A stretch of DNA of 54,613 nucleotides from positions 1 through 54,613 of the IMG/VR virus record IMGVR_UViG_3300047546_001983; one strand, written 5' to 3'. The notes under the pieces were generated by a model. That model made no database searches. It saw nothing but the letters and a program-made list of their open reading frames with translations, and had not been told where the DNA came from. Each line of letters opens with the position of its first letter. Within the stretch, counting starts at the first letter, position 1. Origin of the DNA: a virus. Position numbers and translations under genes: made by a program. This document shows positions 1 through 54,613 of this stretch, one piece after another.

Positions 1-693
1 AGTGGAACACGACAAGGCATTGGCGGATTTAATCCCTTGCTTCTAGCTGCCGAAATGTCTCTTAGTCAACTTGGAAATTTTGAACCGCTGGAATATCGCT
101 TAGACTATCATGCGATACAATCTACTATTATGCAAAAGTACAGCAACGATTGGGTGCCGTACCTACCGCGCACAGATCGTCCAAACAATCGTAAAGCACT
201 TACTCTTACAACGCTAGAAGGATGGGACCACAAAGCTTTACCAAGCCTAGCCGAAGCCACACAGAAGCTGGGCAGACCAGTTAAAGAAACCGAATTCTGT
301 CATCCCACACAATTATATAAAGATTGTGATCAAGCATTTCCTGGAAACCTAAGCCTTAAAGAATTTCTAGACGAGTGGCAACCACTGGGTAGAACTTTTA
401 TTGTTAACAGCGGTATTGGTGGATATTTTGTTCCGCATCGAGATCATCCAGGTATGCCTAGACCAGTGTTTCGTTTAGTGGCATTTTTAAAGAACTGCGG
501 GCCTTTGGAATATGACTGGTGGATGGATGACCGCAAGGCCAACATTGAATTAGGTCGAGTTTATTATGTCAACACTCGTATGACACATAGAACAATTAGT
601 TGGACAGAAGATAGTTGGCATCTTATTATTAATGTTCCTTTTACTGTAGGAAATGTAGATAAGTTACTAAGACATTTACAGCATAGACATTAA
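1..693 (+). CDS. 2-oxoglutarate/Fe(II) oxygenase-like protein, 5' end cut by window
   Basis: The frame is open from base 1, so the gene probably starts before the window; an internal ATG at 55 has no convincing ribosome binding site. The C-terminal half looks like an aspartyl/prolyl hydroxylase-type cupin: H-R-D (bases 436-444) as the HxD iron ligands, then R-L-V-A-F about 10 residues on, and T-H-R-T-I-S as the distal His. Such enzymes couple decarboxylation of 2-oxoglutarate to hydroxylation of a protein, nucleic acid or small molecule. The substrate cannot be read from the sequence. It ends one base before the QueC-like gene, so the two are probably co-transcribed. Family assignment is by motif only. 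Confidence 0.72.
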   Translation, partial: SGTRQGIGGFNPLLLAAEMSLSQLGNFEPLEYRLDYHAIQSTIMQKYSNDWVPYLPRTDRPNNRKALTLTTLEGWDHKALPSLAEATQKLGRPVKETEFCHPTQLYKDCDQAFPGNLSLKEFLDEWQPLGRTFIVNSGIGGYFVPHRDHPGMPRPVFRLVAFLKNCGPLEYDWWMDDRKANIELGRVYYVNTRMTHRTISWTEDSWHLIINVPFTVGNVDKLLRHLQHRH

Positions 694-694
694 C

Positions 695-1345
695 ATGATT
701 ATTTTCAGCGGGCCAGATAACGACAAGCGAGAAATTAAAGTCGAGCTACCGGCGCACCATCAACGCATAGGTGTAATGCTTAGTGGTGGCGCAGATAGTG
801 CAATACTCTTGTATATTCTTGCACTTGAACTCAAGATGTCTGGCAGCAAACAGGAACTAATTACATTGACTGTGCCTAGAGCCGACGGGGCAAGTAACTA
901 TGTTGATGCAATTGTCAACAAGGTAAATGAGTTAGTACCAGGTGTAAACATTCCTTTGCCAATACGCTTAGGTGATCCAACAGTACATCATAGCCAGCAA
1001 GGTAAATCAGGCGAAATAGCTGCCAGACAACATCATAATATTGAGCATATCTTCTATGGTAGCCAAGCACATCCTCCTGTGCCTATGCCGGGCGAGTACC
1101 CAGGCAGACCCGATCGCACTGAATACACAAACAATCAAGGCATAGTCACAACAACATGTCCATTTGCACTACTTGATAAGCGTCATACCATAGACCTCTA
1201 CGAAATATTTCAAGTATGGCCCTTGATTGAGCTAACTCACTCTTGCACACACCGCACTGAAGGACGCTGTGGTGAGTGTTATAACTGTAAAGAGCGTGCC
1301 TGGGCTATGGAAGCACTGGGCTACACAGATCCAGGTAGACTATAA
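695..1345 (+). CDS. queC: QueC-like 7-cyano-7-deazaguanine (preQ0) synthase
   Basis: A 216-residue PP-loop ATPase. The N-terminal nucleotide loop S-G-G-A-D-S-A lies near residues 30-36, and four cysteines close to the C terminus (C184, C192, C195, C198, in the pattern CGECYNC) match the zinc site of QueC. The end, A-L-G-Y-T-D-P, also fits. QueC converts 7-carboxy-7-deazaguanine to preQ0 with ATP and ammonia; phages use preQ0 derivatives to modify DNA, or for tRNA queuosine. QueD and YhhQ-like genes lie about 16 kb downstream. The alternative is another ExsB-like PP-loop ligase. The gene starts one base after the upstream oxygenase stop and its end overlaps the convergent gene by 6 bases. Confidence 0.8.
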   Translation: MIIFSGPDNDKREIKVELPAHHQRIGVMLSGGADSAILLYILALELKMSGSKQELITLTVPRADGASNYVDAIVNKVNELVPGVNIPLPIRLGDPTVHHSQQGKSGEIAARQHHNIEHIFYGSQAHPPVPMPGEYPGRPDRTEYTNNQGIVTTTCPFALLDKRHTIDLYEIFQVWPLIELTHSCTHRTEGRCGECYNCKERAWAMEALGYTDPGRL

Positions 1346-2044
1346 TCTACTAGTGAAAATACTAAGGCCTAGTTTTTTAGCTACACCCTGCCGCGGAAAT
1401 GCGCTACTGACATGTAGGCGGTCACGTGGGAATGTAATTGGTGTACCGGGTATCCATTGAAAAACTTTATCTACTGTTAGCCCGTAAAAGTTTTTCATAT
1501 TAAGATGCGGACAATGTTCTAGCAGTATGCCATCAACACTAGAGATTTCGTCTAAATTACCAACCCCTTCATTGTAATAGTCTCTAACCACTACATTGTA
1601 TTCGTTTGGTTCAGTGTCTTCTCCGCTTAGAAAAAATGCTGCTGGTCCAGACCATGTTTGATTTAGAACTAAAAATTTTACTCGATCAAATCTTGGAACA
1701 ACATTGGGCTTGGGCGTAAAGCGCAAGGGAAATACAAATGTTTGCCAAACTTTTTCTGGACCTTCTTTACCGGTGTCTGCGTGAACACGATAGCCTGTTT
1801 CAGTTTCAAAGAAATTACCTCCAGCTACAGTCCATGAGTCTTGGCCCAAAACCTTATCAATAATGGGCTTGACTATTTCCATTGCAGGACCAAGATCCAA
1901 TCCAAATTTTCTACCTGGATACTCTTGTAATTTTGAATTGTTTTCAAAACAAGCTATTAGCCCGTTGAGTTGGTCCTGATTTAACGGATCAAGTATGCGC
2001 GGTTCAATCATACGATATTTAGTTGACAAAATAAGCAATTTCAT
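1340..2044 (-). CDS. 2-oxoglutarate/Fe(II) oxygenase-like protein
   Basis: This 234-residue protein is one of few on the minus strand. It shows an H-A-D triad (H88, D90), a far histidine in D-R-L-H-V-S-S-A-F (H211) and a basic residue at K223/K224 followed by L-G-L-S-I-F-T, which is the order expected for HxD...H...K/R 2OG-Fe(II) oxygenases. Two Pro-Arg-Phe-type beta segments lie between the ligands. It is unlike the oxygenases at 1-693 and 6984-7835, so it is not a recent duplicate. The substrate is unknown. Its 5' end contains the -35 box of the divergent promoter that serves the serine hydrolase gene. Confidence 0.65.
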   Translation of the reverse strand: MKLLILSTKYRMIEPRILDPLNQDQLNGLIACFENNSKLQEYPGRKFGLDLGPAMEIVKPIIDKVLGQDSWTVAGGNFFETETGYRVHADTGKEGPEKVWQTFVFPLRFTPKPNVVPRFDRVKFLVLNQTWSGPAAFFLSGEDTEPNEYNVVVRDYYNEGVGNLDEISSVDGILLEHCPHLNMKNFYGLTVDKVFQWIPGTPITFPRDRLHVSSAFPRQGVAKKLGLSIFTSRL

Positions 2045-2051
2045 TTACACT
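2023..2051 (+). promoter_or_regulatory. sigma70-type promoter for the serine hydrolase gene
   Basis: TTGACA (2023-2028), a 17-base spacer and TACACT (2046-2051). It lies inside the 5' end of the divergent oxygenase gene and points to the ATG at 2083, with a predicted leader of about 25 bases. Confidence 0.6.
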
Positions 2052-2082
2052 ATGATTATCGTTGATGACTAGAGGTTCAGCT

Positions 2083-3246
2083 ATGAAAAGAATTTGGCAT
2101 TATTTTGCGGTCACTGCCGTTGTTGCGGCAGCTTTGTTTCCAACTGCAACGCAGGCTCAAACACTGCCTAGGACCAGTGATAACCGGCCCACACTACCGG
2201 ATAATCTTCTCTTAGGAAATCCTTCTCGGCATCATTACCAAACTGCAACAGCACTAGCGCCTTCTACTCTGGTATTCCGCGAGCCGCGCGGCCGCGAAAT
2301 AGAAATTGTAGCAAGAGCCCAGCAACTACTGGCCAACAGCGAATCCAAAAGCTTTGCACTGATCAATGGCAATGAGGTAGTGTGGGTTGGCTACAAGTCT
2401 CCTGCATCAAGTAATTCTAGATTTCTTAGCATGAGTGTTGGCAAAACTGTTACGGCCATGGCCGTAGGAGCCGCCATATGTGAAGGACGACTACAGTCCA
2501 GCTCCCGAGTAGGAGACCTGGTACCCGAACTGGCAGACACTCACTTGGGCAAGTCTACTGTAACTGATCTTCTTCGCATGAGTAGCGGCACACAGGAAGC
2601 CGCCAGTGATTCTACCATTGAAACCCCAGCACAACGAGATGCCATATTTGCCGGGCGAATGAGTTATCTAGATCTACTACGCACCGAGCGAGCAAGTTCG
2701 CAACATCGTAGTTTATTTGGTGGACGGCAACCTGGTGAGACATTTTCTTATGGCACCACAGATCCTCTGACATTAGCAGTCATGATTAATCGAGCAACTG
2801 GTTCAACCTATGCTCAGTATGTTGAACAGAAAGTTTTGATTCCTGCAGGAATTGCACGACCTGGCGCAATTGGCCAAGATCATTTTGGTTATGGGCAAGG
2901 AGCAGGCAATGTTAGATTGACCATGGAAGATTGGATTAGGTTTGCCGTCTGGGTCAAGTCCAGCTCACTGAAAAATGATTGCTTTGGCGACTATGTGCGC
3001 GAAGCTACACGAACACAGATTTCCAATTCTTCTCGCACTTCGGGCGCAGCCTTCTCTGGATATGGTTATTTGATCTGGACTGATAATCAGTACAGTACTA
3101 GAGACAGCTTCTGGGCCAGTGGCTATGGTGGCCAACGCATTGGTTGGAATCGGTCCAACAACCGTATGATGGTTGTGTTTAGCAACGAGCAGAGCCATGT
3201 TGTTGACCTGTACCGGCTCTATGCAGATTGGGCCGCACTACGATAA
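2083..3246 (+). CDS. secreted serine hydrolase, beta-lactamase/PBP-like (PF00144-type)
   Basis: The start at 2083 is chosen because an AGAGG site lies upstream and the protein then begins with a clear signal peptide (M-K-R-I-W, hydrophobic A/V-rich core, cleavage near A-Q-A-Q-T). The mature part resembles class C beta-lactamase/penicillin-binding serine hydrolases: S-M-S-V-G-K supplies the S-x-x-K nucleophile motif, F-S-Y-G-T-T-D the second motif, and G-Y-G-G-Q-R-I-G probably replaces the KTG/HxG strand. It should act in the periplasm on peptidoglycan peptides, esters or amides. A beta-lactamase activity cannot be assumed. A secreted enzyme of this class is an unusual phage cargo and may alter the host envelope. 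Confidence 0.8.
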   Translation: MKRIWHYFAVTAVVAAALFPTATQAQTLPRTSDNRPTLPDNLLLGNPSRHHYQTATALAPSTLVFREPRGREIEIVARAQQLLANSESKSFALINGNEVVWVGYKSPASSNSRFLSMSVGKTVTAMAVGAAICEGRLQSSSRVGDLVPELADTHLGKSTVTDLLRMSSGTQEAASDSTIETPAQRDAIFAGRMSYLDLLRTERASSQHRSLFGGRQPGETFSYGTTDPLTLAVMINRATGSTYAQYVEQKVLIPAGIARPGAIGQDHFGYGQGAGNVRLTMEDWIRFAVWVKSSSLKNDCFGDYVREATRTQISNSSRTSGAAFSGYGYLIWTDNQYSTRDSFWASGYGGQRIGWNRSNNRMMVVFSNEQSHVVDLYRLYADWAALR

Positions 3247-3250
3247 TCTG

Positions 3251-3344
3251 CTAAGTTGTTGATTTTAAAGCGGTTTTTTGTTGTAAAAATACCACAAAAA
3301 TAGCCCAAAAAACGGTTGACCTTTAGGTACAATGAGCCTATACT
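3251..3344 (+). promoter_or_regulatory. strong promoter with repeated upstream cassette (copy 1)
   Basis: TTGACC (3316-3321), 17 bases, TATACT (3339-3344). The block AAAAAACGGTTGACC (3307-3321) is identical in three other promoters of the window. Upstream lie a variant of the CTAAGTCATTGATTTT repeat (3251-3266, two mismatches) and an A/T-rich imperfect inverted repeat around CCACAAAAA, which could act as an UP element. Confidence 0.85.
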
Positions 3345-3375
3345 ATAGGCATAGTGTAAGAAAAAGGAGCCAAAA

Positions 3376-3546
3376 ATGAAAGTTGAAACTGCAATTAAAC
3401 AGATCCAAAACGAAGCCAAGTTTTTGGGCATGGAATTTTTGGATGTGATCCAAGATGTAGAAAAGTTTGGTCGCATGATTTACAGCGAACGGGTAGTTGA
3501 AGCTGTTCGCATTGTTCGTGAAAAAGCCCCTCATATCTTTGCCTAA
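3376..3546 (+). CDS. small hypothetical protein (56 aa)
   Basis: This short gene is the first behind the strong promoter at 3316-3344 and has a good AAAAAGGAG site. It encodes M-K-V-E-T-A-I-K-Q, a mostly helical, charged protein ending in A-P-H-I-F-A. Its stop codon overlaps the AAGGAG site of the next gene. No family was recognised; the position suggests an early gene. Confidence 0.75.
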   Translation: MKVETAIKQIQNEAKFLGMEFLDVIQDVEKFGRMIYSERVVEAVRIVREKAPHIFA

Positions 3547-3556
3547 GGAGATCCAC

Positions 3557-3829
3557 ATGTCAGCACTTCAAAAGTTCATTGATCAGAAGAACCATTGGAA
3601 TAGTTTTTTCAATGGTGAGCAGTACGAAATCCGTACCGCCCAAGGCCGTCAGCGAGTTGCTGACATGATTGACTCGGCTCTGAGTCCTGAAAATCTGACC
3701 TGTGATGGCGAGCTGCCTCGCAGTGAAGTTAACCGCCGCTATCGTGAATTGATGTCTGCGGCTCGTGCTCTCTATAAGCTTGATCCTAAGGTCAAGTTTT
3801 ATGAGTGGTCCAGTGAAATTGAGGCCTGA
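3557..3829 (+). CDS. hypothetical protein (90 aa)
   Basis: Start at 3557 is set by TAAGGAG 7 bases upstream; a longer in-frame reading from 3497 would overlap the previous gene. The protein (M-S-A-L-Q-K-F) is helical and carries an R-Y-R-E-L-M-S-A-A-R-A-L segment. It is the second gene of the early-type operon. Family unknown. Confidence 0.82.
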   Translation: MSALQKFIDQKNHWNSFFNGEQYEIRTAQGRQRVADMIDSALSPENLTCDGELPRSEVNRRYRELMSAARALYKLDPKVKFYEWSSEIEA

Positions 3830-3831
3830 TC

Positions 3832-4059
3832 ATGAAAACCATTTTTGAAATTTTTCCGGGCATCCAGGTCTATGACAAGGAGCCTGTTGAAGTGGCTAAC
3901 CCTTTCAGCGGCGAAACTGCAATCCTTGAACCCGAGGAAGTTGCAGTATACGATTACATCAAGGGCTGTGAAATGGTCAGCGACTATGATGGGGTGCGCC
4001 GTGGCCTGGATTGGTTTAGCCGCAAGAACCCCGAAGCTTATATGACCCTCTTGGATTAA
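3832..4059 (+). CDS. hypothetical protein (75 aa)
   Basis: Starts two bases after the previous stop, in an operon-like position. An acidic 75-residue protein (M-K-T-I-F-E-I-F-P-G) with no motif recognised. A second frame across the same bases is a shadow. Confidence 0.8.
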   Translation: MKTIFEIFPGIQVYDKEPVEVANPFSGETAILEPEEVAVYDYIKGCEMVSDYDGVRRGLDWFSRKNPEAYMTLLD

Positions 4060-4070
4060 GGAGAAGACGC

Positions 4071-4271
4071 ATGGGGTATGCTATACTGCCTGCTCGTGAT
4101 AACAAATGGCAACCTAGGAAGGGACTGGAAGGCCCTTTCTGGTATGTTGACCGTGTATTGTATTATGATCCTCGGGCTGGTCAGTACTGGGATCCAACCA
4201 CAGACTTCTATGTTGAGCAGGATGAAATGGATCTGCTTCAACAGCGAGTCATTGACATTCTAGCAAGGTAA
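4071..4271 (+). CDS. hypothetical protein (66 aa)
   Basis: The start at 4071 follows AAGGAGAAGACGC. The protein is rich in Trp, Tyr and Asp, with a W-Y-V-D-R-V-L-Y-Y-D-P segment and an acidic helical C terminus. No family recognised. The next gene starts 5 bases after its stop. Confidence 0.75.
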   Translation: MGYAILPARDNKWQPRKGLEGPFWYVDRVLYYDPRAGQYWDPTTDFYVEQDEMDLLQQRVIDILAR

Positions 4272-4276
4272 TTGAA

Positions 4277-4957
4277 ATGCCTCCTGGAGTTCAAATTAGT
4301 CAACAAGATGCATGGGCTTTGGTAGCTTATGCTGACCGCATCAACAAGGGCCAGTATGTAAAGTTTCCCGAGTTTGATCAGGATACTGGCAAAATTTCAG
4401 TACAACCAAATCGCGACATTATCAAAGAGCAACTTCGTTGCGAAATGGCAAATGTTACAGACGCCGATCGCGCTCTGGGTGTAAAAATGTATGAGCATTT
4501 TCAAGGCTTGGCATTTACTGCATTGGGAGGTGGCGGCCAACCTCTGCGAGAGTACGACCAAAAGATCATTAACTTGATCAGCAAAGACACCATGCCGGCT
4601 GGCATCAGTATGGTTTACCTAGCCCCAATGGGTGCTCGCTATTGGCGAGAAATCAAGCGAGAAGAACAAACTGAAATTCAGGAAAAGATTGGCGCTACCA
4701 GCACACATCAGGGCTCAGTTGGAGGACCGTATGCTGGTAAAGTAGTAGTACTATCAAAGTTTATGGGAAAGCTATTTCCTGGCTCAGTGGTTAAGGCCAC
4801 TGACGGTACTAACCTTTATTTTTGGACCAGCAGTAAGACTGTTGATGTATGGCCCGATTCGCCAGAACCTTTTACAATCTCTGCTTCAGTTAAAGCACAT
4901 GGAAGCACAAGAGAAGGTCACCCCGAAACAAGGCTAACTAGAGTAAAGATTACATAA
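4277..4957 (+). CDS. hypothetical protein with possible C-terminal OB-like domain
   Basis: A 226-residue protein closing the operon before the terminator at 4974-4999. The N-terminal two thirds are helical and charged. The last 70 residues contain alternating beta segments, G-S-V-V-K-A-T-D-G-T-N-L-Y-F-W-T and F-T-I-S-A-S-V-K-A-H-G...L-T-R-V-K, a pattern seen at the ends of several large phage proteins of unknown role and possibly an OB-like nucleic-acid binding fold. That reading is inference. Confidence 0.8.
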   Translation: MPPGVQISQQDAWALVAYADRINKGQYVKFPEFDQDTGKISVQPNRDIIKEQLRCEMANVTDADRALGVKMYEHFQGLAFTALGGGGQPLREYDQKIINLISKDTMPAGISMVYLAPMGARYWREIKREEQTEIQEKIGATSTHQGSVGGPYAGKVVVLSKFMGKLFPGSVVKATDGTNLYFWTSSKTVDVWPDSPEPFTISASVKAHGSTREGHPETRLTRVKIT

Positions 4958-4973
4958 CAAAAATCAAACTACA

Positions 4974-4999
4974 AATCCTGCTCCGGCAGGATTTTTTTT
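4974..4999 (+). terminator. rho-independent terminator
   Basis: Perfect 8-bp stem AATCCTGC/GCAGGATT with a TCCG tetraloop and a run of T. It closes the 3376-4957 operon. Confidence 0.9.
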
Positions 5000-5037
5000 G
5001 AGTAAACATTCAGCTATCAAGATTGCTACATACAAAC

Positions 5038-5589
5038 ATGTTCGCACCTCCACACATTATTAACTACATCAAAGACTCTATTCCTGTATACGCAGATTGG
5101 CCAGCGGCAGGAGTACAATACAAAAATACCGTTGAACTTTTAAAGAATCCAACGGCATTTGGATACAGTATCGACTGGTTCACCACCCTAGGAAGAACTG
5201 TTGGCGCTCAAGCTATTTTTGCCGCAGATGCTCGAGGTTTTATCTGGGGATCAGCAACAGCTCGTGATCTAAGACTGCCCATGCATGTGGTACGCAAGCC
5301 AGGAAAGTTACCAGGGCTGGTTTGGTCTCAAGAGTATGCCTTAGAGTACGGCACGGACAAGCTAGAGCTGGGTTGTATTGAACTTGATAGACATCGTCCT
5401 GTTTTAATCATTGACGATGTGCTGGCCACTGGCGGAACGGCTGAAGCTATTTGTAAACTGTTGCACAACAATTTAGGTATAGATTACAGTCTGATGACTG
5501 TGGCTGTATTAATTAACCTGGGATTTCTGGGTGGGGATGCAAAATTGACTTCCATGGGCGTAAAGGTTCATGGACTGATATATGAATGA
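5038..5589 (+). CDS. apt: adenine phosphoribosyltransferase
   Basis: This 183-residue protein resembles bacterial Apt closely: I-P-V-Y-A-D-W-P-A-A-G-V-Q-Y near the N terminus (DFPxPGIxF region), A-R-G-F-I-W-G, R-K-P-G-K-L-P, S-Q-E-Y-A-L-E-Y-G-T-D, and the PRPP-binding loop V-L-I-I-D-D-V-L-A-T-G-G-T-A-E-A (residues 122-137). It converts adenine and PRPP to AMP. The ATG at 5038 is chosen over an upstream TTG. The next gene overlaps it by 8 bases and encodes an enzyme that releases adenine, so the pair forms a salvage module. I see no clear promoter between the terminator and this ATG. Confidence 0.92.
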   Translation: MFAPPHIINYIKDSIPVYADWPAAGVQYKNTVELLKNPTAFGYSIDWFTTLGRTVGAQAIFAADARGFIWGSATARDLRLPMHVVRKPGKLPGLVWSQEYALEYGTDKLELGCIELDRHRPVLIIDDVLATGGTAEAICKLLHNNLGIDYSLMTVAVLINLGFLGGDAKLTSMGVKVHGLIYE

Positions 5590-6127
5590 TATTATATTGT
5601 TTGCGCTAGAAGACGAGGCTCCGGGTCTTTTCAAAGAGCTAGACAACATATTTTGCATTGGGGTTGGCAAGGTAAACGCAGCCATCAATACCACAAGACT
5701 TTGCAACACTTATCGGCCCAAAAGAATCATTAACATGGGCACAGCCGGTGGCATTAGATTGGGGCATGGCATACATCGCATCAATACAGTATGGCAACAT
5801 GATGTGAACTTGATGGCCTTGGGCATGAAGCCTGGTATCCACTTTAATGACTCTGAAAGTATGATTATAATGCCGGGCGTTGGCAAGACCTGTGCCAGTG
5901 GAGATATTTTTATCACTGAGCCAAATAAATTACGAGTAGAGTGCGATGTTGTTGATATGGAAGCATACAGCGTTGCTAAGGTAGCAAACAAACTTGTCAC
6001 TGATATCGAAATATGGAAATATATAAGTGACCCAGCAGACGCAGGGGCCGGAAAAACTTGGAAGGAACAAGTAGCAGCCGGTGAACCTTATTATAGAAAA
6101 ATATTAAAAGAGCTAGGAGCAATCTAA
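5582..6127 (+). CDS. 5'-methylthioadenosine/S-adenosylhomocysteine nucleosidase-like protein
   Basis: A 181-residue member of the nucleoside phosphorylase/MTAN fold. Visible marks are E10/E11 after the first strand (catalytic Glu region), G-V-G-K-V-N-A-A (27-34), N-M-G-T-A-G-G (51-57), A-S-G-D-I-F-I (105-111), V-V-D-M-E-A (123-128) and I-S-D (148-150), the catalytic Asp strand. The enzyme would hydrolyse MTA or SAH and release adenine, which the overlapping apt gene can turn into AMP. At 181 residues it is shorter than the usual 230, mainly between the G-T-A-G-G and S-G-D parts, so substrate range is uncertain. Confidence 0.85.
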   Translation: MNDIILFALEDEAPGLFKELDNIFCIGVGKVNAAINTTRLCNTYRPKRIINMGTAGGIRLGHGIHRINTVWQHDVNLMALGMKPGIHFNDSESMIIMPGVGKTCASGDIFITEPNKLRVECDVVDMEAYSVAKVANKLVTDIEIWKYISDPADAGAGKTWKEQVAAGEPYYRKILKELGAI

Positions 6128-6726
6128 TGAATGGACCGACTGGATTTGCTGAAATGTTTCTCTGGTACGACGGAAATCCCAACAACGAAGACCGAGCCGG
6201 AATGACAGTGGTCTTAGAAGAAGGCGACAAAGTTAGGGTAGCAGATAAGCCATACGATGCTCGTTACACGGAGCAGATCATAGGCGTTATTGGCGGAGAC
6301 AATACCTCAGTGAGTGCAATAAGCAATGCATCACCGGAGGAGTGGCATGGCAAACATCTTCGAGATCCTTTTAATAGATTACTCTGGGAACCACAGGTAA
6401 TGGTTGAATGGATCGTCGACGGATTTAGGCATTGGTATGAAGCCGACCGCATACCAGAAGGAGTTGTAGTACCTGCTAATGCTACCTATTACCGCAACGA
6501 GTGGAATGGATACAAACTGCAAAGACAAATACTGTCTGAAGAATTTAAAAATCCCGGCAAGCCTGTTGCCCCTTATTTGCCTAGATGGGAGCGTCAAGAA
6601 TGGGCCATTGTAATTTTGCTAGGTCGTGCTGTAGTACGCAACAACCAATTAACAAATCCTGGTTGGAAAAAGATTAGATCTATCAGCGATGGTACAGTAG
6701 CACTATCCGAGTGGCTAATAAAATAA
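6127..6726 (+). CDS. Peptidase_G2-like (IMC autoproteolytic/chaperone) domain protein
   Basis: The first 80 residues follow the pattern of the intramolecular chaperone domain found at the C terminus of phage tail spikes and neck appendages (Peptidase_G2): W-Y-D-G-N-P-N-N-E-D-R-A-G, K-V-R-V-A, I-I-G-V-I-G, then E-E-W-H-G-K-H-L-R-D-P-F. In known proteins this domain trimerises, helps the fibre fold and cleaves itself off. Here it is a separate 199-residue gene without a beta-helix in front. It may act in trans or be a virion protein of its own. The start overlaps the previous stop by one base (TAATG). Confidence 0.6.
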   Translation: MNGPTGFAEMFLWYDGNPNNEDRAGMTVVLEEGDKVRVADKPYDARYTEQIIGVIGGDNTSVSAISNASPEEWHGKHLRDPFNRLLWEPQVMVEWIVDGFRHWYEADRIPEGVVVPANATYYRNEWNGYKLQRQILSEEFKNPGKPVAPYLPRWERQEWAIVILLGRAVVRNNQLTNPGWKKIRSISDGTVALSEWLIK

Positions 6727-6737
6727 AAAGGACTACC

Positions 6738-6980
6738 ATGAAAGAAAATCACTATGAAATTGTAAACACTATTATCATGGGAAGTCTCAAAGAGATGCTG
6801 ACCAATTCAGATCTAACCTACATCAGTCAGACTAGCCCTCAACATTCTCACCTAAGAAACCCTGGTGAAAAATATGTGCTAGATTTGATCAAGTCAGTGC
6901 TGCCTTTGCTAGTCAATGCCCACGCACTAACAGCCAAAGAAAATGCTGAATTGCTTATGTTGGACAAACTGAGTAAATAA
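6738..6980 (+). CDS. hypothetical protein (80 aa)
   Basis: The start at 6738 follows AAAAGGAC; an in-frame start at 6711 would overlap the upstream gene. It is a helical protein (M-K-E-N-H-Y-E-I-V) with an L-L-V-N-A-H-A-L-T-A-K-E-N-A-E-L-L segment. No family recognised. Confidence 0.8.
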   Translation: MKENHYEIVNTIIMGSLKEMLTNSDLTYISQTSPQHSHLRNPGEKYVLDLIKSVLPLLVNAHALTAKENAELLMLDKLSK

Positions 6981-6983
6981 TGG

Positions 6984-7835
6984 ATGCAAACCAAAGACAT
7001 CTACACCCAATGGGGTACGGAATTTACAGACATCTCTGATCTGTTTTCTCAGGATGTAGTTGAACTGCGAAAACTTTTATATCAGCGCAAGATGCTGGTA
7101 TTTCATGCTCCGGACTGGACTGAACTAGAATATTGGCGTTTTCTTACTCTTTGGGGTTCTCCTTGGGAAAGAGAAGAGTATATTAAAAGCACAGAGCGGT
7201 GGAAAGCAATTCCTGATCCTGGCTCTGGAAAATATCGCTACATCACCTGGATGAGCAACAGGCTCAGCAAGAGGTTGCAAGATTTTGCAATGCCTTGGCA
7301 TGCTGACATTGCTAATCGCGTGACAGGAATCAACTTCCCTCATCGCTGTATCTATATGAAGACTGTGCCAAATCCTGAGGCAGGATTTACATACTGGCTA
7401 GACATGGAATTGGCTTACCCTGAAGTGCATCCTAAATTGCGGCAACGATGGGAATCAAAGACTGTGGTTCAACAAAACTGGCACCACCCAGGCAAGGATA
7501 TTGTGCAAGTAAGTGCCATGAAACAACATCCCATTACTGGCCGCTGGAGCCCTAGATGTAATTATCACGGGGTCAGCGATAGCTGGATCTTAGATATCAT
7601 TGACTCAAACGGCAACAGCTACGGCACTGGAATTGTAGAAGAGCTCATGGAAGCCATGGCTGAAATCAAAGACTGTGTCTATGAAATGCGTTGGCAACCC
7701 AACGACATTGTTCTCTATGACAATTGGCCCTTTGTGCATAGAAGAACCGCCCCAAACCTCAAAGAAGGTCAAGAGCGGTTAATGTGGCGTGCCAATATTG
7801 ATCACGATCCTAGCATCAAGGAACTGCTGGATTAA
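6984..7835 (+). CDS. TauD/TfdA-family 2-oxoglutarate dioxygenase
   Basis: A 283-residue protein of the length and order typical of TauD/TfdA enzymes. W-H-A-D (H106, D108) gives the first two iron ligands, F-V-H-R-R-T-A-P (H252) the third, and E-R-L-M-W-R (R265/R269) the 2-oxoglutarate-binding arginine. The domain also has the N-terminal V-E-L-R-K-L-L-Y-Q-R-K-M-L-V-F segment seen where these proteins begin (ligand-gate strand). The substrate is unknown; the family covers taurine, gamma-butyrobetaine and many small molecules. It is the third distinct 2OG oxygenase in the window. It is convergent with the HNH nuclease gene, with a 4-base overlap. Confidence 0.85.
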   Translation: MQTKDIYTQWGTEFTDISDLFSQDVVELRKLLYQRKMLVFHAPDWTELEYWRFLTLWGSPWEREEYIKSTERWKAIPDPGSGKYRYITWMSNRLSKRLQDFAMPWHADIANRVTGINFPHRCIYMKTVPNPEAGFTYWLDMELAYPEVHPKLRQRWESKTVVQQNWHHPGKDIVQVSAMKQHPITGRWSPRCNYHGVSDSWILDIIDSNGNSYGTGIVEELMEAMAEIKDCVYEMRWQPNDIVLYDNWPFVHRRTAPNLKEGQERLMWRANIDHDPSIKELLD

Positions 7836-8392
7836 GGTTCTAGCTCAGTATCCCAGTAGAGGTAATCTCTCCAGGTTTCGTGCAAGTCCCTGCTCTGCGG
7901 CATCTTTCGGGCTTTGACATACAATTGCCAACTAGTTGGTTCCGTTGGCTTTTTCAAAGGAAGCATACCAACATCCTTGGGCAAATGCGAACCTTTACGA
8001 TGATTACACGGTCCACAGGCCGCTACCACATTGTGCCATGTGCTAGTACCACCATGTGCTCGTGGAATAACGTGGTCAAAGGTCAACTGACGAGTTTCAA
8101 ATTCGCTACCGCAATATTGACAAGTATAGTCATCCCGTAGGAAAACATTGAACCTGCTAAAGGTTGCCATTTGGTCTCGACGCACATATTCTTTAAGGGC
8201 CACAACACTGGGTAAACGCCAGGCCCTACGGCTACTGTGAACCTCAATGTCATATTCCTCAACCACAGTGACTCTATCACCTATTACAGCCTTGATGGCT
8301 TCTTGCCAAGAGATGGTGCTCAGTGGATAAATTTGAACCGGTTGCCAATCTGCGTTTAGCAGTAGGGCCGGATATTTGCTTTCGTGTAACAT
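7832..8392 (-). CDS. HNH endonuclease
   Basis: A 186-residue stand-alone HNH nuclease. The core Y-T-C-Q-Y-C-G, T-F-D-H-V-I-P-R-A-H-G-G, W-H-N-V-V-A-A-C-G-P-C-N-H-R-K-G supplies two CxxC zinc knuckles, the metal-activating D-H pair and the N and H residues. The N-terminal L-L-L-N-A-D-W-Q-P-V is typical of a widespread bacterial HNH group. It may be a homing-type nuclease, a packaging partner or an anti-competitor. A perfect late-type promoter box lies upstream (8402-8409 on the minus strand), and no Shine-Dalgarno is seen. Confidence 0.9.
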   Translation of the reverse strand: MLHESKYPALLLNADWQPVQIYPLSTISWQEAIKAVIGDRVTVVEEYDIEVHSSRRAWRLPSVVALKEYVRRDQMATFSRFNVFLRDDYTCQYCGSEFETRQLTFDHVIPRAHGGTSTWHNVVAACGPCNHRKGSHLPKDVGMLPLKKPTEPTSWQLYVKARKMPQSRDLHETWRDYLYWDTELEP

Positions 8393-8401
8393 AATTTCAC
8401 A

Positions 8402-8409
8402 TATTTATA
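8402..8409 (-). promoter_or_regulatory. T4-type late promoter box (TATAAATA)
   Basis: Read on the minus strand the sequence is TATAAATA, the exact T4 late promoter consensus, 9 bases before the ATG of the HNH gene. No -35 box is needed for this class. The leader would be only about 3 bases. Confidence 0.6.
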
Positions 8410-8414
8410 AGGAG

Positions 8415-8443
8415 TTGACACTGGATGTAGTTTACTATATAAT
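8415..8443 (+). promoter_or_regulatory. sigma70-type promoter giving a leaderless mRNA
   Basis: TTGACA (8415-8420), 17-base spacer, TATAAT (8438-8443): a full consensus promoter. The ATG of the next gene begins 6 bases later, at the expected transcription start. No Shine-Dalgarno is present. Confidence 0.88.
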
Positions 8444-8449
8444 GTGTAC

Positions 8450-8659
8450 ATGAGCAAGAAAATATTACGGAAACTTGTGCGGTCCGATGTTGACATGGAC
8501 AATATTAATTCTTGGCTGCTGGCATTGCATGAAGCAATTGACTCTGAGACCATGCTCACTGTCGAAGAACAAGAAGAATTAGAAGCAATAATTTACGGAA
8601 ACATAAGCCACTATCTAGAAAGGTTTTTTGATTTTCCAGGCTACGGAAATTACAACTAA
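8450..8659 (+). CDS. small acidic hypothetical protein (69 aa)
   Basis: The ATG at 8450 sits exactly where transcription from the upstream consensus promoter should begin, so the mRNA is probably leaderless. A GTG at 8444 overlaps the -10 region and is not usable. The product has a basic N terminus (M-S-K-K-I-L-R-K-L-V-R) and an acidic helical body. Family unknown. Confidence 0.75.
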   Translation: MSKKILRKLVRSDVDMDNINSWLLALHEAIDSETMLTVEEQEELEAIIYGNISHYLERFFDFPGYGNYN

Positions 8660-8662
8660 ATA
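8656..8662 (+). promoter_or_regulatory. late-type promoter box (CTAAATA)
   Basis: A-A-CTAAATA lies 6 bases before the ATG at 8669 and there is no Shine-Dalgarno, so a late transcript would start at or next to the ATG. CTAAATA matches TATAAATA in all but its first bases. Confidence 0.5.
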
Positions 8663-8668
8663 TATCAT

Positions 8669-8956
8669 ATGCTAAAATCTTTTGTACGGGCCGCCCGGCC
8701 TTTCAAAATTTTTGATCCAACTCTAACTGAGCATCGAGAACTTTTCTACAAGTTTGAACGAACCCAATCTTGGATAGGGTGCCCTTATCAGTGGGCCATA
8801 GATGATGACTGCCTGGATGTAGTGCATCATATCCGCAAAAAAATGCTGGATTTTTACATGAAAAATGAATTTGTTGCGAAAAAACAACAAAAACAGCCCA
8901 AAAATGTGTTAAAAATCAAGCACTTACAGGCTCAAAAAAGCAGAAAAAACGGTTGA
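8669..8956 (+). CDS. small basic hypothetical protein (95 aa)
   Basis: A 95-residue protein with an N-terminal part rich in aromatic and charged residues (S-W-I-G-C-P-Y-Q-W-A-I-D-D-D) and a strongly basic, lysine-rich tail. The tail is encoded by the A-rich sequence upstream of the next promoter, and the stop TGA (8954-8956) lies inside the TTGACC -35 box. The tail may therefore be an accident of a promoter cassette inserted at the gene end. Function unknown. Confidence 0.65.
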   Translation: MLKSFVRAARPFKIFDPTLTEHRELFYKFERTQSWIGCPYQWAIDDDCLDVVHHIRKKMLDFYMKNEFVAKKQQKQPKNVLKIKHLQAQKSRKNG

Positions 8957-8981
8957 CCATTGGCTCCAGCTTTGCTATACT
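8944..8981 (+). promoter_or_regulatory. strong promoter with repeated block (copy 2)
   Basis: AAAAAACGGTTGACC (8944-8958) followed after a 17-base spacer by TATACT (8976-8981). Same 15-base block as at 3307, 45415 and 47082. It drives the gene at 9012. Confidence 0.85.
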
Positions 8982-9011
8982 ACTTGTATTGTAAATGAGA
9001 AAGGGCCACAA

Positions 9012-9236
9012 ATGACTGAATTTGAAAAGAACTGCTACGGAATTTCTGAATCAGACATCCGCGAAGAATACATGAATAGCATCACTGCCAAATTCAGTGG
9101 GCTAGAAATGGTCGCAATGAGTGTGCTCAGCGATGCACAAGAATTGATGGCCATGGACCGAGTTGAACAAGCTCGTAAACAAATCAACATCGCCAAGTTC
9201 ATACTGTCAGAAATGATGGAAGCTCGTGTTGCATAA
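9012..9236 (+). CDS. small hypothetical protein (74 aa)
   Basis: First gene behind the strong promoter, with AGAAAGGG upstream. A helical, acidic protein (M-T-E-F-E-K-N-C-Y-G) with a repeated pattern of Met and Ala. It is followed by a hairpin at 9251-9271. Family unknown; probably an early gene. Confidence 0.8.
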   Translation: MTEFEKNCYGISESDIREEYMNSITAKFSGLEMVAMSVLSDAQELMAMDRVEQARKQINIAKFILSEMMEARVA

Positions 9237-9250
9237 AAACAACACACAGT

Positions 9251-9290
9251 AACCCGTCAGGTTGACGGGTTATTCAAACGGTGCTAGAAT
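9251..9290 (+). promoter_or_regulatory. terminator-like hairpin overlapping a sigma70 promoter
   Basis: AACCCGTCA/TGACGGGTT (9251-9259 and 9263-9271) form a 9-bp stem with a 3-base loop. The 3' arm contains TTGACG (9262-9267), which is spaced 17 bases from TAGAAT (9285-9290). The T-run after the hairpin is weak (TTATTC). Confidence 0.65.
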
Positions 9291-9318
9291 AGAGTTATTG
9301 TTTAAGAAAGGAACGCAA

Positions 9319-9798
9319 ATGAACTGCTCACCCACTCTTACCGCAGACGAGTTCAAGGACCTTCACAATGCCCTGTGCGAACTTCGTAGCATTCGGGACA
9401 GTATGCATCACAGCATGGTCAAGCTGGACCGTGTTGAAGATGTAATCGACCGCTTTGAGCAAGCTCTTGCTGGTGCATATCAGCAAGACAACGATGCCTT
9501 TAGCACCAAGAGCGACCACTATGATGAGGTTCGCAAGGGCTTGGGGCTCAGTGCTATTTGGAGCATTTACGAAGTAGACAATCTCAGTGAGCCGCATCCG
9601 TTTGGCGATGTTACTACAGTGACCTACGAAAGCCATTGGGGACCTAATCCTGTGGTCAAGGGCATTGCTGGTACTACCTGGGCGGCCCTGTATACTGCGG
9701 CCAATGCTTGCATCCGCGACAGCGGCGACGATCATCATGTGTTTATCGAGGACTTTAAGGTCCGCGGCGACACCTTGGTTCTTTCAACCGGTTCTTAA
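9319..9798 (+). CDS. hypothetical protein (159 aa)
   Basis: Start at 9319 follows AAAGGAACGC; the in-frame reading from 9262 would begin inside the promoter. The N-terminal half is helical (D-E-F-K-D-L-H-N-A-L-C-E-L-R-S-I-R) and the C-terminal half is mixed, with a W-G-P-N-P-V-V-K-G-I-A-G-T-T-W-A segment. Family unknown. Confidence 0.82.
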   Translation: MNCSPTLTADEFKDLHNALCELRSIRDSMHHSMVKLDRVEDVIDRFEQALAGAYQQDNDAFSTKSDHYDEVRKGLGLSAIWSIYEVDNLSEPHPFGDVTTVTYESHWGPNPVVKGIAGTTWAALYTAANACIRDSGDDHHVFIEDFKVRGDTLVLSTGS

Positions 9799-9816
9799 TC
9801 CCTAAGGAGACAGCAC

Positions 9817-10104
9817 ATGGAACAGCTCAGCCCGATTCAGCAGATTAACCAATCTATCATGTTTGGTAATTTCACTGACGATCAGCTAAACTCAATTATC
9901 AGTGCCGTGAAGTTTGCTCGCGGTTGCTTGGCAAAATCTACCAAGCGGCAACTTCGAATCGGATCTTCGGTGCGCTGGGCCAGCCAGCGAACAGGCCGAG
10001 CCGAAACTGGTACTGTCGAAAAGATTGCCATCAAGTTTGTAACAGTTAAAACCCCTACCGGAATGCGTTGGAAGGTTCCAGCTAACATGTTGGAGGTTGC
10101 ATAA
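9817..10104 (+). CDS. hypothetical protein with SH3/KOW-like C-terminal part (95 aa)
   Basis: It has an excellent TAAGGAGA site. The N-terminal half is helical; the C-terminal part, R-I-G-S-S-V-R-W-A-S-Q-R-T-G-R-A-E-T-G-T-V-E-K-I...V-K-T-P-T-G-M-R-W-K-V-P, resembles small SH3-like barrels that bind nucleic acid. It ends in an ATAATGG overlap with the next gene. The domain suggestion is inference. Confidence 0.8.
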   Translation: MEQLSPIQQINQSIMFGNFTDDQLNSIISAVKFARGCLAKSTKRQLRIGSSVRWASQRTGRAETGTVEKIAIKFVTVKTPTGMRWKVPANMLEVA

Positions 10105-10565
10105 TGGCAACTCGTAGCACTATTGCAATTGAACACGAAGACGGCACCGTGTCGCAGGTTTACTGCCACTGGGATGGTTATCTAGATCACAACGGTCGTA
10201 TTTTGATGGAGCACTATCAAGATCCAGTCAAGGTCGAACAACTGATTGCTCATGGATCAATTTCTAGTCTCAAACCCGAAATTGGTGAGAAGCACGACTT
10301 TGACTGGTACTTCAATAAAAACGAAATCTCAGAAGAGATGAAGCAGATCTACGAAAACCTCTGGACCACATTTTATCATCGGGACCGTGGTGAGGATCTT
10401 GCAGTTACCAAATTTTGGAATTTTGATATGTATCGTACCAGTGCTGTTTTTGAGGAGTACGATTACATTTATCGGTCAGGCAAGTGGTATGTACAGGTAC
10501 ACGGTCGTGGCTGGTCCAGTTTAGAAAAAGCATTTAATGCAGATGCTGCCTTGGAGGACGCATAA
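10104..10565 (+). CDS. conserved phage hypothetical protein (MATRSTIAIE family)
   Basis: A 153-residue protein beginning M-A-T-R-S-T-I-A-I-E and continuing V-Y-C-H-W-D-G-Y-L-D-H-N-G-R-I-L-M-E-H-Y, a pattern I know from a widespread phage and prophage family of unknown function. The C terminus has Y-R-S-G-K-W-Y-V-Q-V-H-G-R-G-W-S. It starts on the A of the previous stop and ends in an overlap with the next gene, so translation is coupled. Confidence 0.9.
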   Translation: MATRSTIAIEHEDGTVSQVYCHWDGYLDHNGRILMEHYQDPVKVEQLIAHGSISSLKPEIGEKHDFDWYFNKNEISEEMKQIYENLWTTFYHRDRGEDLAVTKFWNFDMYRTSAVFEEYDYIYRSGKWYVQVHGRGWSSLEKAFNADAALEDA

Positions 10566-10738
10566 TGAATATTAACACCGATCAATTGATTCAACGACTT
10601 GAGCATGGTATTGCCCTTCTCAAAGAATCGCAGTCTGATTTTAGTCGACAGCAGAAGGTACTAGTTACCATTTCGGCTCTAGCTCGCGAATACGCAAAGC
10701 AACTAAACGAAAAGGAATGCGAATATGAAACGCAATGA
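10565..10738 (+). CDS. small hypothetical protein (57 aa)
   Basis: ATG overlaps the stop of the previous gene (TAATG) and the frame continues to TGA at 10736. A helical, coiled-coil-like protein (M-N-I-N-T-D-Q-L-I-Q-R-L-E-H). It overlaps the next gene by 14 bases. Unknown function. Confidence 0.7.
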   Translation: MNINTDQLIQRLEHGIALLKESQSDFSRQQKVLVTISALAREYAKQLNEKECEYETQ

Positions 10739-10892
10739 TCAGTGGCTTGAAGATTTTGATCAACTGATTTGCCAGGTGCCTTCTTTGTTTCTTCCTGAGC
10801 CTGTGCGTGATGCTATAATGTTGAAACTGGAAAACATCCAGGAAGAAATTTCAGAGCAGATTGAACTGCAAAGCACTGACTGGAGCGCATGA
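10725..10892 (+). CDS. small hypothetical protein (55 aa)
   Basis: Starts inside the previous gene after an AAAAGGAATGCG site. Encodes M-K-R-N-D-Q-W-L-E-D-F-D, an acidic helical protein. Compact coding overlap supports it as real. Unknown function. Confidence 0.65.
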   Translation: MKRNDQWLEDFDQLICQVPSLFLPEPVRDAIMLKLENIQEEISEQIELQSTDWSA

Positions 10893-11072
10893 ATGGATAA
10901 AGAAAATTCTCCCAGATATACTGTTCGCTGGACTCAGCCCTATCGCCTGCAGATTAATCCAGAGCTGATTGCAATGAAAATGCTTGCAGAACTAATTGAA
11001 CAGCAACAGCTAGAAGAGTCCGAGTACAAAGAGGCTAACCAAGTAATTCAACGCATTAAGGAAAAACTATGA
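10893..11072 (+). CDS. small hypothetical protein (59 aa)
   Basis: ATG directly follows the previous TGA, preceded by GGAGCGC as a possible ribosome site. The product starts M-D-K-E-N-S-P-R-Y-T-V-R-W and turns into a charged helix. The last bases overlap the next start (CTATGA). Confidence 0.65.
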   Translation: MDKENSPRYTVRWTQPYRLQINPELIAMKMLAELIEQQQLEESEYKEANQVIQRIKEKL

Positions 11073-11233
11073 ACACGAATCGTCAAAAAAATCTTGCACA
11101 CGAACAGCGCCAACAAGCCAAACAGCGACCTGCTCAACCTCTTTACGATTTCTCTGCATTAGAATCTGTAGTGCGGGCCTGGGCTAAGCCACAAGCAGAA
11201 GAGCTCAGCCCTTACGCTACCTGCAATTCATAA
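11069..11233 (+). CDS. small hypothetical protein (54 aa)
   Basis: Starts in the ATGA overlap with the previous stop and has AAGGAAAAACT upstream. The N terminus is rich in Gln, Arg and Lys (M-N-T-N-R-Q-K-N-L). Likely a translationally coupled small protein; no family known. Confidence 0.6.
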   Translation: MNTNRQKNLAHEQRQQAKQRPAQPLYDFSALESVVRAWAKPQAEELSPYATCNS

Positions 11234-11234
11234 T

Positions 11235-11324
11235 ATGGCTTGGGTTGGAGTTCTCATGCTTTTGATGCTTGGTCATCTTGGCTGGGCGTTGATCTATGCA
11301 TTGATAATTTTAATTTTTAGCTAG
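11235..11324 (+). CDS. tiny membrane peptide (29 aa)
   Basis: ATG one base after the previous stop. The whole product is hydrophobic (M-A-W-V-G-V-L-M-L-L-M-L), enough for one membrane helix. No Shine-Dalgarno is visible, so it depends on coupling. It may be a real small membrane peptide or chance; confidence is low. Confidence 0.4.
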   Translation: MAWVGVLMLLMLGHLGWALIYALIILIFS

Positions 11325-11339
11325 TTGATTATAAATTGT

Positions 11340-11900
11340 ATGAACCTACAAGAATCATTGCAACAGTTTGTAGCACCGGTCTACGGCAAAACCAAACGCA
11401 GTTCAGCAACTTATAAGACTGTGGCCGAACATTGTCACCAGCATCTCATTGTGCTGAAAACAGAATATGCAACAACTCGCAATGATCAGCAAAAGCTTCG
11501 TGAGATTCGTAACGACATGGATTACTATCTTCGTCGGTATCACAAATACTGCATTGAAGAACGCGACGGCATGGATGCTCATTACCTTGAAATAGGGGCC
11601 GATAAGGATACAGATTTTGAACACTTAATTCCTGCGGCTCGCATCCGAGACCTGTTGTTGGCTGGTGTGCTCAGTGTGGAGCAGGCCCTAAACGCTCCTA
11701 CTGTTAAGCTTAGCCGAAGCAAGCACATGGCTCTTAAAGAAGCAGGCTGGGGCAGTCACACACCAGACATGTGGTTGCCATTTAAACGCTATAGCAAGGT
11801 GTTTGCAGGAAGTTACCAAACCCATGATGGAACCATGATAGATCCAGATACTTGGACTTTGCAACAGCATTTTGAGTATTTTGCTCACTTGAAAATTTAA
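11340..11900 (+). CDS. conserved phage hypothetical protein (186 aa)
   Basis: The ATG at 11340 has no Shine-Dalgarno; a TATAAA box ends 4 bases before it, so a leaderless start is possible but the -35 is poor. The product has F-E-H-L-I-P-A-A-R-I-R-D-L-L-L-A-G, S-V-E-Q-A-L-N-A-P-T-V-K-L-S and D-T-W-T-L-Q-Q-H-F motifs that I recognise from a conserved phage family of unknown role, possibly an HNH-like nuclease relative by the H-x-I-P-A pattern. That last point is inference. Confidence 0.85.
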   Translation: MNLQESLQQFVAPVYGKTKRSSATYKTVAEHCHQHLIVLKTEYATTRNDQQKLREIRNDMDYYLRRYHKYCIEERDGMDAHYLEIGADKDTDFEHLIPAARIRDLLLAGVLSVEQALNAPTVKLSRSKHMALKEAGWGSHTPDMWLPFKRYSKVFAGSYQTHDGTMIDPDTWTLQQHFEYFAHLKI

Positions 11901-11917
11901 GCACTCTAGTGTATAAT
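11889..11917 (+). promoter_or_regulatory. sigma70-type promoter, near-leaderless
   Basis: TTGAAA (11889-11894), 17-base spacer, TATAAT (11912-11917). The ATG of the next gene starts 5 bases after the -10 box. No Shine-Dalgarno is present. Confidence 0.7.
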
Positions 11918-11922
11918 AAAAT

Positions 11923-12249
11923 ATGATTGATTATATTATTAGCACAGATTCAACAATTATAGAAGCATCCGCCCACGGCGGTAGTGGTGCTTATATCAGC
12001 GGTGCAGTTTATTGGGATTCAAACAGTCGCCAGTTCAAGGTTATTGATGGTAATGGTAATCCGCAGACATTGTCTGGTGGTACTGCCAACATCAGTGTTG
12101 GAACCAAGCTTCGAGAAATGATTGCCTGGTTTGAGCAAAAGCAATTTGAAGAAAAGCAACTGGCCGAACTCTGCAAGCAATATCCGAATCTTGCTGAAGC
12201 CAAAAGAGAATTTGATTCCATATACAATCTTGTCAAGGAGCACAAATGA
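11923..12249 (+). CDS. hypothetical protein (108 aa)
   Basis: Expressed from a promoter only 5 bases upstream. The first half is beta-rich (I-I-E-A-S-A-H-G-G-S-G-A-Y-I-S-G-A-V-Y-W-D) and the C-terminal half is a charged helix. This layout is like small virion or scaffold proteins but the family is not recognised. The next gene overlaps by 4 bases. Confidence 0.8.
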   Translation: MIDYIISTDSTIIEASAHGGSGAYISGAVYWDSNSRQFKVIDGNGNPQTLSGGTANISVGTKLREMIAWFEQKQFEEKQLAELCKQYPNLAEAKREFDSIYNLVKEHK

Positions 12250-12521
12250 TTACTTTCACTACCGAAACAGCAGACGCCCGACGCGGCGTTATTCAAGAGC
12301 AGCTACGCGAACAGGTTTGTGTGGTAACCTTTACCAAGGTCGACGGCTCTCAACGAGAAATGCCGTGTACGCTAAAAGAATCGTTGTTACCGGTTTCTAC
12401 TGCTATTGGAACCAAGACCAAGAAACCAAACCCAGGTGTCATGAGTGTATTTTGCACCGACAAGCAAGAGTGGCGCAGTTTTAGGTTGGAGAACGTTATC
12501 AACATTCGCCCGCAGGAGTAA
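12246..12521 (+). CDS. DUF2693-like small phage protein (91 aa)
   Basis: Contains V-T-F-T-K-V-D-G-S-Q-R-E-M-P-C-T-L and K-K-P-N-P-G-V-M-S-V-F...E-W-R-S-F-R-L-E-N-V, a pattern shared by a small family in phages (DUF2693, WYL-related fold). Such proteins are sometimes near replication genes; no function is established. The gene sits in the ATGA overlap after 12249. Confidence 0.75.
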   Translation: MITFTTETADARRGVIQEQLREQVCVVTFTKVDGSQREMPCTLKESLLPVSTAIGTKTKKPNPGVMSVFCTDKQEWRSFRLENVINIRPQE

Positions 12522-12525
12522 CCAA

Positions 12526-12837
12526 ATGTTTGAAGATAGCTTCAGCTTTTGGTTACTGATTATTGCTTTGTTTTCGCTTTGGATATGGGTTCGTCGTGTT
12601 CGACGCGAAGCAGAGGAATTGAGAACTGAGATGCAGAAGGTGCTTGATGCAATTCTGTTTATGAAAATTGAAAACCATGGTGAAACTCTTTATGCTTATA
12701 ATGCACTCACTGGAGAGTTTATTTGTCAAGGAAAAAACCTAGCTGAATTGAATCAAGGGTTTGCTAAAAGATTCCCAAAGTCCAAAGGCGTAATTGTTGA
12801 GCCCATTGAAAAACTTGTTCCTCTCAAAGGAGAATAA
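12526..12837 (+). CDS. single-pass membrane protein (103 aa)
   Basis: Start at 12526 follows GCAGGAGTAACC; a longer reading from 12445 overlaps the previous gene. An N-terminal helix W-L-L-I-I-A-L-F-S-L-W-I-W-V is followed by basic R-R-V-R-R, so the body should be in the cytoplasm. The C-terminal domain has Y-N-A-L-T-G-E-F-I-C-Q-G. Function unknown. Confidence 0.8.
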   Translation: MFEDSFSFWLLIIALFSLWIWVRRVRREAEELRTEMQKVLDAILFMKIENHGETLYAYNALTGEFICQGKNLAELNQGFAKRFPKSKGVIVEPIEKLVPLKGE

Positions 12838-13032
12838 ATGATTTACACAGTATTTAAAATAGCAACATATGGAAGTAATCAGCTGCTCTTGGTCAAGAGC
12901 GGTGATGACCTTGCTGTATCTGTGTACAACGAGCATACTGGCAATACCTTGATGAGGATGGTAGAAGCTAACCTAGATAATCTAGAAATAGCAATTTCCA
13001 TTCTCAAAGAAACTGCCTGCGGAGATTCATAA
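12838..13032 (+). CDS. small hypothetical protein (64 aa)
   Basis: Starts directly after the previous stop, with AAAGGAG upstream. Encodes M-I-Y-T-V-F-K-I-A, with a beta-rich first half and a helical end. Unknown function; operon member. Confidence 0.75.
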   Translation: MIYTVFKIATYGSNQLLLVKSGDDLAVSVYNEHTGNTLMRMVEANLDNLEIAISILKETACGDS

Positions 13033-13362
13033 ATGGCTCGGCAATGGGTAGTTTTATTTGACACCCTAGGTGTTGATACCTTGCTTCCTTGGGATGATCT
13101 CAAAGGCGAAGACATGCTAACTGTGTTAGCAGGCAAGAAGCCCAAGGATTCAATTAATAAAAGAATCAACATGATGGTAGTCAGAGCGCAGGCCAATATT
13201 CAACGCTGGCCTGAAGTATGGGCATATGACACCAGCGAAGACTATGAAGAGCCTGTTATGCGACAGGCGTGGGAAGCCAATCCTCAGTACATGGCTGATT
13301 TGGTAAGAGAAAAGGGAACTAACCTTTTCAAACATCAAAGGCAAAAAGAAATCATTGTTTAA
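13033..13362 (+). CDS. hypothetical protein (109 aa)
   Basis: Starts directly after the previous stop, with GCGGAG upstream. A mixed charged protein with D-T-L-G-V-D-T-L-L-P-W-D-D near the N terminus. No motif recognised. It ends 30 bases before the BI-1-like gene. Confidence 0.8.
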   Translation: MARQWVVLFDTLGVDTLLPWDDLKGEDMLTVLAGKKPKDSINKRINMMVVRAQANIQRWPEVWAYDTSEDYEEPVMRQAWEANPQYMADLVREKGTNLFKHQRQKEIIV

Positions 13363-13392
13363 GATTAAATAATTTATAGGAGGTATCAAAAT

Positions 13393-14094
13393 ATGTTTGG
13401 AGCAAATTACACACAACCAGGTGCAATGACCTGGCGTTCTGCGGAACAAATTAACTCGGCTATGGCTCGTGTTTATGGTCACATGAGTTTGGCCGTGATT
13501 ACCAGTATGATTGTAAGTTACCTTGTTGGCACCTCGCCGGCTTTGTTGGCTTTCTTCTTTACTGGCATAATGAAATGGATTGTAATCTTTGCACCGCTGG
13601 CAGCAGTTTTTGCCATTGTTTTCCTAATGGAAAAGGTTGGTAAGCAAGGTGCTCAGCTTATGCTACATGGCTTTGCGGCTCTAATGGGTCTCAGCTTTGC
13701 CACAATCTTTGCGGTGTTTACCATGGGCAGTATTGTCAGCGCATTTATGGGTGCTGCCATTTTGTTTATTGTAATGAGCGGGTATGGCTATTTTACCAAG
13801 TCCAGCCTTGACAGCATGGGCAAGTTCATGTTTGTTGGACTGATTGCAATCGTTATTGCCAGCATTGTAAATATCTTTATTGGCAGTACTGTAATGCAAA
13901 TGGTTATCAGTGCTTTAGCTATTATCATCTTTCTAGGACTAACAGCCTACGACACACAAAAGATTCGCGAAGAGCTCAGTGTGGAAGCAGATACAGGGTT
14001 GGCCGAAGTACGAGGTGCCTTGACATTGTACCTTGACTTTATCAACCTCTTTATTAATCTCTTACAACTGTTTGGCGTTAAGAATAACGACTGA
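13393..14094 (+). CDS. BI-1/YccA-family integral membrane protein
   Basis: A 233-residue very hydrophobic protein with about seven membrane helices. The C-terminal signature L-G-L-T-A-Y-D-T-Q-K-I-R and the small-residue-rich helices (M-G-L-S-F-A-T-I-F-A-V-F-T) are typical of the Bax inhibitor-1/YccA/YbhL family. In Escherichia coli YccA binds and restrains the FtsH protease, and related proteins are ion channels. A phage copy could protect phage proteins from FtsH or change membrane ion balance; that is inference. AGGAGGT before the ATG is a full Shine-Dalgarno. Its end overlaps the convergent hydrolase gene by 17 bases. Confidence 0.88.
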   Translation: MFGANYTQPGAMTWRSAEQINSAMARVYGHMSLAVITSMIVSYLVGTSPALLAFFFTGIMKWIVIFAPLAAVFAIVFLMEKVGKQGAQLMLHGFAALMGLSFATIFAVFTMGSIVSAFMGAAILFIVMSGYGYFTKSSLDSMGKFMFVGLIAIVIASIVNIFIGSTVMQMVISALAIIIFLGLTAYDTQKIREELSVEADTGLAEVRGALTLYLDFINLFINLLQLFGVKNND

Positions 14095-14647
14095 CCGTTT
14101 CTGAGATAATCTTAGTTAACTCTGGGCTTTGTAGCACTTCATTGTGCCCGTAGTCCAGAGTTATTTCTTTTTCTTTGCTATGCAATTCTTGCTGACTGGC
14201 CACTGTGACCACACCATCGTTGGCACCTACACCAAACAAATCAAACCCGTGAGTGGTTATAACATTGGTCCAAGGAACTGCTGGATCAAGCAATCTGGTT
14301 TGTGTAGTCCAAGGTTCCATTCTGCTCAACATGTGTAACCAAGGAACATTAAGGTTGAACATTTTCCAAAAGCCAGCTTGGATAGATCCACCAAAGGGTG
14401 TGCCAACACTGATTCCATGCACAATCTTGTTGGGATTTCGATTTGCCAAGTGCCATGCGTAAAGACCACCCATGCTGTGACCTACTATGACACAGCGGTC
14501 AGGTAGTTCGTCTTCCATGGCTTTTAGATTAACTTCTGGATCTAGCATCATGCTCCAAGTCAAACAGCGATGCGGATTGATTTTAGATCCGGCCCAGTTC
14601 CATGAAGTTTTGGAAGCATTGGCGCCGTGAATAAAAATTGTTTCCAT
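14078..14647 (-). CDS. alpha/beta hydrolase
   Basis: A 189-residue hydrolase of the lipase/esterase type. F-I-H-G-A-N forms the oxyanion-hole loop (residues 5-10), G-H-S-M-G-G the nucleophile elbow (S58), and N-D-G-V-V (D144) and Y-G-H-N-E-V (H168) the acid and histidine. It is a complete catalytic triad in the right order, smaller than most. It has no signal peptide, so it should act in the cytoplasm. Substrate unknown. Divergent from the deaminase gene, whose promoter starts at its first codon. Confidence 0.85.
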   Translation of the reverse strand: METIFIHGANASKTSWNWAGSKINPHRCLTWSMMLDPEVNLKAMEDELPDRCVIVGHSMGGLYAWHLANRNPNKIVHGISVGTPFGGSIQAGFWKMFNLNVPWLHMLSRMEPWTTQTRLLDPAVPWTNVITTHGFDLFGVGANDGVVTVASQQELHSKEKEITLDYGHNEVLQSPELTKIISETVSRYS

Positions 14648-14675
14648 TGACTTGCTCCTTATTTCTTGTTATACT
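14647..14675 (+). promoter_or_regulatory. sigma70-type promoter giving a leaderless mRNA
   Basis: TTGACT (14647-14652), 17-base spacer, TATACT (14670-14675). The deaminase ATG is 6 bases later, matching the transcription start. No Shine-Dalgarno is seen. Confidence 0.85.
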
Positions 14676-14681
14676 TATATC

Positions 14682-15137
14682 ATGAAGCCAAAACATATCA
14701 AAGCCCACATGCAAACTGCCGAAAACTATGCTAGACTTAGCACAGCTCGCAGGCTTCAGGTCGGTGCGATACTTGTCAAGGATGATAGAATTATCAGCAT
14801 TGGCTACAATGGCATGCCGGCGGGTTGGGATAATAATTGTGAAGAAGAGGTTGTTGTTGCCATAGTTGACGGGGTACCTCAAAGAGAAATCAAAGAACTC
14901 AAAACCAAACCTGAAGTGCTTCATGCCGAAGCCAACGCTATTGCCAAGGTAGCCCGCAGTCCAGAAAGTTCCGAAGGTGCTGTGTTGTTTGTCACTCATT
15001 CGCCATGCATGGAATGTGCCAAACTGGTTTTTCAAAGCGGAATAAAACAAGTTTTTTGGCGACATAATTACAGAAGCGATGATGGTTTAAATTTTCTGCG
15101 CCAAGCAGGCGTAACAACTAACAAGGTAGAAGAGTAA
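14682..15137 (+). CDS. deoxycytidylate (dCMP) deaminase
   Basis: A 151-residue zinc deaminase. H-A-E (81-83) and P-C-M-E-C (C109, C112) are the zinc site and proton shuttle of the cytidine/dCMP deaminase fold, and I-G-Y-N-G-M-P-A-G near residues 40-48 is the substrate-side motif typical of dCMP deaminase. It converts dCMP to dUMP, feeding dTTP synthesis in many T4-like phages. The ATG at 14682 is chosen because an in-frame TTG upstream would lie within the -35/-10 region. The next gene overlaps by one base. Confidence 0.93.
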   Translation: MKPKHIKAHMQTAENYARLSTARRLQVGAILVKDDRIISIGYNGMPAGWDNNCEEEVVVAIVDGVPQREIKELKTKPEVLHAEANAIAKVARSPESSEGAVLFVTHSPCMECAKLVFQSGIKQVFWRHNYRSDDGLNFLRQAGVTTNKVEE

Positions 15138-15973
15138 TGCGTAGCAACTATTGGTCATGTAGCAAATTTGCAGACTGGCTTCGTGGCACTAAAAAGCTTG
15201 GAGCAGGTACATCTGAAGAATGGGATGACTGGACCAAACAGGCCAAGAGCAAGCATTCTGTTCGCTACTGGCTTGCAGAAGAAGGTTTAGATGCCGTACA
15301 AAACTTTATCAATTGGCCCATGGACAAATTAGACAACATTCGTTACTATGTTAACAATCGTTGGGTCAGTCATAGCCATCGCCTTACTGCACATCCTCGA
15401 GACATCAAACCTGGTCAATGGAGTGATGTAGGCAATCGTTTCCTGCCATGCCTTTTCAATGAGCTTGTGGATTTTGTTGAAATTGAACAAGCCTGGCATC
15501 ACTGCCTATGGAGCGACGAAATGAAAACCAAGTATAATGTACCTTGGTATCGCAGTGGATGGTTGCGCTGGCGCACATGGCGCTGTCCAGAAGCTGGTAT
15601 AGAATATCTGCAATGGGCTAGTACTCTTACCAACGAAGAATGGTTAGAAGATCATGAGAAGCACAAAGCAGAACCGACCTATCAAGCTAAGGCTGCTAAG
15701 GAGATTATAGAACTTTATACTTGGTGGACTACTACCTATCGCAATCGACCAGATCCATATGAATCAAGCGGCTGGAGTGCTTACTGTGATGCTTGTCGTG
15801 CCGAAAACGGTGGAAGTCTTTGGGGTAGCTTAAAAGATACCAAGAATCCGGCTCTTAAGAAGCAAGGCGACAAGGCACTTAAATTACTTCGAAAAATTGA
15901 ACTTGCCTACGAAAAAGAAGACGAAGCTATGATGATTCGCCTTATTAAGATTCGACAGGCACTTTGGACCTAA
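15137..15973 (+). CDS. conserved phage hypothetical protein (278 aa)
   Basis: A Trp-rich, charged 278-residue protein (about 8 percent Trp) beginning M-R-S-N-Y-W-S-C-S-K-F-A-D-W-L-R-G-T-K-K. I recognise this opening from phage hypothetical proteins of large marine and soil phages, where no function is known. It has no signal peptide or membrane segment. Start codon is in the TAATG overlap with the deaminase, so it is coupled to it. Confidence 0.85.
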   Translation: MRSNYWSCSKFADWLRGTKKLGAGTSEEWDDWTKQAKSKHSVRYWLAEEGLDAVQNFINWPMDKLDNIRYYVNNRWVSHSHRLTAHPRDIKPGQWSDVGNRFLPCLFNELVDFVEIEQAWHHCLWSDEMKTKYNVPWYRSGWLRWRTWRCPEAGIEYLQWASTLTNEEWLEDHEKHKAEPTYQAKAAKEIIELYTWWTTTYRNRPDPYESSGWSAYCDACRAENGGSLWGSLKDTKNPALKKQGDKALKLLRKIELAYEKEDEAMMIRLIKIRQALWT

Positions 15974-15997
15974 TATATTTGGAAAGCGAGAATACAA

Positions 15998-16219
15998 ATG
16001 ACAATGCCCGATCAACGATACAGAGCCATGCTTGAGGGTATGAGACTGATTGAAGACCTATTGATTCCTCAGGCAACACCACGAGTTCCGGGTAGCATTA
16101 GAGAACGGGCTCGTTGGATTATGAGACATCACCCCAGTCAAAGCGAGCTTGAACATATGGCTACTCTTTGTCCTCAGATGTTGAGCACTTACGATTTTAA
16201 TAAACAAAAAATTAAATGA
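15998..16219 (+). CDS. BPSL0761-like small protein (73 aa)
   Basis: Begins M-T-M-P-D-Q-R-Y-R-A-M-L and continues T-P-R-V-P-G-S-I-R-E-R-A-R-W-I-M-R-H-H-P, a pattern known from a small helical family (BPSL0761) that is common in Burkholderiales. Its function is unknown. If correct it is a hint of a betaproteobacterial host. The upstream region GAAAGCGAG is only a weak ribosome site. Confidence 0.7.
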   Translation: MTMPDQRYRAMLEGMRLIEDLLIPQATPRVPGSIRERARWIMRHHPSQSELEHMATLCPQMLSTYDFNKQKIK

Positions 16220-16226
16220 GTTAAAA

Positions 16227-16415
16227 ATGAGTACAGAAAACACATGGGTCTTAACTGTGCAAGAAGACCCTGAAACCGGTGATGCTATCTTAGAATTTCC
16301 TCCTGATCTCCTAGAAAAAGCAGGATGGAAAGAAGGCGATACCCTGAAGTGGACAGATCAGGGAGATGGCAGTTGGATGTTGACAAAGGCGGAAGTTACC
16401 GATGAACAAGGCTAA
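16227..16415 (+). CDS. AbrB/MazE-like small protein (62 aa)
   Basis: Matches the conserved pattern W-V-L-T-V-Q-E-D-P-E-T-G-D-A-I-L-E-F-P and L-L-E-K-A-G-W-K-E-G-D-T-L-K-W, seen in small swapped-hairpin AbrB-like proteins of phages and proteobacteria. This fold usually binds DNA as a dimer, and sometimes pairs with a toxin; no toxin gene is adjacent. It overlaps the exonuclease gene by 14 bases. Confidence 0.8.
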   Translation: MSTENTWVLTVQEDPETGDAILEFPPDLLEKAGWKEGDTLKWTDQGDGSWMLTKAEVTDEQG

Positions 16416-16974
16416 TCCCGGAAATCACATTATGGTCGACCTTGAGACCTTGGGTACCAAGCCCAACAGTCTCATGCTTACAATAGGAGCCGTGCGTTTT
16501 AATCCGTGGAAAGATGATGCTGATCGCGACCTCGACAGCATGGATACATTTTACCGCCGAGTAAGTTTTGAAGGGTATGAAGGACTTGATCATGTCATTG
16601 ATGACGCTACCTTAGAGTGGTGGGGTCAACAAAGCGACGAAGTACGAGAAGAAGCCTTTGCCGAAGACAACCGACATGACATTCGTGATGTGCTGGCTGA
16701 CTTTCATCGTTGGTGCGGTGGTGTAGATGCTATCTGGGCCAATGGTACCGGCTTCGACCTTAATATCTTGGAACACTTTAGTCGAGAACTCAAGCGCGGT
16801 GTTGCTTGGAAGTATTGGCAGGCTCGAGACGCTCGCACACTCTATGCTTTGGTGCCCGGACTTGAACGACCCAAAGGTGCTGCTCACCATGCGCTATGGG
16901 ACTGTTGGAGTCAGGTTGTTGGAGTACAGCGAGCATTTAAAGCATTAGGCATTAATGAGTTAATTAATAGATAA
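16402..16974 (+). CDS. DEDD-family 3'-5' exonuclease
   Basis: A 190-residue exonuclease. D-L-E-T (D13, E15) is ExoI, N-G-T-G-F-D-L-N-I-L is ExoII with the third carboxylate, and H-H-A-L-W-D-C is ExoIII (H and D). The layout resembles the stand-alone 3'-5' exonucleases of T4-like phages (DexA-type) and RNase T-like enzymes. It could trim DNA ends in replication or degrade host DNA or RNA. The start lies within the AbrB-like gene, so expression is coupled. Confidence 0.88.
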   Translation: MNKANPGNHIMVDLETLGTKPNSLMLTIGAVRFNPWKDDADRDLDSMDTFYRRVSFEGYEGLDHVIDDATLEWWGQQSDEVREEAFAEDNRHDIRDVLADFHRWCGGVDAIWANGTGFDLNILEHFSRELKRGVAWKYWQARDARTLYALVPGLERPKGAAHHALWDCWSQVVGVQRAFKALGINELINR

Positions 16975-16980
16975 CATAGC

Positions 16981-16988
16981 GATAAATA
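16981..16988 (+). promoter_or_regulatory. late-type promoter box (GATAAATA)
   Basis: GATAAATA lies 74 bases before the QueD ATG and resembles the TATAAATA late consensus. The rest of the 16975-17062 gap holds an A/T-rich leader with an AAAGGAG site; nothing else is evident. Confidence 0.4.
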
Positions 16989-17062
16989 TGTTTCTAACAG
17001 AGGTCTTTAGGCATTCATCCCTCTTTAAATATTCTGCATGCCATCTTTTAAAGGAGAAAGAG

Positions 17063-17602
17063 ATGGCAGATTTAAATAACGGTGACTTTAGTCACCACCC
17101 TTGGCGTTCAAGTAAGCAGTACAAGTACACATCAACCAAAGAGTATCACGATGCGTTTCCTTGTGCATATCGACAGTGGCGAGCAGATAGTCATTGTAAT
17201 CTAATTCACGGCTATAGTTTTAGCATGAAGTTTTATTTTGGCACAGACGATCTTGATGTGCGTAATTGGGCCGCGGACTATGGTGGCCTCAAAGAACTTA
17301 AAAAGATCCTCGAAGATCAGTTTGATCATACACTTTTGGTAGCACAAGACGATCCAGAGTTGGAAACCTTTAAGTTGTTGCAAGAAAAGAAAATGGCCAA
17401 ACTAACCATATTGCCCCGACTGGGTTGTGAAGGACTTGCTGACATGCTCTACAAGTATGTCAATGGAGTTTATATTCCTGATCTGTGGGGACCCGGAGAA
17501 GCAGCTCGTCTCTGGTGCTATCGAGTAGAAGTACGCGAAACACAGTCCAACATGGCTTTCCGTGAAGGCCATCGCGAGTGGAATGAAGAGTTGTTTACAT
17601 AA
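17063..17602 (+). CDS. queD: phage-type QueD / 6-carboxytetrahydropterin synthase-like protein
   Basis: A 179-residue member of the PTPS/QueD fold. Visible are S-H-C-N-L-I-H-G-Y (C45, H49), D-Y-G-G-L-K-E-L-K-K, F-D-H-T-L-L (D88, H89) and V-E-V-R-E-T (E159), the expected catalytic Cys, Asp-His pair and Glu. QueD makes 6-carboxytetrahydropterin, the second step of 7-deazaguanine synthesis. The normal C-x3-H-G-H zinc motif is H-G-Y here and the upstream zinc His is also Tyr (C-A-Y-R-Q-W), so the metal site differs. ATG at 17063 has AAAGGAG; an upstream ATG at 16988 is rejected. Confidence 0.85.
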   Translation: MADLNNGDFSHHPWRSSKQYKYTSTKEYHDAFPCAYRQWRADSHCNLIHGYSFSMKFYFGTDDLDVRNWAADYGGLKELKKILEDQFDHTLLVAQDDPELETFKLLQEKKMAKLTILPRLGCEGLADMLYKYVNGVYIPDLWGPGEAARLWCYRVEVRETQSNMAFREGHREWNEELFT

Positions 17603-17623
17603 ATTAATCAAAGGAGATAATCA

Positions 17624-18238
17624 ATGCTAGATAAACTTTTACAGGGGGTAGATCGCTCCCTAGCTTATAAGTTAATGGCTGCACATATTTTTATTATTGC
17701 TGTCAGTAACTATCTTGTTCAATTCAAGTTTAACATTGCTGGTCACCCACTCGCCGCCGCAGCCTTTACCTTTCCATTGGTAGTTGTTCTTACCGACCTT
17801 ACTGTAAGAATGATTGGCAAGGAAACTGGGCGAGCAGTAATTAACCTTGCATTTATTCCTGCAATTCTTGCTAGTATGCTAGTGGTCAAGCTTGGTGGCG
17901 CACCAGACTCAGTGGCATTTAGAATTGGTCTTGGATCAGGTGTTGCTTATTTTATCAGTAACCTACTTGATGTATATGTCTTCCAATACCTGCGTGAAAA
18001 GTACAGTACCTGGTGGATTGCGCCGGCTCTGAGTTGTGTGGTAAGCACATTCATTGACACCTATGTGTTTTTCTTTACAGCGTTTGCTTATGGCGCCAAT
18101 GAGTTTATGGCTGCTAACTGGCACATTGTAGCAACCAATAATAGCTGGGCCAAGATTCTTGTTAGTCTTTTGGTCATACTTCCTTTCTATGGATTATTGC
18201 TAAATTGGCTCCAGAAAAGAATTTCCACCAATAGTTAA
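17624..18238 (+). CDS. yhhQ: YhhQ-family queuosine-precursor transporter
   Basis: A 204-residue membrane protein with about six helices. It follows Escherichia coli YhhQ: S-N-Y-L-V-Q near residue 28, F-P-L-V-V-V-L-T-D-L-T-V-R, a central L-D-V-Y-V-F, W-W-I-A-P-A, D-T-Y-V-F-F-F and P-F-Y-G-L-L-L-N near the end. YhhQ imports the preQ0/preQ1 precursors of queuosine. Together with queD upstream and the QueC-like gene at 695 it points to a 7-deazaguanine pathway in this phage. AAAGGAG lies 8 bases before the ATG, 21 bases after the queD stop. Confidence 0.9.
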   Translation: MLDKLLQGVDRSLAYKLMAAHIFIIAVSNYLVQFKFNIAGHPLAAAAFTFPLVVVLTDLTVRMIGKETGRAVINLAFIPAILASMLVVKLGGAPDSVAFRIGLGSGVAYFISNLLDVYVFQYLREKYSTWWIAPALSCVVSTFIDTYVFFFTAFAYGANEFMAANWHIVATNNSWAKILVSLLVILPFYGLLLNWLQKRISTNS

Positions 18239-18502
18239 ATGAAACTATTAGCAACCAAGAGCTTCTCGCAAAGTTACAGTTACTACGATGGCCCAAAGCC
18301 TTCTAAAGTTTGGGTCATTGGAGTTGCTGATCCAGCTGGGTTTGAAATGTCGCAGGGCATCAGCCATGATGTGCTAGAAGAAGTATTCAAACACTCCGAA
18401 GACTGGGCCGGGTGGGGATTTGTAGAAGGTAAAGCTTGGTTGCTTTTTGCTACAAAAAGCGATGCAATGTACGCAAAAATGATGTTTGGCGATGGAAAAT
18501 AA
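18239..18502 (+). CDS. hypothetical protein (87 aa)
   Basis: Starts directly after the yhhQ stop. A small mixed alpha/beta protein (M-K-L-L-A-T-K-S-F-S-Q-S-Y-S-Y-Y-D-G) with E-D-W-A-G-W-G-F-V-E-G-K-A-W-L-L-F. Unknown; probably an operon partner. Confidence 0.75.
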   Translation: MKLLATKSFSQSYSYYDGPKPSKVWVIGVADPAGFEMSQGISHDVLEEVFKHSEDWAGWGFVEGKAWLLFATKSDAMYAKMMFGDGK

Positions 18503-18698
18503 AATAGAAAAATGGTTGAGTAAAAAAATCAAAGAAGAGGATGCCAGTAATCCTTTGATTATAAGCGCACGGCATGACTTAGAATATCTAAATCAGCTAA
18601 CTAAGAAAGAAGTCATAGCTTATGCTCGCGAGCACCAAATTTTGGTTAATTCTCGCAAGAAGAAAAATGAGCTAATTGACATTATTTTAAGGGCCTAA
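18492..18698 (+). CDS. SAP/Rho-N-like small protein (68 aa)
   Basis: The ATG at 18492 lies within the previous gene end, after GGCG. The C-terminal 35 residues, [13 protein letters not shown]...[13 protein letters not shown], fit the helix-extended-helix pattern of SAP or Rho-N DNA-binding domains. Function unknown. Confidence 0.7.
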
Positions 18699-18702
18699 CC
18701 AT

Positions 18703-19035
18703 ATGATAGAGATAACCGACTCAGCCAAGATCAAAATTCAAGACCTTTTGCTTGAGCAAAACAATCCCAAGTTAAACCTTCGTACTTTTGTGCAAGGCGG
18801 TGGTTGCAGTGGTATGGAATACGGATTTACCTTTGACGAAGAACAAGCAGAAGATGACTTTGAATTCACAATCAACAATTTTAAGGTACTAGTTGACTCA
18901 ATGAGTATGCAGTACCTTCAGGGTGCTGTGATTGATTTCAAAGACGACCTAGATGGTGCTAGGTTTTCTATTTCCAATCCAAATGCACAATCAAGCTGCG
19001 GCTGTGGTAATAGCTTTGCACCATGTCATGACTAA
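18703..19035 (+). CDS. IscA/HesB-type iron-sulfur cluster carrier
   Basis: A 110-residue A-type carrier. The three cluster ligands are visible: C35 in G-G-G-C-S-G-M and C99 and C101 in C-G-C-G near the end, with the family strand pattern in between. It receives Fe-S clusters and passes them to target enzymes; phage copies may mature Fe-S enzymes of the phage. ATG follows ACCAT with only a weak ribosome site. The adjacent genes do not show which protein it serves. Confidence 0.92.
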
Positions 19036-19046
19036 CAGAGGATGTT

Positions 19047-19274
19047 ATGGATCCACAATATTTGACAATGACTTTTGAACAATTGATGGAAAGGCAGAGG
19101 TTTATTGCTAAAAAATATAATGTTGCTCTTTCTGCTGGTGCTAATCCTGAAGTCATTAATCAAATGCTTTCACACATGGAAGCAATTAGACATGCCATGT
19201 GGGAACTAGGATATAAACAGCAGTTTGATTCCTCAAATAAAGAAGACCCCTTTGGTGATAGTATTGTCAACTAA
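19047..19274 (+). CDS. hypothetical protein (75 aa)
   Basis: Start follows CAGAGGATGTT. A helical protein (M-D-P-Q-Y-L-T-M-T-F-E-Q-L) with P-E-V-I-N-Q-M-L-S-H-M-E-A-I-R-H. No family recognised. The following gene begins 2 bases after its stop. Confidence 0.75.
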   Translation: MDPQYLTMTFEQLMERQRFIAKKYNVALSAGANPEVINQMLSHMEAIRHAMWELGYKQQFDSSNKEDPFGDSIVN

Positions 19275-19275
19275 T

Positions 19276-19752
19276 ATGCCGGCAACAAGTATCCAAGAAC
19301 AAGACCTTATAGAGTTGCTCTATCAGGACAAAGCTGGCGCTTTGACCGCAGATCATTCAACCTTAAACAGCTATTTGCAAGGCTGTGCTGAATTAGGGCA
19401 ACCACCAGTGTTTAAAATTGAGGAACTTCCAGATTCTGTTGAAGAAGCTGTTGGCAAATGGTACATGCCCGAGCAATACCAAAACATCGATCTAGATTTA
19501 TATTTTGCTCAACGGGTAGGCAGCATAGAAGAAGCAGAACGAGTGGCATTAGAGCTGTCCTTGTTTAGAGAACGCAACATGGAACAGTTGTTAAAATTTA
19601 TGATTTATCTGGTAGATATTATGAAAGAAAATAAAATTGTGTGGGGAGTAGGCCGCGGCAGTTCGGTTAGCTCTTTTTTGTTATTCTTGGTCGGACTACA
19701 CTCAGTTAATCCGATTAAGTATGAGTTAGATATTAGGGAGTTCATTAGATGA
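19276..19752 (+). CDS. protein resembling a fragment of DNA polymerase III alpha (DnaE)
   Basis: A 158-residue protein whose last 40 residues contain K-I-V-W-G-V-G-R-G-S-S-V-S-S-F-L-L and H-S-V-N-P-I-K-Y-E-L-D-I-R-E-F. This resembles the R-G-S-G-A-G-S...D-P-L-x-F/Y-x-L-L-F-E-R-F-L stretch of the family C polymerase palm. In DnaE the catalytic aspartates come right after that stretch; here the protein ends before them, so it cannot be a polymerase by itself. The N-terminal 110 residues are acidic and unlike DnaE. ATG at 19276 is preferred to an upstream start at 19225. Confidence 0.75.
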   Translation: MPATSIQEQDLIELLYQDKAGALTADHSTLNSYLQGCAELGQPPVFKIEELPDSVEEAVGKWYMPEQYQNIDLDLYFAQRVGSIEEAERVALELSLFRERNMEQLLKFMIYLVDIMKENKIVWGVGRGSSVSSFLLFLVGLHSVNPIKYELDIREFIR

Positions 19753-20183
19753 GCAAAAATTCAAGATACAAAACTCACCGTGGGTTAGAGTTTAACATGA
19801 GTGCCTTTATTGAGAAAAATGGAGACACTCGCGCTGTGGGTAATGCATCAATGAATGCCCGCGGCGATATTATTGATCACCGGACCGGTGAAGTAAAGGT
19901 GCCTGCTAATAAAATTGCTCAGGCATCGGCTAACCTTTCCAACAACCAATCTAAAAAGGTTAGCCTAAAAGCTGACCAAACTATTACTCCAGTCAAGCGC
20001 GATGCACCAGCAGCCGATTCGACCATTAAGCCTGCTGTAGAACCCGTCGAGGTTCAAGCGCCTGCGGCTGACGCACCAACTGTTGTAAGCACTAGAAAAG
20101 TTGATACGCCAGACGGTCCTGCTACCGAATACGAGTACAGCGATGGTAGTATGCAGGTAATTGCAGATTCGGAGAATCTCTAA
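19749..20183 (+). CDS. hypothetical protein with disordered Ala/Pro-rich tail (144 aa)
   Basis: Starts in an ATGA overlap. The first 60 residues hold R-A-V-G-N-A-S-M-N-A-R-G-D-I-I-D, a pattern I know from phage proteins of T4-like cyanophages with unknown role. The rest is rich in Ala, Pro and Val and ends with E-Y-E-Y-S-D-G-S-M. Function unknown. Confidence 0.8.
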   Translation: MSKNSRYKTHRGLEFNMSAFIEKNGDTRAVGNASMNARGDIIDHRTGEVKVPANKIAQASANLSNNQSKKVSLKADQTITPVKRDAPAADSTIKPAVEPVEVQAPAADAPTVVSTRKVDTPDGPATEYEYSDGSMQVIADSENL

Positions 20184-20184
20184 C

Positions 20185-20499
20185 ATGGCGCAAATGATTC
20201 GTCCTTTAAGAGAAAGAATTTTAGCAGAACTGCTAGGGCTTGGTGAAAAAACAACAGCCAGTGGCATTATTCTAAAAGCCGAAGATGGAAAGGATCATGG
20301 TATTCGCGCTCGTTGGGCGCGAGTCAGGCTAGTCGGTGAAGGCATTGATTGGGTGCAGCCAGGACAGTATGTGCTTGTGTCACATGGCAGATGGAGCCGC
20401 CAGTTTGAATGCGAGCACGATGGTGAAAAACTAAAGTTAGTTCACCTAGACAACAAAGAAGTACTGTTAGTCACTGATGATGAACCCAGCGACATATAA
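20185..20499 (+). CDS. GroES/gp31-like co-chaperonin
   Basis: A 104-residue protein with the GroES pattern: I-R-P-L-R-E-R-I-L near the N terminus, K-T-T-A-S-G-I-I-L (mobile loop) and V-Q-P-G-Q-Y-V-L-V...D-N-K-E-V-L-L-V in the closing strands. Such proteins cap host GroEL; T4 gp31 replaces GroES to fold the capsid protein. Here a role in folding phage proteins is the natural reading. The ATG at 20185 is used because the upstream in-frame sequence runs into the previous gene. Confidence 0.82.
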   Translation: MAQMIRPLRERILAELLGLGEKTTASGIILKAEDGKDHGIRARWARVRLVGEGIDWVQPGQYVLVSHGRWSRQFECEHDGEKLKLVHLDNKEVLLVTDDEPSDI

Positions 20500-20684
20500 T
20501 GAATACTGTTATTATTAAATGCTTAACCTGTGGACGAAATTATTCGTCCAGCTGTGACTGGCAACAAGGTCGCTGCCCTCATCATCCATCTATGCTAGAT
20601 CAAATACTAGCAGACTCGCATAAAACAAGATTTTTAACCCTCTTTAGAAAACTCAAGGAGTTATTGTGCAGGAAGTCAGCCTAA
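20499..20684 (+). CDS. zinc-ribbon-like small protein (61 aa)
   Basis: Has C-L-T-C-G and C-D-W-Q-Q-G-R-C-P-H-H, which looks like a four-ligand zinc knuckle, followed by a basic helix. It begins on the A of the GroES-like stop (TAATG). Function unknown. Confidence 0.75.
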   Translation: MNTVIIKCLTCGRNYSSSCDWQQGRCPHHPSMLDQILADSHKTRFLTLFRKLKELLCRKSA

Positions 20685-20896
20685 GTTTGGTACTCAGTGA
20701 AATTCAAAAACTTGGCTACAACGCCACTGATCCGCGAATGGATGGATACTACAACTGGGGACAAAAGCAAAAGCTCTACGAGATTCTCTGGGAAACTGAA
20801 AGGCAATTGAAAAAGTGTTCTTCATTTTCCATTGAAGAAGAATGGTTAAATGAACGAAAACAAGATAAAATGTTAAAAACGCTACAAGGACAATAA
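20666..20896 (+). CDS. hypothetical protein (76 aa), GTG start
   Basis: A GTG start within the end of the zinc-ribbon gene is supported by AAGGAG seven bases upstream. The product is charged and helical (Q-E-V-S-L-S-L-V) with Y-Y-N-W-G-Q-K-Q-K. Unknown function. Confidence 0.75.
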   Translation: MQEVSLSLVLSEIQKLGYNATDPRMDGYYNWGQKQKLYEILWETERQLKKCSSFSIEEEWLNERKQDKMLKTLQGQ

Positions 20897-21087
20897 TGGA
20901 AATTCAACCTAAGGATCCTAGCAAGGGTCATTTTTATGTTAGCCTAATCAAAAGCGGGCTACGAATGATAGCAGGCAGCAGTATTGTTGCAGCCGGATAT
21001 GTTATTCCTGGTGCTGGTTGGTTAGTTGCCGGCGGAGTATTATTAATTGGTGCAGAGATTCTAGGCGTCGTTGAGGAATTGGTATGA
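20896..21087 (+). CDS. small two-helix membrane protein (63 aa)
   Basis: One base overlap with the previous stop. The central part, A-G-S-S-I-V-A-A-G-Y-V-I-P-G-A-G-W-L-V-A-G-G-V-L-L, is a glycine-rich hydrophobic hairpin. Could be holin-like, but there is no further support. Confidence 0.75.
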   Translation: MEIQPKDPSKGHFYVSLIKSGLRMIAGSSIVAAGYVIPGAGWLVAGGVLLIGAEILGVVEELV

Positions 21088-21275
21088 ACACAATTGTATT
21101 GTCCAGACGACAAATTGAACAATTAGCCAAAATTGCCAAGCGATTTACGGAAACTGATACTTTTACCATTGAGTCAGAAAGTACCAGCGGCATTGGACCA
21201 AGTATAACAATTCGTTTTGACCTTTTTGAAAAAGCCGATACCAAAGTCGACATCACTGATGTCAGCAACTGGTAA
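21084..21275 (+). CDS. small hypothetical protein (63 aa)
   Basis: In an ATGA overlap. Encodes M-N-T-I-V-L-S-R-R-Q-I-E-Q-L, a helix followed by alternating beta segments (I-T-I-R-F-D-L-F). The gene ends 10 bases before the clamp-loader promoter. Unknown. Confidence 0.7.
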   Translation: MNTIVLSRRQIEQLAKIAKRFTETDTFTIESESTSGIGPSITIRFDLFEKADTKVDITDVSNW

Positions 21276-21284
21276 AGCCAGTCA

Positions 21285-21313
21285 TTGACTATTCAAACCT
21301 TATATCGTATAAT
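21285..21313 (+). promoter_or_regulatory. sigma70-type promoter for the clamp-loader gene
   Basis: TTGACT (21285-21290), 17-base spacer, TATAAT (21308-21313). It is followed by an AGGTG ribosome site and the ATG at 21341. Confidence 0.85.
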
Positions 21314-21340
21314 TTACGATATGAATAACAGGTGCCAACA

Positions 21341-22270
21341 ATGAAAGAACTTTGGGTAGAAAAATATCGTCCAACTACCATTGACGATTATGTATGGATT
21401 GACAAGAATCAAAAGCAAATGGTGGAAACCTGGATCAAAGAAAGATACATTCCACACTTGCTCTTGGCAGGCATTGCTGGTGTAGGTAAAACCACTCTTG
21501 CCAAGATCCTGGTTAATCAACTGGGCATTGATCCTGCAGAGTTTATGCATCTCAATGCCAGTCGTGACAACGGTGTCGATACTCTACGACAGAAGATCAC
21601 AAACTTTTGTAGCACAATGGCAGTTGGTCCATTTAAGGTTGTTTTGCTGGATGAAGCAGACTACATTACTCCACCAGCACAGGGCATCTTGCGCGGTATG
21701 CTAGAACAGTATCATGAGGGTGTGCGGTTTATCTTTACCTGTAACTATCCTAACAAGATTATTCCAGCCCTGCACAGCAGATTGCAGTTTATTTCTTTCC
21801 GTAGGCTTGATGAAACTGACTTTACTCGCAGGCTGGCCGAGATCTTAGTGGCCGAAGGTGTAGAGCTAGATGCTGAGACTCTACAGCTTTATGTCAAGGC
21901 CTGTTATCCAGATCTACGCAAGGCTATCAACACAGTACAAATGCGTAGCACCACTGGAACTCTGTTGCCTCCTCAGGTGGACGATACTACCACCGACTGG
22001 AGATTGGGCATGGTGGATCTGTTCAGGCAAGGTCGTATCAGAGAAGCCAGGAACTTGATCATTGGTCAGATTACACTGGAAGAATACGATGACATGTATC
22101 GCTTCATGTATAGGAATCTAGACCTATGGGGCAAAGATGAGAATACCCAGGATCAAGCTCTTTTGCTGATTCGAAAGGGCATGGTTAATCACTCTCTGGC
22201 CGCAGACCCAGAAATTAACCTTAGCGCAACTTTTGTTGAGCTTGAGAGAGTTCACCGAGGTGAACAGTAA
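21341..22270 (+). CDS. 44: sliding-clamp loader subunit, T4 gp44/RFC small-subunit type
   Basis: A 309-residue AAA+ ATPase. It starts L-W-V-E-K-Y-R-P (the RFC box), has Walker A G-I-A-G-V-G-K-T (44-51), the D-E-A-D box (104-107) and the S-R-L-Q sensor/arginine-finger region (146-149), in the order of T4 gp44 and RFC small subunits. It opens the phage sliding clamp and loads it on primed DNA. The gp62 partner is not in the window. ATG at 21341 follows AGGTG; an upstream GTG is in the ribosome site. A terminator follows at once. Confidence 0.93.
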   Translation: MKELWVEKYRPTTIDDYVWIDKNQKQMVETWIKERYIPHLLLAGIAGVGKTTLAKILVNQLGIDPAEFMHLNASRDNGVDTLRQKITNFCSTMAVGPFKVVLLDEADYITPPAQGILRGMLEQYHEGVRFIFTCNYPNKIIPALHSRLQFISFRRLDETDFTRRLAEILVAEGVELDAETLQLYVKACYPDLRKAINTVQMRSTTGTLLPPQVDDTTTDWRLGMVDLFRQGRIREARNLIIGQITLEEYDDMYRFMYRNLDLWGKDENTQDQALLLIRKGMVNHSLAADPEINLSATFVELERVHRGEQ

Positions 22271-22290
22271 GGGGGATTTCTCCCCCTTAC
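22267..22290. terminator. bidirectional terminator hairpin
   Basis: A perfect 10-bp stem GTAAGGGGGA/TCCCCCTTAC with a TTTC loop between the convergent clamp-loader and phoH genes. The stop codon of the former is within the stem. Confidence 0.75.
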
Positions 22291-22292
22291 AA

Positions 22293-23048
22293 TTAGTCTC
22301 CGTAGATTGACAACACTTGAGCGACTGCAGGATGTCGCTCAACGTGACCCAATTCAAACTTCACTACAGAAATTCTGCTAGACTGTTTGCTGTCTAGGAT
22401 CTTTTCAATGAAATCTTTGAGTCCGTTGTTTTCGTAACCACGGTCATGTTGTTCAAGATCCCCGGTGATAATAAACTTACTGTTTTCACCAATTCTTGTT
22501 AACAACATCTTCATTTGGCTCTGTGTGGCATTTTGCATTTCGTCGGCAATTACCACGCTGTCCTTGAATGTGCGACCTCGCATGTAAGCCAAAGGAGCAA
22601 CCTCAATAATACCTTCAGCAATCATTGATTCAATTTGCTTTGCATTCCAATATTCGCGAAACACATCAAATACAGGACGAGTCCATGGTGCCATTTTGCT
22701 CATGAGATCACCCGGCAAGAAGCCATGCTGTTCATCAACGCTGACTGCTGGTCGTGTAATAACAATTCGCTCAATTTCACCTGCTTTTAGTTGTTTGACT
22801 GCCCACAATGTGGCCATGAGAGTTTTACCAGTGCCTGCAGGGCCCAAGGCAAATACCATGTCTTTTTGGGGATTTTCCAACTGCGCCAAATAGTCTTCTT
22901 GGCGTAAATTACGAGGCGTAATTTCTACTCGCTTGTACTTGGAGGGTTTTTCTTCGCGTTCTCTAAAATGGTTTAGGTTGATTACTGCGTTACCATCATA
23001 CGCAACTTTACGATCTTGGTTATGAGATCGTTTTTGCTGTTTTCTCAT
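22293..23048 (-). CDS. phoH: PhoH-like ATPase
   Basis: A 251-residue P-loop protein. Walker A is G-P-A-G-T-G-K-T (69-76); V-V-I-A-D-E-M-Q-N (about 166-174) is the Walker B motif of PhoH; T-R-P-A-V-S, P-G-D-L-M-S-K-M and T-G-D-L-E-Q are other family blocks. PhoH proteins are common in marine and freshwater T4-like phages; a role in RNA or phosphate metabolism is proposed but not proven. It is transcribed on the minus strand from its own promoter with an operator-like repeat. Confidence 0.94.
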   Translation of the reverse strand: MRKQQKRSHNQDRKVAYDGNAVINLNHFREREEKPSKYKRVEITPRNLRQEDYLAQLENPQKDMVFALGPAGTGKTLMATLWAVKQLKAGEIERIVITRPAVSVDEQHGFLPGDLMSKMAPWTRPVFDVFREYWNAKQIESMIAEGIIEVAPLAYMRGRTFKDSVVIADEMQNATQSQMKMLLTRIGENSKFIITGDLEQHDRGYENNGLKDFIEKILDSKQSSRISVVKFELGHVERHPAVAQVLSIYGD

Positions 23049-23064
23049 CTTGCTCCTTACAATA

Positions 23065-23122
23065 AGTATATTGTTGGGCTGATTTCATGCAAATAATCTT
23101 AGAGTTGTATGTTCAGCCCAAC
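23065..23122 (-). promoter_or_regulatory. phoH promoter with operator-like inverted repeat
   Basis: On the minus strand TTGCAT (23092-23087), 16-base spacer, TATACT (23070-23065), then AAGGAG before the phoH ATG. A perfect 10-base inverted repeat GTTGGGCTGA (23073-23082) / TCAGCCCAAC (23113-23122) has one arm in the spacer and one upstream of -35, as an operator might. The 166-base gap 23049-23214 also holds the late box at 23201; nothing else is evident. Confidence 0.55.
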
Positions 23123-23200
23123 TAGTTGAGCTGATTCATCGCTGAACCAAACTTATTTAACTCAGAAGGCAAACTTGGGTAGGTGAACGGTGTCAAAGAG

Positions 23201-23207
23201 CTAAATA
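23201..23207 (+). promoter_or_regulatory. late-type promoter box (CTAAATA)
   Basis: G-CTAAATA-T ends 7 bases before the ATG at 23215. There is no Shine-Dalgarno, so a transcript from here would be nearly leaderless. Confidence 0.5.
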
Positions 23208-23214
23208 TCAAACT

Positions 23215-23772
23215 ATGCCAAAGCAAGATACCATTTATCAAAACCTAGATCGTATACACAACAGCCCTAATGTTATTGATACATTAGTAGAGGTTGACCG
23301 TATTCTAGATCGTATGGATGTTTATGCCTACGAAAACTGGATCAACGGCGAAATTGTTGACGGCCCATTTGTTGAAAGGCACTGGGTTGATTTAACCTTA
23401 ATGTACCCACATAAAATGATGCCTAATCCTGACGCTGCCATGCGACTTGTAAAAAATGGCTGCAAGGTAAAATATGGACAGGATGTGCTGGAAACCTTTG
23501 CCAAGGTCAAGTCACCAGATGACCTTGTTGCCAACGAAGAAACTGGTGAGCGTACACCTAGAGTTGTATCCAAACATGTATGGCTGGTAAACCTACGCAT
23601 ACCCAAAACCCTGTTAAATGTCAGCGAAGAGCTCAGTGACCTCGATGACATTGACTACGACAGCGTTGATGCAGCCTACGAAGAAGAGCTTGACGGAGCA
23701 CAGGGTCTTGTAGACAACCAGCAAGAAACAACACAAGAAACACCCAATAATGATCAAACAGCGCAAGTATAA
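23215..23772 (+). CDS. hypothetical protein with acidic C terminus (185 aa)
   Basis: No Shine-Dalgarno precedes the ATG; a late-type box does. The core (M-P-K-Q-D-T-I-Y-Q-N-L-D-R) is mixed, and the last 60 residues are very acidic and then Gln/Thr-rich. This acidic tail resembles phage proteins that bind basic partners. No family known. It overlaps the next gene by 23 bases. Confidence 0.8.
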   Translation: MPKQDTIYQNLDRIHNSPNVIDTLVEVDRILDRMDVYAYENWINGEIVDGPFVERHWVDLTLMYPHKMMPNPDAAMRLVKNGCKVKYGQDVLETFAKVKSPDDLVANEETGERTPRVVSKHVWLVNLRIPKTLLNVSEELSDLDDIDYDSVDAAYEEELDGAQGLVDNQQETTQETPNNDQTAQV

Positions 23773-24238
23773 ATTACGCGAAAGCCTACGCCACGACGAT
23801 CTTCGTGACCTGGTCAGCGAACTCATTGAAGTTGATCGCTACAAGCCCAAGCTTGGTCCAGAAGAAAATACCGTAGTAATTTGCTTTAAAACTTCCAGTG
23901 CAGAATCAGCTAGCGATTTGGGTGGATTTTTGGAATGGAGCTCAGCAGGTATTGAAGATGTTGAAGTAAGCGATGCCAGCGATAAAGATGGCAAGTTTCA
24001 TGTGTATATTGAAATCAAACGGCTCCCAGGATTGGCCCAAAAAATACTGGACATTGTCAAGGACATTGACAATGTCACAGGAAGCCTGCAATGGAAATTT
24101 GCCGGCATGAATGGCAAAAGACTCGACTTGACCTTAGGTAATCTTAGCAGTACAATAGTTCAAGATCCAAAGCTTTATCTGTTACCAGCAGAAAGCCGGG
24201 ATTATTATATGAGAATGAAAAACCTAACTAAGTACTAA
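23750..24238 (+). CDS. hypothetical protein (162 aa)
   Basis: A mixed alpha/beta protein starting M-I-K-Q-R-K-Y-K-L-R-E-S-L-R-H-D-D and rich in charged residues, with L-Q-W-K-F-A-G-M-N-G-K-R-L-D. It starts inside the upstream gene (CCCAATAATG) and ends in a TAATG overlap with infA. Unknown function; likely co-expressed with infA. Confidence 0.8.
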   Translation: MIKQRKYKLRESLRHDDLRDLVSELIEVDRYKPKLGPEENTVVICFKTSSAESASDLGGFLEWSSAGIEDVEVSDASDKDGKFHVYIEIKRLPGLAQKILDIVKDIDNVTGSLQWKFAGMNGKRLDLTLGNLSSTIVQDPKLYLLPAESRDYYMRMKNLTKY

Positions 24239-24459
24239 TGGCCAAAGAAGAAAGCTTTACACTTAAAGGGCAAGTGACCGAAGCCCTACCTAATGCACAG
24301 TTCCGGGTTGGACTCGAAACAGGACAAAGTGTACTAGGGCACTTAGCTGGGAAGCTAAGGGTAAATAGAATTACCATAATCCCCGGAGATTATGTGGACA
24401 TTGAAATGAGTCCATATGATGTGACCAAGGGTCGTATCATATATAGACACAAAGGATAG
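24238..24459 (+). CDS. infA: translation initiation factor IF-1
   Basis: A 73-residue single OB-fold protein aligned along its whole length with bacterial IF-1: M-A-K-E-E-S at the start, E-A-L-P-N-A-Q-F-R-V, a glycine-containing loop, and the C-terminal S-P-Y-D-V-T-K-G-R-I-I-Y-R. The usual length is 71-72. IF-1 binds the ribosomal A site and acts with IF-2 and IF-3 in initiation. A phage copy could steer initiation to phage mRNAs, including the leaderless ones in this window (inference). Coupled to the upstream gene; spanin genes follow. Confidence 0.93.
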   Translation: MAKEESFTLKGQVTEALPNAQFRVGLETGQSVLGHLAGKLRVNRITIIPGDYVDIEMSPYDVTKGRIIYRHKG

Positions 24460-24465
24460 AGCTGC

Positions 24466-25032
24466 ATGTGGGCGTTGAATTGGTTACCAGATATAGTGTT
24501 TCACCTGATACTGATTGCAGGTGTGCTAGCTCTGTTGGCCGGTTGGGCTCTGCGGATGGTTCCTTTAATTTCCAAGTATGCATTGCCAATACAAGTTGTA
24601 GGTGTGTTGCTGACCATACTTGGAGTGTGGTATGAAGGCGGTATTGCCAAAGATGCAGAGTGGAAAGCTCGTGTTGCTGAACTTCAGGTAAAGGTAGCCG
24701 AAGCTGAAGCCAAGGCAGCTACAGTAAACACTCAGGTAGTTGAGCGGGTGGTAACCAAAACCCGTGTGATCAGAGAAAAGGCAGATACTGTAGTTCAATA
24801 TATTGACAGGGAAATAAAGGTTGCTGACGACTCTTGCAAAATAACGCCTGCCGTTGTTAGAGCGCACGATGCCGCAGCCCAAAATAAATCCATTGCTGAG
24901 ATAGCTGTTACTGCACCTGCTGCCAATCCGACTCCTCTAAATCCACAAACCACAGTAAATACCAGCGAGATAGATCGAGCTGCTCAATCACAACCTAGAC
25001 GATCATGGCGAGATTTCCTACCAAAACAATAG
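24466..25032 (+). CDS. i-spanin-like (Rz-type) inner-membrane protein
   Basis: A 188-residue protein with two N-terminal hydrophobic stretches (near residues 8-28 and 40-60) and then a long alanine-rich coiled coil (A-E-L-Q-V-K-V-A-E-A-E-A-K-A-A-T-V). The length, membrane anchor and coiled coil fit an inner-membrane spanin. The next gene, encoding an outer-membrane lipoprotein, overlaps it by 28 bases, a hallmark of Rz/Rz1-type pairs, which fuse the two membranes at lysis. Endolysin and holin genes are not evident nearby. Confidence 0.75.
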   Translation: MWALNWLPDIVFHLILIAGVLALLAGWALRMVPLISKYALPIQVVGVLLTILGVWYEGGIAKDAEWKARVAELQVKVAEAEAKAATVNTQVVERVVTKTRVIREKADTVVQYIDREIKVADDSCKITPAVVRAHDAAAQNKSIAEIAVTAPAANPTPLNPQTTVNTSEIDRAAQSQPRRSWRDFLPKQ

Positions 25033-25289
25033 TGGTATTAACACTGGCTACCATGTTGGGTGCTTGCTCAACCACTGTTCCTGTGGCTAGAAAATTTCCT
25101 GCTATCCCTGAAAGCCTAAATCAAGAATGCGGTCCTTTGCAAACTGTAGGTAAAACCGAAGTCAAGCTCAGCGAACTCTTAACAACTGTTACCACAAACT
25201 ACGGCAAGTATCACGAATGCTCGGCAAAGCTCGAAGCCTGGCGCGAGTGGTACAACGAACAAAAGCGAGTATTTGACAGCGTCAAGTAA
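25005..25289 (+). CDS. o-spanin-like (Rz1-type) outer-membrane lipoprotein
   Basis: A 94-residue lipoprotein. The signal peptide ends in T-M-L-G-A-C (lipid Cys at residue 21), followed by K-F-P-A-I-P-E-S-L and C-G-P-L-Q, and a C-terminal helical part with two further Cys and E-W-Y-N-E-Q-K. The pattern resembles Rz1-type spanins. It starts inside the i-spanin gene in another frame. Together they should bridge the periplasm and disrupt the outer membrane at lysis. Confidence 0.75.
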   Translation: MARFPTKTIVVLTLATMLGACSTTVPVARKFPAIPESLNQECGPLQTVGKTEVKLSELLTTVTTNYGKYHECSAKLEAWREWYNEQKRVFDSVK

Positions 25290-25297
25290 GGGTAAGT

Positions 25298-26143
25298 ATG
25301 CGTATGAGCATACAGCACTACCGCACACTGGGGCTCTCTCCCAGTGCATCAGAAGAAGAAGTTAAAAAAGCTTATCGCAAGCTGGCTTCTGTGCATCATC
25401 CTGACAAGGGCGGTGATACTAAAAAGTTCCAAGAAATACAGACTGCATACGATGCTATTCTCAAACAAAAAAGCAGTGGTACTTCTTATTTTTCAGACAG
25501 CTCTCGATTTACAGACTTTGAAGATCTAAGAGACTTCTTTGACATGGGTCGTGCAGCCGCCAGGGATGACACTTTTGCTCAATTTAATTTTAGAATGCAT
25601 GACGATGCAGGTCGAATTAAAAACCCCGATGTCAATATCAGCGTTCCTTGTAGCCTAGAAGATGCATTCGCAGGTTTTACAAAAACCGTAGAATTTACCT
25701 TGCCTGCTGGTGTAGAGAAACGGCTTGCAGTAACCTTTCCAGCAGGCTCAACGCCTGACATTAAAATCCGCTATGCTGGCGAGGGCATGGTTATGACACC
25801 AAACCGTCCTCCTGGTGATCTTTATGTAAAGATAGAGCTGTTACCGCATGACATTTGGCAGTTAAGAAAAAATGAACTTTTTGCACAAGTAAAGATTAAT
25901 GTATGGCAAGCCATGCTTGGGGGAGTGATTCAAATTACCGATATTGAAGGAACCTTGCTAGATGTTACAATTCCAGCAGGAACACAAGACGGCACCCAGA
26001 TTCGATTAAAAAATCGTGGATTTATTGTGCGAGGATCAAATCAAAGAACCAACGCTTACATTTTAATCCATGTTGAAATTCCAAAACTAGACCAACAGGA
26101 CTTTGAAAAACAACTAAATGAATTTTATAAACCTAGAAACTAA
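25298..26143 (+). CDS. DnaJ/CbpA-type J-domain co-chaperone
   Basis: A 281-residue protein: an N-terminal J domain with H-P-D at residues 34-36 and the typical I-Q-H-Y-R-T-L-G-L-S-P, then two C-terminal beta domains (V-N-I-S-V-P-C-S-L-E-D-A-F-A-G-F, F-P-A-G-S-T-P-D-I-K, V-T-I-P-A-G-T-Q-D-G-T). It lacks the zinc finger of DnaJ, so it is CbpA-like. It would activate host DnaK. It lies between the spanins and peptide deformylase. ATG at 25298 or 25304. Confidence 0.92.
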   Translation: MRMSIQHYRTLGLSPSASEEEVKKAYRKLASVHHPDKGGDTKKFQEIQTAYDAILKQKSSGTSYFSDSSRFTDFEDLRDFFDMGRAAARDDTFAQFNFRMHDDAGRIKNPDVNISVPCSLEDAFAGFTKTVEFTLPAGVEKRLAVTFPAGSTPDIKIRYAGEGMVMTPNRPPGDLYVKIELLPHDIWQLRKNELFAQVKINVWQAMLGGVIQITDIEGTLLDVTIPAGTQDGTQIRLKNRGFIVRGSNQRTNAYILIHVEIPKLDQQDFEKQLNEFYKPRN

Positions 26144-26172
26144 TTGACAGCAGTACTAATGTAGTGTACAAT
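26144..26172 (+). promoter_or_regulatory. sigma70-type promoter giving a leaderless mRNA
   Basis: TTGACA (26144-26149), 17-base spacer, TACAAT (26167-26172). The def ATG starts 6 bases later. No Shine-Dalgarno is present. Confidence 0.85.
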
Positions 26173-26178
26173 AATCTT

Positions 26179-26679
26179 ATGATAGAATTAAATTTGGTTA
26201 AAAGCAATGACCCAATACTGACAATGCCCATGCCTGCCGTGGGTGAGGACATAGATCTAACTCAATTGTCCAAGGACATGTTTTTGATCATGTGGAGCAA
26301 TGGTGGTATTGGATTGGCCGCCCCCCAGGTGGGCATGGCCTTGCGTATGTTTGTCATGGGCAGTCAGCAAGGTCCCAATTATGTCTGTATTAATCCAGAA
26401 GTGTTAGAGGTTAGCGATGAACTAGCAACTGGAACCGAAGGATGTTTATCGTATCCAGCTCTTTGGTTAAATATCAAGCGACCTCAATGGGTCCAAGCAC
26501 GATATCGTACCTTAGGAGGTGAGTTGATCGAGCAACGATTTGAAGGATTGTTAGCAAGATGTTATCTGCATGAACTAGATCATTTAAATGGCGTAGTGTT
26601 TACTAACCATGCCGGCCAACTTAGTTTAAAAATGGCACTTGCTCGACAAAAGAAGAAATTATCTAAAGGATCAAAATGA
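26179..26679 (+). CDS. def: peptide deformylase
   Basis: A 166-residue peptide deformylase. G-I-G-L-A-A-P-Q-V-G (43-52), E-G-C-L-S-Y-P (C89) and H-E-L-D-H (H131, H135 with catalytic E132) are the three signature motifs. It removes the formyl group from new proteins. Phages of aquatic hosts often carry it. The ATG at 26179 is used; a GTG at 26164 lies inside the -10 box. It precedes clpA with a 4-base overlap, so the two share an mRNA that should be leaderless. Confidence 0.94.
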   Translation: MIELNLVKSNDPILTMPMPAVGEDIDLTQLSKDMFLIMWSNGGIGLAAPQVGMALRMFVMGSQQGPNYVCINPEVLEVSDELATGTEGCLSYPALWLNIKRPQWVQARYRTLGGELIEQRFEGLLARCYLHELDHLNGVVFTNHAGQLSLKMALARQKKKLSKGSK

Positions 26680-28892
26680 GTCAGGAAGAAAATAATAACA
26701 GTCGTATTAACGAAGTTATTGCTAAGGCTTTTCAAGAAGCACTAAATCGAGAGCACGAGTATGTTACTCTAGAGCACATACTGCGTGTTATGCTCGACGA
26801 AGAAGAAATCAAAGATGCCTTAGGTGAGTTCCAAGTTGATGTGGAGGCCCTCAAAGAAGAAATTGATCTGTGGCTTCGAGATCAAGAAGATATTCGCGTT
26901 GAAGGCATTACCAAACCTCGCAAAACTGCAACCCTAGAGCGTTGCTTTAACCGTGCTTACACACAGGCTATCTTTACAGGTCGTGGGCACATGGAACCTT
27001 TGGATCTGCTGATCAGCATTGCCAGCGAAAAGAACAGCCATGCCAATTTCTTCTTGGCTAAAAATGGCGTAACCAAAGAAATTATTATCAATTATGTTGG
27101 CAAGCTCAAGGATGGTCGTAGCAAGGAAAGCAAGACTGCCAAGAAGCGCGACAACGAAAAAATTCTCAACAAATACACCACAAATTTAAACAAGAGCGCA
27201 GAAAAGCAATTAATTGATCCACTGATTGGTCGTGAGCGCGAAGTGTTCCGTCTTGCACAAACACTTACTCGCAAAAAGAAAAACAATGCCATCATGGTTG
27301 GTGAACCTGGTGTAGGTAAGACTGCCATTGTTGAAGGTCTAGCAGTGGCTATTGTACGCAATGAAGTTCCTGAGGTACTGAAAAAGAAAACTATCTACAG
27401 CCTGGACATGGGCAAGCTTTTGGCTGGCACACGCTATCGAGGTGACTTTGAAGAGCGTATGCAACATGTTCTCGAAGCACTTGAAGAACGCGATGATGCG
27501 ATCCTGTTCATTGACGAAATCCACATGATCATGGGTGCAGGTGCTGGCGGACAAGGTAGCATGGATGTGGCTAACTTGCTTAAACCCAGCTTAGAAAAGG
27601 GCAAGTTGCGTTGCGTTGGTAGCACAACCTATGAAGAGTTCCGTGAGAACTTTGAAAAGGATCGTGCTCTACTGCGTCGCTTTACCAAAATTGACATTGA
27701 AGAGCCCAGCGTTGAAGATACCAAGGCCATGCTACGCAGAGTTGCACCTTTGTATGCTGCCTATCACAAGTTGGCCATTGACGAAGAAAGCATTGATTTG
27801 GCCATTGACTTGTCTATGAAATACATGCTGGACAAGAAGTTGCCCGACAAGGCCATTGACATCATTGATGCTACTATGGCTAACCTTCGTGTAACCAACT
27901 GCCCAGAAGGTCAGTTATTGACCAAAGACGACATTCGCAGAGAAATTAGCGCATTAACTCGTGTGCCTATTGAACAACTTGGCGAACAAAAGAATGTGGC
28001 TGTGGCTGACCTTGAAAGCCGTATGCGTACCAATGTGTTTGGTCAAGATGAAGCCATTGAACGCCTCATGAACATGGTGTATATTGCCAAGTCTGGACTC
28101 AAGGAAATTAATCGTCCAATGGCCAACTTCTTGTTTGTTGGCCCTACCGGTACTGGTAAAACAGAACTAGCACAACAGCTGGCACAGGGCCTAGGCATGG
28201 AACTGATTCGCTTTGACATGAGCGAATACCAGGAGTCGCACAAAATTGCATCGTTGATTGGATCACCTCCGGGCTATGTTGGCTACGGCGAAGGCAAAGC
28301 TGGCAGCGGTAAGTTGATCAATGAACTAGAGCGTGTGCCTAACTGTGTGTTGCTATTTGACGAAATTGAAAAGGCACACCCAGCAGTGATTCAAGTGTTG
28401 TTGGGTCTCATGGACAATGGCATTGTTACAGGCAGCGACAACAAACAGGCCTCAGCAAGAAATGCTTTTGTTATCATGACCAGCAACCTGGGTGCTGTGG
28501 ATGCAGAAAAACAAATGATTGGCTTTGGTGGTGGCTTCAATGAAAGTGCCAGCGATGAAGCAGTCAAGCGTTTCTTTGCACCAGAATTCCGTAACAGGCT
28601 TGATGCAGTGGTTAAATTCAACAGGCTTGAAAAGGAAGTTATTCAACGCATCGCTGATAAGTTTATGCGTCAAATTCGTGATCAATTGGTTGAACAAGGT
28701 CAAACCATTGTGTACACAGATGGGGCACTGGCTTGGTTAGCTGAAAATGGCTTCAGTGACACCATGGGTGCAAGACCCATGAAGCGATTGATCAGCGAAA
28801 AGATTAGGTTGCCTATTGCCAAGCGCATTATCAAAGACAACCAAACTGTACATACCGTAGCTGTACATAACAACGAACTGCAAATCACATGA
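26676..28892 (+). CDS. clpA: ClpA-type AAA+ unfoldase
   Basis: A 738-residue double AAA+ protein. The N domain has the [12 protein letters not shown] motif; D1 has G-E-P-G-V-G-K-T (near 208) and L-F-I-D-E-I; D2 has G-P-T-G-T-G-K-T (near 488) and [11 protein letters not shown] (near 560), and G-A-R-P-M-K-R-L at the sensor 2. An I-G-F tripeptide (near 613) is at the position of the ClpA IGL loop that docks on ClpP. So it can probably feed host ClpP. ClpA length is 758. No ClpP or ClpS gene is in the window. Confidence 0.93.
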
Positions 28893-29518
28893 TTGTTCGA
28901 GATACGCAAAAGCTTTTTTGGAAACAGTGGCCTATAAAGGTTGTTATTTCCAGCGAAAGAAATTCTTCAAAATCAAGCAAATCATACTTTTTAGGTCGTG
29001 AAGAGCGAGCACAACGCCTGAGAAGCATGGCTGATATTGTCAATGCTGTCAAGCGAGAGCTACCCAATGCAGGCATTCGCAGAGAAGGTAATGTCAGCGT
29101 ATTTGTTACCAACGAAACAGAACTTGCTCAACTTGTTGATTTATTTGGCAGTAGAATCTGTGAAGTTTGGAAGCCAAAAAATGAAACGGCAGCTAAATTG
29201 TTATTTGAACATACTGCTGATGTAATCAGAGATCGTCCTTGGTATGGACGATTCACAATGCGAGCTAGGGTGTTGTTTACACCGCATTTTAAAACCAATG
29301 AAGCATTGAATTTTAAAGCAGCAGTTAACTCTCTAGATGCAGAAAAATGGCATGCCGCTGGCTTGCTCAAGGATGTCATCAGTTCTGATGGTCATCTAAA
29401 ACACGGTGCTTGGGGTCAACCACTGTATCTTTACCTAAGTGACAGCGAAGATGCAGCCTTGCTCAAACTGCAATGTGGTACAGTTATCGAACGCTTTGAA
29501 AGAATAAGACCTCCTTAA
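28889..29518 (+). CDS. hypothetical protein (209 aa)
   Basis: An ATGA overlap with clpA shows coupling. The product ([12 protein letters not shown]) is mixed alpha/beta with basic stretches and R-P-W-Y-G-R-F-T-M-R-A-R-V-L-F. No family recognised. It could be an adaptor for the unfoldase by position, which is inference only. Confidence 0.8.
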   Translation: MIVRDTQKLFWKQWPIKVVISSERNSSKSSKSYFLGREERAQRLRSMADIVNAVKRELPNAGIRREGNVSVFVTNETELAQLVDLFGSRICEVWKPKNETAAKLLFEHTADVIRDRPWYGRFTMRARVLFTPHFKTNEALNFKAAVNSLDAEKWHAAGLLKDVISSDGHLKHGAWGQPLYLYLSDSEDAALLKLQCGTVIERFERIRPP

Positions 29519-29539
29519 AAAGCCATTGGTCCAAACCAA

Positions 29540-29573
29540 GCCTCCACGCTAAATAGTGTTGGAGGCTTTTTCT
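29540..29573 (+). promoter_or_regulatory. terminator with late promoter in the loop and Shine-Dalgarno in the 3' arm
   Basis: GCCTCCA (29540-29546) pairs with TGGAGGC (29560-29566), followed by TTTTTCT. The loop contains CTAAATA (29549-29555), the late-type box. The 3' arm carries GGAGG, 8 bases before the ATG at 29574, so it can serve as ribosome site for mRNA started in the loop. See the finding; a second such element is at 42694. Confidence 0.75.
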
Positions 29574-29738
29574 ATGGCAAAAATACACGAAGAATTAGTT
29601 GTAATCAAAATTAGCTCACTGCACAAGGACGATGAAGCTGTGGCCACAATCCTCAGCGACGAAACCGTTTCAAACCTAGAAGCAGTTGTACAGCAGTTAG
29701 TTGGTGAGGTTGCAATTGTTGAAATTATTAAGGAATAA
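29574..29738 (+). CDS. small hypothetical protein (54 aa)
   Basis: Begins right after the composite terminator/promoter. A helical acidic protein (M-A-K-I-H-E-E-L-V-V-I-K-I). First of the structural gene block; could be a small chaperone or virion protein. No family known. Confidence 0.78.
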   Translation: MAKIHEELVVIKISSLHKDDEAVATILSDETVSNLEAVVQQLVGEVAIVEIIKE

Positions 29739-29741
29739 CTC

Positions 29742-30110
29742 ATGAGTATGCGTAACTCAACCATGCTGGTGGCTAACGGACAGCTGGATCAAGTTGGTCC
29801 AGCTACTCGTGCTGACGGATACTACGGTTTTGCAGACGGAATGCATACTGTTGGTTTTTATCTGAAAAATTTCAAAGGCAAGCTATTCATAGAAGCCAGT
29901 ATAAGCGACAATCCAGGTGAAAATGACTGGTTTCCTATAGGATTAGGAAACGGCACAAGTTTCTTTGATGTTGAAGGTCCTGAAACCAAAATAGAAACAT
30001 TTAACCTGGTAGGGAACTTTGTTTATCTAAGAGCAAAGATTCAGAGAAGTCATTTGGGTCAGCCAGTTTCGGCATTGGGCACCTGCGAACGAGTAGTTCT
30101 AAGCCTATAA
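29742..30110 (+). CDS. virion-type hypothetical protein (122 aa)
   Basis: A beta-rich protein with M-S-M-R-N-S-T-M-L-V-A-N-G, N-W-F-P-I-G-L-G-N-G-T-S-F-F (written as D-W-F-P-I in the sequence) and a V-Y-L-R-A-K-I segment. This resembles small fibre-associated proteins of T4-like cyanophages. It lies directly before the long fibre gene. The structural role is inferred from place and composition. Confidence 0.7.
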   Translation: MSMRNSTMLVANGQLDQVGPATRADGYYGFADGMHTVGFYLKNFKGKLFIEASISDNPGENDWFPIGLGNGTSFFDVEGPETKIETFNLVGNFVYLRAKIQRSHLGQPVSALGTCERVVLSL

Positions 30111-30132
30111 AAGAATACACAGGAGAAATAAA

Positions 30133-33100
30133 ATGGCAATTAATGCATCTTCGGGAGGACAACTACAAGGCGGAACAGGTGGTGGCGGAGGCCTCACAGA
30201 AGAAGATGTTCAAGACATTGTAGCCGAACAAATTGAAGTAGGTAACGATCTCAGCATCGGCCTACAAACAAGCTACGACGACACTACGGGCAAGCTTACA
30301 ATCAGCCTGGCTGGTGGTGGCACTGGTGGTGGAACAGCAGGCAGCATTTCAGTTAAAGAAAATGGCACAGCCCGCGGTACTGCTGGTGTGCTAAACTTTG
30401 TTGGGCCAAATGTAAGTGTTACCAATAATGTGGCCACTATCACAGGCGGACTAGATTCTATTGCGGTTTATGAAAACACCAGCAATCGTGGAAATTTTAC
30501 CAGCATTAACTTTGTCAGCGGAGCCACTGTAACAGTTGACAACGGTACTGCAAATGTCAGCATCGCTGGGGGCGGTGGCAGCTACACATTGCCAACAGCC
30601 AGCGGAAGCACACTGGGTGGTATTAAGATTGGTACAGGTCTAAGCATCGACGGCAACGGAGTTGTAAGTGCAACTGGCGGTGGCAGCTACACATTGCCAA
30701 CAGCTAGCACCGGTACACTTGGTGGTGTAAAGGTCGATGGTACAACAATTACCATCAATGGCAGCGGTGTTATCAGTGCCGTAGGCGGTGGTACAGGCGG
30801 TGGTATTAGTATCAGCGATGTCAGCACATATCTAACAAACAACGGATACACTACAACAACTTATGTTGATGGTCAGATTAGCAACTTAATCAATGGCGCA
30901 CCTGGTGCGTTGAATACATTGAATGAATTGGCTGCGGCGATTGCCAGCAATCCAAACTTTGCCACAGACTTAACAACATCGCTAGCTGGTAAGCTGAATA
31001 TCAGCGGTGGTACAATGACCGGTGCGCTAACACTGGCTGGTGCTCCTACATCCGATCTACAAGCATCAACTAAGAAATATGTTGATGACAGTATTGCAGC
31101 TATTCCTGCGCCAACAACAGCGTTGGCAAGTTTAACAGATGTTGATGTTGCTTCTAAGAGTTCTGGTCAGATTTTAGGCTGGAATGGTACAAAATGGGTA
31201 GCGGTAAACAACAGTGGTACAAAAGGTGATACTGGCGAAGCCGGTCCTCAAGGTCCAGCTGGTCTTAGCATTACTTCTGCTACAGTTAGCGTAAGTGGTC
31301 GCTTGTTGGTTACTCTTAGCAATGGCTCTGTGGTAGATGCTGGTAACGTTGCTGGTGTTAGCTCAGCCACAGTTAATGGCAGCGGACAATTAGTATTAAC
31401 CAAGCAAGATGGTTCGACTATCAATGCAGGTAGTGTAATAGGACCCACAGGTGCAACTGGTGCTACTGGTGCTCAGGGACCACAGGGTGACACAGGTGAC
31501 ACTGGCGTTGGAATTGCCGGGGCCGTAGTCGATGGCAGCGGCCGTTTAATTATTACTCTCACTGACGGAAGCACAGTTGATGCAGGCAGTTCAGTGGGTC
31601 CTCAGGGACCACAAGGTAGCACAGGTGCCACAGGTGCCACAGGTGCCACAGGACCTGCTGGTAATGGAATATTCAGTGCAGTAGTAGATGGCGATGGCAA
31701 TCTACAAATTACTCTAGACGATGCTACTTCAATCAATGCTGGTAGCGTGATTGGTCCACAGGGACCACAAGGCAGTCAAGGCCCTGCGGGTCGTAGCATT
31801 GCCAACAGCGGTGTTGTAGTTGATAGCAGTGGTTATTTACAAATCACATTAACCGACGGCAGCACAATCAATGCTGGTTATGTTGTTGGTCCACAAGGTA
31901 GCACAGGTGCTACAGGTGCCAAGGGCGATAAAGGTGACACAGGTGCTACAGGTGCTACAGGTGCTACAGGTGCTACAGGCACAAGTTACACAGTCAACGG
32001 CTCAAGCGGTAGCGTACAGATATATGGCTTATCAAGCACAACACAATCTGGCTATAACTTTGAAGTTGATTTATCTAACAAAGCCAACAAACTTACAACA
32101 GCCAGAAATATCAGCTTAACTGGTAAAGTCACTGGTTTGACCAGCTTTGATGGCAGCGGCAACGTTAGCATTACAACAGCACTTAGTGGTGTAACAACCA
32201 GCGATGTAACTGAAGGTACTAGACTTTACTATAGTGATGGTAGAGCAAGACTAGCAATAAGTTCATCTAGCGATAGCAGCATCAGCAGTTTGATCAGTTA
32301 CGACGACACCACTGGTGTTATCAAGTATCGTGCTAACACTAGCTACATCACTGAAGGCAGCAACCTATATTTTACAAACACAAGAGCTGATGCTCGCGCA
32401 GATACACGAATTGCTGCCAGCAGTATTAACGCACTCAGCGATGTGGATACAGTAACAACTGCACCAACCAATGGTCAGGTCTTGACCTGGACTGGTAGTG
32501 CATGGACACCTAGCTCTGTAAGTGGAGGTAGCGGTGCTGTATCGAGTGTTAACTCTAAGACAGGTGCAGTTGTCCTAAGTACAGATGATGTCACAGAAGG
32601 TACAAGTAACTTGTACTTTACTAACTCTCGCTGGGACACAAGATTATCTTCTAAGTCAACAGATAACCTAAGCGAAGGTACTACAAACAAGTACTTCAGC
32701 AACACACTTGCTCGCAATGCTTTGGCTGCTGGTACAGGTTTGAGCTACAACAGTTCAACTGGTACATTCAGTATCAATACCAGCACAGACAATGTCACAG
32801 AAGGTAGTACAAATCTTTACTACACCAGTGGAAGATTTGATACTCGACTAGGTCAAAGCAATCTTAACCAACTTGCTGATGTAGCCGACACTACGCCAAC
32901 AACAGGACAGGCTCTTGTATGGAATGGTAGTGCTTGGTCGCCAAGCACAGTCAGTGGCGGTGGTTCAGGTGGTACTGGTTCAACCAGTGGTGTGTTCCGT
33001 GCCGCAGTTCAAGTTGAATATGATGCATCAGGTAACCTATCAAGTGTAAGTGTATTAAGTGGCGGTATCAGTGCTGTGATTGCAACTGCAACAAGTACAA

Positions 33101-33390
33101 CAGCTACCGTGACATTTACTTTCACTGGCAGCGTATGTGCTCCACTAGGTGTACAGGTTTATGGTTATCAGAGAGCAAGTAATGTTTATGTTTCTCGTGC
33201 ATTGGCCAGTGACTTTACTTCAAGAACACTGGCTGCTGGTGGTAGCAGTGGTAGTCCAAGTGCATTCAGTGCATTTGATTCCAGCGTTAACACCATGACA
33301 TTGAGTTTAACTAAGTCGCTGACAGGTGCCACAGCCGCAGTTGGTCAGACCACTCACTGCGTTGTACAATTTTTACTAAGTTCATCATAA
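30133..33390 (+). CDS. long collagen-like tail-fibre protein (1085 aa)
   Basis: A 1085-residue fibre. After Gly/Ser/Thr-rich beta parts, residues about 365-620 hold five collagen-like blocks (G-P-Q-G-P, G-A-T-G-A-T) that alternate with a beta module of the type V-V-D-G-x-G-x-L-x-I-T-L-x-D-G-S. The next part has copies of E-G-S-T-N-L-Y-F-T-N-x-R. The last 130 residues are hydrophobic beta, typical of a receptor-binding or trimerising tip. Ribosome site is AGGAG. It is likely a host-range determinant. Confidence 0.85.
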   Translation: MAINASSGGQLQGGTGGGGGLTEEDVQDIVAEQIEVGNDLSIGLQTSYDDTTGKLTISLAGGGTGGGTAGSISVKENGTARGTAGVLNFVGPNVSVTNNVATITGGLDSIAVYENTSNRGNFTSINFVSGATVTVDNGTANVSIAGGGGSYTLPTASGSTLGGIKIGTGLSIDGNGVVSATGGGSYTLPTASTGTLGGVKVDGTTITINGSGVISAVGGGTGGGISISDVSTYLTNNGYTTTTYVDGQISNLINGAPGALNTLNELAAAIASNPNFATDLTTSLAGKLNISGGTMTGALTLAGAPTSDLQASTKKYVDDSIAAIPAPTTALASLTDVDVASKSSGQILGWNGTKWVAVNNSGTKGDTGEAGPQGPAGLSITSATVSVSGRLLVTLSNGSVVDAGNVAGVSSATVNGSGQLVLTKQDGSTINAGSVIGPTGATGATGAQGPQGDTGDTGVGIAGAVVDGSGRLIITLTDGSTVDAGSSVGPQGPQGSTGATGATGATGPAGNGIFSAVVDGDGNLQITLDDATSINAGSVIGPQGPQGSQGPAGRSIANSGVVVDSSGYLQITLTDGSTINAGYVVGPQGSTGATGAKGDKGDTGATGATGATGATGTSYTVNGSSGSVQIYGLSSTTQSGYNFEVDLSNKANKLTTARNISLTGKVTGLTSFDGSGNVSITTALSGVTTSDVTEGTRLYYSDGRARLAISSSSDSSISSLISYDDTTGVIKYRANTSYITEGSNLYFTNTRADARADTRIAASSINALSDVDTVTTAPTNGQVLTWTGSAWTPSSVSGGSGAVSSVNSKTGAVVLSTDDVTEGTSNLYFTNSRWDTRLSSKSTDNLSEGTTNKYFSNTLARNALAAGTGLSYNSSTGTFSINTSTDNVTEGSTNLYYTSGRFDTRLGQSNLNQLADVADTTPTTGQALVWNGSAWSPSTVSGGGSGGTGSTSGVFRAAVQVEYDASGNLSSVSVLSGGISAVIATATSTTATVTFTFTGSVCAPLGVQVYGYQRASNVYVSRALASDFTSRTLAAGGSSGSPSAFSAFDSSVNTMTLSLTKSLTGATAAVGQTTHCVVQFLLSSS
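31942..31977 (+). repeat. tandem GGTGCTACA repeat (4 copies)
   Basis: Four perfect 9-base copies in the fibre gene, coding for G-A-T triplets of the collagen-like block. Such repeats can expand or contract by slippage and alter fibre length. Confidence 0.8.
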
Positions 33391-33399
33391 GGATAGTAA

Positions 33400-35385
33400 A
33401 TGTCAATTAATGCTTGGAAAACCAGTTTCATTGGGTTAAACAAGCCAGCAAAGGTAATTGCTGGGGTTGCTGAATCATTCTTACCAGTGGCACTTTGGCC
33501 TCATGCCAATGCCACTGACGATCCTTATTGGAGTGGCGGATCAAATCCTCAGTATTATCGTTGGGAAGTAACATTTACGGTCAATGACAGAATACATGGT
33601 AGTAATTTAACTCGCACACCATATGCTTTTAATGCACAAGACATTGAAGTAGGCGACTTTGTTGCTGGTGCTCAAGATGGCAAGGTTTGTCAAATTATGA
33701 GTATCAGCGAAAAAGGCAACAACACACTAACTGCCGTTGTCGAAGACAGATTGCGCTATAACACATTTAGAGATCCCACTGGCTTTGGCTTGTTTGGTAC
33801 TCCGGGTACTGTTATCTTCTTCCAAATCAACGAACTAGGATTCCCAATGCTGGATCCGGTCCCTGGTGAAGCAGCCGCAGACTTCTTTACCAATGTGATG
33901 AGTAGATTCCAATACATGAATCCGCTGACAAATTACTTGCTAGAACAATCAAGTCATGGATTTCAGCAAGGCGATTCTATCTGTATTGAAAATGGACTTT
34001 TTGCTCTAAGTAACCCAGACAACATTGATCGCTTTATTGGTACTGTGGTATACCCAGGTCCAGGGCCCGATCAATTTATTTTAAGACCGGCTAACGGCAT
34101 TATTGATTTTGTTCCAGGATTGCCCGGCTCCGTTGGAGACTATCTGTATCCTAGCTTGGATGGCAGCGGTGACTTGACTACCAGCGCAGATAGTCGCAGA
34201 CCTATCTACTTGAAAATTGCTGATGCTATAACCACTTCAACTACAGGCACTGGTATTGATCCAACTGGCGTTGATGGTGACATTGTAGAAATTAATAGAA
34301 TACAGATTACCCTTGCCAGTGGCAGCGGCACATATACCTTAGATGATGCAGTAACACTGATCAATGCTGCCAGTGCTAGCCACAAAGTAACAGCAGTCAA
34401 AGTAGGAGCCGCTACAGAAGTGGCCAGCGATGTTGCTGGTCAAGGTAGTGCTTATGGTATCATTGCTGGTTATGTGCCTTTTAGTGCAAGTATCAATGGT
34501 GTCACAGTTAATTTTACAACAACTACCAGCGGTGCTGCCGCATACGGCGACCCAAGTGTAGCTGATGCCAATGACATGATTGCAGATATTAATGCTGCCG
34601 GAATAACCGATATTGTTGCCAGCTTGGTCAACGGCAGTGAATTAAAACTTAGACACAATGCAGGTGGTGCAATTACTATCGTTAATATCAGTGCTGACCT
34701 TAACGGTAATAATTTTGCTGGCACAAATTCAGTTTCAAGCTTGCCAGAGTCTACTCCAGCAAACACAACAACATTTGCGTTGAGACTGATTAGAACTGAC
34801 GGCGGTCCATTGACCATCAGAGACTTTGCTGGTGTATTCTTAAATACCGCAGGAGTACTCAGTGGACAAAATGGTCGCTATGCTCTGGGACTAAACATTG
34901 AGCAAGGTATCCGCACTGGCGGAATCACCGTAGTAGCAGACATAACAGCCAGAGATGCTCTCAACTCTCTAGTAGGCGACCAATGTCATGTCATCAACGA
35001 CGGCAACAACGAATGGGCTACATTTACCTATGATGGCAGTCAGTGGATTAAAACTGGTGGTCAGCGTAGCGTGGCCGTTGATGCAAGAACACTCAAAGGA
35101 ACAGTGGCCCTACCAGGTACAACAACCACAATTGGTACAGTCAGCGAAGATCGTAGAATTTTAAATGTAAGCGTAGCAGTCTTACAGGACCTAGTAGGAG
35201 CGCCTGATTTCACAATTGATGTAGGCAGCGCCACAGTTTGGCAATTTAGTCAACACGGTGCCAGCAAGGTTGGCACCTATGTAGTAGACACAGATTTGGT
35301 TACAACCACAAGAGAAGATGTGGTTGTAAATATACCTAGCAATAGTGCAACAGGCAACATCAGAGTAGAGGTATCCTACATATGA
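33400..35385 (+). CDS. large virion structural protein (661 aa)
   Basis: A 661-residue beta-rich protein with W-K-T-S-F-I-G-L-N at the N terminus and several stretches such as L-R-L-I-R-T-D-G-G-P-L-T-I-R. Gly/Thr/Asp composition and place between fibre genes point to a fibre or baseplate-linked structural protein. No domain was named with confidence. It is 10 bases after the fibre gene, with GGATAG as ribosome site. Confidence 0.75.
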   Translation: MSINAWKTSFIGLNKPAKVIAGVAESFLPVALWPHANATDDPYWSGGSNPQYYRWEVTFTVNDRIHGSNLTRTPYAFNAQDIEVGDFVAGAQDGKVCQIMSISEKGNNTLTAVVEDRLRYNTFRDPTGFGLFGTPGTVIFFQINELGFPMLDPVPGEAAADFFTNVMSRFQYMNPLTNYLLEQSSHGFQQGDSICIENGLFALSNPDNIDRFIGTVVYPGPGPDQFILRPANGIIDFVPGLPGSVGDYLYPSLDGSGDLTTSADSRRPIYLKIADAITTSTTGTGIDPTGVDGDIVEINRIQITLASGSGTYTLDDAVTLINAASASHKVTAVKVGAATEVASDVAGQGSAYGIIAGYVPFSASINGVTVNFTTTTSGAAAYGDPSVADANDMIADINAAGITDIVASLVNGSELKLRHNAGGAITIVNISADLNGNNFAGTNSVSSLPESTPANTTTFALRLIRTDGGPLTIRDFAGVFLNTAGVLSGQNGRYALGLNIEQGIRTGGITVVADITARDALNSLVGDQCHVINDGNNEWATFTYDGSQWIKTGGQRSVAVDARTLKGTVALPGTTTTIGTVSEDRRILNVSVAVLQDLVGAPDFTIDVGSATVWQFSQHGASKVGTYVVDTDLVTTTREDVVVNIPSNSATGNIRVEVSYI

Positions 35386-35780
35386 AAACTTTTAATAACA
35401 CAGCAGGCACTACCTCAAGCGAATTTACCATTGGTGCAGGCACCACTGGTTGCAGACAAATTGCGTTGGGCGCAGTTTGCTCGGGCGCAGACACCCTGGC
35501 CACAGATCGCAACGGAGAAAATGTCAGCATTGCCGGCACCGAGTTTTATGATCTAAAATTTTTAGCCACTGACCAAACAGGCCAACGAGTTGCCAAACAG
35601 TTCCGCGGTACCATCACCGCTGGTGGTGCCATCAGCAAGATTGAAGATATATTTGAAGAAGGGTTCGACGGAGATGTTGAACTGTCAGTGTCAGGTTCTG
35701 ACCTAGTGATTAACTGCAAGATTGGAACCGCTAGCACAGCAACATACAACATTTATGTTTCGTTGCAAAGAATTGAATAA
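35382..35780 (+). CDS. small virion structural-type protein (132 aa)
   Basis: Starts in an ATGA overlap. A beta-rich protein (M-K-T-F-N-N-T-A-G-T-T) with alternating hydrophobic strands and ending in Y-N-I-Y-V-S-L-Q-R-I-E. Probable virion component by composition and context; no family recognised. Confidence 0.72.
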   Translation: MKTFNNTAGTTSSEFTIGAGTTGCRQIALGAVCSGADTLATDRNGENVSIAGTEFYDLKFLATDQTGQRVAKQFRGTITAGGAISKIEDIFEEGFDGDVELSVSGSDLVINCKIGTASTATYNIYVSLQRIE

Positions 35781-35794
35781 GAGAGAAAATCAAC

Positions 35795-36928
35795 ATGTCA
35801 AATTTACTTGAAGGAAAAGTGTTTGTTAAAATCAGTGAGCTTGATGCAACCACCACCTTTGATACCAACGACGAATTTGTATTGGTACGCAACGGCACCA
35901 CAGTAAAAACTGCCGGTATTGACTTTGTTGATACTGTGGTCAGCATTGGTAACCTTGCTACAAAAACCTACACTGATGCTGCTGTGGCAGCATTGGTTGC
36001 TGGAGCACCTGGAGCCCTAGACACACTGAATGAGTTGTCTGCGGCTCTCAACAACGATGCTGATTTTGCCAGTACCATTACCAACCAACTGTCTTTGAAA
36101 TTAGATGTTGGTGACTTTGGTTTGTATTTCTGGAATGAGTTAACCGCAGTAACTACCTATCACATTGCTGAAGGTACCAATCTTTACTACACAGAAGATC
36201 GCGTTGATGCAAACTTTGCTACAAAGAACACAGATGCATTAGCAGAAGGCACAACTAATCTTTACCACACAGATGCTCGTGTGCTTGATATTGTTAATCC
36301 ATTGATTCCTACAAGTGTATTTGATCTTGATATTCCAGCAATATCTGTTAGTATTCCTGGGTTTCTTTACTATGATGGCACTAGCCTAAGCTGGCAAACT
36401 GTTAATGCATTTTCAACCACAGATGATTTGGCCGAAGGTGCAACTAACCTTTACTTTACAGATGCTCGTGTTGATGCAAACTTTGCTACAAAGAACACAG
36501 ATGCATTGGCAGAGGGCTCAACTAACCTTTACTATACAGATACTCGTGTACTTGATATTGTTGGACCGTTGATTCCTGCTAGCACAGATGATCTCAGTGA
36601 AGGATCAAATTTATTCTTTACCACCAGCCGTGCTAGAAATGCAATTAGCGCAAGCACCGGCATCACATACAATTCTTCAACAGGAGCCATTGGATTAACT
36701 CCAACACCAACATTTACCACAGTAACCACTACTAACTTAAATGTTCAAAATGTCACATTTACTGGCACCGGTGCAGTTACAATTACCAGTGGCAACGACT
36801 TAAATTTGGTTGCCGCAGGCAGCGTCAATGCCAATGGTAGTCCTGTTATTACTAAAGCTCAATTAAAAGCAGTAGTAGCAGCGTCTACGGACTTTGCTGA
36901 TTTCAAAGCAAGAATTGCAGCGTTGTGA
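35795..36928 (+). CDS. tail-fibre protein with NLYxT repeats (377 aa)
   Basis: Contains about six copies of a repeat with the core E-G-T/S-T-N-L-Y-x-T-D-x-R-V, as in the long fibre and in cyanophage tail fibres. A-L-D-T-L-N-E-L-S-A-A-L-N near residue 75 is also shared with the long fibre (A-L-N-T-L-N-E-L-A-A-A). It is likely a second fibre or adhesin subunit. Start follows AGAGAAA, 15 bases after the previous stop. Confidence 0.8.
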   Translation: MSNLLEGKVFVKISELDATTTFDTNDEFVLVRNGTTVKTAGIDFVDTVVSIGNLATKTYTDAAVAALVAGAPGALDTLNELSAALNNDADFASTITNQLSLKLDVGDFGLYFWNELTAVTTYHIAEGTNLYYTEDRVDANFATKNTDALAEGTTNLYHTDARVLDIVNPLIPTSVFDLDIPAISVSIPGFLYYDGTSLSWQTVNAFSTTDDLAEGATNLYFTDARVDANFATKNTDALAEGSTNLYYTDTRVLDIVGPLIPASTDDLSEGSNLFFTTSRARNAISASTGITYNSSTGAIGLTPTPTFTTVTTTNLNVQNVTFTGTGAVTITSGNDLNLVAAGSVNANGSPVITKAQLKAVVAASTDFADFKARIAAL

Positions 36929-36948
36929 TTTGGTCAAGGCTTTGAATT

Positions 36949-37086
36949 GTGTACGAACCTAGAAGAAGAAGATATAACAGAGATTCGGTAGCCATTGGCA
37001 GATATGCCGGAGAAGAAAGCGATACTGAATATACTGTTTCTGCAGGTCGCCGAGCTTACCAGCTTTATAAAGGAACCTTCAAATGA
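36949..37086 (+). CDS. small basic protein (45 aa), GTG start
   Basis: A GTG with CAAGG upstream opens a 45-codon frame, starting Y-E-P-R-R-R-R-Y-N-R-D-S and ending in an ATGA overlap with the protease. The Arg-rich N terminus is unusual. The overlap supports a real coupled gene, perhaps an inhibitor or chaperone for the protease, but there is no direct evidence. Confidence 0.5.
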   Translation: MYEPRRRRYNRDSVAIGRYAGEESDTEYTVSAGRRAYQLYKGTFK

Positions 37087-38621
37087 AAGAATACATTATT
37101 ACAGTTAAAGACCCAATGGTATGGGACACTGGTCTATGGAACGAACTAACAGTAGATGGCCTTGGGGATAACTTTATTCCTACACGCGGTGTTGAAGTAC
37201 TCAACGAAAGACCTTTCAATGAATGGTGCGCTCATTTTAATCTCACCGATGAAGAAGCAGCACAGATAAGACAGGATTCTAGAATTGATACAGTTGAGCT
37301 ACAGGCTGATCTGCAAGAAGGAGTTGAGAAAGGCTTTTCAGCAGTTCGTAGCAGTTACAGCTATAATCGTCATCCAAGTCAAACAACCAACACCATGAAG
37401 AACTGGGGGTTGCTTCGATGTATAAACCAAGCTGACCCTTACGGTGTCAACACAGCCGTAACAGCAGAGTTTCCTTATAATCTAGATGGCACAGGTGTTG
37501 ATGTCATTGTTATGGATTCGGGTGTGGAACCTAATCACCCTGAGTTTGCGGTAAATGCTGATGGCACAGGCGGAAGTAGAGTTGTTGACTTTAACTGGGC
37601 CAGTCTTGGTGTTCCAGGAACACCATCGTCAGCCAGCATTGGAGGTTATCTCGGTGATGGCGACGGCCATGGTAGTCACTGCGCCAGTGTAAGCTGTGGT
37701 AACACACAGGGTTGGGCTTCAGGTGCAGCCATTTATTCTATTCGTATTTTCTCTGGCACTAACATTAGAACCGGTTCTTTTCTAGGTGCCATTAGCTCAG
37801 ACATTGGATTTGACCTAGTGCGAGCATTTCATTTAGCTAAAATTGCTGCGGGCAACACTAGACCAACCATCTGTACCAACAGCTGGGGTTATCGTTCCAC
37901 CTACAGTGGTATGACTTCCACAGTCTACAGAGGAACCACATATCCAGGCAGCTCGCCCAATGCCACATATGGACAAGTAAATTACCTACATCCATATGTG
38001 GTCAACTACCTTGATGCCAGTGCTACCAACTGCATCAATGCTGGTGTTATATTGGTTGGTGCTGCTGGCAATTACTATCATAAAGCCGATGTGTCTGGTG
38101 GACTAGACTACAACAACTACTATAATTCATACTATGGTGTAACTTACTATCATAGAGGAAGTAGTCCTACACGAGCCACAGGATTTATTAATGTTGGCGC
38201 AGTTGATACCATACAAACCAGCCCACCAATAGAAAGAAAAAGTAGCTTTAGTGAAACAGGTCCTAGAGTTGATATCTATGCACCAGGCTCTATGGTCATG
38301 GGTGCTTATGCAAATAAACCTTATGCCACTGCTGCGGTTGCAGATCCAAGAGCCAGCGGGTTTTATCTAAACAAGGTGTCTGGTACTAGCATGGCATGTC
38401 CTCAGGTCACTGGAGTATTGGCTTGTTTACTACAGGCTCGACCAACAGCCACAGCCGCTGACTGCCTGGCATGGCTTGTTGAAAACAGCACCAAAAATGT
38501 GCTGGATCAAAATCCCAGTGGCGGCACAGGATACACCAACAACTTTTTCCTACAAGGCGGCAACAACAGATTACTATATCAGCCCTTTAAGAGTGCAACT
38601 AGAGGAAGTATTACCAGTTAA
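37083..38621 (+). CDS. subtilisin-like (S8) serine protease of the virion gene block
   Basis: A 512-residue S8 protease. The triad is D145 (V-M-D-S-G-V), H196 (G-D-G-H-G-S-H) and S436 (G-T-S-M-A-C-P), with N330 (A-A-G-N) as oxyanion residue. The first 120 residues may be a pro- or targeting domain; there is no signal peptide. It may process fibres, or be carried on the virion to cut the host surface. The last 70 residues continue into a fibre-like end. Its place directly after the fibre genes supports a virion role. Confidence 0.9.
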   Translation: MKEYIITVKDPMVWDTGLWNELTVDGLGDNFIPTRGVEVLNERPFNEWCAHFNLTDEEAAQIRQDSRIDTVELQADLQEGVEKGFSAVRSSYSYNRHPSQTTNTMKNWGLLRCINQADPYGVNTAVTAEFPYNLDGTGVDVIVMDSGVEPNHPEFAVNADGTGGSRVVDFNWASLGVPGTPSSASIGGYLGDGDGHGSHCASVSCGNTQGWASGAAIYSIRIFSGTNIRTGSFLGAISSDIGFDLVRAFHLAKIAAGNTRPTICTNSWGYRSTYSGMTSTVYRGTTYPGSSPNATYGQVNYLHPYVVNYLDASATNCINAGVILVGAAGNYYHKADVSGGLDYNNYYNSYYGVTYYHRGSSPTRATGFINVGAVDTIQTSPPIERKSSFSETGPRVDIYAPGSMVMGAYANKPYATAAVADPRASGFYLNKVSGTSMACPQVTGVLACLLQARPTATAADCLAWLVENSTKNVLDQNPSGGTGYTNNFFLQGGNNRLLYQPFKSATRGSITS

Positions 38622-38695
38622 ATATGATTGTACTGCTAACTTGATTGAGTTTAAGTACATGTGAAGACGGTTTTAATTATACAAGGAAGAATGTC

Positions 38696-39076
38696 ATGGA
38701 AACCTTAGAACCAAAAAATTATGTAAGAGTATGTGTTGAAAGAGAACTTACAAATACAGAATTTGATCAGATCACTGAAATCATCGACGATGAAATTGGT
38801 GACATAGTAGGCAGCGACGAAGTCATTGAACACATCAATGAACTTGGTATGGTCTGCTATCTTTTTGAACTAGCCACAGACATTCACAACAGCGAGCAAG
38901 GAACCATTGCTGGTGACCTAATCAGCTACGAAATAGATCAAGTACTGCCTGAGGGACTTCAATGGGAATTTGAAGCCAGCACCGAGGATGTGGAACTTGA
39001 TGTTGCTGACAATGTTTCTGACGAAGAAATCCGCGAAGCTGCTGTAAAACACTATCAAAACCTACTAAAGGGTTAA
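38696..39076 (+). CDS. acidic hypothetical protein (126 aa)
   Basis: The start at 38696 follows AAGGAAG. A very acidic protein (M-E-T-L-E-P-K-N-Y-V-R-V) with E-I-I-D-D-E-I-G-D-I-V-G-S-D-E. The gap before it has GTTAAATA at 38618-38625, a weak late-type box. Family unknown. Confidence 0.8.
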   Translation: METLEPKNYVRVCVERELTNTEFDQITEIIDDEIGDIVGSDEVIEHINELGMVCYLFELATDIHNSEQGTIAGDLISYEIDQVLPEGLQWEFEASTEDVELDVADNVSDEEIREAAVKHYQNLLKG

Positions 39077-39553
39077 ATGAGATATACGCCTGCGGCCCTG
39101 AGGTTATTGGGTTATAACCTCAGAAGTCGGCACTGGAACGACTTTGCCGCACATACCATGGAAACATGGTTCAAGTTCAGTGCCGACCATACCTTCAGTG
39201 ATTTTGCATGGTACTCGACCAAACAACACCGAAACATCATGAATGTCACACACGGCGGTGCCTTGGTCACCTACATGGATTATGCCATGGCTGCTAGTAT
39301 TTGGGATATCACTGCTGGCGGAAATGCATGGACTGTGTCCTTAAACAATGAATTTGTCAAGCCTGCTAGAATCAATCGTTGGCTGTTTGCACAGGTAAAA
39401 ACTGTGGCTCTAGGAGAACTCATTGAGCTTGAAGGAACTATCAGAGCCAATGATCCAGATGGTATGCTCGTAATGCGAAGTTTTGGCAAATTTACTCAGC
39501 CTAAACGCATTGACATAGAAAATAATTCTGCTATAATTGCGTATAGAGAATAA
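39077..39553 (+). CDS. hotdog-fold thioesterase (PaaI/4HBT-type)
   Basis: A 158-residue hotdog protein. The motif N-V-T-H-G-G-A-L-V-T-Y-M-D-Y-A-M-A is the H-G-G-x3-x4-D signature of PaaI-type acyl-CoA thioesterases, followed by strands with V-S-L-N-N-E-F-V-K-P-A-R. It would hydrolyse acyl-CoA or acyl-ACP esters. Such metabolic genes are unusual in phages. Directly follows the acidic gene after AAAGGG. The TATAAT box of the next promoter lies in its last codons. Confidence 0.85.
   Translation: MRYTPAALRLLGYNLRSRHWNDFAAHTMETWFKFSADHTFSDFAWYSTKQHRNIMNVTHGGALVTYMDYAMAASIWDITAGGNAWTVSLNNEFVKPARINRWLFAQVKTVALGELIELEGTIRANDPDGMLVMRSFGKFTQPKRIDIENNSAIIAYRE
39510..39537 (+). promoter_or_regulatory. 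sigma70-type promoter within the thioesterase gene end
   Basis: TTGACA (39510-39515), 16-base spacer, TATAAT (39532-39537). It drives the gene at 39577 with a leader of about 33 bases. Confidence 0.7.
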
Positions 39554-39576
39554 TTCAACCCATTAAGGATTACCCA

Positions 39577-40161
39577 ATGAAGATCAATCTACGCAAGGCC
39601 AGTGTTGTTCAAGACCAAATTCAAGCAGAGCTCAAGTTGCTGGGCTCTGAAAAGACTGCAATCAATGTCAGCATTTTTGACACCGACATTGTCGGTAAGC
39701 TAGATGTGCAATTGGCCAAGATCCGTGAAACCAATCACCGTGCAGGTCGCCTGCTGGAAGCCAACTCTTATCTCAGAGCCACTGTGGCTTTGAAGAATGC
39801 CGAAGCAGGTATCACTGGGTATCTTGCTGAAGATGCCATGTTGGCCGCGGCTGAGGCTCGCACTCGTGCTGTCACTGAACTTGAAGTTCGCCCAAACATT
39901 GAGTCGTTGACTCAAGAAATGGAAGCGCGGCGTGCCAGTGCCAGTGCTGTTGATCGTAACAGCATCTACGGTGGCCGGTCCTATGATATGAATGTTGATG
40001 TGGCAACACAAGAATATGTCGACGAGGCTCGTCGTAGTTTGGAAACAATTCGCCGGCGCCGTCGCAAGATCAAGGATGAGATGGTCACCATCAATGTTCG
40101 TACCGAGTTTGAAGTACCCGAAAAGGTAGCACTTGTGCTTACCGAACTTGGGCTAGACTAA
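39577..40161 (+). CDS. coiled-coil hypothetical protein (194 aa)
   Basis: A long helical, charged protein with A-x-x-x-A heptad-like runs (A-E-A-R-T-R-A-V-T-E-L-E) and a basic cluster R-R-R-R-R-K near residue 165. TTAAGGATT precedes the ATG. Could be a scaffold or nucleic-acid binding protein; not recognised. Confidence 0.82.
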   Translation: MKINLRKASVVQDQIQAELKLLGSEKTAINVSIFDTDIVGKLDVQLAKIRETNHRAGRLLEANSYLRATVALKNAEAGITGYLAEDAMLAAAEARTRAVTELEVRPNIESLTQEMEARRASASAVDRNSIYGGRSYDMNVDVATQEYVDEARRSLETIRRRRRKIKDEMVTINVRTEFEVPEKVALVLTELGLD

Positions 40162-40187
40162 GCCGCCACACTTGGTCCAGAGGAATA

Positions 40188-40322
40188 ATGGAAACACCTG
40201 CATCCTACAATGATGCAAAGCTTATAGATGGTCTTGAAAACCCGTCTGACTCAGCCTTGTTTAGGTATCAAAAAATTATATTGATATTTGATGGTATACC
40301 TAAGCAACAAGCACATGTTTGA
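40188..40322 (+). CDS. small hypothetical protein (44 aa)
   Basis: AGAGGAATA before the ATG and an open frame to the TGA at 40320 support it. The product (M-E-T-P-A-S-Y-N-D-A) ends with A-H-V. The surrounding bases 40162-40342 show nothing else. No family known. Confidence 0.5.
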   Translation: METPASYNDAKLIDGLENPSDSALFRYQKIILIFDGIPKQQAHV

Positions 40323-40342
40323 TGTTCAATGGTTGATATTCC

Positions 40343-40846
40343 ATGTTTGTTAGTTTCCGTTACCTCTGCTTCGTGGCACTATTCTTAGGCGTTTGCGCTA
40401 CTGCACAAGCCCACGATAAAAACTATCGTGGGTTTATTATTGGCTTCACTGGTCTCAACGAAGCCTTTGATGATTCTGCCTTTACTACCTTTGCTCGCGA
40501 TCGGCGATTGATTCCTATTAAACTGTCTTGGACACAGGAAAGTGTGGCTCTAACACTGATACGCAACTCGCAAGGCTACTATGAACTTTATGGTTTTAGC
40601 AAGGGTGCTGAAACTGTTGGCGCTGTAATAAAAAAGAAAGTTGGTAGGCCTCCGGGCTGTGCAACCACAGTTGGCGCTTACAGGACCACCAATGTTGACT
40701 TCCGCCTGTACAAGATTCCTTTTATCAATTACTTTGACGCATCTGGTCGAGGTAACACTGGACCTGGAATATTCATTGACAATGTAGACCACTCTAGTAT
40801 ACAATCGCATATAAATCGTTTTGACTATGAGTGCAAGCAACAATGA
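40343..40846 (+). CDS. exported alpha/beta-hydrolase-like protein (167 aa)
   Basis: An N-terminal signal peptide (F-R-Y-L-C-F-V-A-L-F-L-G-V, cleaved near A-T-A-Q-A-H) precedes a domain with G-F-S-K-G-A-E (G-x-S-x-G nucleophile-elbow type) near residue 83 and other hydrolase-like strands. It is periplasmic if real. No Shine-Dalgarno is clear. It overlaps the next start by four bases. Confidence 0.72.
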   Translation: MFVSFRYLCFVALFLGVCATAQAHDKNYRGFIIGFTGLNEAFDDSAFTTFARDRRLIPIKLSWTQESVALTLIRNSQGYYELYGFSKGAETVGAVIKKKVGRPPGCATTVGAYRTTNVDFRLYKIPFINYFDASGRGNTGPGIFIDNVDHSSIQSHINRFDYECKQQ

Positions 40847-41034
40847 ATAGCATAGAAAAAATTTGGGCAAGAGCAACAGGGCACCTTATGGGTCATACCG
40901 ATGAGGATCGCCCCGATGTGCCAATTCTAACTATTCGTGAAGCCCGCATTGCACTTTTTTTAAAAACATTTTGGGTAGTGATACATGTGATTACTTGTTT
41001 CTTTATCATTGCTAATGTTATCCATCACTGGTAG
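40843..41034 (+). CDS. single-pass membrane protein (63 aa)
   Basis: Starts in an ATGA overlap with the exported protein. A C-terminal hydrophobic helix (F-W-V-V-I-H-V-I-T-C-F-F-I-I-A-N-V-I) follows an N-terminal charged part. Function unknown; possibly works with the preceding exported protein. Confidence 0.72.
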   Translation: MNSIEKIWARATGHLMGHTDEDRPDVPILTIREARIALFLKTFWVVIHVITCFFIIANVIHHW

Positions 41035-41042
41035 GAGCCATT

Positions 41043-42047
41043 ATGGGACGAATTGGATTTTGCTGTAAGTTTGTAGATCCTCATCCAAAAAAGATTTTTG
41101 AAAATGTTGAAGGCTACAATACTGGTGCAACCACTGTGGCTTGGCTTAACCGCCAAAGTCGAGATGTTGCTGAGGAAAAGCTGTGGAACCTCATGGTCCA
41201 AAACATTGAGGCCACTCGCAAACTAGTTGAAAAGGTAGGAGCATTAGATGAACATCTACGTATGGTACGGCTTTCTAGCGATATCCTTCCTATGTATACT
41301 GAGCCTAGTTGGTCTTACTATTGGCGCAGGCCTGAGGTGCTTCAATATTGCGAAAAGCACTTTCAACAAGTGGGAGATACCGCTCGGCAACTTGGCGTTA
41401 GGGTGTCTTTTCATCCTGGTCAGTTTTGTGTGTTGGCTTCTGCTTCACCCGATATTGTCAATCGTTCTATAGAGGAGTTTGAATATCATGCAGACATGGT
41501 ACGCTGGATGGGATACGGAAAGTCGTTCCAGGACTTTAAGATTAATGTACATATATCTGGACGACTGGGGCCAAGCGGCATTAGGGAAGCATATAAGCGT
41601 CTTAGTGTAGAAGCACAAAATTGTATTACTATTGAAAATGAAGAAATATCACATAATCTTGAAACCTGTCTCAGCCTTGCTGACCTATGCCCAATCGTGT
41701 TGGACATTCATCACCACTGGATTAATTCGGGAGAGTATATCTCTGTGGACGATGACCGTGTTAAAAGGGTTATTGACAGCTGGCGTGGTGTTCGTCCTGC
41801 TATGCATTATAGTGTTAGCCGCGAAGACCTACTCGCAGATCATGCCCGAGATCAGCTCCCATCCATGGCCCATCTCTTGGAAGTAGGCTATAAGAAACAA
41901 CAGCTACGAGCACATTCGGATTTCTACTGGAATTCCGCAGTCAATGAATGGGCCGCAACCTTTAGTCCCCATTTTGATATCCAATGCGAAAGCAAGGCAA
42001 AGAATCTGGCCAGTCGGCGATTTGCAAAGGAAATGAATCTAGGCTAA
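41043..42047 (+). CDS. uvdE: UV DNA damage endonuclease (UvdE/UVDE family)
   Basis: A 334-residue TIM-barrel nuclease of the UVDE family. It starts R-I-G-F-C-C-K, then has V-R-L-S-S-D-I-L-P, V-S-F-H-P-G-Q-F, I-T-I-E-N-E-E and D-I-H-H-H-W-I, the metal-binding strand ends of the family. UvdE nicks 5' of UV photoproducts and other lesions. It would protect the genome in sunlit water. GGAGCC lies before the ATG. The end is followed by a 125-base gap with a promoter. Confidence 0.92.
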   Translation: MGRIGFCCKFVDPHPKKIFENVEGYNTGATTVAWLNRQSRDVAEEKLWNLMVQNIEATRKLVEKVGALDEHLRMVRLSSDILPMYTEPSWSYYWRRPEVLQYCEKHFQQVGDTARQLGVRVSFHPGQFCVLASASPDIVNRSIEEFEYHADMVRWMGYGKSFQDFKINVHISGRLGPSGIREAYKRLSVEAQNCITIENEEISHNLETCLSLADLCPIVLDIHHHWINSGEYISVDDDRVKRVIDSWRGVRPAMHYSVSREDLLADHARDQLPSMAHLLEVGYKKQQLRAHSDFYWNSAVNEWAATFSPHFDIQCESKAKNLASRRFAKEMNLG

Positions 42048-42083
42048 TTTCTCCAAAACTCATTATATTGGGTTAGAATTATA

Positions 42084-42112
42084 TTGCACCGCAGCATAAT
42101 TATTGTTATACT
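42084..42112 (+). promoter_or_regulatory. sigma70-type promoter for the phasin-like gene
   Basis: TTGCAC (42084-42089), 17-base spacer, TATACT (42107-42112). The leader to the ATG at 42173 is about 55 bases and ends in an AAAGGAG site. Nothing else is evident in the gap 42048-42172. Confidence 0.65.
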
Positions 42113-42172
42113 GTGTATTGGTGCTCATGATGAGGCCATTGCAGTTAACTCGCTTAATAAAGGAGAATAAGC

Positions 42173-42400
42173 ATGTTTGATTTTTACAAGACCTACCAAG
42201 CCAACACCAAGTTGGCACAAGATGTTGCTACTGATGTTGTTGCTGCCAGCACAGCATTTGCCAAGACACTTTATGATGTAAACACACGCCTAGCTCAGAC
42301 AGCCCAGGCACAATTTGCCGAAGCTTACAAGAGCATGGAAACATACAAGTTCCCAGGTTTTGAAGGTACAGCCAAGGCCAGCAAAAAGACCGCAGAATAA
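42173..42400 (+). CDS. phasin-like protein (75 aa)
   Basis: A short amphipathic helical protein with D-F-Y-K-T-Y-Q-A-N and V-N-T-R-L-A-Q-T-A-Q-A-Q-F-A-E-A-Y-K-S-M-E, resembling the core of phasins, which coat polyhydroxyalkanoate granules in many proteobacteria. It is shorter than usual. If right it may shield or use host storage granules. The assignment is by pattern only, and other coiled-coil proteins remain possible. AAAGGAG precedes the ATG. Confidence 0.6.
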   Translation: MFDFYKTYQANTKLAQDVATDVVAASTAFAKTLYDVNTRLAQTAQAQFAEAYKSMETYKFPGFEGTAKASKKTAE

Positions 42401-42558
42401 TGCTGTCTTTTATAGCAGAAAAAATAAAAGCATTTTTTGAAACAAGTACGGACATAGATCGTTTTATAAACAGTAAATGTCCTACTAACTCAGCCGAAGT
42501 AGATTATTGGGTGCGTGAATTTCAAAGAATGCAATTTAATCGGAGGCCTTATTTTTAA
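42400..42558 (+). CDS. small hypothetical protein (52 aa)
   Basis: Starts in a TAATG overlap. The product (M-L-S-F-I-A-E-K-I-K-A-F-F) has an aromatic helix and I-D-R-F-I-N-S-K-C-P-T-N-S-A-E-V-D-Y-W, a pattern seen in small proteobacterial and phage proteins. Function unknown. Confidence 0.72.
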   Translation: MLSFIAEKIKAFFETSTDIDRFINSKCPTNSAEVDYWVREFQRMQFNRRPYF

Positions 42559-42674
42559 TGAAGTACCTAAAAGCATTTTTAAATTTCATTGACAGTCTTC
42601 AAAGAGCCAATCATGCAGCTCATTTAGCTAGATCTGGAGACTATGAGGCAGCTAAACAGGTTATTACACAATAA
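42558..42674 (+). CDS. small hypothetical protein (38 aa)
   Basis: Another TAATG overlap, with CGGAGG 11 bases upstream. Encodes M-K-Y-L-K-A-F-L-N-F-I-D-S-L, helical, with H-L-A-R-S-G-D-Y-E-A-A-K, a motif I know from small bacterial proteins. Followed by the composite terminator. Confidence 0.7.
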   Translation: MKYLKAFLNFIDSLQRANHAAHLARSGDYEAAKQVITQ

Positions 42675-42693
42675 TCTGTTGCCAAACACAAAA

Positions 42694-42725
42694 GCCCTCT
42701 GCTAAATAATGCAGAGGGCTTTTTT
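42694..42725 (+). promoter_or_regulatory. terminator with late promoter in the loop and Shine-Dalgarno-like 3' arm
   Basis: A 9-bp perfect stem GCCCTCTGC (42694-42702) / GCAGAGGGC (42711-42719) with an 8-base loop TAAATAAT, so CTAAATA spans 42702-42708. A T-run follows and the ATG is at 42726. The 3' arm has GAGGG 8 bases before the ATG. Same design as at 29540. Confidence 0.8.
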
Positions 42726-43805
42726 ATGAAAATTAGTGATTTAGATCAGCCGAGAATTGGCGACATTGTTGAGTTTGAAACTGACCCAGATACTGTGGTC
42801 GAGGGCGTCATTGTTGGCGAAACAGAAGACGGATACATCTACGAATTCAGCGACACTGGCTACACTGAGCTAGTTGAAACATGTACCTATGGCAAGTATT
42901 ACTGCTCTACAGACAAGAAGTACAAGTGTCGTCAAGGCCCTAAACAAAGTCGTGATGTAAGCGAAGATGCCGAGCCTATGGATCGTGAATTTGCGCTGGT
43001 CAAAAAGCTAGGCAGATTGGGTGAGCGTATTGTGCAAAATCCCAAACTTTGGGAAAAATATGACGAAGCTATTGCCAACGACAATATTGACTGGATCATT
43101 AGTTTAATACAGGACGAAACCGGTGCCACAGCCAGCGAGGTGTCAAAGCTGGCTGACTTGTTTGGTGAAATCGGCGGCGGCGTGGGACGACTGACAGATT
43201 TTGCTTGGGCTGTGAAAGAAGGCCGCTGGGACGAAGATTTCATGAACCCGTACAGAGCGCATAGAAGTCAGGGTGTAGCAGAAGCACACCCCAACAGTAA
43301 AATCTACGACAAGTGCTGGGATGGTTATAAGAAAGTCCCTGGTAAGAAGCGCGGCGAAAAGGGTTCGTGCGTTGAAGAATCCAGCGGATATATTCCTCGC
43401 AATAGCAAAGAAGCCCAAGACCCTCGCTGGAGTAGTGCATTAACAGGTGATGTAACAACACATACCATGCGCGACCAACTTGCTGATTTTTTTCCTTCTG
43501 CCGCACCCAGTGATAGACAACAACAAGTCACTGAAGCAGAGTATCAAGGTCGCGAAGTTCCGTTGGGTCGCCCAATGCGCGGCGATGTTAAGAAATTCAA
43601 AGTCTATGTGCGTGACCCAAAATCTGGTAATGTGAAGAAAATTAACTTTGGACACGGCGGTTCAAGTGCAAGACGACTTGGTCAAAAGACCATGCGTATC
43701 AAAAAAAGTAATCCAGCAAGACGCAGGAACTTTCGTGCAAGACATCGCTGTAATACTGCCAAAAACAGAATGACAGCAAGATATTGGAGTTGCAGAGCAT
43801 GGTAA
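42726..43805 (+). CDS. virion-type protein with DUF5872-like C terminus (359 aa)
   Basis: A multi-part protein. Y-D-K-C-W-D-G-Y-K-K-V-P-G-K-K-R-G-E-K-G-S-C lies near residue 195, and the C-terminal part F-K-V-Y-V-R-D-P-K-S-G-N-V-K-K-I-N-F-G...R-I-K-K-S-N-P-A-R-R-R-N-F-R-A-R-H-R-C fits a domain of phage virion proteins (DUF5872-like). The basic Arg/Cys end may bind DNA or zinc. The N-terminal region has an SH3-like start. Probably a structural or packaged protein. Confidence 0.78.
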   Translation: MKISDLDQPRIGDIVEFETDPDTVVEGVIVGETEDGYIYEFSDTGYTELVETCTYGKYYCSTDKKYKCRQGPKQSRDVSEDAEPMDREFALVKKLGRLGERIVQNPKLWEKYDEAIANDNIDWIISLIQDETGATASEVSKLADLFGEIGGGVGRLTDFAWAVKEGRWDEDFMNPYRAHRSQGVAEAHPNSKIYDKCWDGYKKVPGKKRGEKGSCVEESSGYIPRNSKEAQDPRWSSALTGDVTTHTMRDQLADFFPSAAPSDRQQQVTEAEYQGREVPLGRPMRGDVKKFKVYVRDPKSGNVKKINFGHGGSSARRLGQKTMRIKKSNPARRRNFRARHRCNTAKNRMTARYWSCRAW

Positions 43806-44206
43806 AGAAACTTAACGAAGGCCTAACTAGCCAGAACATTGACACAGAATATGATGTTAGTGAAATTCGCAAACTAGCAGGTATTGCCAACAATTCAACA
43901 GAAAAAACAGGTGCTGTCCGAGAAAGCCTTCACGTTCAAGACGATCTTACTGCTGACGAAGCACAGGGCATTGCCGATGACATTGAAGCACAAATGCATG
44001 TCATTGCAGAAGCAATGGAAAGCATTGAAATGCTGGTGCGTAATCATTTACCCAGTGAATATCGCTACATGGATTCGTACACTTTCCCTCAAATCAAAAT
44101 CGCACTTGGCGGATATGGTTATGCAGATCGCATGGTAAGATCCTTTGAAAGCCTAGTTGAAGATTTAAGAGAGTACGCCGAAAATCAAGGCAACGAGGAG
44201 ATTTGA
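43799..44206 (+). CDS. hypothetical protein, K-L-A-G-I motif (135 aa)
   Basis: Starts seven bases before the previous stop. Has D-V-S-E-I-R-K-L-A-G-I-A-N, shared in short form by the next gene (R-L-K-K-L-A-G-I-E), a pattern of T4-like virion proteins. The rest is an acidic helical body. GGAGTTGCAGAGC upstream can serve as ribosome site. Probably virion-associated. Confidence 0.8.
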   Translation: MVKKLNEGLTSQNIDTEYDVSEIRKLAGIANNSTEKTGAVRESLHVQDDLTADEAQGIADDIEAQMHVIAEAMESIEMLVRNHLPSEYRYMDSYTFPQIKIALGGYGYADRMVRSFESLVEDLREYAENQGNEEI

Positions 44207-44207
44207 T

Positions 44208-44414
44208 TTGGACCAAGTAGATCTAGCACGATTAAAAAAACTTGCTGGTATTGAAGAGCCCACTGGTGAAAACGCCAGTCCACTTACACACGGCGGCACA
44301 GAAAAAGGCGAATATATGCGAAAGCACAACATTCGTCCGGGGACCGATGAATGGTTCCGCTTGTGGTTTGCTCGTCCGGGCCTCACTGGCGAACAGCCAA
44401 TGAGCAAGGAATAA
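44208..44414 (+). CDS. hypothetical protein, K-L-A-G-I motif (68 aa), TTG start
   Basis: The TTG at 44208 is used because GAGGAG lies 7 bases upstream. The product contains D-L-A-R-L-K-K-L-A-G-I-E-E and then T-D-E-W-F-R-L-W-F-A-R-P-G. Related in the motif to the previous gene. Function unknown. Confidence 0.72.
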   Translation: MDQVDLARLKKLAGIEEPTGENASPLTHGGTEKGEYMRKHNIRPGTDEWFRLWFARPGLTGEQPMSKE

Positions 44415-44433
44415 TTGGACCTAAACTAGCTGG

Positions 44434-44462
44434 TTGACATTGCGTTTGCAGGTTGCTATACT
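44434..44462 (+). promoter_or_regulatory. sigma70-type promoter
   Basis: TTGACA (44434-44439), 17-base spacer, TATACT (44457-44462), serving the gene at 44492. Leader about 23 bases with AAGGTGA. Confidence 0.82.
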
Positions 44463-44491
44463 GTAGGTAAAGTAACTTGCCAAGGTGAACC

Positions 44492-44917
44492 ATGACAATG
44501 CATTTGGTTGGTCCGTATCTAACTACCACCAACTATAAAAAGCGCAAAACCAAGATGACTCGAGCTAAACAAGCCGAGTTAGATCTGCGCTGGCGCGAGC
44601 GTAACAAGTTCCTTAAAAGCATGGGCCTGCCTACAGACACCTTTGAGCAGTTCCTTGACTATGTGCATGGCAAGAAGGTCCGTGGACCTAAAACAGCCGT
44701 TGAACCGTTACAGCGGCCCATGCCTGCATATAGAGAAACAGAACGCATTCCAAGCTTGCCAATGAGCACCGAAGGCATGCAAAATGCCTGTGCCAAACGG
44801 GAGCCAAATCGCTATACCGGAACACTAATCAAAGGTATTGCTACCATGCACAAGAGCAATGCGGTGCCAGTCATCAATGATGAGCAGGCACGAGACATCA
44901 GCCGTATGCGTCGATAA
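44492..44917 (+). CDS. conserved phage hypothetical protein (141 aa)
   Basis: A basic protein beginning M-T-M-H-L-V-G-P-Y-L-T-T-T, with F-E-Q-F-L-D-Y-V-H-G-K. The pattern R-A-K-Q-A-E-L-D-L-R-W-R-E-R-N-K-F-L-K is one I associate with small conserved phage proteins of unknown role. Good AAGGTG site. Confidence 0.82.
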   Translation: MTMHLVGPYLTTTNYKKRKTKMTRAKQAELDLRWRERNKFLKSMGLPTDTFEQFLDYVHGKKVRGPKTAVEPLQRPMPAYRETERIPSLPMSTEGMQNACAKREPNRYTGTLIKGIATMHKSNAVPVINDEQARDISRMRR

Positions 44918-44920
44918 ATA
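44913..44920 (+). promoter_or_regulatory. late-type promoter box (GATAAATA)
   Basis: GATAAATA overlaps the previous stop codon; an AAGGAG site and the lipoprotein ATG (44940) follow. Confidence 0.4.
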
Positions 44921-44939
44921 TTGTCAAGGAGATCGCACT

Positions 44940-45260
44940 ATGAAAAAGTTTGCAATCATCGTATTAATGTCCGTGGCTTCGGCTATATTGCTATCTGGTT
45001 GTGCTACTCGCACCGGTACAGCTCTATTGGCCGGCGGTGCAGGTGTACTAGTTGGATCAGCCATTGCCAATGCCCATGCACAACCTAGGACTGTGGTTGT
45101 ACAAGAGCGTTCTGCTGTGGTTATTGTTGCTGAACAATGCCAGCATTATCCACACTACACCGCAGAGCGTGCCGCTTGTGAACGCGGTGCTCGCCAGCGT
45201 TATTATGAAGAGCTTCGCCGCCGTGAAAACGAAGCTTACAGAACTGGTTTGGGCCGTTAA
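44940..45260 (+). CDS. lipoprotein with glycine-zipper-like segment (106 aa)
   Basis: A lipoprotein signal with L-L-S-G-C (lipid Cys at residue 21), then A-L-L-A-G-G-A-G-V-L-V-G-S-A-I-A, a glycine-zipper-like membrane-active stretch. The rest has two Cys (C-Q-H and C-E-R-G) and a charged tail. AAGGAG precedes the ATG at 44940; the longer in-frame reading overlaps the previous gene. Function unknown, perhaps superinfection exclusion or lysis. Confidence 0.78.
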   Translation: MKKFAIIVLMSVASAILLSGCATRTGTALLAGGAGVLVGSAIANAHAQPRTVVVQERSAVVIVAEQCQHYPHYTAERAACERGARQRYYEELRRRENEAYRTGLGR

Positions 45261-45279
45261 TAGTTAACCAATGCTAAAC

Positions 45280-45320
45280 TGTTGCAAAAATGCCACAGTT
45301 TTTGTTGCAAAAATGCCACA
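45280..45320 (+). repeat. direct repeat of TGTTGCAAAAATGCCACA
   Basis: Two perfect 18-base copies (45280-45297 and 45303-45320) with a 23-base period, upstream of the GIY-YIG promoter. A related TTGTGGCAAAAAAACCACAA lies at 47034-47053. Confidence 0.85.
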
Positions 45321-45333
45321 ATTTAGGGGCTCG

Positions 45334-45376
45334 CTAAGTCATTGATTTTATTAGCATCAGCTAAGTCATTGATTTT
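45334..45376 (+). repeat. direct repeat of CTAAGTCATTGATTTT
   Basis: Two perfect 16-base copies (45334-45349, 45361-45376). The same word is found at 47018 and inverted at 46995, and a variant at 3251. Part of the upstream promoter cassettes. Confidence 0.85.
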
Positions 45377-45414
45377 TAAGGGTTTTTTAGCCCAAAAAAG
45401 TGCTTTTTTAGCCG

Positions 45415-45452
45415 AAAAAACGGTTGACCTCACGGTCCAGAAGCACTATAAT
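45415..45452 (+). promoter_or_regulatory. strong promoter with repeated block (copy 3), leaderless
   Basis: AAAAAACGGTTGACC (45415-45429), 17-base spacer, TATAAT (45447-45452); the GIY-YIG ATG is 6 bases later, so the mRNA is predicted leaderless. Confidence 0.88.
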
Positions 45453-45458
45453 AAGAGC

Positions 45459-45788
45459 ATGAACAGTAAGAAACCCACCACCCGCAAGCGCCGCTCAGAT
45501 CGCAACCATGCGATTTATGAGCTCTATTGCGAAGTTACTGGCGAGAGCTACATTGGTATTACCGTGGTCAGCGGTACTGCTCTTAGCTCAGTTCGTGGCC
45601 GCTTTAACCGTCACCTGAGCCGCGCTCGTACAGAGAGCAAAGACTGGCTCTTGTGCGAGGCTCTGCGTAAATATGGTCGCGAAGGTTTTACTCCGTACCT
45701 GCTGGAAGTGGTGCGTGGTAAGACTGCCGCTCACGCTCGCGAGCGTGAGCTGACTGCTCAACTGAAGCCTGCTCTTAACACACTCTAA
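45459..45788 (+). CDS. GIY-YIG nuclease domain protein (109 aa)
   Basis: The ATG at 45459 sits at the predicted transcription start. I-Y-E-L-Y and Y-I-G-I-T (31-35) are the GIY and YIG strands, R-F-N-R-H (near 49-52) supplies the catalytic Arg/His region, and the C-terminal E-R-E-L-T-A-Q-L-K-P-A-L-N the Glu and the typical N. The whole protein is basically one GIY-YIG domain with a basic N-terminal arm. It may act as a homing-type or defence nuclease. Confidence 0.88.
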   Translation: MNSKKPTTRKRRSDRNHAIYELYCEVTGESYIGITVVSGTALSSVRGRFNRHLSRARTESKDWLLCEALRKYGREGFTPYLLEVVRGKTAAHARERELTAQLKPALNTL

Positions 45789-45799
45789 GGAGAAGCAAC

Positions 45800-46087
45800 A
45801 TGGACCGTCAAAGTTACACCCTTAAGGTCTTCAAGAAGGACCGTCGTTGCCGCAGTGGCGAGCGCATGGTTGGTACCTATGAGTACACCAATGTCACGCC
45901 TCGTTGGATGCAGGAAGAAGTAGCCGATCTGCGCCATGCATTGTATCGTCCCCAGGATGGTTACCATCTTGAGTTTGACGAAACCTACAAGGTTGTTCGC
46001 AACCTTATGAGTGGTGCAGAAGTGGTCATTGCCCGAGATACTCCGCGGTGCTGTGATCCAAGCTCGGAACTCTACTGGAGTATGTAA
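45800..46087 (+). CDS. hypothetical protein (95 aa)
   Basis: Good TAAGGAGAAG site. A mixed charged protein (M-D-R-Q-S-Y-T-L-K-V-F-K) ending in C-C-D-P-S-S-E-L-Y-W-S-M. Function unknown. Its stop is followed by a stem-loop. Confidence 0.8.
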   Translation: MDRQSYTLKVFKKDRRCRSGERMVGTYEYTNVTPRWMQEEVADLRHALYRPQDGYHLEFDETYKVVRNLMSGAEVVIARDTPRCCDPSSELYWSM

Positions 46088-46107
46088 CCTTCTGCTGGAG
46101 CAGAAGG
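46088..46107 (+). other. perfect 9-bp stem-loop between genes
   Basis: CCTTCTGCT/AGCAGAAGG with a 2-base GG turn, no T-run. It sits between 45800-46087 and the lipoprotein at 46135. It may be an mRNA processing or attenuation element. Confidence 0.6.
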
Positions 46108-46134
46108 ATGTCACAACGAGCCAAGGAGGCTCAC

Positions 46135-46341
46135 ATGAGAAAACTACTGCATACAGCGGTCGCGTTAGGATCGCTGGTTGTGCTCAGCGGTTGTGCAGTA
46201 CACGGAACAGGCTACACCTATGTGGAACCCAGTCCTGTGTATGTGTCACCGCCTGTGGTAAGGTACCAGTACTATCGTCCTTACTATTATCATCGTCACT
46301 ACACTCCGCACTACTATCGACCACGCTACTATTATCGCTGA
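46135..46341 (+). CDS. small Tyr-rich lipoprotein (68 aa)
   Basis: A lipoprotein signal (L-L-H-T-A-V-A-L-G-S-L-V-V-L-S-G-C, Cys at about 20) followed by a 48-residue tail with some 18 Tyr and many Pro, His and Arg, ending R-P-R-Y-Y-Y-R. CAAGGAGG precedes the ATG at 46135. An outer-membrane coat-type protein is plausible; function unknown. Confidence 0.78.
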   Translation: MRKLLHTAVALGSLVVLSGCAVHGTGYTYVEPSPVYVSPPVVRYQYYRPYYYHRHYTPHYYRPRYYYR

Positions 46342-46361
46342 CGGTACAAAGGAGTCATAAC

Positions 46362-46982
46362 ATGAAGGAGTGGCCAGGCTGGCAGGTTAAACGAATGTTT
46401 GACCTAGTGCTGTCAGCCTTGTTGTTGCTTTTACTATCGCCCCTGATGTTGTTAATTGCTGTGGCTGTGGGGCTACAAGGCAGGCCCATTATATTTTCAC
46501 ACCAACGAGTAGGCCAGGGAGGACGACTGTTTCCTTGCTATAAATTTCGGTCCATGATTCCCAATGCCGAACAACATCTGCAAACTTTGCTGGCTACTTT
46601 CCCAGCCCTGCGGGCTCAATGGGAACAAGATCATAAACTCAAATATGATCCAAGAGTTACCAGGCTTGGTGCTTTTCTAAGACGAACCAGCTTGGACGAG
46701 TTACCTCAGTTGTTCAATGTGTTGCGAGGTGAAATGAGTTTGGTTGGACCAAGGCCTGTGGTGCAAGCAGAGCTGGAAAAATATGGGCCGGATCAAATCT
46801 ACTACCTCATGGCCAAGCCCGGCATCACTGGCTTGTGGCAAGTGAGTGGACGAAGCGAGCTTGACTATGCCAATCGAGTGGACCTAGACAAGTGGTATGT
46901 AAATCATTGGTCCTTGGGCTTTGATTTTTCTATCCTCTACAGGACTGCGGGCGTGGTGCTAGCAAGGCAGGGCGCCTACTAA
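46362..46982 (+). CDS. bacterial sugar transferase (WcaJ/WbaP-type priming glycosyltransferase)
   Basis: A 206-residue protein of the polyisoprenyl-phosphate hexose-1-phosphate transferase family. It has K-R-M-F-D-L-V-L-S-A-L-L-L-L, F-S-H-Q-R-V-G, Y-K-F-R-S-M, R-R-T-S-L-D-E-L-P-Q-L-F-N-V-L-R-G-E-M-S-L-V-G-P-R-P and K-P-G-I-T-G-L-W-Q-V-S-G-R motifs and only the first membrane helix. It starts capsule or O-antigen type glycans on undecaprenyl phosphate. Such a gene is rare in phages and may change host surface sugars. AAAGGAG precedes the ATG. Confidence 0.9.
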   Translation: MKEWPGWQVKRMFDLVLSALLLLLLSPLMLLIAVAVGLQGRPIIFSHQRVGQGGRLFPCYKFRSMIPNAEQHLQTLLATFPALRAQWEQDHKLKYDPRVTRLGAFLRRTSLDELPQLFNVLRGEMSLVGPRPVVQAELEKYGPDQIYYLMAKPGITGLWQVSGRSELDYANRVDLDKWYVNHWSLGFDFSILYRTAGVVLARQGAY

Positions 46983-46994
46983 TAAAAGTGTTAC

Positions 46995-47032
46995 AAATCA
47001 ATGACTTAGCGGGTGTACTAAGTCATTGATTT
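46995..47032 (+). terminator. terminator-like 15-bp inverted repeat
   Basis: AAATCAATGACTTAG (46995-47009) / CTAAGTCATTGATTT (47018-47032), perfect 15-bp stem, 8-base loop, then TTTG. The arm is the same word as the direct repeat at 45334. It closes the sugar transferase operon. Confidence 0.7.
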
Positions 47033-47081
47033 TTGTGGCAAAAAAACCACAAAAATCCTGAAAAAAAGTGGTTTTTAGACC

Positions 47082-47119
47082 AAAAAACGGTTGACCTTTG
47101 GTCCTAGCTAGTGCATAAT
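47082..47119 (+). promoter_or_regulatory. strong promoter with repeated block (copy 4)
   Basis: AAAAAACGGTTGACC (47082-47096), 17-base spacer, CATAAT (47114-47119). Upstream is TTTTTGTGG/CCACAAAAA, an inverted repeat around 47030-47055. The gene starts at 47151 with AAAAAGGAGCC. Confidence 0.82.
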
Positions 47120-47150
47120 AGAAGCATAGTAAGCAAAAAGGAGCCACTAA

Positions 47151-47795
47151 ATGTTTGCATACAAGACCCGTAAGCCCGTGCAAGTTGATGCCGCCCAAAA
47201 GCCGGCTGTGGATGCACTGGCCGCTGTCGTTGACAAGCTGAGCCAAAGCGATGCCGCTTTTGCCGGCTCCCTGATTGCCAATTTCAACCGCTGGGGAAAG
47301 CTCAGCGACAAGCAGATGCCCTGGGTTGATACCCTGACCCAGCGGGCCACTGCACCCAAGCCCGAACCCAAGGCCTATGTCAATGTTGACTTCAAGCCTA
47401 TCCAGGACCTTTTTGACACCGCGGCTCGTCGACTCAAGCGAGTCAAAATCAAGACTCAAGATGCCACGGGTCAGGCTGTGGTTTTCAACCGTGCTGGCCC
47501 CAACAGCAAGTATGCGGGCCAGATTATGATCACTGATGGCCAGCCTTTTGGTCAGAACAAGTTCTTTGGTCGCATCGACACCACAGGCGAGTTCTTTGCA
47601 ACCCGTGCTGCCACCCAGCAGGTGTGTGAAGCTGTCAAGGACTTTAGCGATGATCCGGCCGGTGCCGCGGGTCGCTATGGTAGGCTCACTGGCGGTTGCA
47701 GTTTTTGCAATCATGGTCTTACCGATGACCGTAGCCTTGCAGTTGGTTATGGCCCGGTGTGTGCTCGTAACTTTGGCTTGAAGTGGGGTAACTGA
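47151..47795 (+). CDS. DUF6011-like zinc-binding protein (214 aa)
   Basis: The C-terminal G-G-C-S-F-C-N-H-G-L-T-D-D-R-S-L-A-V-G-Y-G-P-V-C-A-R-N-F-G-L matches the phage DUF6011-type motif with C-x-x-C and a third Cys. The N-terminal part (F-A-G-S-L-I-A-N-F-N-R-W-G-K-L-S-D-K-Q) fits phage proteins that pair with ssDNA or helicase functions. Function not established. First gene behind promoter copy 4. Confidence 0.82.
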   Translation: MFAYKTRKPVQVDAAQKPAVDALAAVVDKLSQSDAAFAGSLIANFNRWGKLSDKQMPWVDTLTQRATAPKPEPKAYVNVDFKPIQDLFDTAARRLKRVKIKTQDATGQAVVFNRAGPNSKYAGQIMITDGQPFGQNKFFGRIDTTGEFFATRAATQQVCEAVKDFSDDPAGAAGRYGRLTGGCSFCNHGLTDDRSLAVGYGPVCARNFGLKWGN

Positions 47796-47796
47796 A

Positions 47797-47940
47797 ATGC
47801 GTATCGTGTTCAACAAGATTCTCAACGGCTGGTACATTGTGCGTGGTCGGCATGACACGCCCATCAGTGGCAGGTTTGAAACCAAGGAAGCCGCACTGGC
47901 ACACCTTCGTCAACGCAACCCGCTTCACGCAGGAGTCTAA
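47797..47940 (+). CDS. small hypothetical protein (47 aa)
   Basis: ATG follows a GGGGTAACTGA site. Product M-R-I-V-F-N-K-I-L-N-G-W-Y-I-V, beta-rich first half and a helix with A-L-A-H-L-R-Q-R. Short but well placed. Unknown. Confidence 0.65.
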   Translation: MRIVFNKILNGWYIVRGRHDTPISGRFETKEAALAHLRQRNPLHAGV

Positions 47941-47941
47941 C

Positions 47942-48208
47942 ATGAACCAGGAGTTACCGCGCATTGCATTAAAGCTCTGTGAGTACGACAAAGGTCGTCG
48001 TGTGCTAAAGTTAGCCAGTGAGTTCTTTGGTATGCCCAGTGAGTTCTTTATAGTAAGCCATCACACTGGCAAGGAAGTTCGCTTTGTGCCTGTTGGTGAG
48101 CACGATGTACTGTTTGACTCGGACCAGTGGGACGGCGAACAGCAGATTTATCGTCCCGTAGGCAATGTGCCTGGCGTGGATCACATGGTTATCTATCATC
48201 AGTGGTGA
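47942..48208 (+). CDS. hypothetical protein (88 aa)
   Basis: Starts one base after the previous stop with GCAGGAGT upstream. Beta-rich acidic protein with F-D-S-D-Q-W-D-G-E-Q-Q-I-Y-R-P-V-G. Function unknown. Confidence 0.75.
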   Translation: MNQELPRIALKLCEYDKGRRVLKLASEFFGMPSEFFIVSHHTGKEVRFVPVGEHDVLFDSDQWDGEQQIYRPVGNVPGVDHMVIYHQW

Positions 48209-48213
48209 TTAAT

Positions 48214-48756
48214 ATGCTTAAAAAATTAATTGTTACTGCTGTCGTTGGTCTCAGTATCACTTCCATAGTGCATGTTGGGACTCCTTATATCGCGCTATAC
48301 CAAGCAAAGTCAACTATTGACTCTGGCGACGAAGCATCTATAAAAATGATGCTTAAAGAGCATGTGGACTTCAATGAAGTTCGTTCAGATATTAAGAGCA
48401 TTTTAACCGAAGCTTCAGCTATTATCTTGAATGATCTTGACAAGGACTTAACAGGCAATCCTTTTAAAGGATTTGCAAGAGGAATAGCAACCTTAATGAT
48501 TCCTGCTTTTGTTGAAAATTTACTCAATGAGGTTACCCCCGATCGTATAGCTACTATGATTGTCAAAAGAGATCAAAATAAAATTACAAACTGTAAAGTA
48601 GAGCTAATAGGTTTTGGTAAGGCGCAATATAATTGCTTTGATAATTCTGGAAAACAGCAGGTTTCATTATTGGCCCAATCCATTGGTTTTACCTGGAAGG
48701 TTACTGGTATATCTGTCACTAATAAAGAAGAATTTTTTAAGAGTCTTAAGAAATGA
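48214..48756 (+). CDS. DUF2939-like exported/membrane-anchored protein (180 aa)
   Basis: An N-terminal hydrophobic helix (L-I-V-T-A-V-V-G-L-S-I-T-S-I) is followed by Y-I-A-L-Y-Q-A-K-S-T-I-D-S-G-D...V-D-F-N-E-V-R-S-D-I-K, the pattern of the DUF2939 family of proteobacteria. It should be in the periplasm or membrane. The start at 48214 is used; there is no clear Shine-Dalgarno. Function unknown. Confidence 0.78.
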   Translation: MLKKLIVTAVVGLSITSIVHVGTPYIALYQAKSTIDSGDEASIKMMLKEHVDFNEVRSDIKSILTEASAIILNDLDKDLTGNPFKGFARGIATLMIPAFVENLLNEVTPDRIATMIVKRDQNKITNCKVELIGFGKAQYNCFDNSGKQQVSLLAQSIGFTWKVTGISVTNKEEFFKSLKK

Positions 48757-49016
48757 ACAGCCAAGAAATTCAAACCGCAGTTTACGAATGGGCACAGGCT
48801 CAGAACTTCTCTGCACCCTACGGTGTGCTCACTGGCGATCATGTCAACAAGAAAGGCACCAAGTACCTGAGCGTGACTTTTGGTCGTGCTCGCATTCTAG
48901 ACGCCACTGTGGAAATTTATAACCGCAATTTTATAATTTTGAGAACCAGCCGGGAAGTTACCGGGCAGGTGTTTCGTTCTGTTGAGGACCTGCAAACAGC
49001 ATTGGACCTGCTTTAA
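48753..49016 (+). CDS. hypothetical protein (87 aa)
   Basis: In an ATGA overlap with the DUF2939 gene. A mixed protein (M-N-S-Q-E-I-Q-T-A-V-Y-E-W-A) with V-T-F-G-R-A-R-I-L-D. No motif known. Confidence 0.75.
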   Translation: MNSQEIQTAVYEWAQAQNFSAPYGVLTGDHVNKKGTKYLSVTFGRARILDATVEIYNRNFIILRTSREVTGQVFRSVEDLQTALDLL

Positions 49017-49019
49017 GAC

Positions 49020-49048
49020 TTGACCACTTGCCCAAAATTGTGTAGAAT
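49020..49048 (+). promoter_or_regulatory. sigma70-type promoter
   Basis: TTGACC (49020-49025), 17-base spacer, TAGAAT (49043-49048), for the gene at 49080. Confidence 0.75.
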
Positions 49049-49079
49049 ATCAACTGTAAACTAGAAATTGGAGTAAACT

Positions 49080-49364
49080 ATGAGCCACGGAACTTGCCCT
49101 GTTTGTAATGGTACTGGTCGCCGCCCTGCGGGCAATGACCAATACAAGCATGTCTATGCTGGGTATGATAAGGAAACTGATACCTTGGCTTGCAATAACT
49201 GTGGTGGGCAAACCATGTACGGTCGACCCACGGGTCGTGTTCCGCTTCGGCCCGATGGCACACCTTGCAAGCATGAATACACCAGTGCTACAGTGGGTCG
49301 TTGTTTGACTCGCTATACTTGTAAACATTGTGGCAGTAGCCACGAAATTGATTCGGGAGATTGA
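49080..49364 (+). CDS. zinc-binding, DnaJ-like zinc-ribbon protein (94 aa)
   Basis: Three CxxC sites: C-P-V-C-N-G-T-G (like a DnaJ zinc knuckle), C-N-N-C-G-G, and C-K-H-C-G-S near the end. TTGGAG before the ATG. Probably binds two zinc ions and protein or nucleic acid; function unknown. Confidence 0.8.
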   Translation: MSHGTCPVCNGTGRRPAGNDQYKHVYAGYDKETDTLACNNCGGQTMYGRPTGRVPLRPDGTPCKHEYTSATVGRCLTRYTCKHCGSSHEIDSGD

Positions 49365-49365
49365 C

Positions 49366-49656
49366 ATGACTACTGTGGTTGATCCAGCAATGGATAAAAT
49401 ATTTAAAGGCACATTCAACATGCCTAGTCCAGTGGCAGTGACCACTATTGGCAAGCTGACCATCAGTACCGTTGACCTCAATGATGCGGCTTTGGGTCAG
49501 GCTGCGTATGAAACCTGTGTTTTCTATCCCAATGGCAACAGCTCAGTGGTTGGCCGTTGGGTGTCAGAGTCTGAGGCTCTGCAAAATCATGCCAAGATTG
49601 TTGAGCATGAAGTTGGCCACATTGTGGCTCGTAAAAAGATCCGCATGATTGAATAA
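49366..49656 (+). CDS. hypothetical protein (96 aa)
   Basis: Starts one base after the previous stop, GGGAG upstream. A beta-rich protein with Y-E-T-C-V-F-Y-P-N-G-N-S-S-V-V-G-R-W. The sequence E-H-E-V-G-H near the end resembles HExxH but is probably chance. Followed by a terminator. Confidence 0.8.
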   Translation: MTTVVDPAMDKIFKGTFNMPSPVAVTTIGKLTISTVDLNDAALGQAAYETCVFYPNGNSSVVGRWVSESEALQNHAKIVEHEVGHIVARKKIRMIE

Positions 49657-49680
49657 AAAGACCAAGACTCAGATTACCAC

Positions 49681-49708
49681 AGCCTGCTCAATGAGCAGGC
49701 TTTTTTTT
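49681..49708 (+). terminator. rho-independent terminator overlapping a promoter
   Basis: AGCCTGCTC/GAGCAGGCT stem (49681-49700 with an AT loop) and a run of eight T (49701-49708). The end of the T-run is shared with the following -35 box. Confidence 0.9.
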
Positions 49709-49735
49709 GACTTTGTTTGACTATCAAGCTACAAT
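49707..49735 (+). promoter_or_regulatory. promoter starting in the terminator T-run
   Basis: TTGACT (49707-49712), 17-base spacer, TACAAT (49730-49735), followed by a 130-base leader to the LuxR ATG. The 49657-49864 gap holds only these elements; the A/T-rich leader may be regulatory. Confidence 0.6.
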
Positions 49736-49864
49736 GTAGAAACATTAACAAATTTTGTAATTTTTGCGTTTTTCGTAGATTTATAATACTGATGTTTATC
49801 TACTACTTCCTAAAGGGTTGGCCTTACAGATTTAGTTTTAAGTACTACACTTGAAAGGCCTCTT

Positions 49865-50557
49865 ATGTTGTATTTTTCAGATTCTCCAGGTTCGCCCATG
49901 GTTATAAATTTTAAACCTGATTGGAAAGGGAAGATTCGCCCAGAGTATTTTGACAAAATACACGAAGAAAATTTTTGTAGTCTGCGAGTGCTTGGAGATC
50001 TAAGCAACCTTGGCACAGCTTTATATCTTGCACCTGACCTTATAACTTTCAATGCAGACATCTTGCTAACCAACAAATGTTCTCCCAGTGAACTCATGAC
50101 AACCTTAGATCTATTGTCCAGGCTCATTGGATTAAATAAAAAATATACTGTTGCCCTTGGCGTTAATGCCAACACACCAAGTAGTCTAATCAAAGAATGC
50201 AAGCGAGCTGGAATGCAGGGAATAGTACCCAGCAATGACTGGAATGTTGATGAAACATTAACAGCAACCAAAAAGCTATTGAGTGGCGAATCCTACTGGC
50301 CTAATCACATCATTGAGAAGTTACCGGGCGCAGTGATTCGTAGTCGGCGAGCAAGCGAAGAAATACAGCTAACCCCAAGGCAGCAAGAAATCTTAGATTT
50401 GATATGCCGGCGTGGTGCTAGCAATAAAAAGATTGCTCAGATCTTACACATCAGCGAAAGCACAGTTAAGGTTCACGTGAGTGCAATTTTAAAATCCTAC
50501 AGAGTAAGAAACCGAACGCAGTTAGCTCTGTCAGGTATACAGACCATGAGTGTTTAA
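49865..50557 (+). CDS. LuxR/FixJ-type transcriptional regulator
   Basis: A 230-residue protein. The C-terminal HTH (residues 168-224) has L-T-P-R-Q-Q-E-I-L-D-L-I, S-N-K-K-I-A-Q-I-L-H-I-S-E-S-T-V-K-V-H-V-S-A-I-L-K, which is typical for LuxR. Residues 40-150 look like a receiver fold (L-G-V-N-A-N-T-P-S-S-L-I), but the phospho-acceptor Asp and acidic cluster are not clear (A-D-I-L-L-T-N), so it is probably not a phosphorylated regulator. Rare in lytic phages. It may control the late or accessory genes. ATG is at 49865; a later Met12 is possible. Confidence 0.88.
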   Translation: MLYFSDSPGSPMVINFKPDWKGKIRPEYFDKIHEENFCSLRVLGDLSNLGTALYLAPDLITFNADILLTNKCSPSELMTTLDLLSRLIGLNKKYTVALGVNANTPSSLIKECKRAGMQGIVPSNDWNVDETLTATKKLLSGESYWPNHIIEKLPGAVIRSRRASEEIQLTPRQQEILDLICRRGASNKKIAQILHISESTVKVHVSAILKSYRVRNRTQLALSGIQTMSV

Positions 50558-50579
50558 ATCCCCGTCAAGGGGATTTTTA
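50556..50579 (+). terminator. rho-independent terminator
   Basis: AAATCCCC/GGGGATTT stem (50556-50563, 50569-50576) with GTCAA loop and T-run, overlapping the LuxR stop. The gap to 50717 has no other clear element. Confidence 0.8.
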
Positions 50580-50717
50580 TGAGTTGGTTTTCTAATACTG
50601 GAGTTAATATCATACTTTAGCTAGATCAAGGTCAGCTGTTTTTATTCTAAGTAATTGTGTTACCGCAAATAAATTGATTTTATTGTAGTGACATTTTTAC
50701 TTAAAGGAAAAATTAAC

Positions 50718-51281
50718 ATGGCTGACATGACAAGTCTAACAACTGATCCTTTCTTTGCACTAACTGGACAAGTTAACGGTGTAAGAGAAAAAGTTTCAGA
50801 TAGTATTTTTGAAAACTACAAACTTCAAGTTGCACAAACCAATGATATCAACAACCGTGCAATGCAAGTTGCACTACACGACGCCAGCGAACTAGCTGCT
50901 ATCAAGCAAGAAATTGCCAACAGTACGCTACAAGCTATGCTGGCTGCTGCTCGCACAGATGCACAGATTGGCGCCACAAGTGCTGCTCAACAGCGTCTGG
51001 TAATGGAGCAAGCTGAAGCTACTCGTCGTCTAATTGTTGACCTGAACACTCAGAACCTCAACACCGCACTGATCAATACAAACACAGCATTAAATGGCCT
51101 AAATGGTCAGTACGCTGGTTTAGGTCTTGCTTATGGTGGTGCCGTTGCTGCTTACCAAAGTGCAAACACTAACAGCGCATTGAGTGCGTTGAATAGTGCT
51201 ATTGCTAGCCAAAGCTCTAACGTCATTGGCGCTGGCGCTGTAGGTGGCACACAAACTGCTACACCAACAACAGTTGTTTAA
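50718..51281 (+). CDS. helical protein with shared NVIGxGAxGGTQTATPT tail (187 aa)
   Basis: A helical, Ala/Gln/Asn-rich protein (A-M-L-A-A-A-R-T-D-A-Q-I-G-A-T-S-A-A-Q-Q) whose last 20 residues (N-V-I-G-A-G-A-V-G-G-T-Q-T-A-T-P-T-T-V-V) match the tail of the protein at 51542. The two tails are likely a common anchor or sorting signal. Start at 50718; AAAGGAAA upstream. No family recognised. See finding. Confidence 0.8.
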   Translation: MADMTSLTTDPFFALTGQVNGVREKVSDSIFENYKLQVAQTNDINNRAMQVALHDASELAAIKQEIANSTLQAMLAAARTDAQIGATSAAQQRLVMEQAEATRRLIVDLNTQNLNTALINTNTALNGLNGQYAGLGLAYGGAVAAYQSANTNSALSALNSAIASQSSNVIGAGAVGGTQTATPTTVV

Positions 51282-51301
51282 GCAACTAAAGGAGGACCGC
51301 T

Positions 51302-51478
51302 ATGTATAGAACATGGGGTTACAGTTATCCGCGTGGCTATCTAGGCGCCGGGCTTGGCTATCCATATGGAGCATACGCTGTTCCATACTATGGCTGGGGT
51401 TACCCAGGCTATGGCTATCCAGGACCATTCTGGGGTTACCCAGGCTGGGGCTACTACGGATCAGGCGGCCTGTTATAA
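51302..51478 (+). CDS. Gly/Tyr/Trp/Pro-rich low-complexity protein (58 aa)
   Basis: Encodes M-Y-R-T-W-G-Y-S-Y and then repeats such as G-Y-P-G-Y-G-Y-P-G-P-F-W-G-Y-P-G-W, over 70 percent Gly, Tyr, Trp and Pro. GGAGGACC precedes the ATG at 51302. Composition is reminiscent of adhesive or elastic proteins. Probably a structural or surface protein; unlike its neighbours. Confidence 0.7.
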   Translation: MYRTWGYSYPRGYLGAGLGYPYGAYAVPYYGWGYPGYGYPGPFWGYPGWGYYGSGGLL

Positions 51479-51493
51479 AATAGGCTGCTGAAT

Positions 51494-51527
51494 GATGGGT
51501 TAGCTCACAAGGCTGACCCATCTTTTT
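51494..51527 (+). terminator. rho-independent terminator
   Basis: GATGGGTTAGC/GCTGACCCATC (11 bp with one G-T pair), 7-base loop TCACAAG, then TTTTT. It isolates the Gly/Tyr-rich gene. Confidence 0.85.
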
Positions 51528-51541
51528 AAAAGGAGTGAAAA

Positions 51542-51739
51542 ATGTTTACAGGTTATTATTATCCATTTTACAGAGGTTTTGTTAACCCATACTATGCATG
51601 GGGAGCTCCGTACTATGGATTCAACAACAATTATGGCAACTCAATTATAGGAAGTGCCATTGCCAATCAAAACATGAATGTGATTGGCCCCGGAGCCATT
51701 GGTGGTACACAAACTGCCACACCAACAGTTATTTGGTAA
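51542..51739 (+). CDS. small Tyr/Phe-rich protein with NVIGxGAxGGTQTATPT tail (65 aa)
   Basis: Begins M-F-T-G-Y-Y-Y-P-F-Y-R-G-F and ends N-V-I-G-P-G-A-I-G-G-T-Q-T-A-T-P-T-V-I-W, sharing the last 20 residues with the gene at 50718. AAAGGAG lies upstream. Structural role is likely. Confidence 0.75.
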   Translation: MFTGYYYPFYRGFVNPYYAWGAPYYGFNNNYGNSIIGSAIANQNMNVIGPGAIGGTQTATPTVIW

Positions 51740-51747
51740 AGAACAAT

Positions 51748-52440
51748 ATGTACAGCAAAGTTACTCATAACATTGTCGAGGAACATTTTCAAGAACAGGC
51801 CCGACTAGGCATGGCATTGCCTGGAACAGTACTTCCTGGAACAGACCTGCCAATGGTGGTATTAAACGAAGCTACCTTGGTATTCAGAATGGATTCTAGA
51901 AGTCTATGGGCAAAGTATGCTTGGAGTCTGTTGAACTATTCAATTAGCATGAATTCCAATCTACCTGGCACGCCGCAAGTTGAGTCTCGCCTTTTAAAGG
52001 CAGGCACGGCAATTGGAGACTTTTTAGTTCCATATTATGGCATCACGGCCGGCAACCTGGTAGGAGATAAACTTGCGGCGATTGCCAAGGTAGGCACACA
52101 AGTAGTTGATGCAGTAAAAGATCGTCGCAACTTAGAAAAATTTGACAAGATCTGGGAAGAGCTTATTGAAGATCTTGTTGATTTTTTAAATCAACAGAAT
52201 CCTACTCAGTGGCCAAAGACCTTACTAAATGAGCTGTTTACCAACCTAGTTCAAACCTGGACCAAAGCTATAGTTTCTAGATTTGATGAAAATTGGAATG
52301 AAAACGAAGAAGCTATCAACAATTTAGAAAAATTAGTTGTTACTGGTATTGCCAATCATGTTAACAAAGGCTTTAGCAGTATAGCCGATGTTGTTAGCAG
52401 AGGTGTTATTGCTCAATATCCAAGTTTATTTGTAAAGTAA
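51748..52440 (+). CDS. hypothetical protein (230 aa)
   Basis: The ATG at 51748 is used; an in-frame reading from 51598 would overlap the previous gene. A helical protein (M-Y-S-K-V-T-H-N-I-V-E-E-H-F-Q) with a hydrophobic V-V-D-A-V central part, Trp-rich C-terminal half and many Asn. No family known; possibly a virion component. Confidence 0.8.
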   Translation: MYSKVTHNIVEEHFQEQARLGMALPGTVLPGTDLPMVVLNEATLVFRMDSRSLWAKYAWSLLNYSISMNSNLPGTPQVESRLLKAGTAIGDFLVPYYGITAGNLVGDKLAAIAKVGTQVVDAVKDRRNLEKFDKIWEELIEDLVDFLNQQNPTQWPKTLLNELFTNLVQTWTKAIVSRFDENWNENEEAINNLEKLVVTGIANHVNKGFSSIADVVSRGVIAQYPSLFVK

Positions 52441-52441
52441 T

Positions 52442-52675
52442 ATGTCAGTGATCAGGTTATCAGATAACAAGAATCAAGAATTTAGTAATCTTGAAACGCA
52501 TGTGATCTTGGCCGAACAACGCCGGTCTCTCATTGAGGACAGAATTAAAAAGCTTGAAGAAAAATTTTCTGTCTTAGAACAAGACGAGCGACTGAGTAGA
52601 CGCTTGCTGATAGGAAGCTTGATCACAATCTTGGGCGGAATACTCACTACAATTTTGACTATTTTACTTCGTTAA
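52442..52675 (+). CDS. coiled-coil/membrane protein, holin-accessory-like (77 aa)
   Basis: A charged coiled coil (I-L-A-E-Q-R-R-S-L-I-E-D-R-I-K-K-L-E-E-K) followed by a C-terminal hydrophobic helix (L-I-G-S-L-I-T-I-L-G-G-I-L-T-T-I-L-T). The design resembles XhlA-type haemolysin/holin accessory proteins. It starts one base after the previous stop. The lysis role is inference. Confidence 0.7.
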   Translation: MSVIRLSDNKNQEFSNLETHVILAEQRRSLIEDRIKKLEEKFSVLEQDERLSRRLLIGSLITILGGILTTILTILLR

Positions 52676-52684
52676 GGATACATC

Positions 52685-53158
52685 ATGAGCGACGTTGATC
52701 AGAAAAAATTAATGGAAATATTGAGACTTGCTAGATCAAGCCTCAATGAGGAACTTATGAAGCGACAACACGAAGCCTACCAAGCATGGCAAGTGTCTGC
52801 TTTAAATTCATGGCAATCCAATGGCATGTTGTTGCCCCCATACAGCATCAAGTTTGCGTATCCCACTGAGCAAGACATAGTAAAAAAAGCATTGGAAATT
52901 TACAACACACTGACTCCGCCAGCTGCTCCGGGTGCTGCGTCTTCTCCGACAACAGCATCGGAGCCAGCCAACATAATACCACCAGGGGATGCAGTTGACA
53001 ACGAGAAGCCACTGGTCGATGCAGTTGCAACACCAGCTGAAGAAACAAAAATTGAAGATACCACAGCACAAGATAGTATCCAACCAGAATCTACAGAAAC
53101 AACCGAAAACAAATTTAAAAGCCTACTCACCAAGTGGGGTGGCCGAGGAACATTCTAA
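52685..53158 (+). CDS. hypothetical protein with Pro/Thr/Ser-rich tail (157 aa)
   Basis: A 75-residue helical N terminus (M-S-D-V-D-Q-K-K-L-M-E-I-L-R-L-A) is followed by a Pro/Ala/Thr/Ser/Glu-rich disordered stretch. AAGGATACATC before the ATG. Likely structural, function unknown. Confidence 0.75.
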   Translation: MSDVDQKKLMEILRLARSSLNEELMKRQHEAYQAWQVSALNSWQSNGMLLPPYSIKFAYPTEQDIVKKALEIYNTLTPPAAPGAASSPTTASEPANIIPPGDAVDNEKPLVDAVATPAEETKIEDTTAQDSIQPESTETTENKFKSLLTKWGGRGTF

Positions 53159-53166
53159 GGAACACA

Positions 53167-53631
53167 ATGTTTAATAATCTAGGCTTTTATAGTCGTCGAC
53201 CTGTGAGAAGAGTAGTACCTGTACGCAGAGCTTATCCTGTGGTTGCACAATATGGTGGTGCTGGCGCAGATGTGTTTTACAACAGCAGCGGAGTAGGGCC
53301 ACCGGGACCTCCCGGGCCACCTGGACCACCAGGACCGGCCGGAGCACCAAGTCCTGTGCCAACCACAGAAGTAACAACTCCAACCTTCACTCCCACTGCC
53401 TCGGATTACTTTTTGTGCGTAGATCATACCGCACCTGTGATCATTACATTGCCTGTTGGTATACTGGGTACAGTTTACATTGTTAAAGACTGCTCAGGTA
53501 ATGCACAGACATTTCCTATCATTGTGGCAGGCAGCGGAGGTCAAACAGTTGACGGAAGCTTTGCCACTATTAACACCAACTATGGAAGTCTAACTTTCAT
53601 ATTCAATGGCACAGAATGGAGCATTGTGTAA
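53167..53631 (+). CDS. collagen-like fibre protein with C-terminal receptor-type domain (154 aa)
   Basis: A basic N terminus (R-R-P-V-R-R-V-V-P-V-R-R), a short G-P-P-G-P-P collagen block (around residue 43) and a C-terminal domain with V-K-D-C-S-G-N-A...T-V-D-G-S-F-A-T-I-N...Y-G-S-L-T-F-I-F-N-G-T-E-W. That domain recurs in the gene at 54209. AAGGAACAC before the ATG at 53167. Probably a fibre tip. Confidence 0.78.
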   Translation: MFNNLGFYSRRPVRRVVPVRRAYPVVAQYGGAGADVFYNSSGVGPPGPPGPPGPPGPAGAPSPVPTTEVTTPTFTPTASDYFLCVDHTAPVIITLPVGILGTVYIVKDCSGNAQTFPIIVAGSGGQTVDGSFATINTNYGSLTFIFNGTEWSIV

Positions 53632-54197
53632 TGGGCTACAAAGAACCACTGGCATCAATTGCTGACTTTGGTGTGATGAAAGTTGGCTCAGGTCTATCAG
53701 TAACTGACGGAACTGTGTCTGCTGTTCCAGTGGCATTGCTTGATCAAGGCTATTTTTATAACACCGCCACACAGACCAATCCAGTTGCCAGCGGTGTTAA
53801 TTTGGTAGCATATGATAGCACAGCAGTTAACGTTGGAATAACTGTGGTTGGAGGGTTGCCGGGTACACAACTTCAAGTATCACGAACAGCAAACTACAAC
53901 CTACAGTTTACTGTTCAACTAGAAAAGACCACGGGTCCAAAAACTGATGTCAACATTTGGATTCGTCGTAACGGTGCATTATATCCTGACACCAATACCA
54001 CCCTGGCCTTGACTGGCAGTAATACTGTTCTCTTAGCAGGGTGGAGTTACATTTTGGCTCTCAACGCAGGAGACTATGTTGAGATAGCCTGGGAAAGTCC
54101 AGATACTTCTGTTACTCTAACAGCAGTACCGGCAACAGCAGGGCCTCCAGCAAGGCCAGCATCACCTAGTGCAAGATGCACCATGGTACAATTATAA
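53631..54197 (+). CDS. jelly-roll-type virion protein (188 aa)
   Basis: ATG overlaps the previous stop (TAATG). The second half, D-V-N-I-W-I-R-R-N-G-A-L-Y-P...L-N-A-G-D-Y-V-E-I-A-W-E-S-P, is typical of C1q/TNF-like domains of phage fibre and receptor-binding proteins. Ala/Pro-rich end. Host attachment is the likely role. Confidence 0.75.
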   Translation: MGYKEPLASIADFGVMKVGSGLSVTDGTVSAVPVALLDQGYFYNTATQTNPVASGVNLVAYDSTAVNVGITVVGGLPGTQLQVSRTANYNLQFTVQLEKTTGPKTDVNIWIRRNGALYPDTNTTLALTGSNTVLLAGWSYILALNAGDYVEIAWESPDTSVTLTAVPATAGPPARPASPSARCTMVQL

Positions 54198-54208
54198 GGA
54201 AGACAATC

Positions 54209-54613
54209 GTGTCATATACAAATAATCCAACCTCGATACTAGCAGGAGCAGGTATTACAGTGGCGCCAACAACAGGTACAGGTGCCAACACAATCACAAT
54301 CAGCGCCAGTGGCATTAATCCTCTGGCTGTTAGAGTTGCAGTGGCTACTCCTGTTGCAGTTAGTGGAACCACCGATGAAGTCATCAGTGTTCAAGTACCC
54401 GGCCCAGTTGCTGTGGCAGTGAACTTGCCAGCAGGCGTACTAGGAAAAGTGTTCACTATCAAAGATGGATTGGGTTTGGCTGCGCCAGCAACACCTATTA
54501 CTATTACACCCACAGGTGCTGACACCATTGACGGTGCTGCCACTGCCACTATCAATGCTCCATTTGGTTCATTGACCATGGTGTTTGATGGCACACAATG
54601 GATTTTAATCTAA
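54209..54613 (+). CDS. fibre-type protein with shared C-terminal domain (134 aa), GTG start
   Basis: GTG at 54209 follows AAGGAAGAC. The C-terminal domain (L-G-K-V-F-T-I-K-D-G...T-I-D-G-A-A-T-A-T-I-N...F-G-S-L-T-M-V-F-D-G-T-Q-W) parallels the gene at 53167, which suggests duplication. The N terminus is Thr/Gly-rich. The stop TAA ends exactly at the window edge, so the gene is complete. Confidence 0.78.
   Translation: MSYTNNPTSILAGAGITVAPTTGTGANTITISASGINPLAVRVAVATPVAVSGTTDEVISVQVPGPVAVAVNLPAGVLGKVFTIKDGLGLAAPATPITITPTGADTIDGAATATINAPFGSLTMVFDGTQWILI

Follow-up and report, generated by a model that had tools for sequence, protein, structure and literature searches.

Messenger RNAs which begin directly with their start codon are known from phages and bacteria. 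The cI mRNA of phage lambda is described as leaderless (PMC4965119, PMC9031893, PMC4488713), and for phage PY54 leaderless cI and cro transcripts are reported as mapped by RACE (PMC4488713). The bacterial leaderless genes surveyed by Zheng et al. (2011, PMC3160421) are reported to have a TA-like (-10) signal shortly before the start codon and to be frequent in Actinobacteria and Deinococcus-Thermus, and in Sinorhizobium meliloti 171 leaderless transcripts, all starting with AUG, are given among 17,001 transcription start sites (TSS) (PMC3616915). E. coli mRNAs having a 5′-terminal AUG together with a Shine-Dalgarno (SD) sequence also exist, and most of those tested are said to support some translation from that AUG (PMC4965119). 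The literature search covered titles and abstracts, with most subscription journals and preprints outside its range; it returned single-gene phage cases and bacterial maps, and the absence of broader reports is thereby unproven.

Here we surveyed and analyzed a stretch of 54,613 nucleotides (the window), which is part of a 103 kb phage contig (the parent contig), along with its relatives in the same group of large uncultivated phages. As in lambda and PY54, phage mRNAs beginning with AUG are concerned; those cases are single repressor or lytic-switch genes, whereas here unrelated genes of 14 families in five contigs are predicted from the sequence. The genes of Zheng et al., as reported, likewise have the -10 box at a short set distance and no SD, but they lie on bacterial chromosomes, while the present phage lineage has the full -35/-10 consensus with a 17-bp spacer. 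The S. meliloti transcripts share +1 at the A of AUG and are described as a small fraction of the TSS of a bacterium, in contrast to a phage lineage; this comparison is drawn solely because Sinorhizobium phage Phosso has the gene order DnaJ-def-ClpA in common with the contigs, and upstream of def in Phosso no such promoter was seen.

Four promoter-ATG units were found in the window. The promoter at 8415..8449 (+) has the -35 box TTGACA (8415-8420), a 17-base spacer, the -10 box TATAAT (8438-8443) and the six bases GTGTAC (8444-8449), so that the predicted +1 is the A of the ATG at 8450; it precedes an ORF of 69 aa (8450..8659, +) for which no Pfam or PHROG match was obtained. The second (14647..14681, +; TTGACT, 17 bases, TATACT at 14670-14675, six bases) is followed by the ATG at 14682 of a dCMP/cytidine deaminase (PF00383; 14682..15137, +). 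The third (26144..26178, +; TTGACA, 17 bases, TACAAT at 26167-26172, six bases) leads to the ATG at 26179 of the peptide deformylase gene def (PF01327; 26179..26679, +), and its first -35 base (26144) immediately follows the DnaJ stop codon. The fourth (45424..45458, +; TTGACC, 17 bases containing GGTCC, TATAAT at 45447-45452, six bases) lies before the ATG at 45459 of a GIY-YIG domain protein (45459..45788, +). The sequence-only reading had listed these four sites with the same spacer and gap and had noted no SD before the genes, and both points were confirmed, no SD-like motif being present from -16 to -4 in any of the four (motif test). With TTGACA/TATAAT-like hexamers and a spacer within 16-18 bp, all four are of the sigma70 type. 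An upstream in-frame GTG or TTG is present in each of the four ORFs. The Rfam search at gathering threshold gave no match in the window or in locus L197.

The pattern TTGACN-17-TANNNT-6-ATG has these four matches in the window, all on the + strand, which is the coding strand. In 100 dinucleotide shuffles of the window the mean was 0.04 matches and four were never reached, and the pattern read backwards gave none in the window; the earlier statement that identical spacing at four loci is unlikely by chance therefore holds. A looser scan of the window gave 17 promoter-like sites on + and 2 on -, with a start codon at distance 6 in none of the 19 apart from the four described above. Examples of the contrasting kind are an SD-led promoter at 3316..3344 (+; TTGACC-17-TATACT; leader with AAAAAGGAG, ATG at distance 31), a leadered promoter at 8953..8981 (+; TTGACC-17-TATACT; ATG at distance 30) and an SD-led promoter at 9262..9290 (+; TTGACG-17-TAGAAT; ATG at distance 28). 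A fifth case had also been proposed at 11889..11922 (+; TTGAAA-17-TATAAT-5-ATG, ATG at 11923). It is present with its 5 bases, but in the two orthologs examined the arrangement is not kept: in contig G003 the -10 of a promoter-like site overlaps the ATG, and in G004 a promoter at fitting distance is absent. The site looks accidental and was rejected as a member of the class.

The genome-wide scan suggested by the sequence-only reading was done on the phage and its relatives, namely on five contigs (G001, G003, G004, G005 and G006, being the parent contig and four relatives), which yielded 116 strict promoters. An ORF-opening ATG was found at distance 6 in 30 of them, at distance 5 in none, at distance 7 in three and at every other distance from 0 to 20 in at most three each, with a second hump at distance 25-35 which is mostly SD-led. 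The 30 are ORFs of at least 40 aa, two distance-6 ATGs having shorter ORFs being excluded (32 in all); no GTG or TTG opened a 40-aa ORF at distance 6 among the 116 promoters, the start being ATG. The promoters are classified as leaderless (30), SD-led (45) and in neither class (41). The leaderless genes belong to 14 protein families, which include enzymes, a GIY-YIG protein, a DnaJ-like chaperone and unknowns, and the recurrent set consists of def, a P-loop kinase, the GIY-YIG gene, the dCMP deaminase and gene 8450. When a spacer of 14-20 was allowed, 7, 6, 11, 6 and 7 pattern matches were obtained in G001, G003, G004, G005 and G006, a few lying against the direction of most genes; the 20 kb contig G002 gave 0. 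The reversed-pattern control gave 9 in all six contigs. The previous called gene ends at most 45 nt upstream in 11/30 leaderless genes vs 1/43 SD-led genes, these gap counts, like the SD baseline given below and unlike the ATG evidence, resting on a crude codon-score gene caller. Since the gap exceeds 45 nt in the other 19 leaderless genes, compactness is not the full explanation.

Conservation was then followed gene by gene and supports, at the level of sequence, a conserved class rather than chance. For the 8450 promoter, each of the six orthologous loci examined has distance 6 (G003, G004, G006, L452, L453 and L454, the last two being identical at this locus). For the dCMP deaminase the distance is 6 in G003 and G004, 10 in G006 and 9 in L085, and the ortholog in G005 is without such a promoter; among 80 dCMP deaminase loci of 55-72% identity, motif tests gave neither SD nor promoter in 67, an SD in 12 and a promoter at distance 9 in one. 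All six def loci of at least 58% identity (parent contig included) have the promoter, at distance 6 in five and 7 in L006; L026 and L028, two of eight def loci labelled leaderless by the script, were dropped because their "-10" TAGGAT contains the SD-like AGGA. The ATG is at distance 6 in 42/42 unique GIY-YIG orthologs with enough sequence, in a count which admitted any distance, and in 14/14 close orthologs of the P-loop kinase; the P-loop gene of G005 has distance 9 and twelve distant P-loop loci (35-45% identity) are without such a promoter.

An SD motif was found in 0/30 leaderless genes (motif test). As a crude test detected an SD-like motif in only 88 of the 138 genes called in the parent contig, the lack of SD is weak evidence when taken alone, and it was rejected as stand-alone evidence also from the dCMP deaminase survey. 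Coding from the +1 ATG was checked in the P-loop, GIY-YIG and 8450 families. In the P-loop family codon periodicity begins at the distance-6 ATG, third positions after it showing 2.33 letters vs 1.25/1.08, with no rhythm before it. N-terminal length changes in the GIY-YIG proteins stay in frame (one of two such comparisons used distance-6 sites only). In both families conserved coding sets in at the +1 ATG or up to about 10 codons from it, and no other start was seen between the two, except tandem ATGs in L239 and L240.

The place where transcription starts was read independently from the 45 SD-led promoters of the same contigs. Counted from the end of their -10, base 7 is A in 33 and base 6 is C or T in 32, and this pyrimidine followed by A at the same place assigns +1 to the A of the ATG. 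The proposal that the ATG is the first codon of the mRNA is thus supported by sequence. The fixed 6 had further been taken as a sign of a dedicated device, which is not borne out; six bases is the ordinary sigma70 distance from -10 to +1, the SD-led promoters favour A there too, and no dedicated device is necessary. We are confident that the leaderless transcription units are real, with RNA predicted to begin by a normal sigma70 start at the A of the start codon, and the ribosome-binding leader is probably absent from these messages. A sigma70-type promoter, probably read by the host RNA polymerase, would start the RNA at base 7 downstream of the -10 hexamer, giving a message that begins 5′-AUG without leader or SD; from the larger promoter set of the same contigs, RNA would start at the same place with a leader of about 20-30 nt containing an SD. 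Translation would proceed from the 5′-terminal AUG, possibly by the 70S route, as an analogy to leaderless mRNAs already described would suggest. A 35-bp promoter with its ATG may in this way form a self-contained expression unit, whose benefit would be compactness and independent expression.

One recurring promoter cassette stands before SD-led as well as leaderless genes within these contigs, and at the start its two forms are distinguished mainly by +3 and +4 (ATAGACAGCAAAAAGGAG vs ATGAACAGCAAAA). This suggests a possible origin of leaderless genes by mutation of the initially transcribed ATA to ATG, the old leader becoming N-terminal codons if the change ran in this direction. The GIY-YIG gene begins with codons similar to the leader that follows SD-led promoters in these contigs.

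In further related contigs, where an ATG was sought at distance 2-14, it lies at exactly 6 in 77 among the matches listed (150 of 173; 16 of 20 contigs). In viral contigs at large, 84/120 ATGs at distance 6 open an ORF which is at least 40 aa or open-ended, vs 27/118 at distance 10 (Fisher 2e-13); as 36/120 distance-6 ATGs open no 40-aa ORF, a match to the pattern does not by itself prove any single site. Leaderless phage mRNAs are already known, and what looks new is their extent, 30/116 strict promoters vs 5/144 in other viral loci, the lineage having been chosen for showing the pattern. A general occurrence in the wider giant-phage group is unsupported: none of three distance-6 ATGs in phage PA5oct is an annotated start, and they look accidental (five other records were scanned, and the annotation comparison is for PA5oct alone). 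Among named phages, those coming out best for ClpA, the P-loop gene and PhoH are giant phages of Proteobacteria (Atu_ph07, Phosso, PA5oct), whereas for the subtilase they are Synechococcus phages, and no host is therefore claimed; genome-contig scans with the GIY-YIG and PhoH-like proteins found no relative in the host search.

Some readings depart from the leaderless one at the level of single genes. It is possible, though on the unlikely side, that the class is mixed, the RNA starting at the ATG while in some genes the 5′ AUG is an upstream AUG, serving as N-terminal extension or ribosome standby, with the main product made from an internal ATG; for most genes this is compatible with leaderless initiation. 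In 6/30 genes a further in-frame start preceded by an SD-like motif lies within 40 codons downstream, and a few of these genes may so carry 5′-terminal upstream AUGs before an SD-led start, while 24/30 have none by the motif test. An SD-led start of this kind follows the ATG at G003 87308 and G004 58749, which resemble the E. coli mRNAs having a 5′-terminal AUG and an SD; in the E. coli mRNAs, according to that paper, some translation from the AUG is supported in most cases tested and the uORFs vary in length, whereas in both phage cases the ATG shares the reading frame of the gene. Members of the 8450 family have a conserved internal ATG (codon 16) at which the conserved protein core sets in, but in the orthologs seen the segment from the +1 ATG up to it keeps the frame; gene 8450 may also start internally, and two starts are possible. 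The onset of conserved coding in the P-loop and GIY-YIG families argues against a general role of internal starts. Very improbable is the view that CAT-A/G is only a preferred initiator sequence and the real start codon lies elsewhere. The SD-led promoters of the cassette do have CATA at the same place, so that A at +1 is favoured for transcription alone, but the P-loop periodicity, the in-frame GIY-YIG length changes, the lack of an alternative upstream in-frame start in 21/30 genes and the excess of ORF-opening ATGs at distance 6 over 10 speak against it. Coincidences of AT-rich phage DNA may account for individual sites such as 11923 and those of PA5oct; for the four sites the shuffles and the conservation in orthologs refute chance, which is hardly credible.

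The sequence-only reading had gone further and proposed a dedicated phage expression mode with initiation unlike that of ordinary mRNAs. In such a mode the leaderless messages would form a separate programme, translated once infection has changed the machinery of translation (low IF3 or S1, many 70S, damaged anti-SD). The enrichment in the lineage, with the selection already mentioned, and the recurrent gene set fit this idea, and changes in translation factors are reported to favour leaderless translation in E. coli; initiation factors and S1 are reported to be phosphorylated in T7 infection, the effect on leaderless mRNAs being unstudied (PMC9031893). No promoter signal distinct to the leaderless class was found, however: the 45 SD-led promoters, which outnumber the 30 leaderless ones, fit the same pattern, partly by construction because both were sought with it, and one cassette serves both classes. 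The dedicated mode is accordingly improbable.

On the leaderless reading, each larger contig has five to seven strict leaderless genes (30 in the five contigs), several of them conserved across orthologs, which would make the lineage naturally suited to testing leaderless initiation during infection, and comparison of the cassette suggests a simple route for interconversion of leadered and leaderless genes. There is a small chance that the lineage maintains a standing group of leaderless genes, among them those for peptide deformylase, dCMP deaminase, P-loop kinase and GIY-YIG protein, in order to keep synthesizing their products while infection or host defence impairs SD-dependent initiation, and that it recruits genes via ATA to ATG. 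Gene callers based on SD may misplace starts in such phages, and, judging from the distance-6 signal of other viral contigs, leaderless units may be commoner in uncultivated phages than the single cases imply.

The window corresponds, without shift at 27 evenly spaced 40-base points, to bases 47508 onward of the parent contig G001 (IMGVR_UViG_3300043395_004689, 103,158 bases). The promoter layout described in the sequence-only reading was found to be correct at four plus-strand genes (8450; dCMP deaminase, 14682; def, 26179; GIY-YIG protein, 45459), each having a -35 box TTGACN, 17 bases, a -10 box TATAAT, TATACT or TACAAT, 6 bases and then the ATG. Its assertion that this is unlikely by chance also holds, the exact pattern occurring four times and on the coding strand only, with a mean of 0.04 in dinucleotide shuffles and 0 of 100 shuffles reaching four. 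A looser scan of the window gave 17 promoter-like sites on the plus strand and 2 on the minus strand; a start codon at distance 6 (six bases between -10 hexamer and start codon) belonged to the four genes only, and leadered promoters at 3316, 8953 and 9262 had their ATG at distance 28-31.

The related contigs G003 (105 kb), G004 (97 kb), G005 (244 kb), G006 (73 kb) and the short G002 share syntenic genes at identities from about 20 to 90%. The wider scan which the same reading had proposed was done for all TTGACN-17-TANN[AC]T sites (strict promoters, n=116) of G001 and G003 to G006, counting an ATG only if it opened an ORF of at least 40 aa, and it extended the pattern to the relatives: such an ATG stood at distance 6 in 30 promoters, at 5 in none and at 7 in three, with at most three at each other distance from 0 to 20 and a second hump at 25-35. 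Of the 14 protein families that these 30 genes make up, five recur in at least three contigs (def 5 genes, GIY-YIG 5, P-loop kinase 4, the 8450 gene 4, dCMP deaminase 3), and by motif test none of the 30 has a Shine-Dalgarno (SD) sequence, as had been claimed for the window genes. In 21 of the 30, a set outside which the four window genes fall, the ATG is the first in-frame start codon after the preceding stop; an in-frame start with an SD-like motif follows within 40 codons in six. A further 20 related contigs were picked because they hold the P-loop or the GIY-YIG gene. Of the matches with an ATG at 2-14, 77 of the 150 listed lay at exactly 6; those listed are part of 173 and come from 16 contigs, in a count that includes near-copy contigs and takes a promoter with two ATGs twice. 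On these sequences we regard the predicted leaderless class as real. At G003 87308 and G004 58749 the 5'-terminal ATG is followed 8-9 codons later by another, in-frame ATG which carries an SD-like motif, and these are possible double starts.

The position of RNA initiation was assessed on 45 SD-led promoters of the same contigs, defined by an ATG that lies at distance 15-49 and carries an SD-like motif. The seventh base after the -10 hexamer is A in 33 of them and the preceding base C or T in 32, a C/T-then-A step that reads as the normal initiator, and this +1 A falls at the same position as the A of the ATG in leaderless genes. The SD-led promoters thus independently support the earlier placement of the ATG at the predicted transcription start. 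The fixed spacing had also been read as part of a dedicated expression mode; because SD-led promoters favour A at the same place, the six bases are explained as the ordinary -10 to +1 distance and call for no special device.

Translation starts were then compared by family. Among 14 unique P-loop orthologs at 80% identity or above, the variation from the ATG on is concentrated in third codon positions (2.33 letters on average), and first and second positions are near-constant (1.25, 1.08), a codon rhythm absent upstream, which indicates that translation of the P-loop kinase begins at the distance-6 ATG; 12 remoter loci (35-45% identity) have no such promoter. For GIY-YIG, drawn from 67 loci (2 without core or cut, the remainder duplicates), the ATG is at distance 6 in 42 of 42 unique orthologs with enough sequence, 40 by scan plus L239 and L240, two loci with a tandem ATG pair or triple whose first ATG is at 6 and of which the scan took a later one. 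Considering distance-6 sites only, 12, 13 or 14 in-frame codons precede the DRN motif in 35 unique sequences. Gene 8450 keeps distance 6 in six orthologous loci (two of them, L453 and L454, identical there), but its conserved core starts from an internal ATG, and both ATGs may therefore be used. The def promoter is present in the five nearest relatives besides the parent contig (four at 6, one at 7); among 83 def loci, 61 have an SD and 14 have neither feature, and the other 8 received a leaderless label that proved wrong for two. The dCMP deaminase ATG lies at distance 6 in G003 and G004, at 10 in G006 and at 9 in the locus L085; G005 has no such promoter, and by motif tests 67 of the 80 loci L085-L164 lack both an SD and a promoter-linked start.

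A recurrent promoter cassette has a leader that begins ATAGACAGCAAAAAGGAG. The 14-mer ATAGACAGCAAAAA, a reference derived from these same promoter data, matches with at most 4 mismatches exactly at +1 in 10 of the 116 promoters, 5 SD-led and 5 leaderless (four of the latter being the GIY-YIG gene); of 13 shifted control registers, 12 gave no match and one a single match. The simplest reading is a route from SD-led to leaderless, whose direction we infer, in which ATA at +1 to +3 would change to ATG and the former leader would become the N-terminus. In 17 of the 116 promoters, both SD-led and leaderless ones, a GGNC(C/T) motif, possibly a regulator site, has its start 8-10 bases in and lies inside the -35/-10 spacer (window 45424-45452; G003, G004, G005). 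Behind the G001 gene 42397-43509, and likewise behind its orthologs, a promoter leads into a brief segment that carries a GCC..GAGGG-like motif (G001 43759-43840, L197 about 3759-3840; G003 49295; G004 66088); this is perhaps a small RNA, and an Rfam search of L197 gave no match.

The window also encodes tail fibre proteins, a clamp loader and PhoH. DnaJ (25304), peptide deformylase (def) and a ClpA-like ATPase (26676) adjoin at 25304-28892, an order also found in Sinorhizobium phage Phosso, where no such promoter was seen upstream of def; the DnaJ-like gene of G006 (43904) is also of the leaderless layout. The product of 2065-3246 matches PF00144 (beta-lactamase-fold serine hydrolase, Pfam 5e-28) and a PHROG minor tail protein with lysin activity, and is therefore plausibly a peptidoglycan enzyme. 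A phage-encoded Bax inhibitor-1 family protein (PF01027, 9e-52) lies at 13393-14094, and the protein of 49865-50557, with a LuxR/sigma70-region-4-like helix-turn-helix at its C-terminus, is a candidate phage transcription regulator. The best-matching named phages vary between genes, and no relative turned up in two scans of bacterial genomes.

On the best reading of the sequences, sigma70-type transcription would begin at the A of the AUG, and translation would proceed from this 5'-terminal AUG without SD. For the 70S route and how it is regulated, the reading draws by analogy on studies of other leaderless mRNAs (PMC9031893, PMC4965119). Compactness is a partial benefit of the layout, because in 11 of 30 leaderless genes, vs 1 of 43 SD-led genes (two of the 45 have no neighbour), the gap to the preceding called gene is at most 45 nt, and the -35 box of def directly follows the stop codon of DnaJ.

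Bacteria are already known to have leaderless genes whose -10 box is close to the start (PMC3160421), and no lineage-wide set in large phages was found in the open-access literature searched. In phages, leaderless mRNAs are known from single genes, cI and cro of PY54 having been mapped by RACE (PMC4488713), whereas here a lineage-wide set is predicted from sequence. In a viral-contig sample of TTGACA-17-TATAAT, an ORF that was open-ended or at least 40 aa long followed in 84 of 120 matches listed at distance 6 vs 27 of 118 at distance 10, and one of 100 aa or more in 52 vs 15 of them. Among the matches listed, 5 of 144 other strict promoters in loci originally retrieved with the distance-10 scan had an ATG at 6, and of 169 others in distance-6 loci five had it at 6 and five at 7. 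Pseudomonas phage PA5oct has three distance-6 ATGs, none being an annotated start. The share of 30/116 exceeds the 5/144 elsewhere among the matches listed (Fisher 2e-7), in a test where the lineage was noticed through the pattern and orthologs are counted separately. Given these shares and the 5/169, predicted leaderless units also occur in other phages, but they are denser in this lineage.
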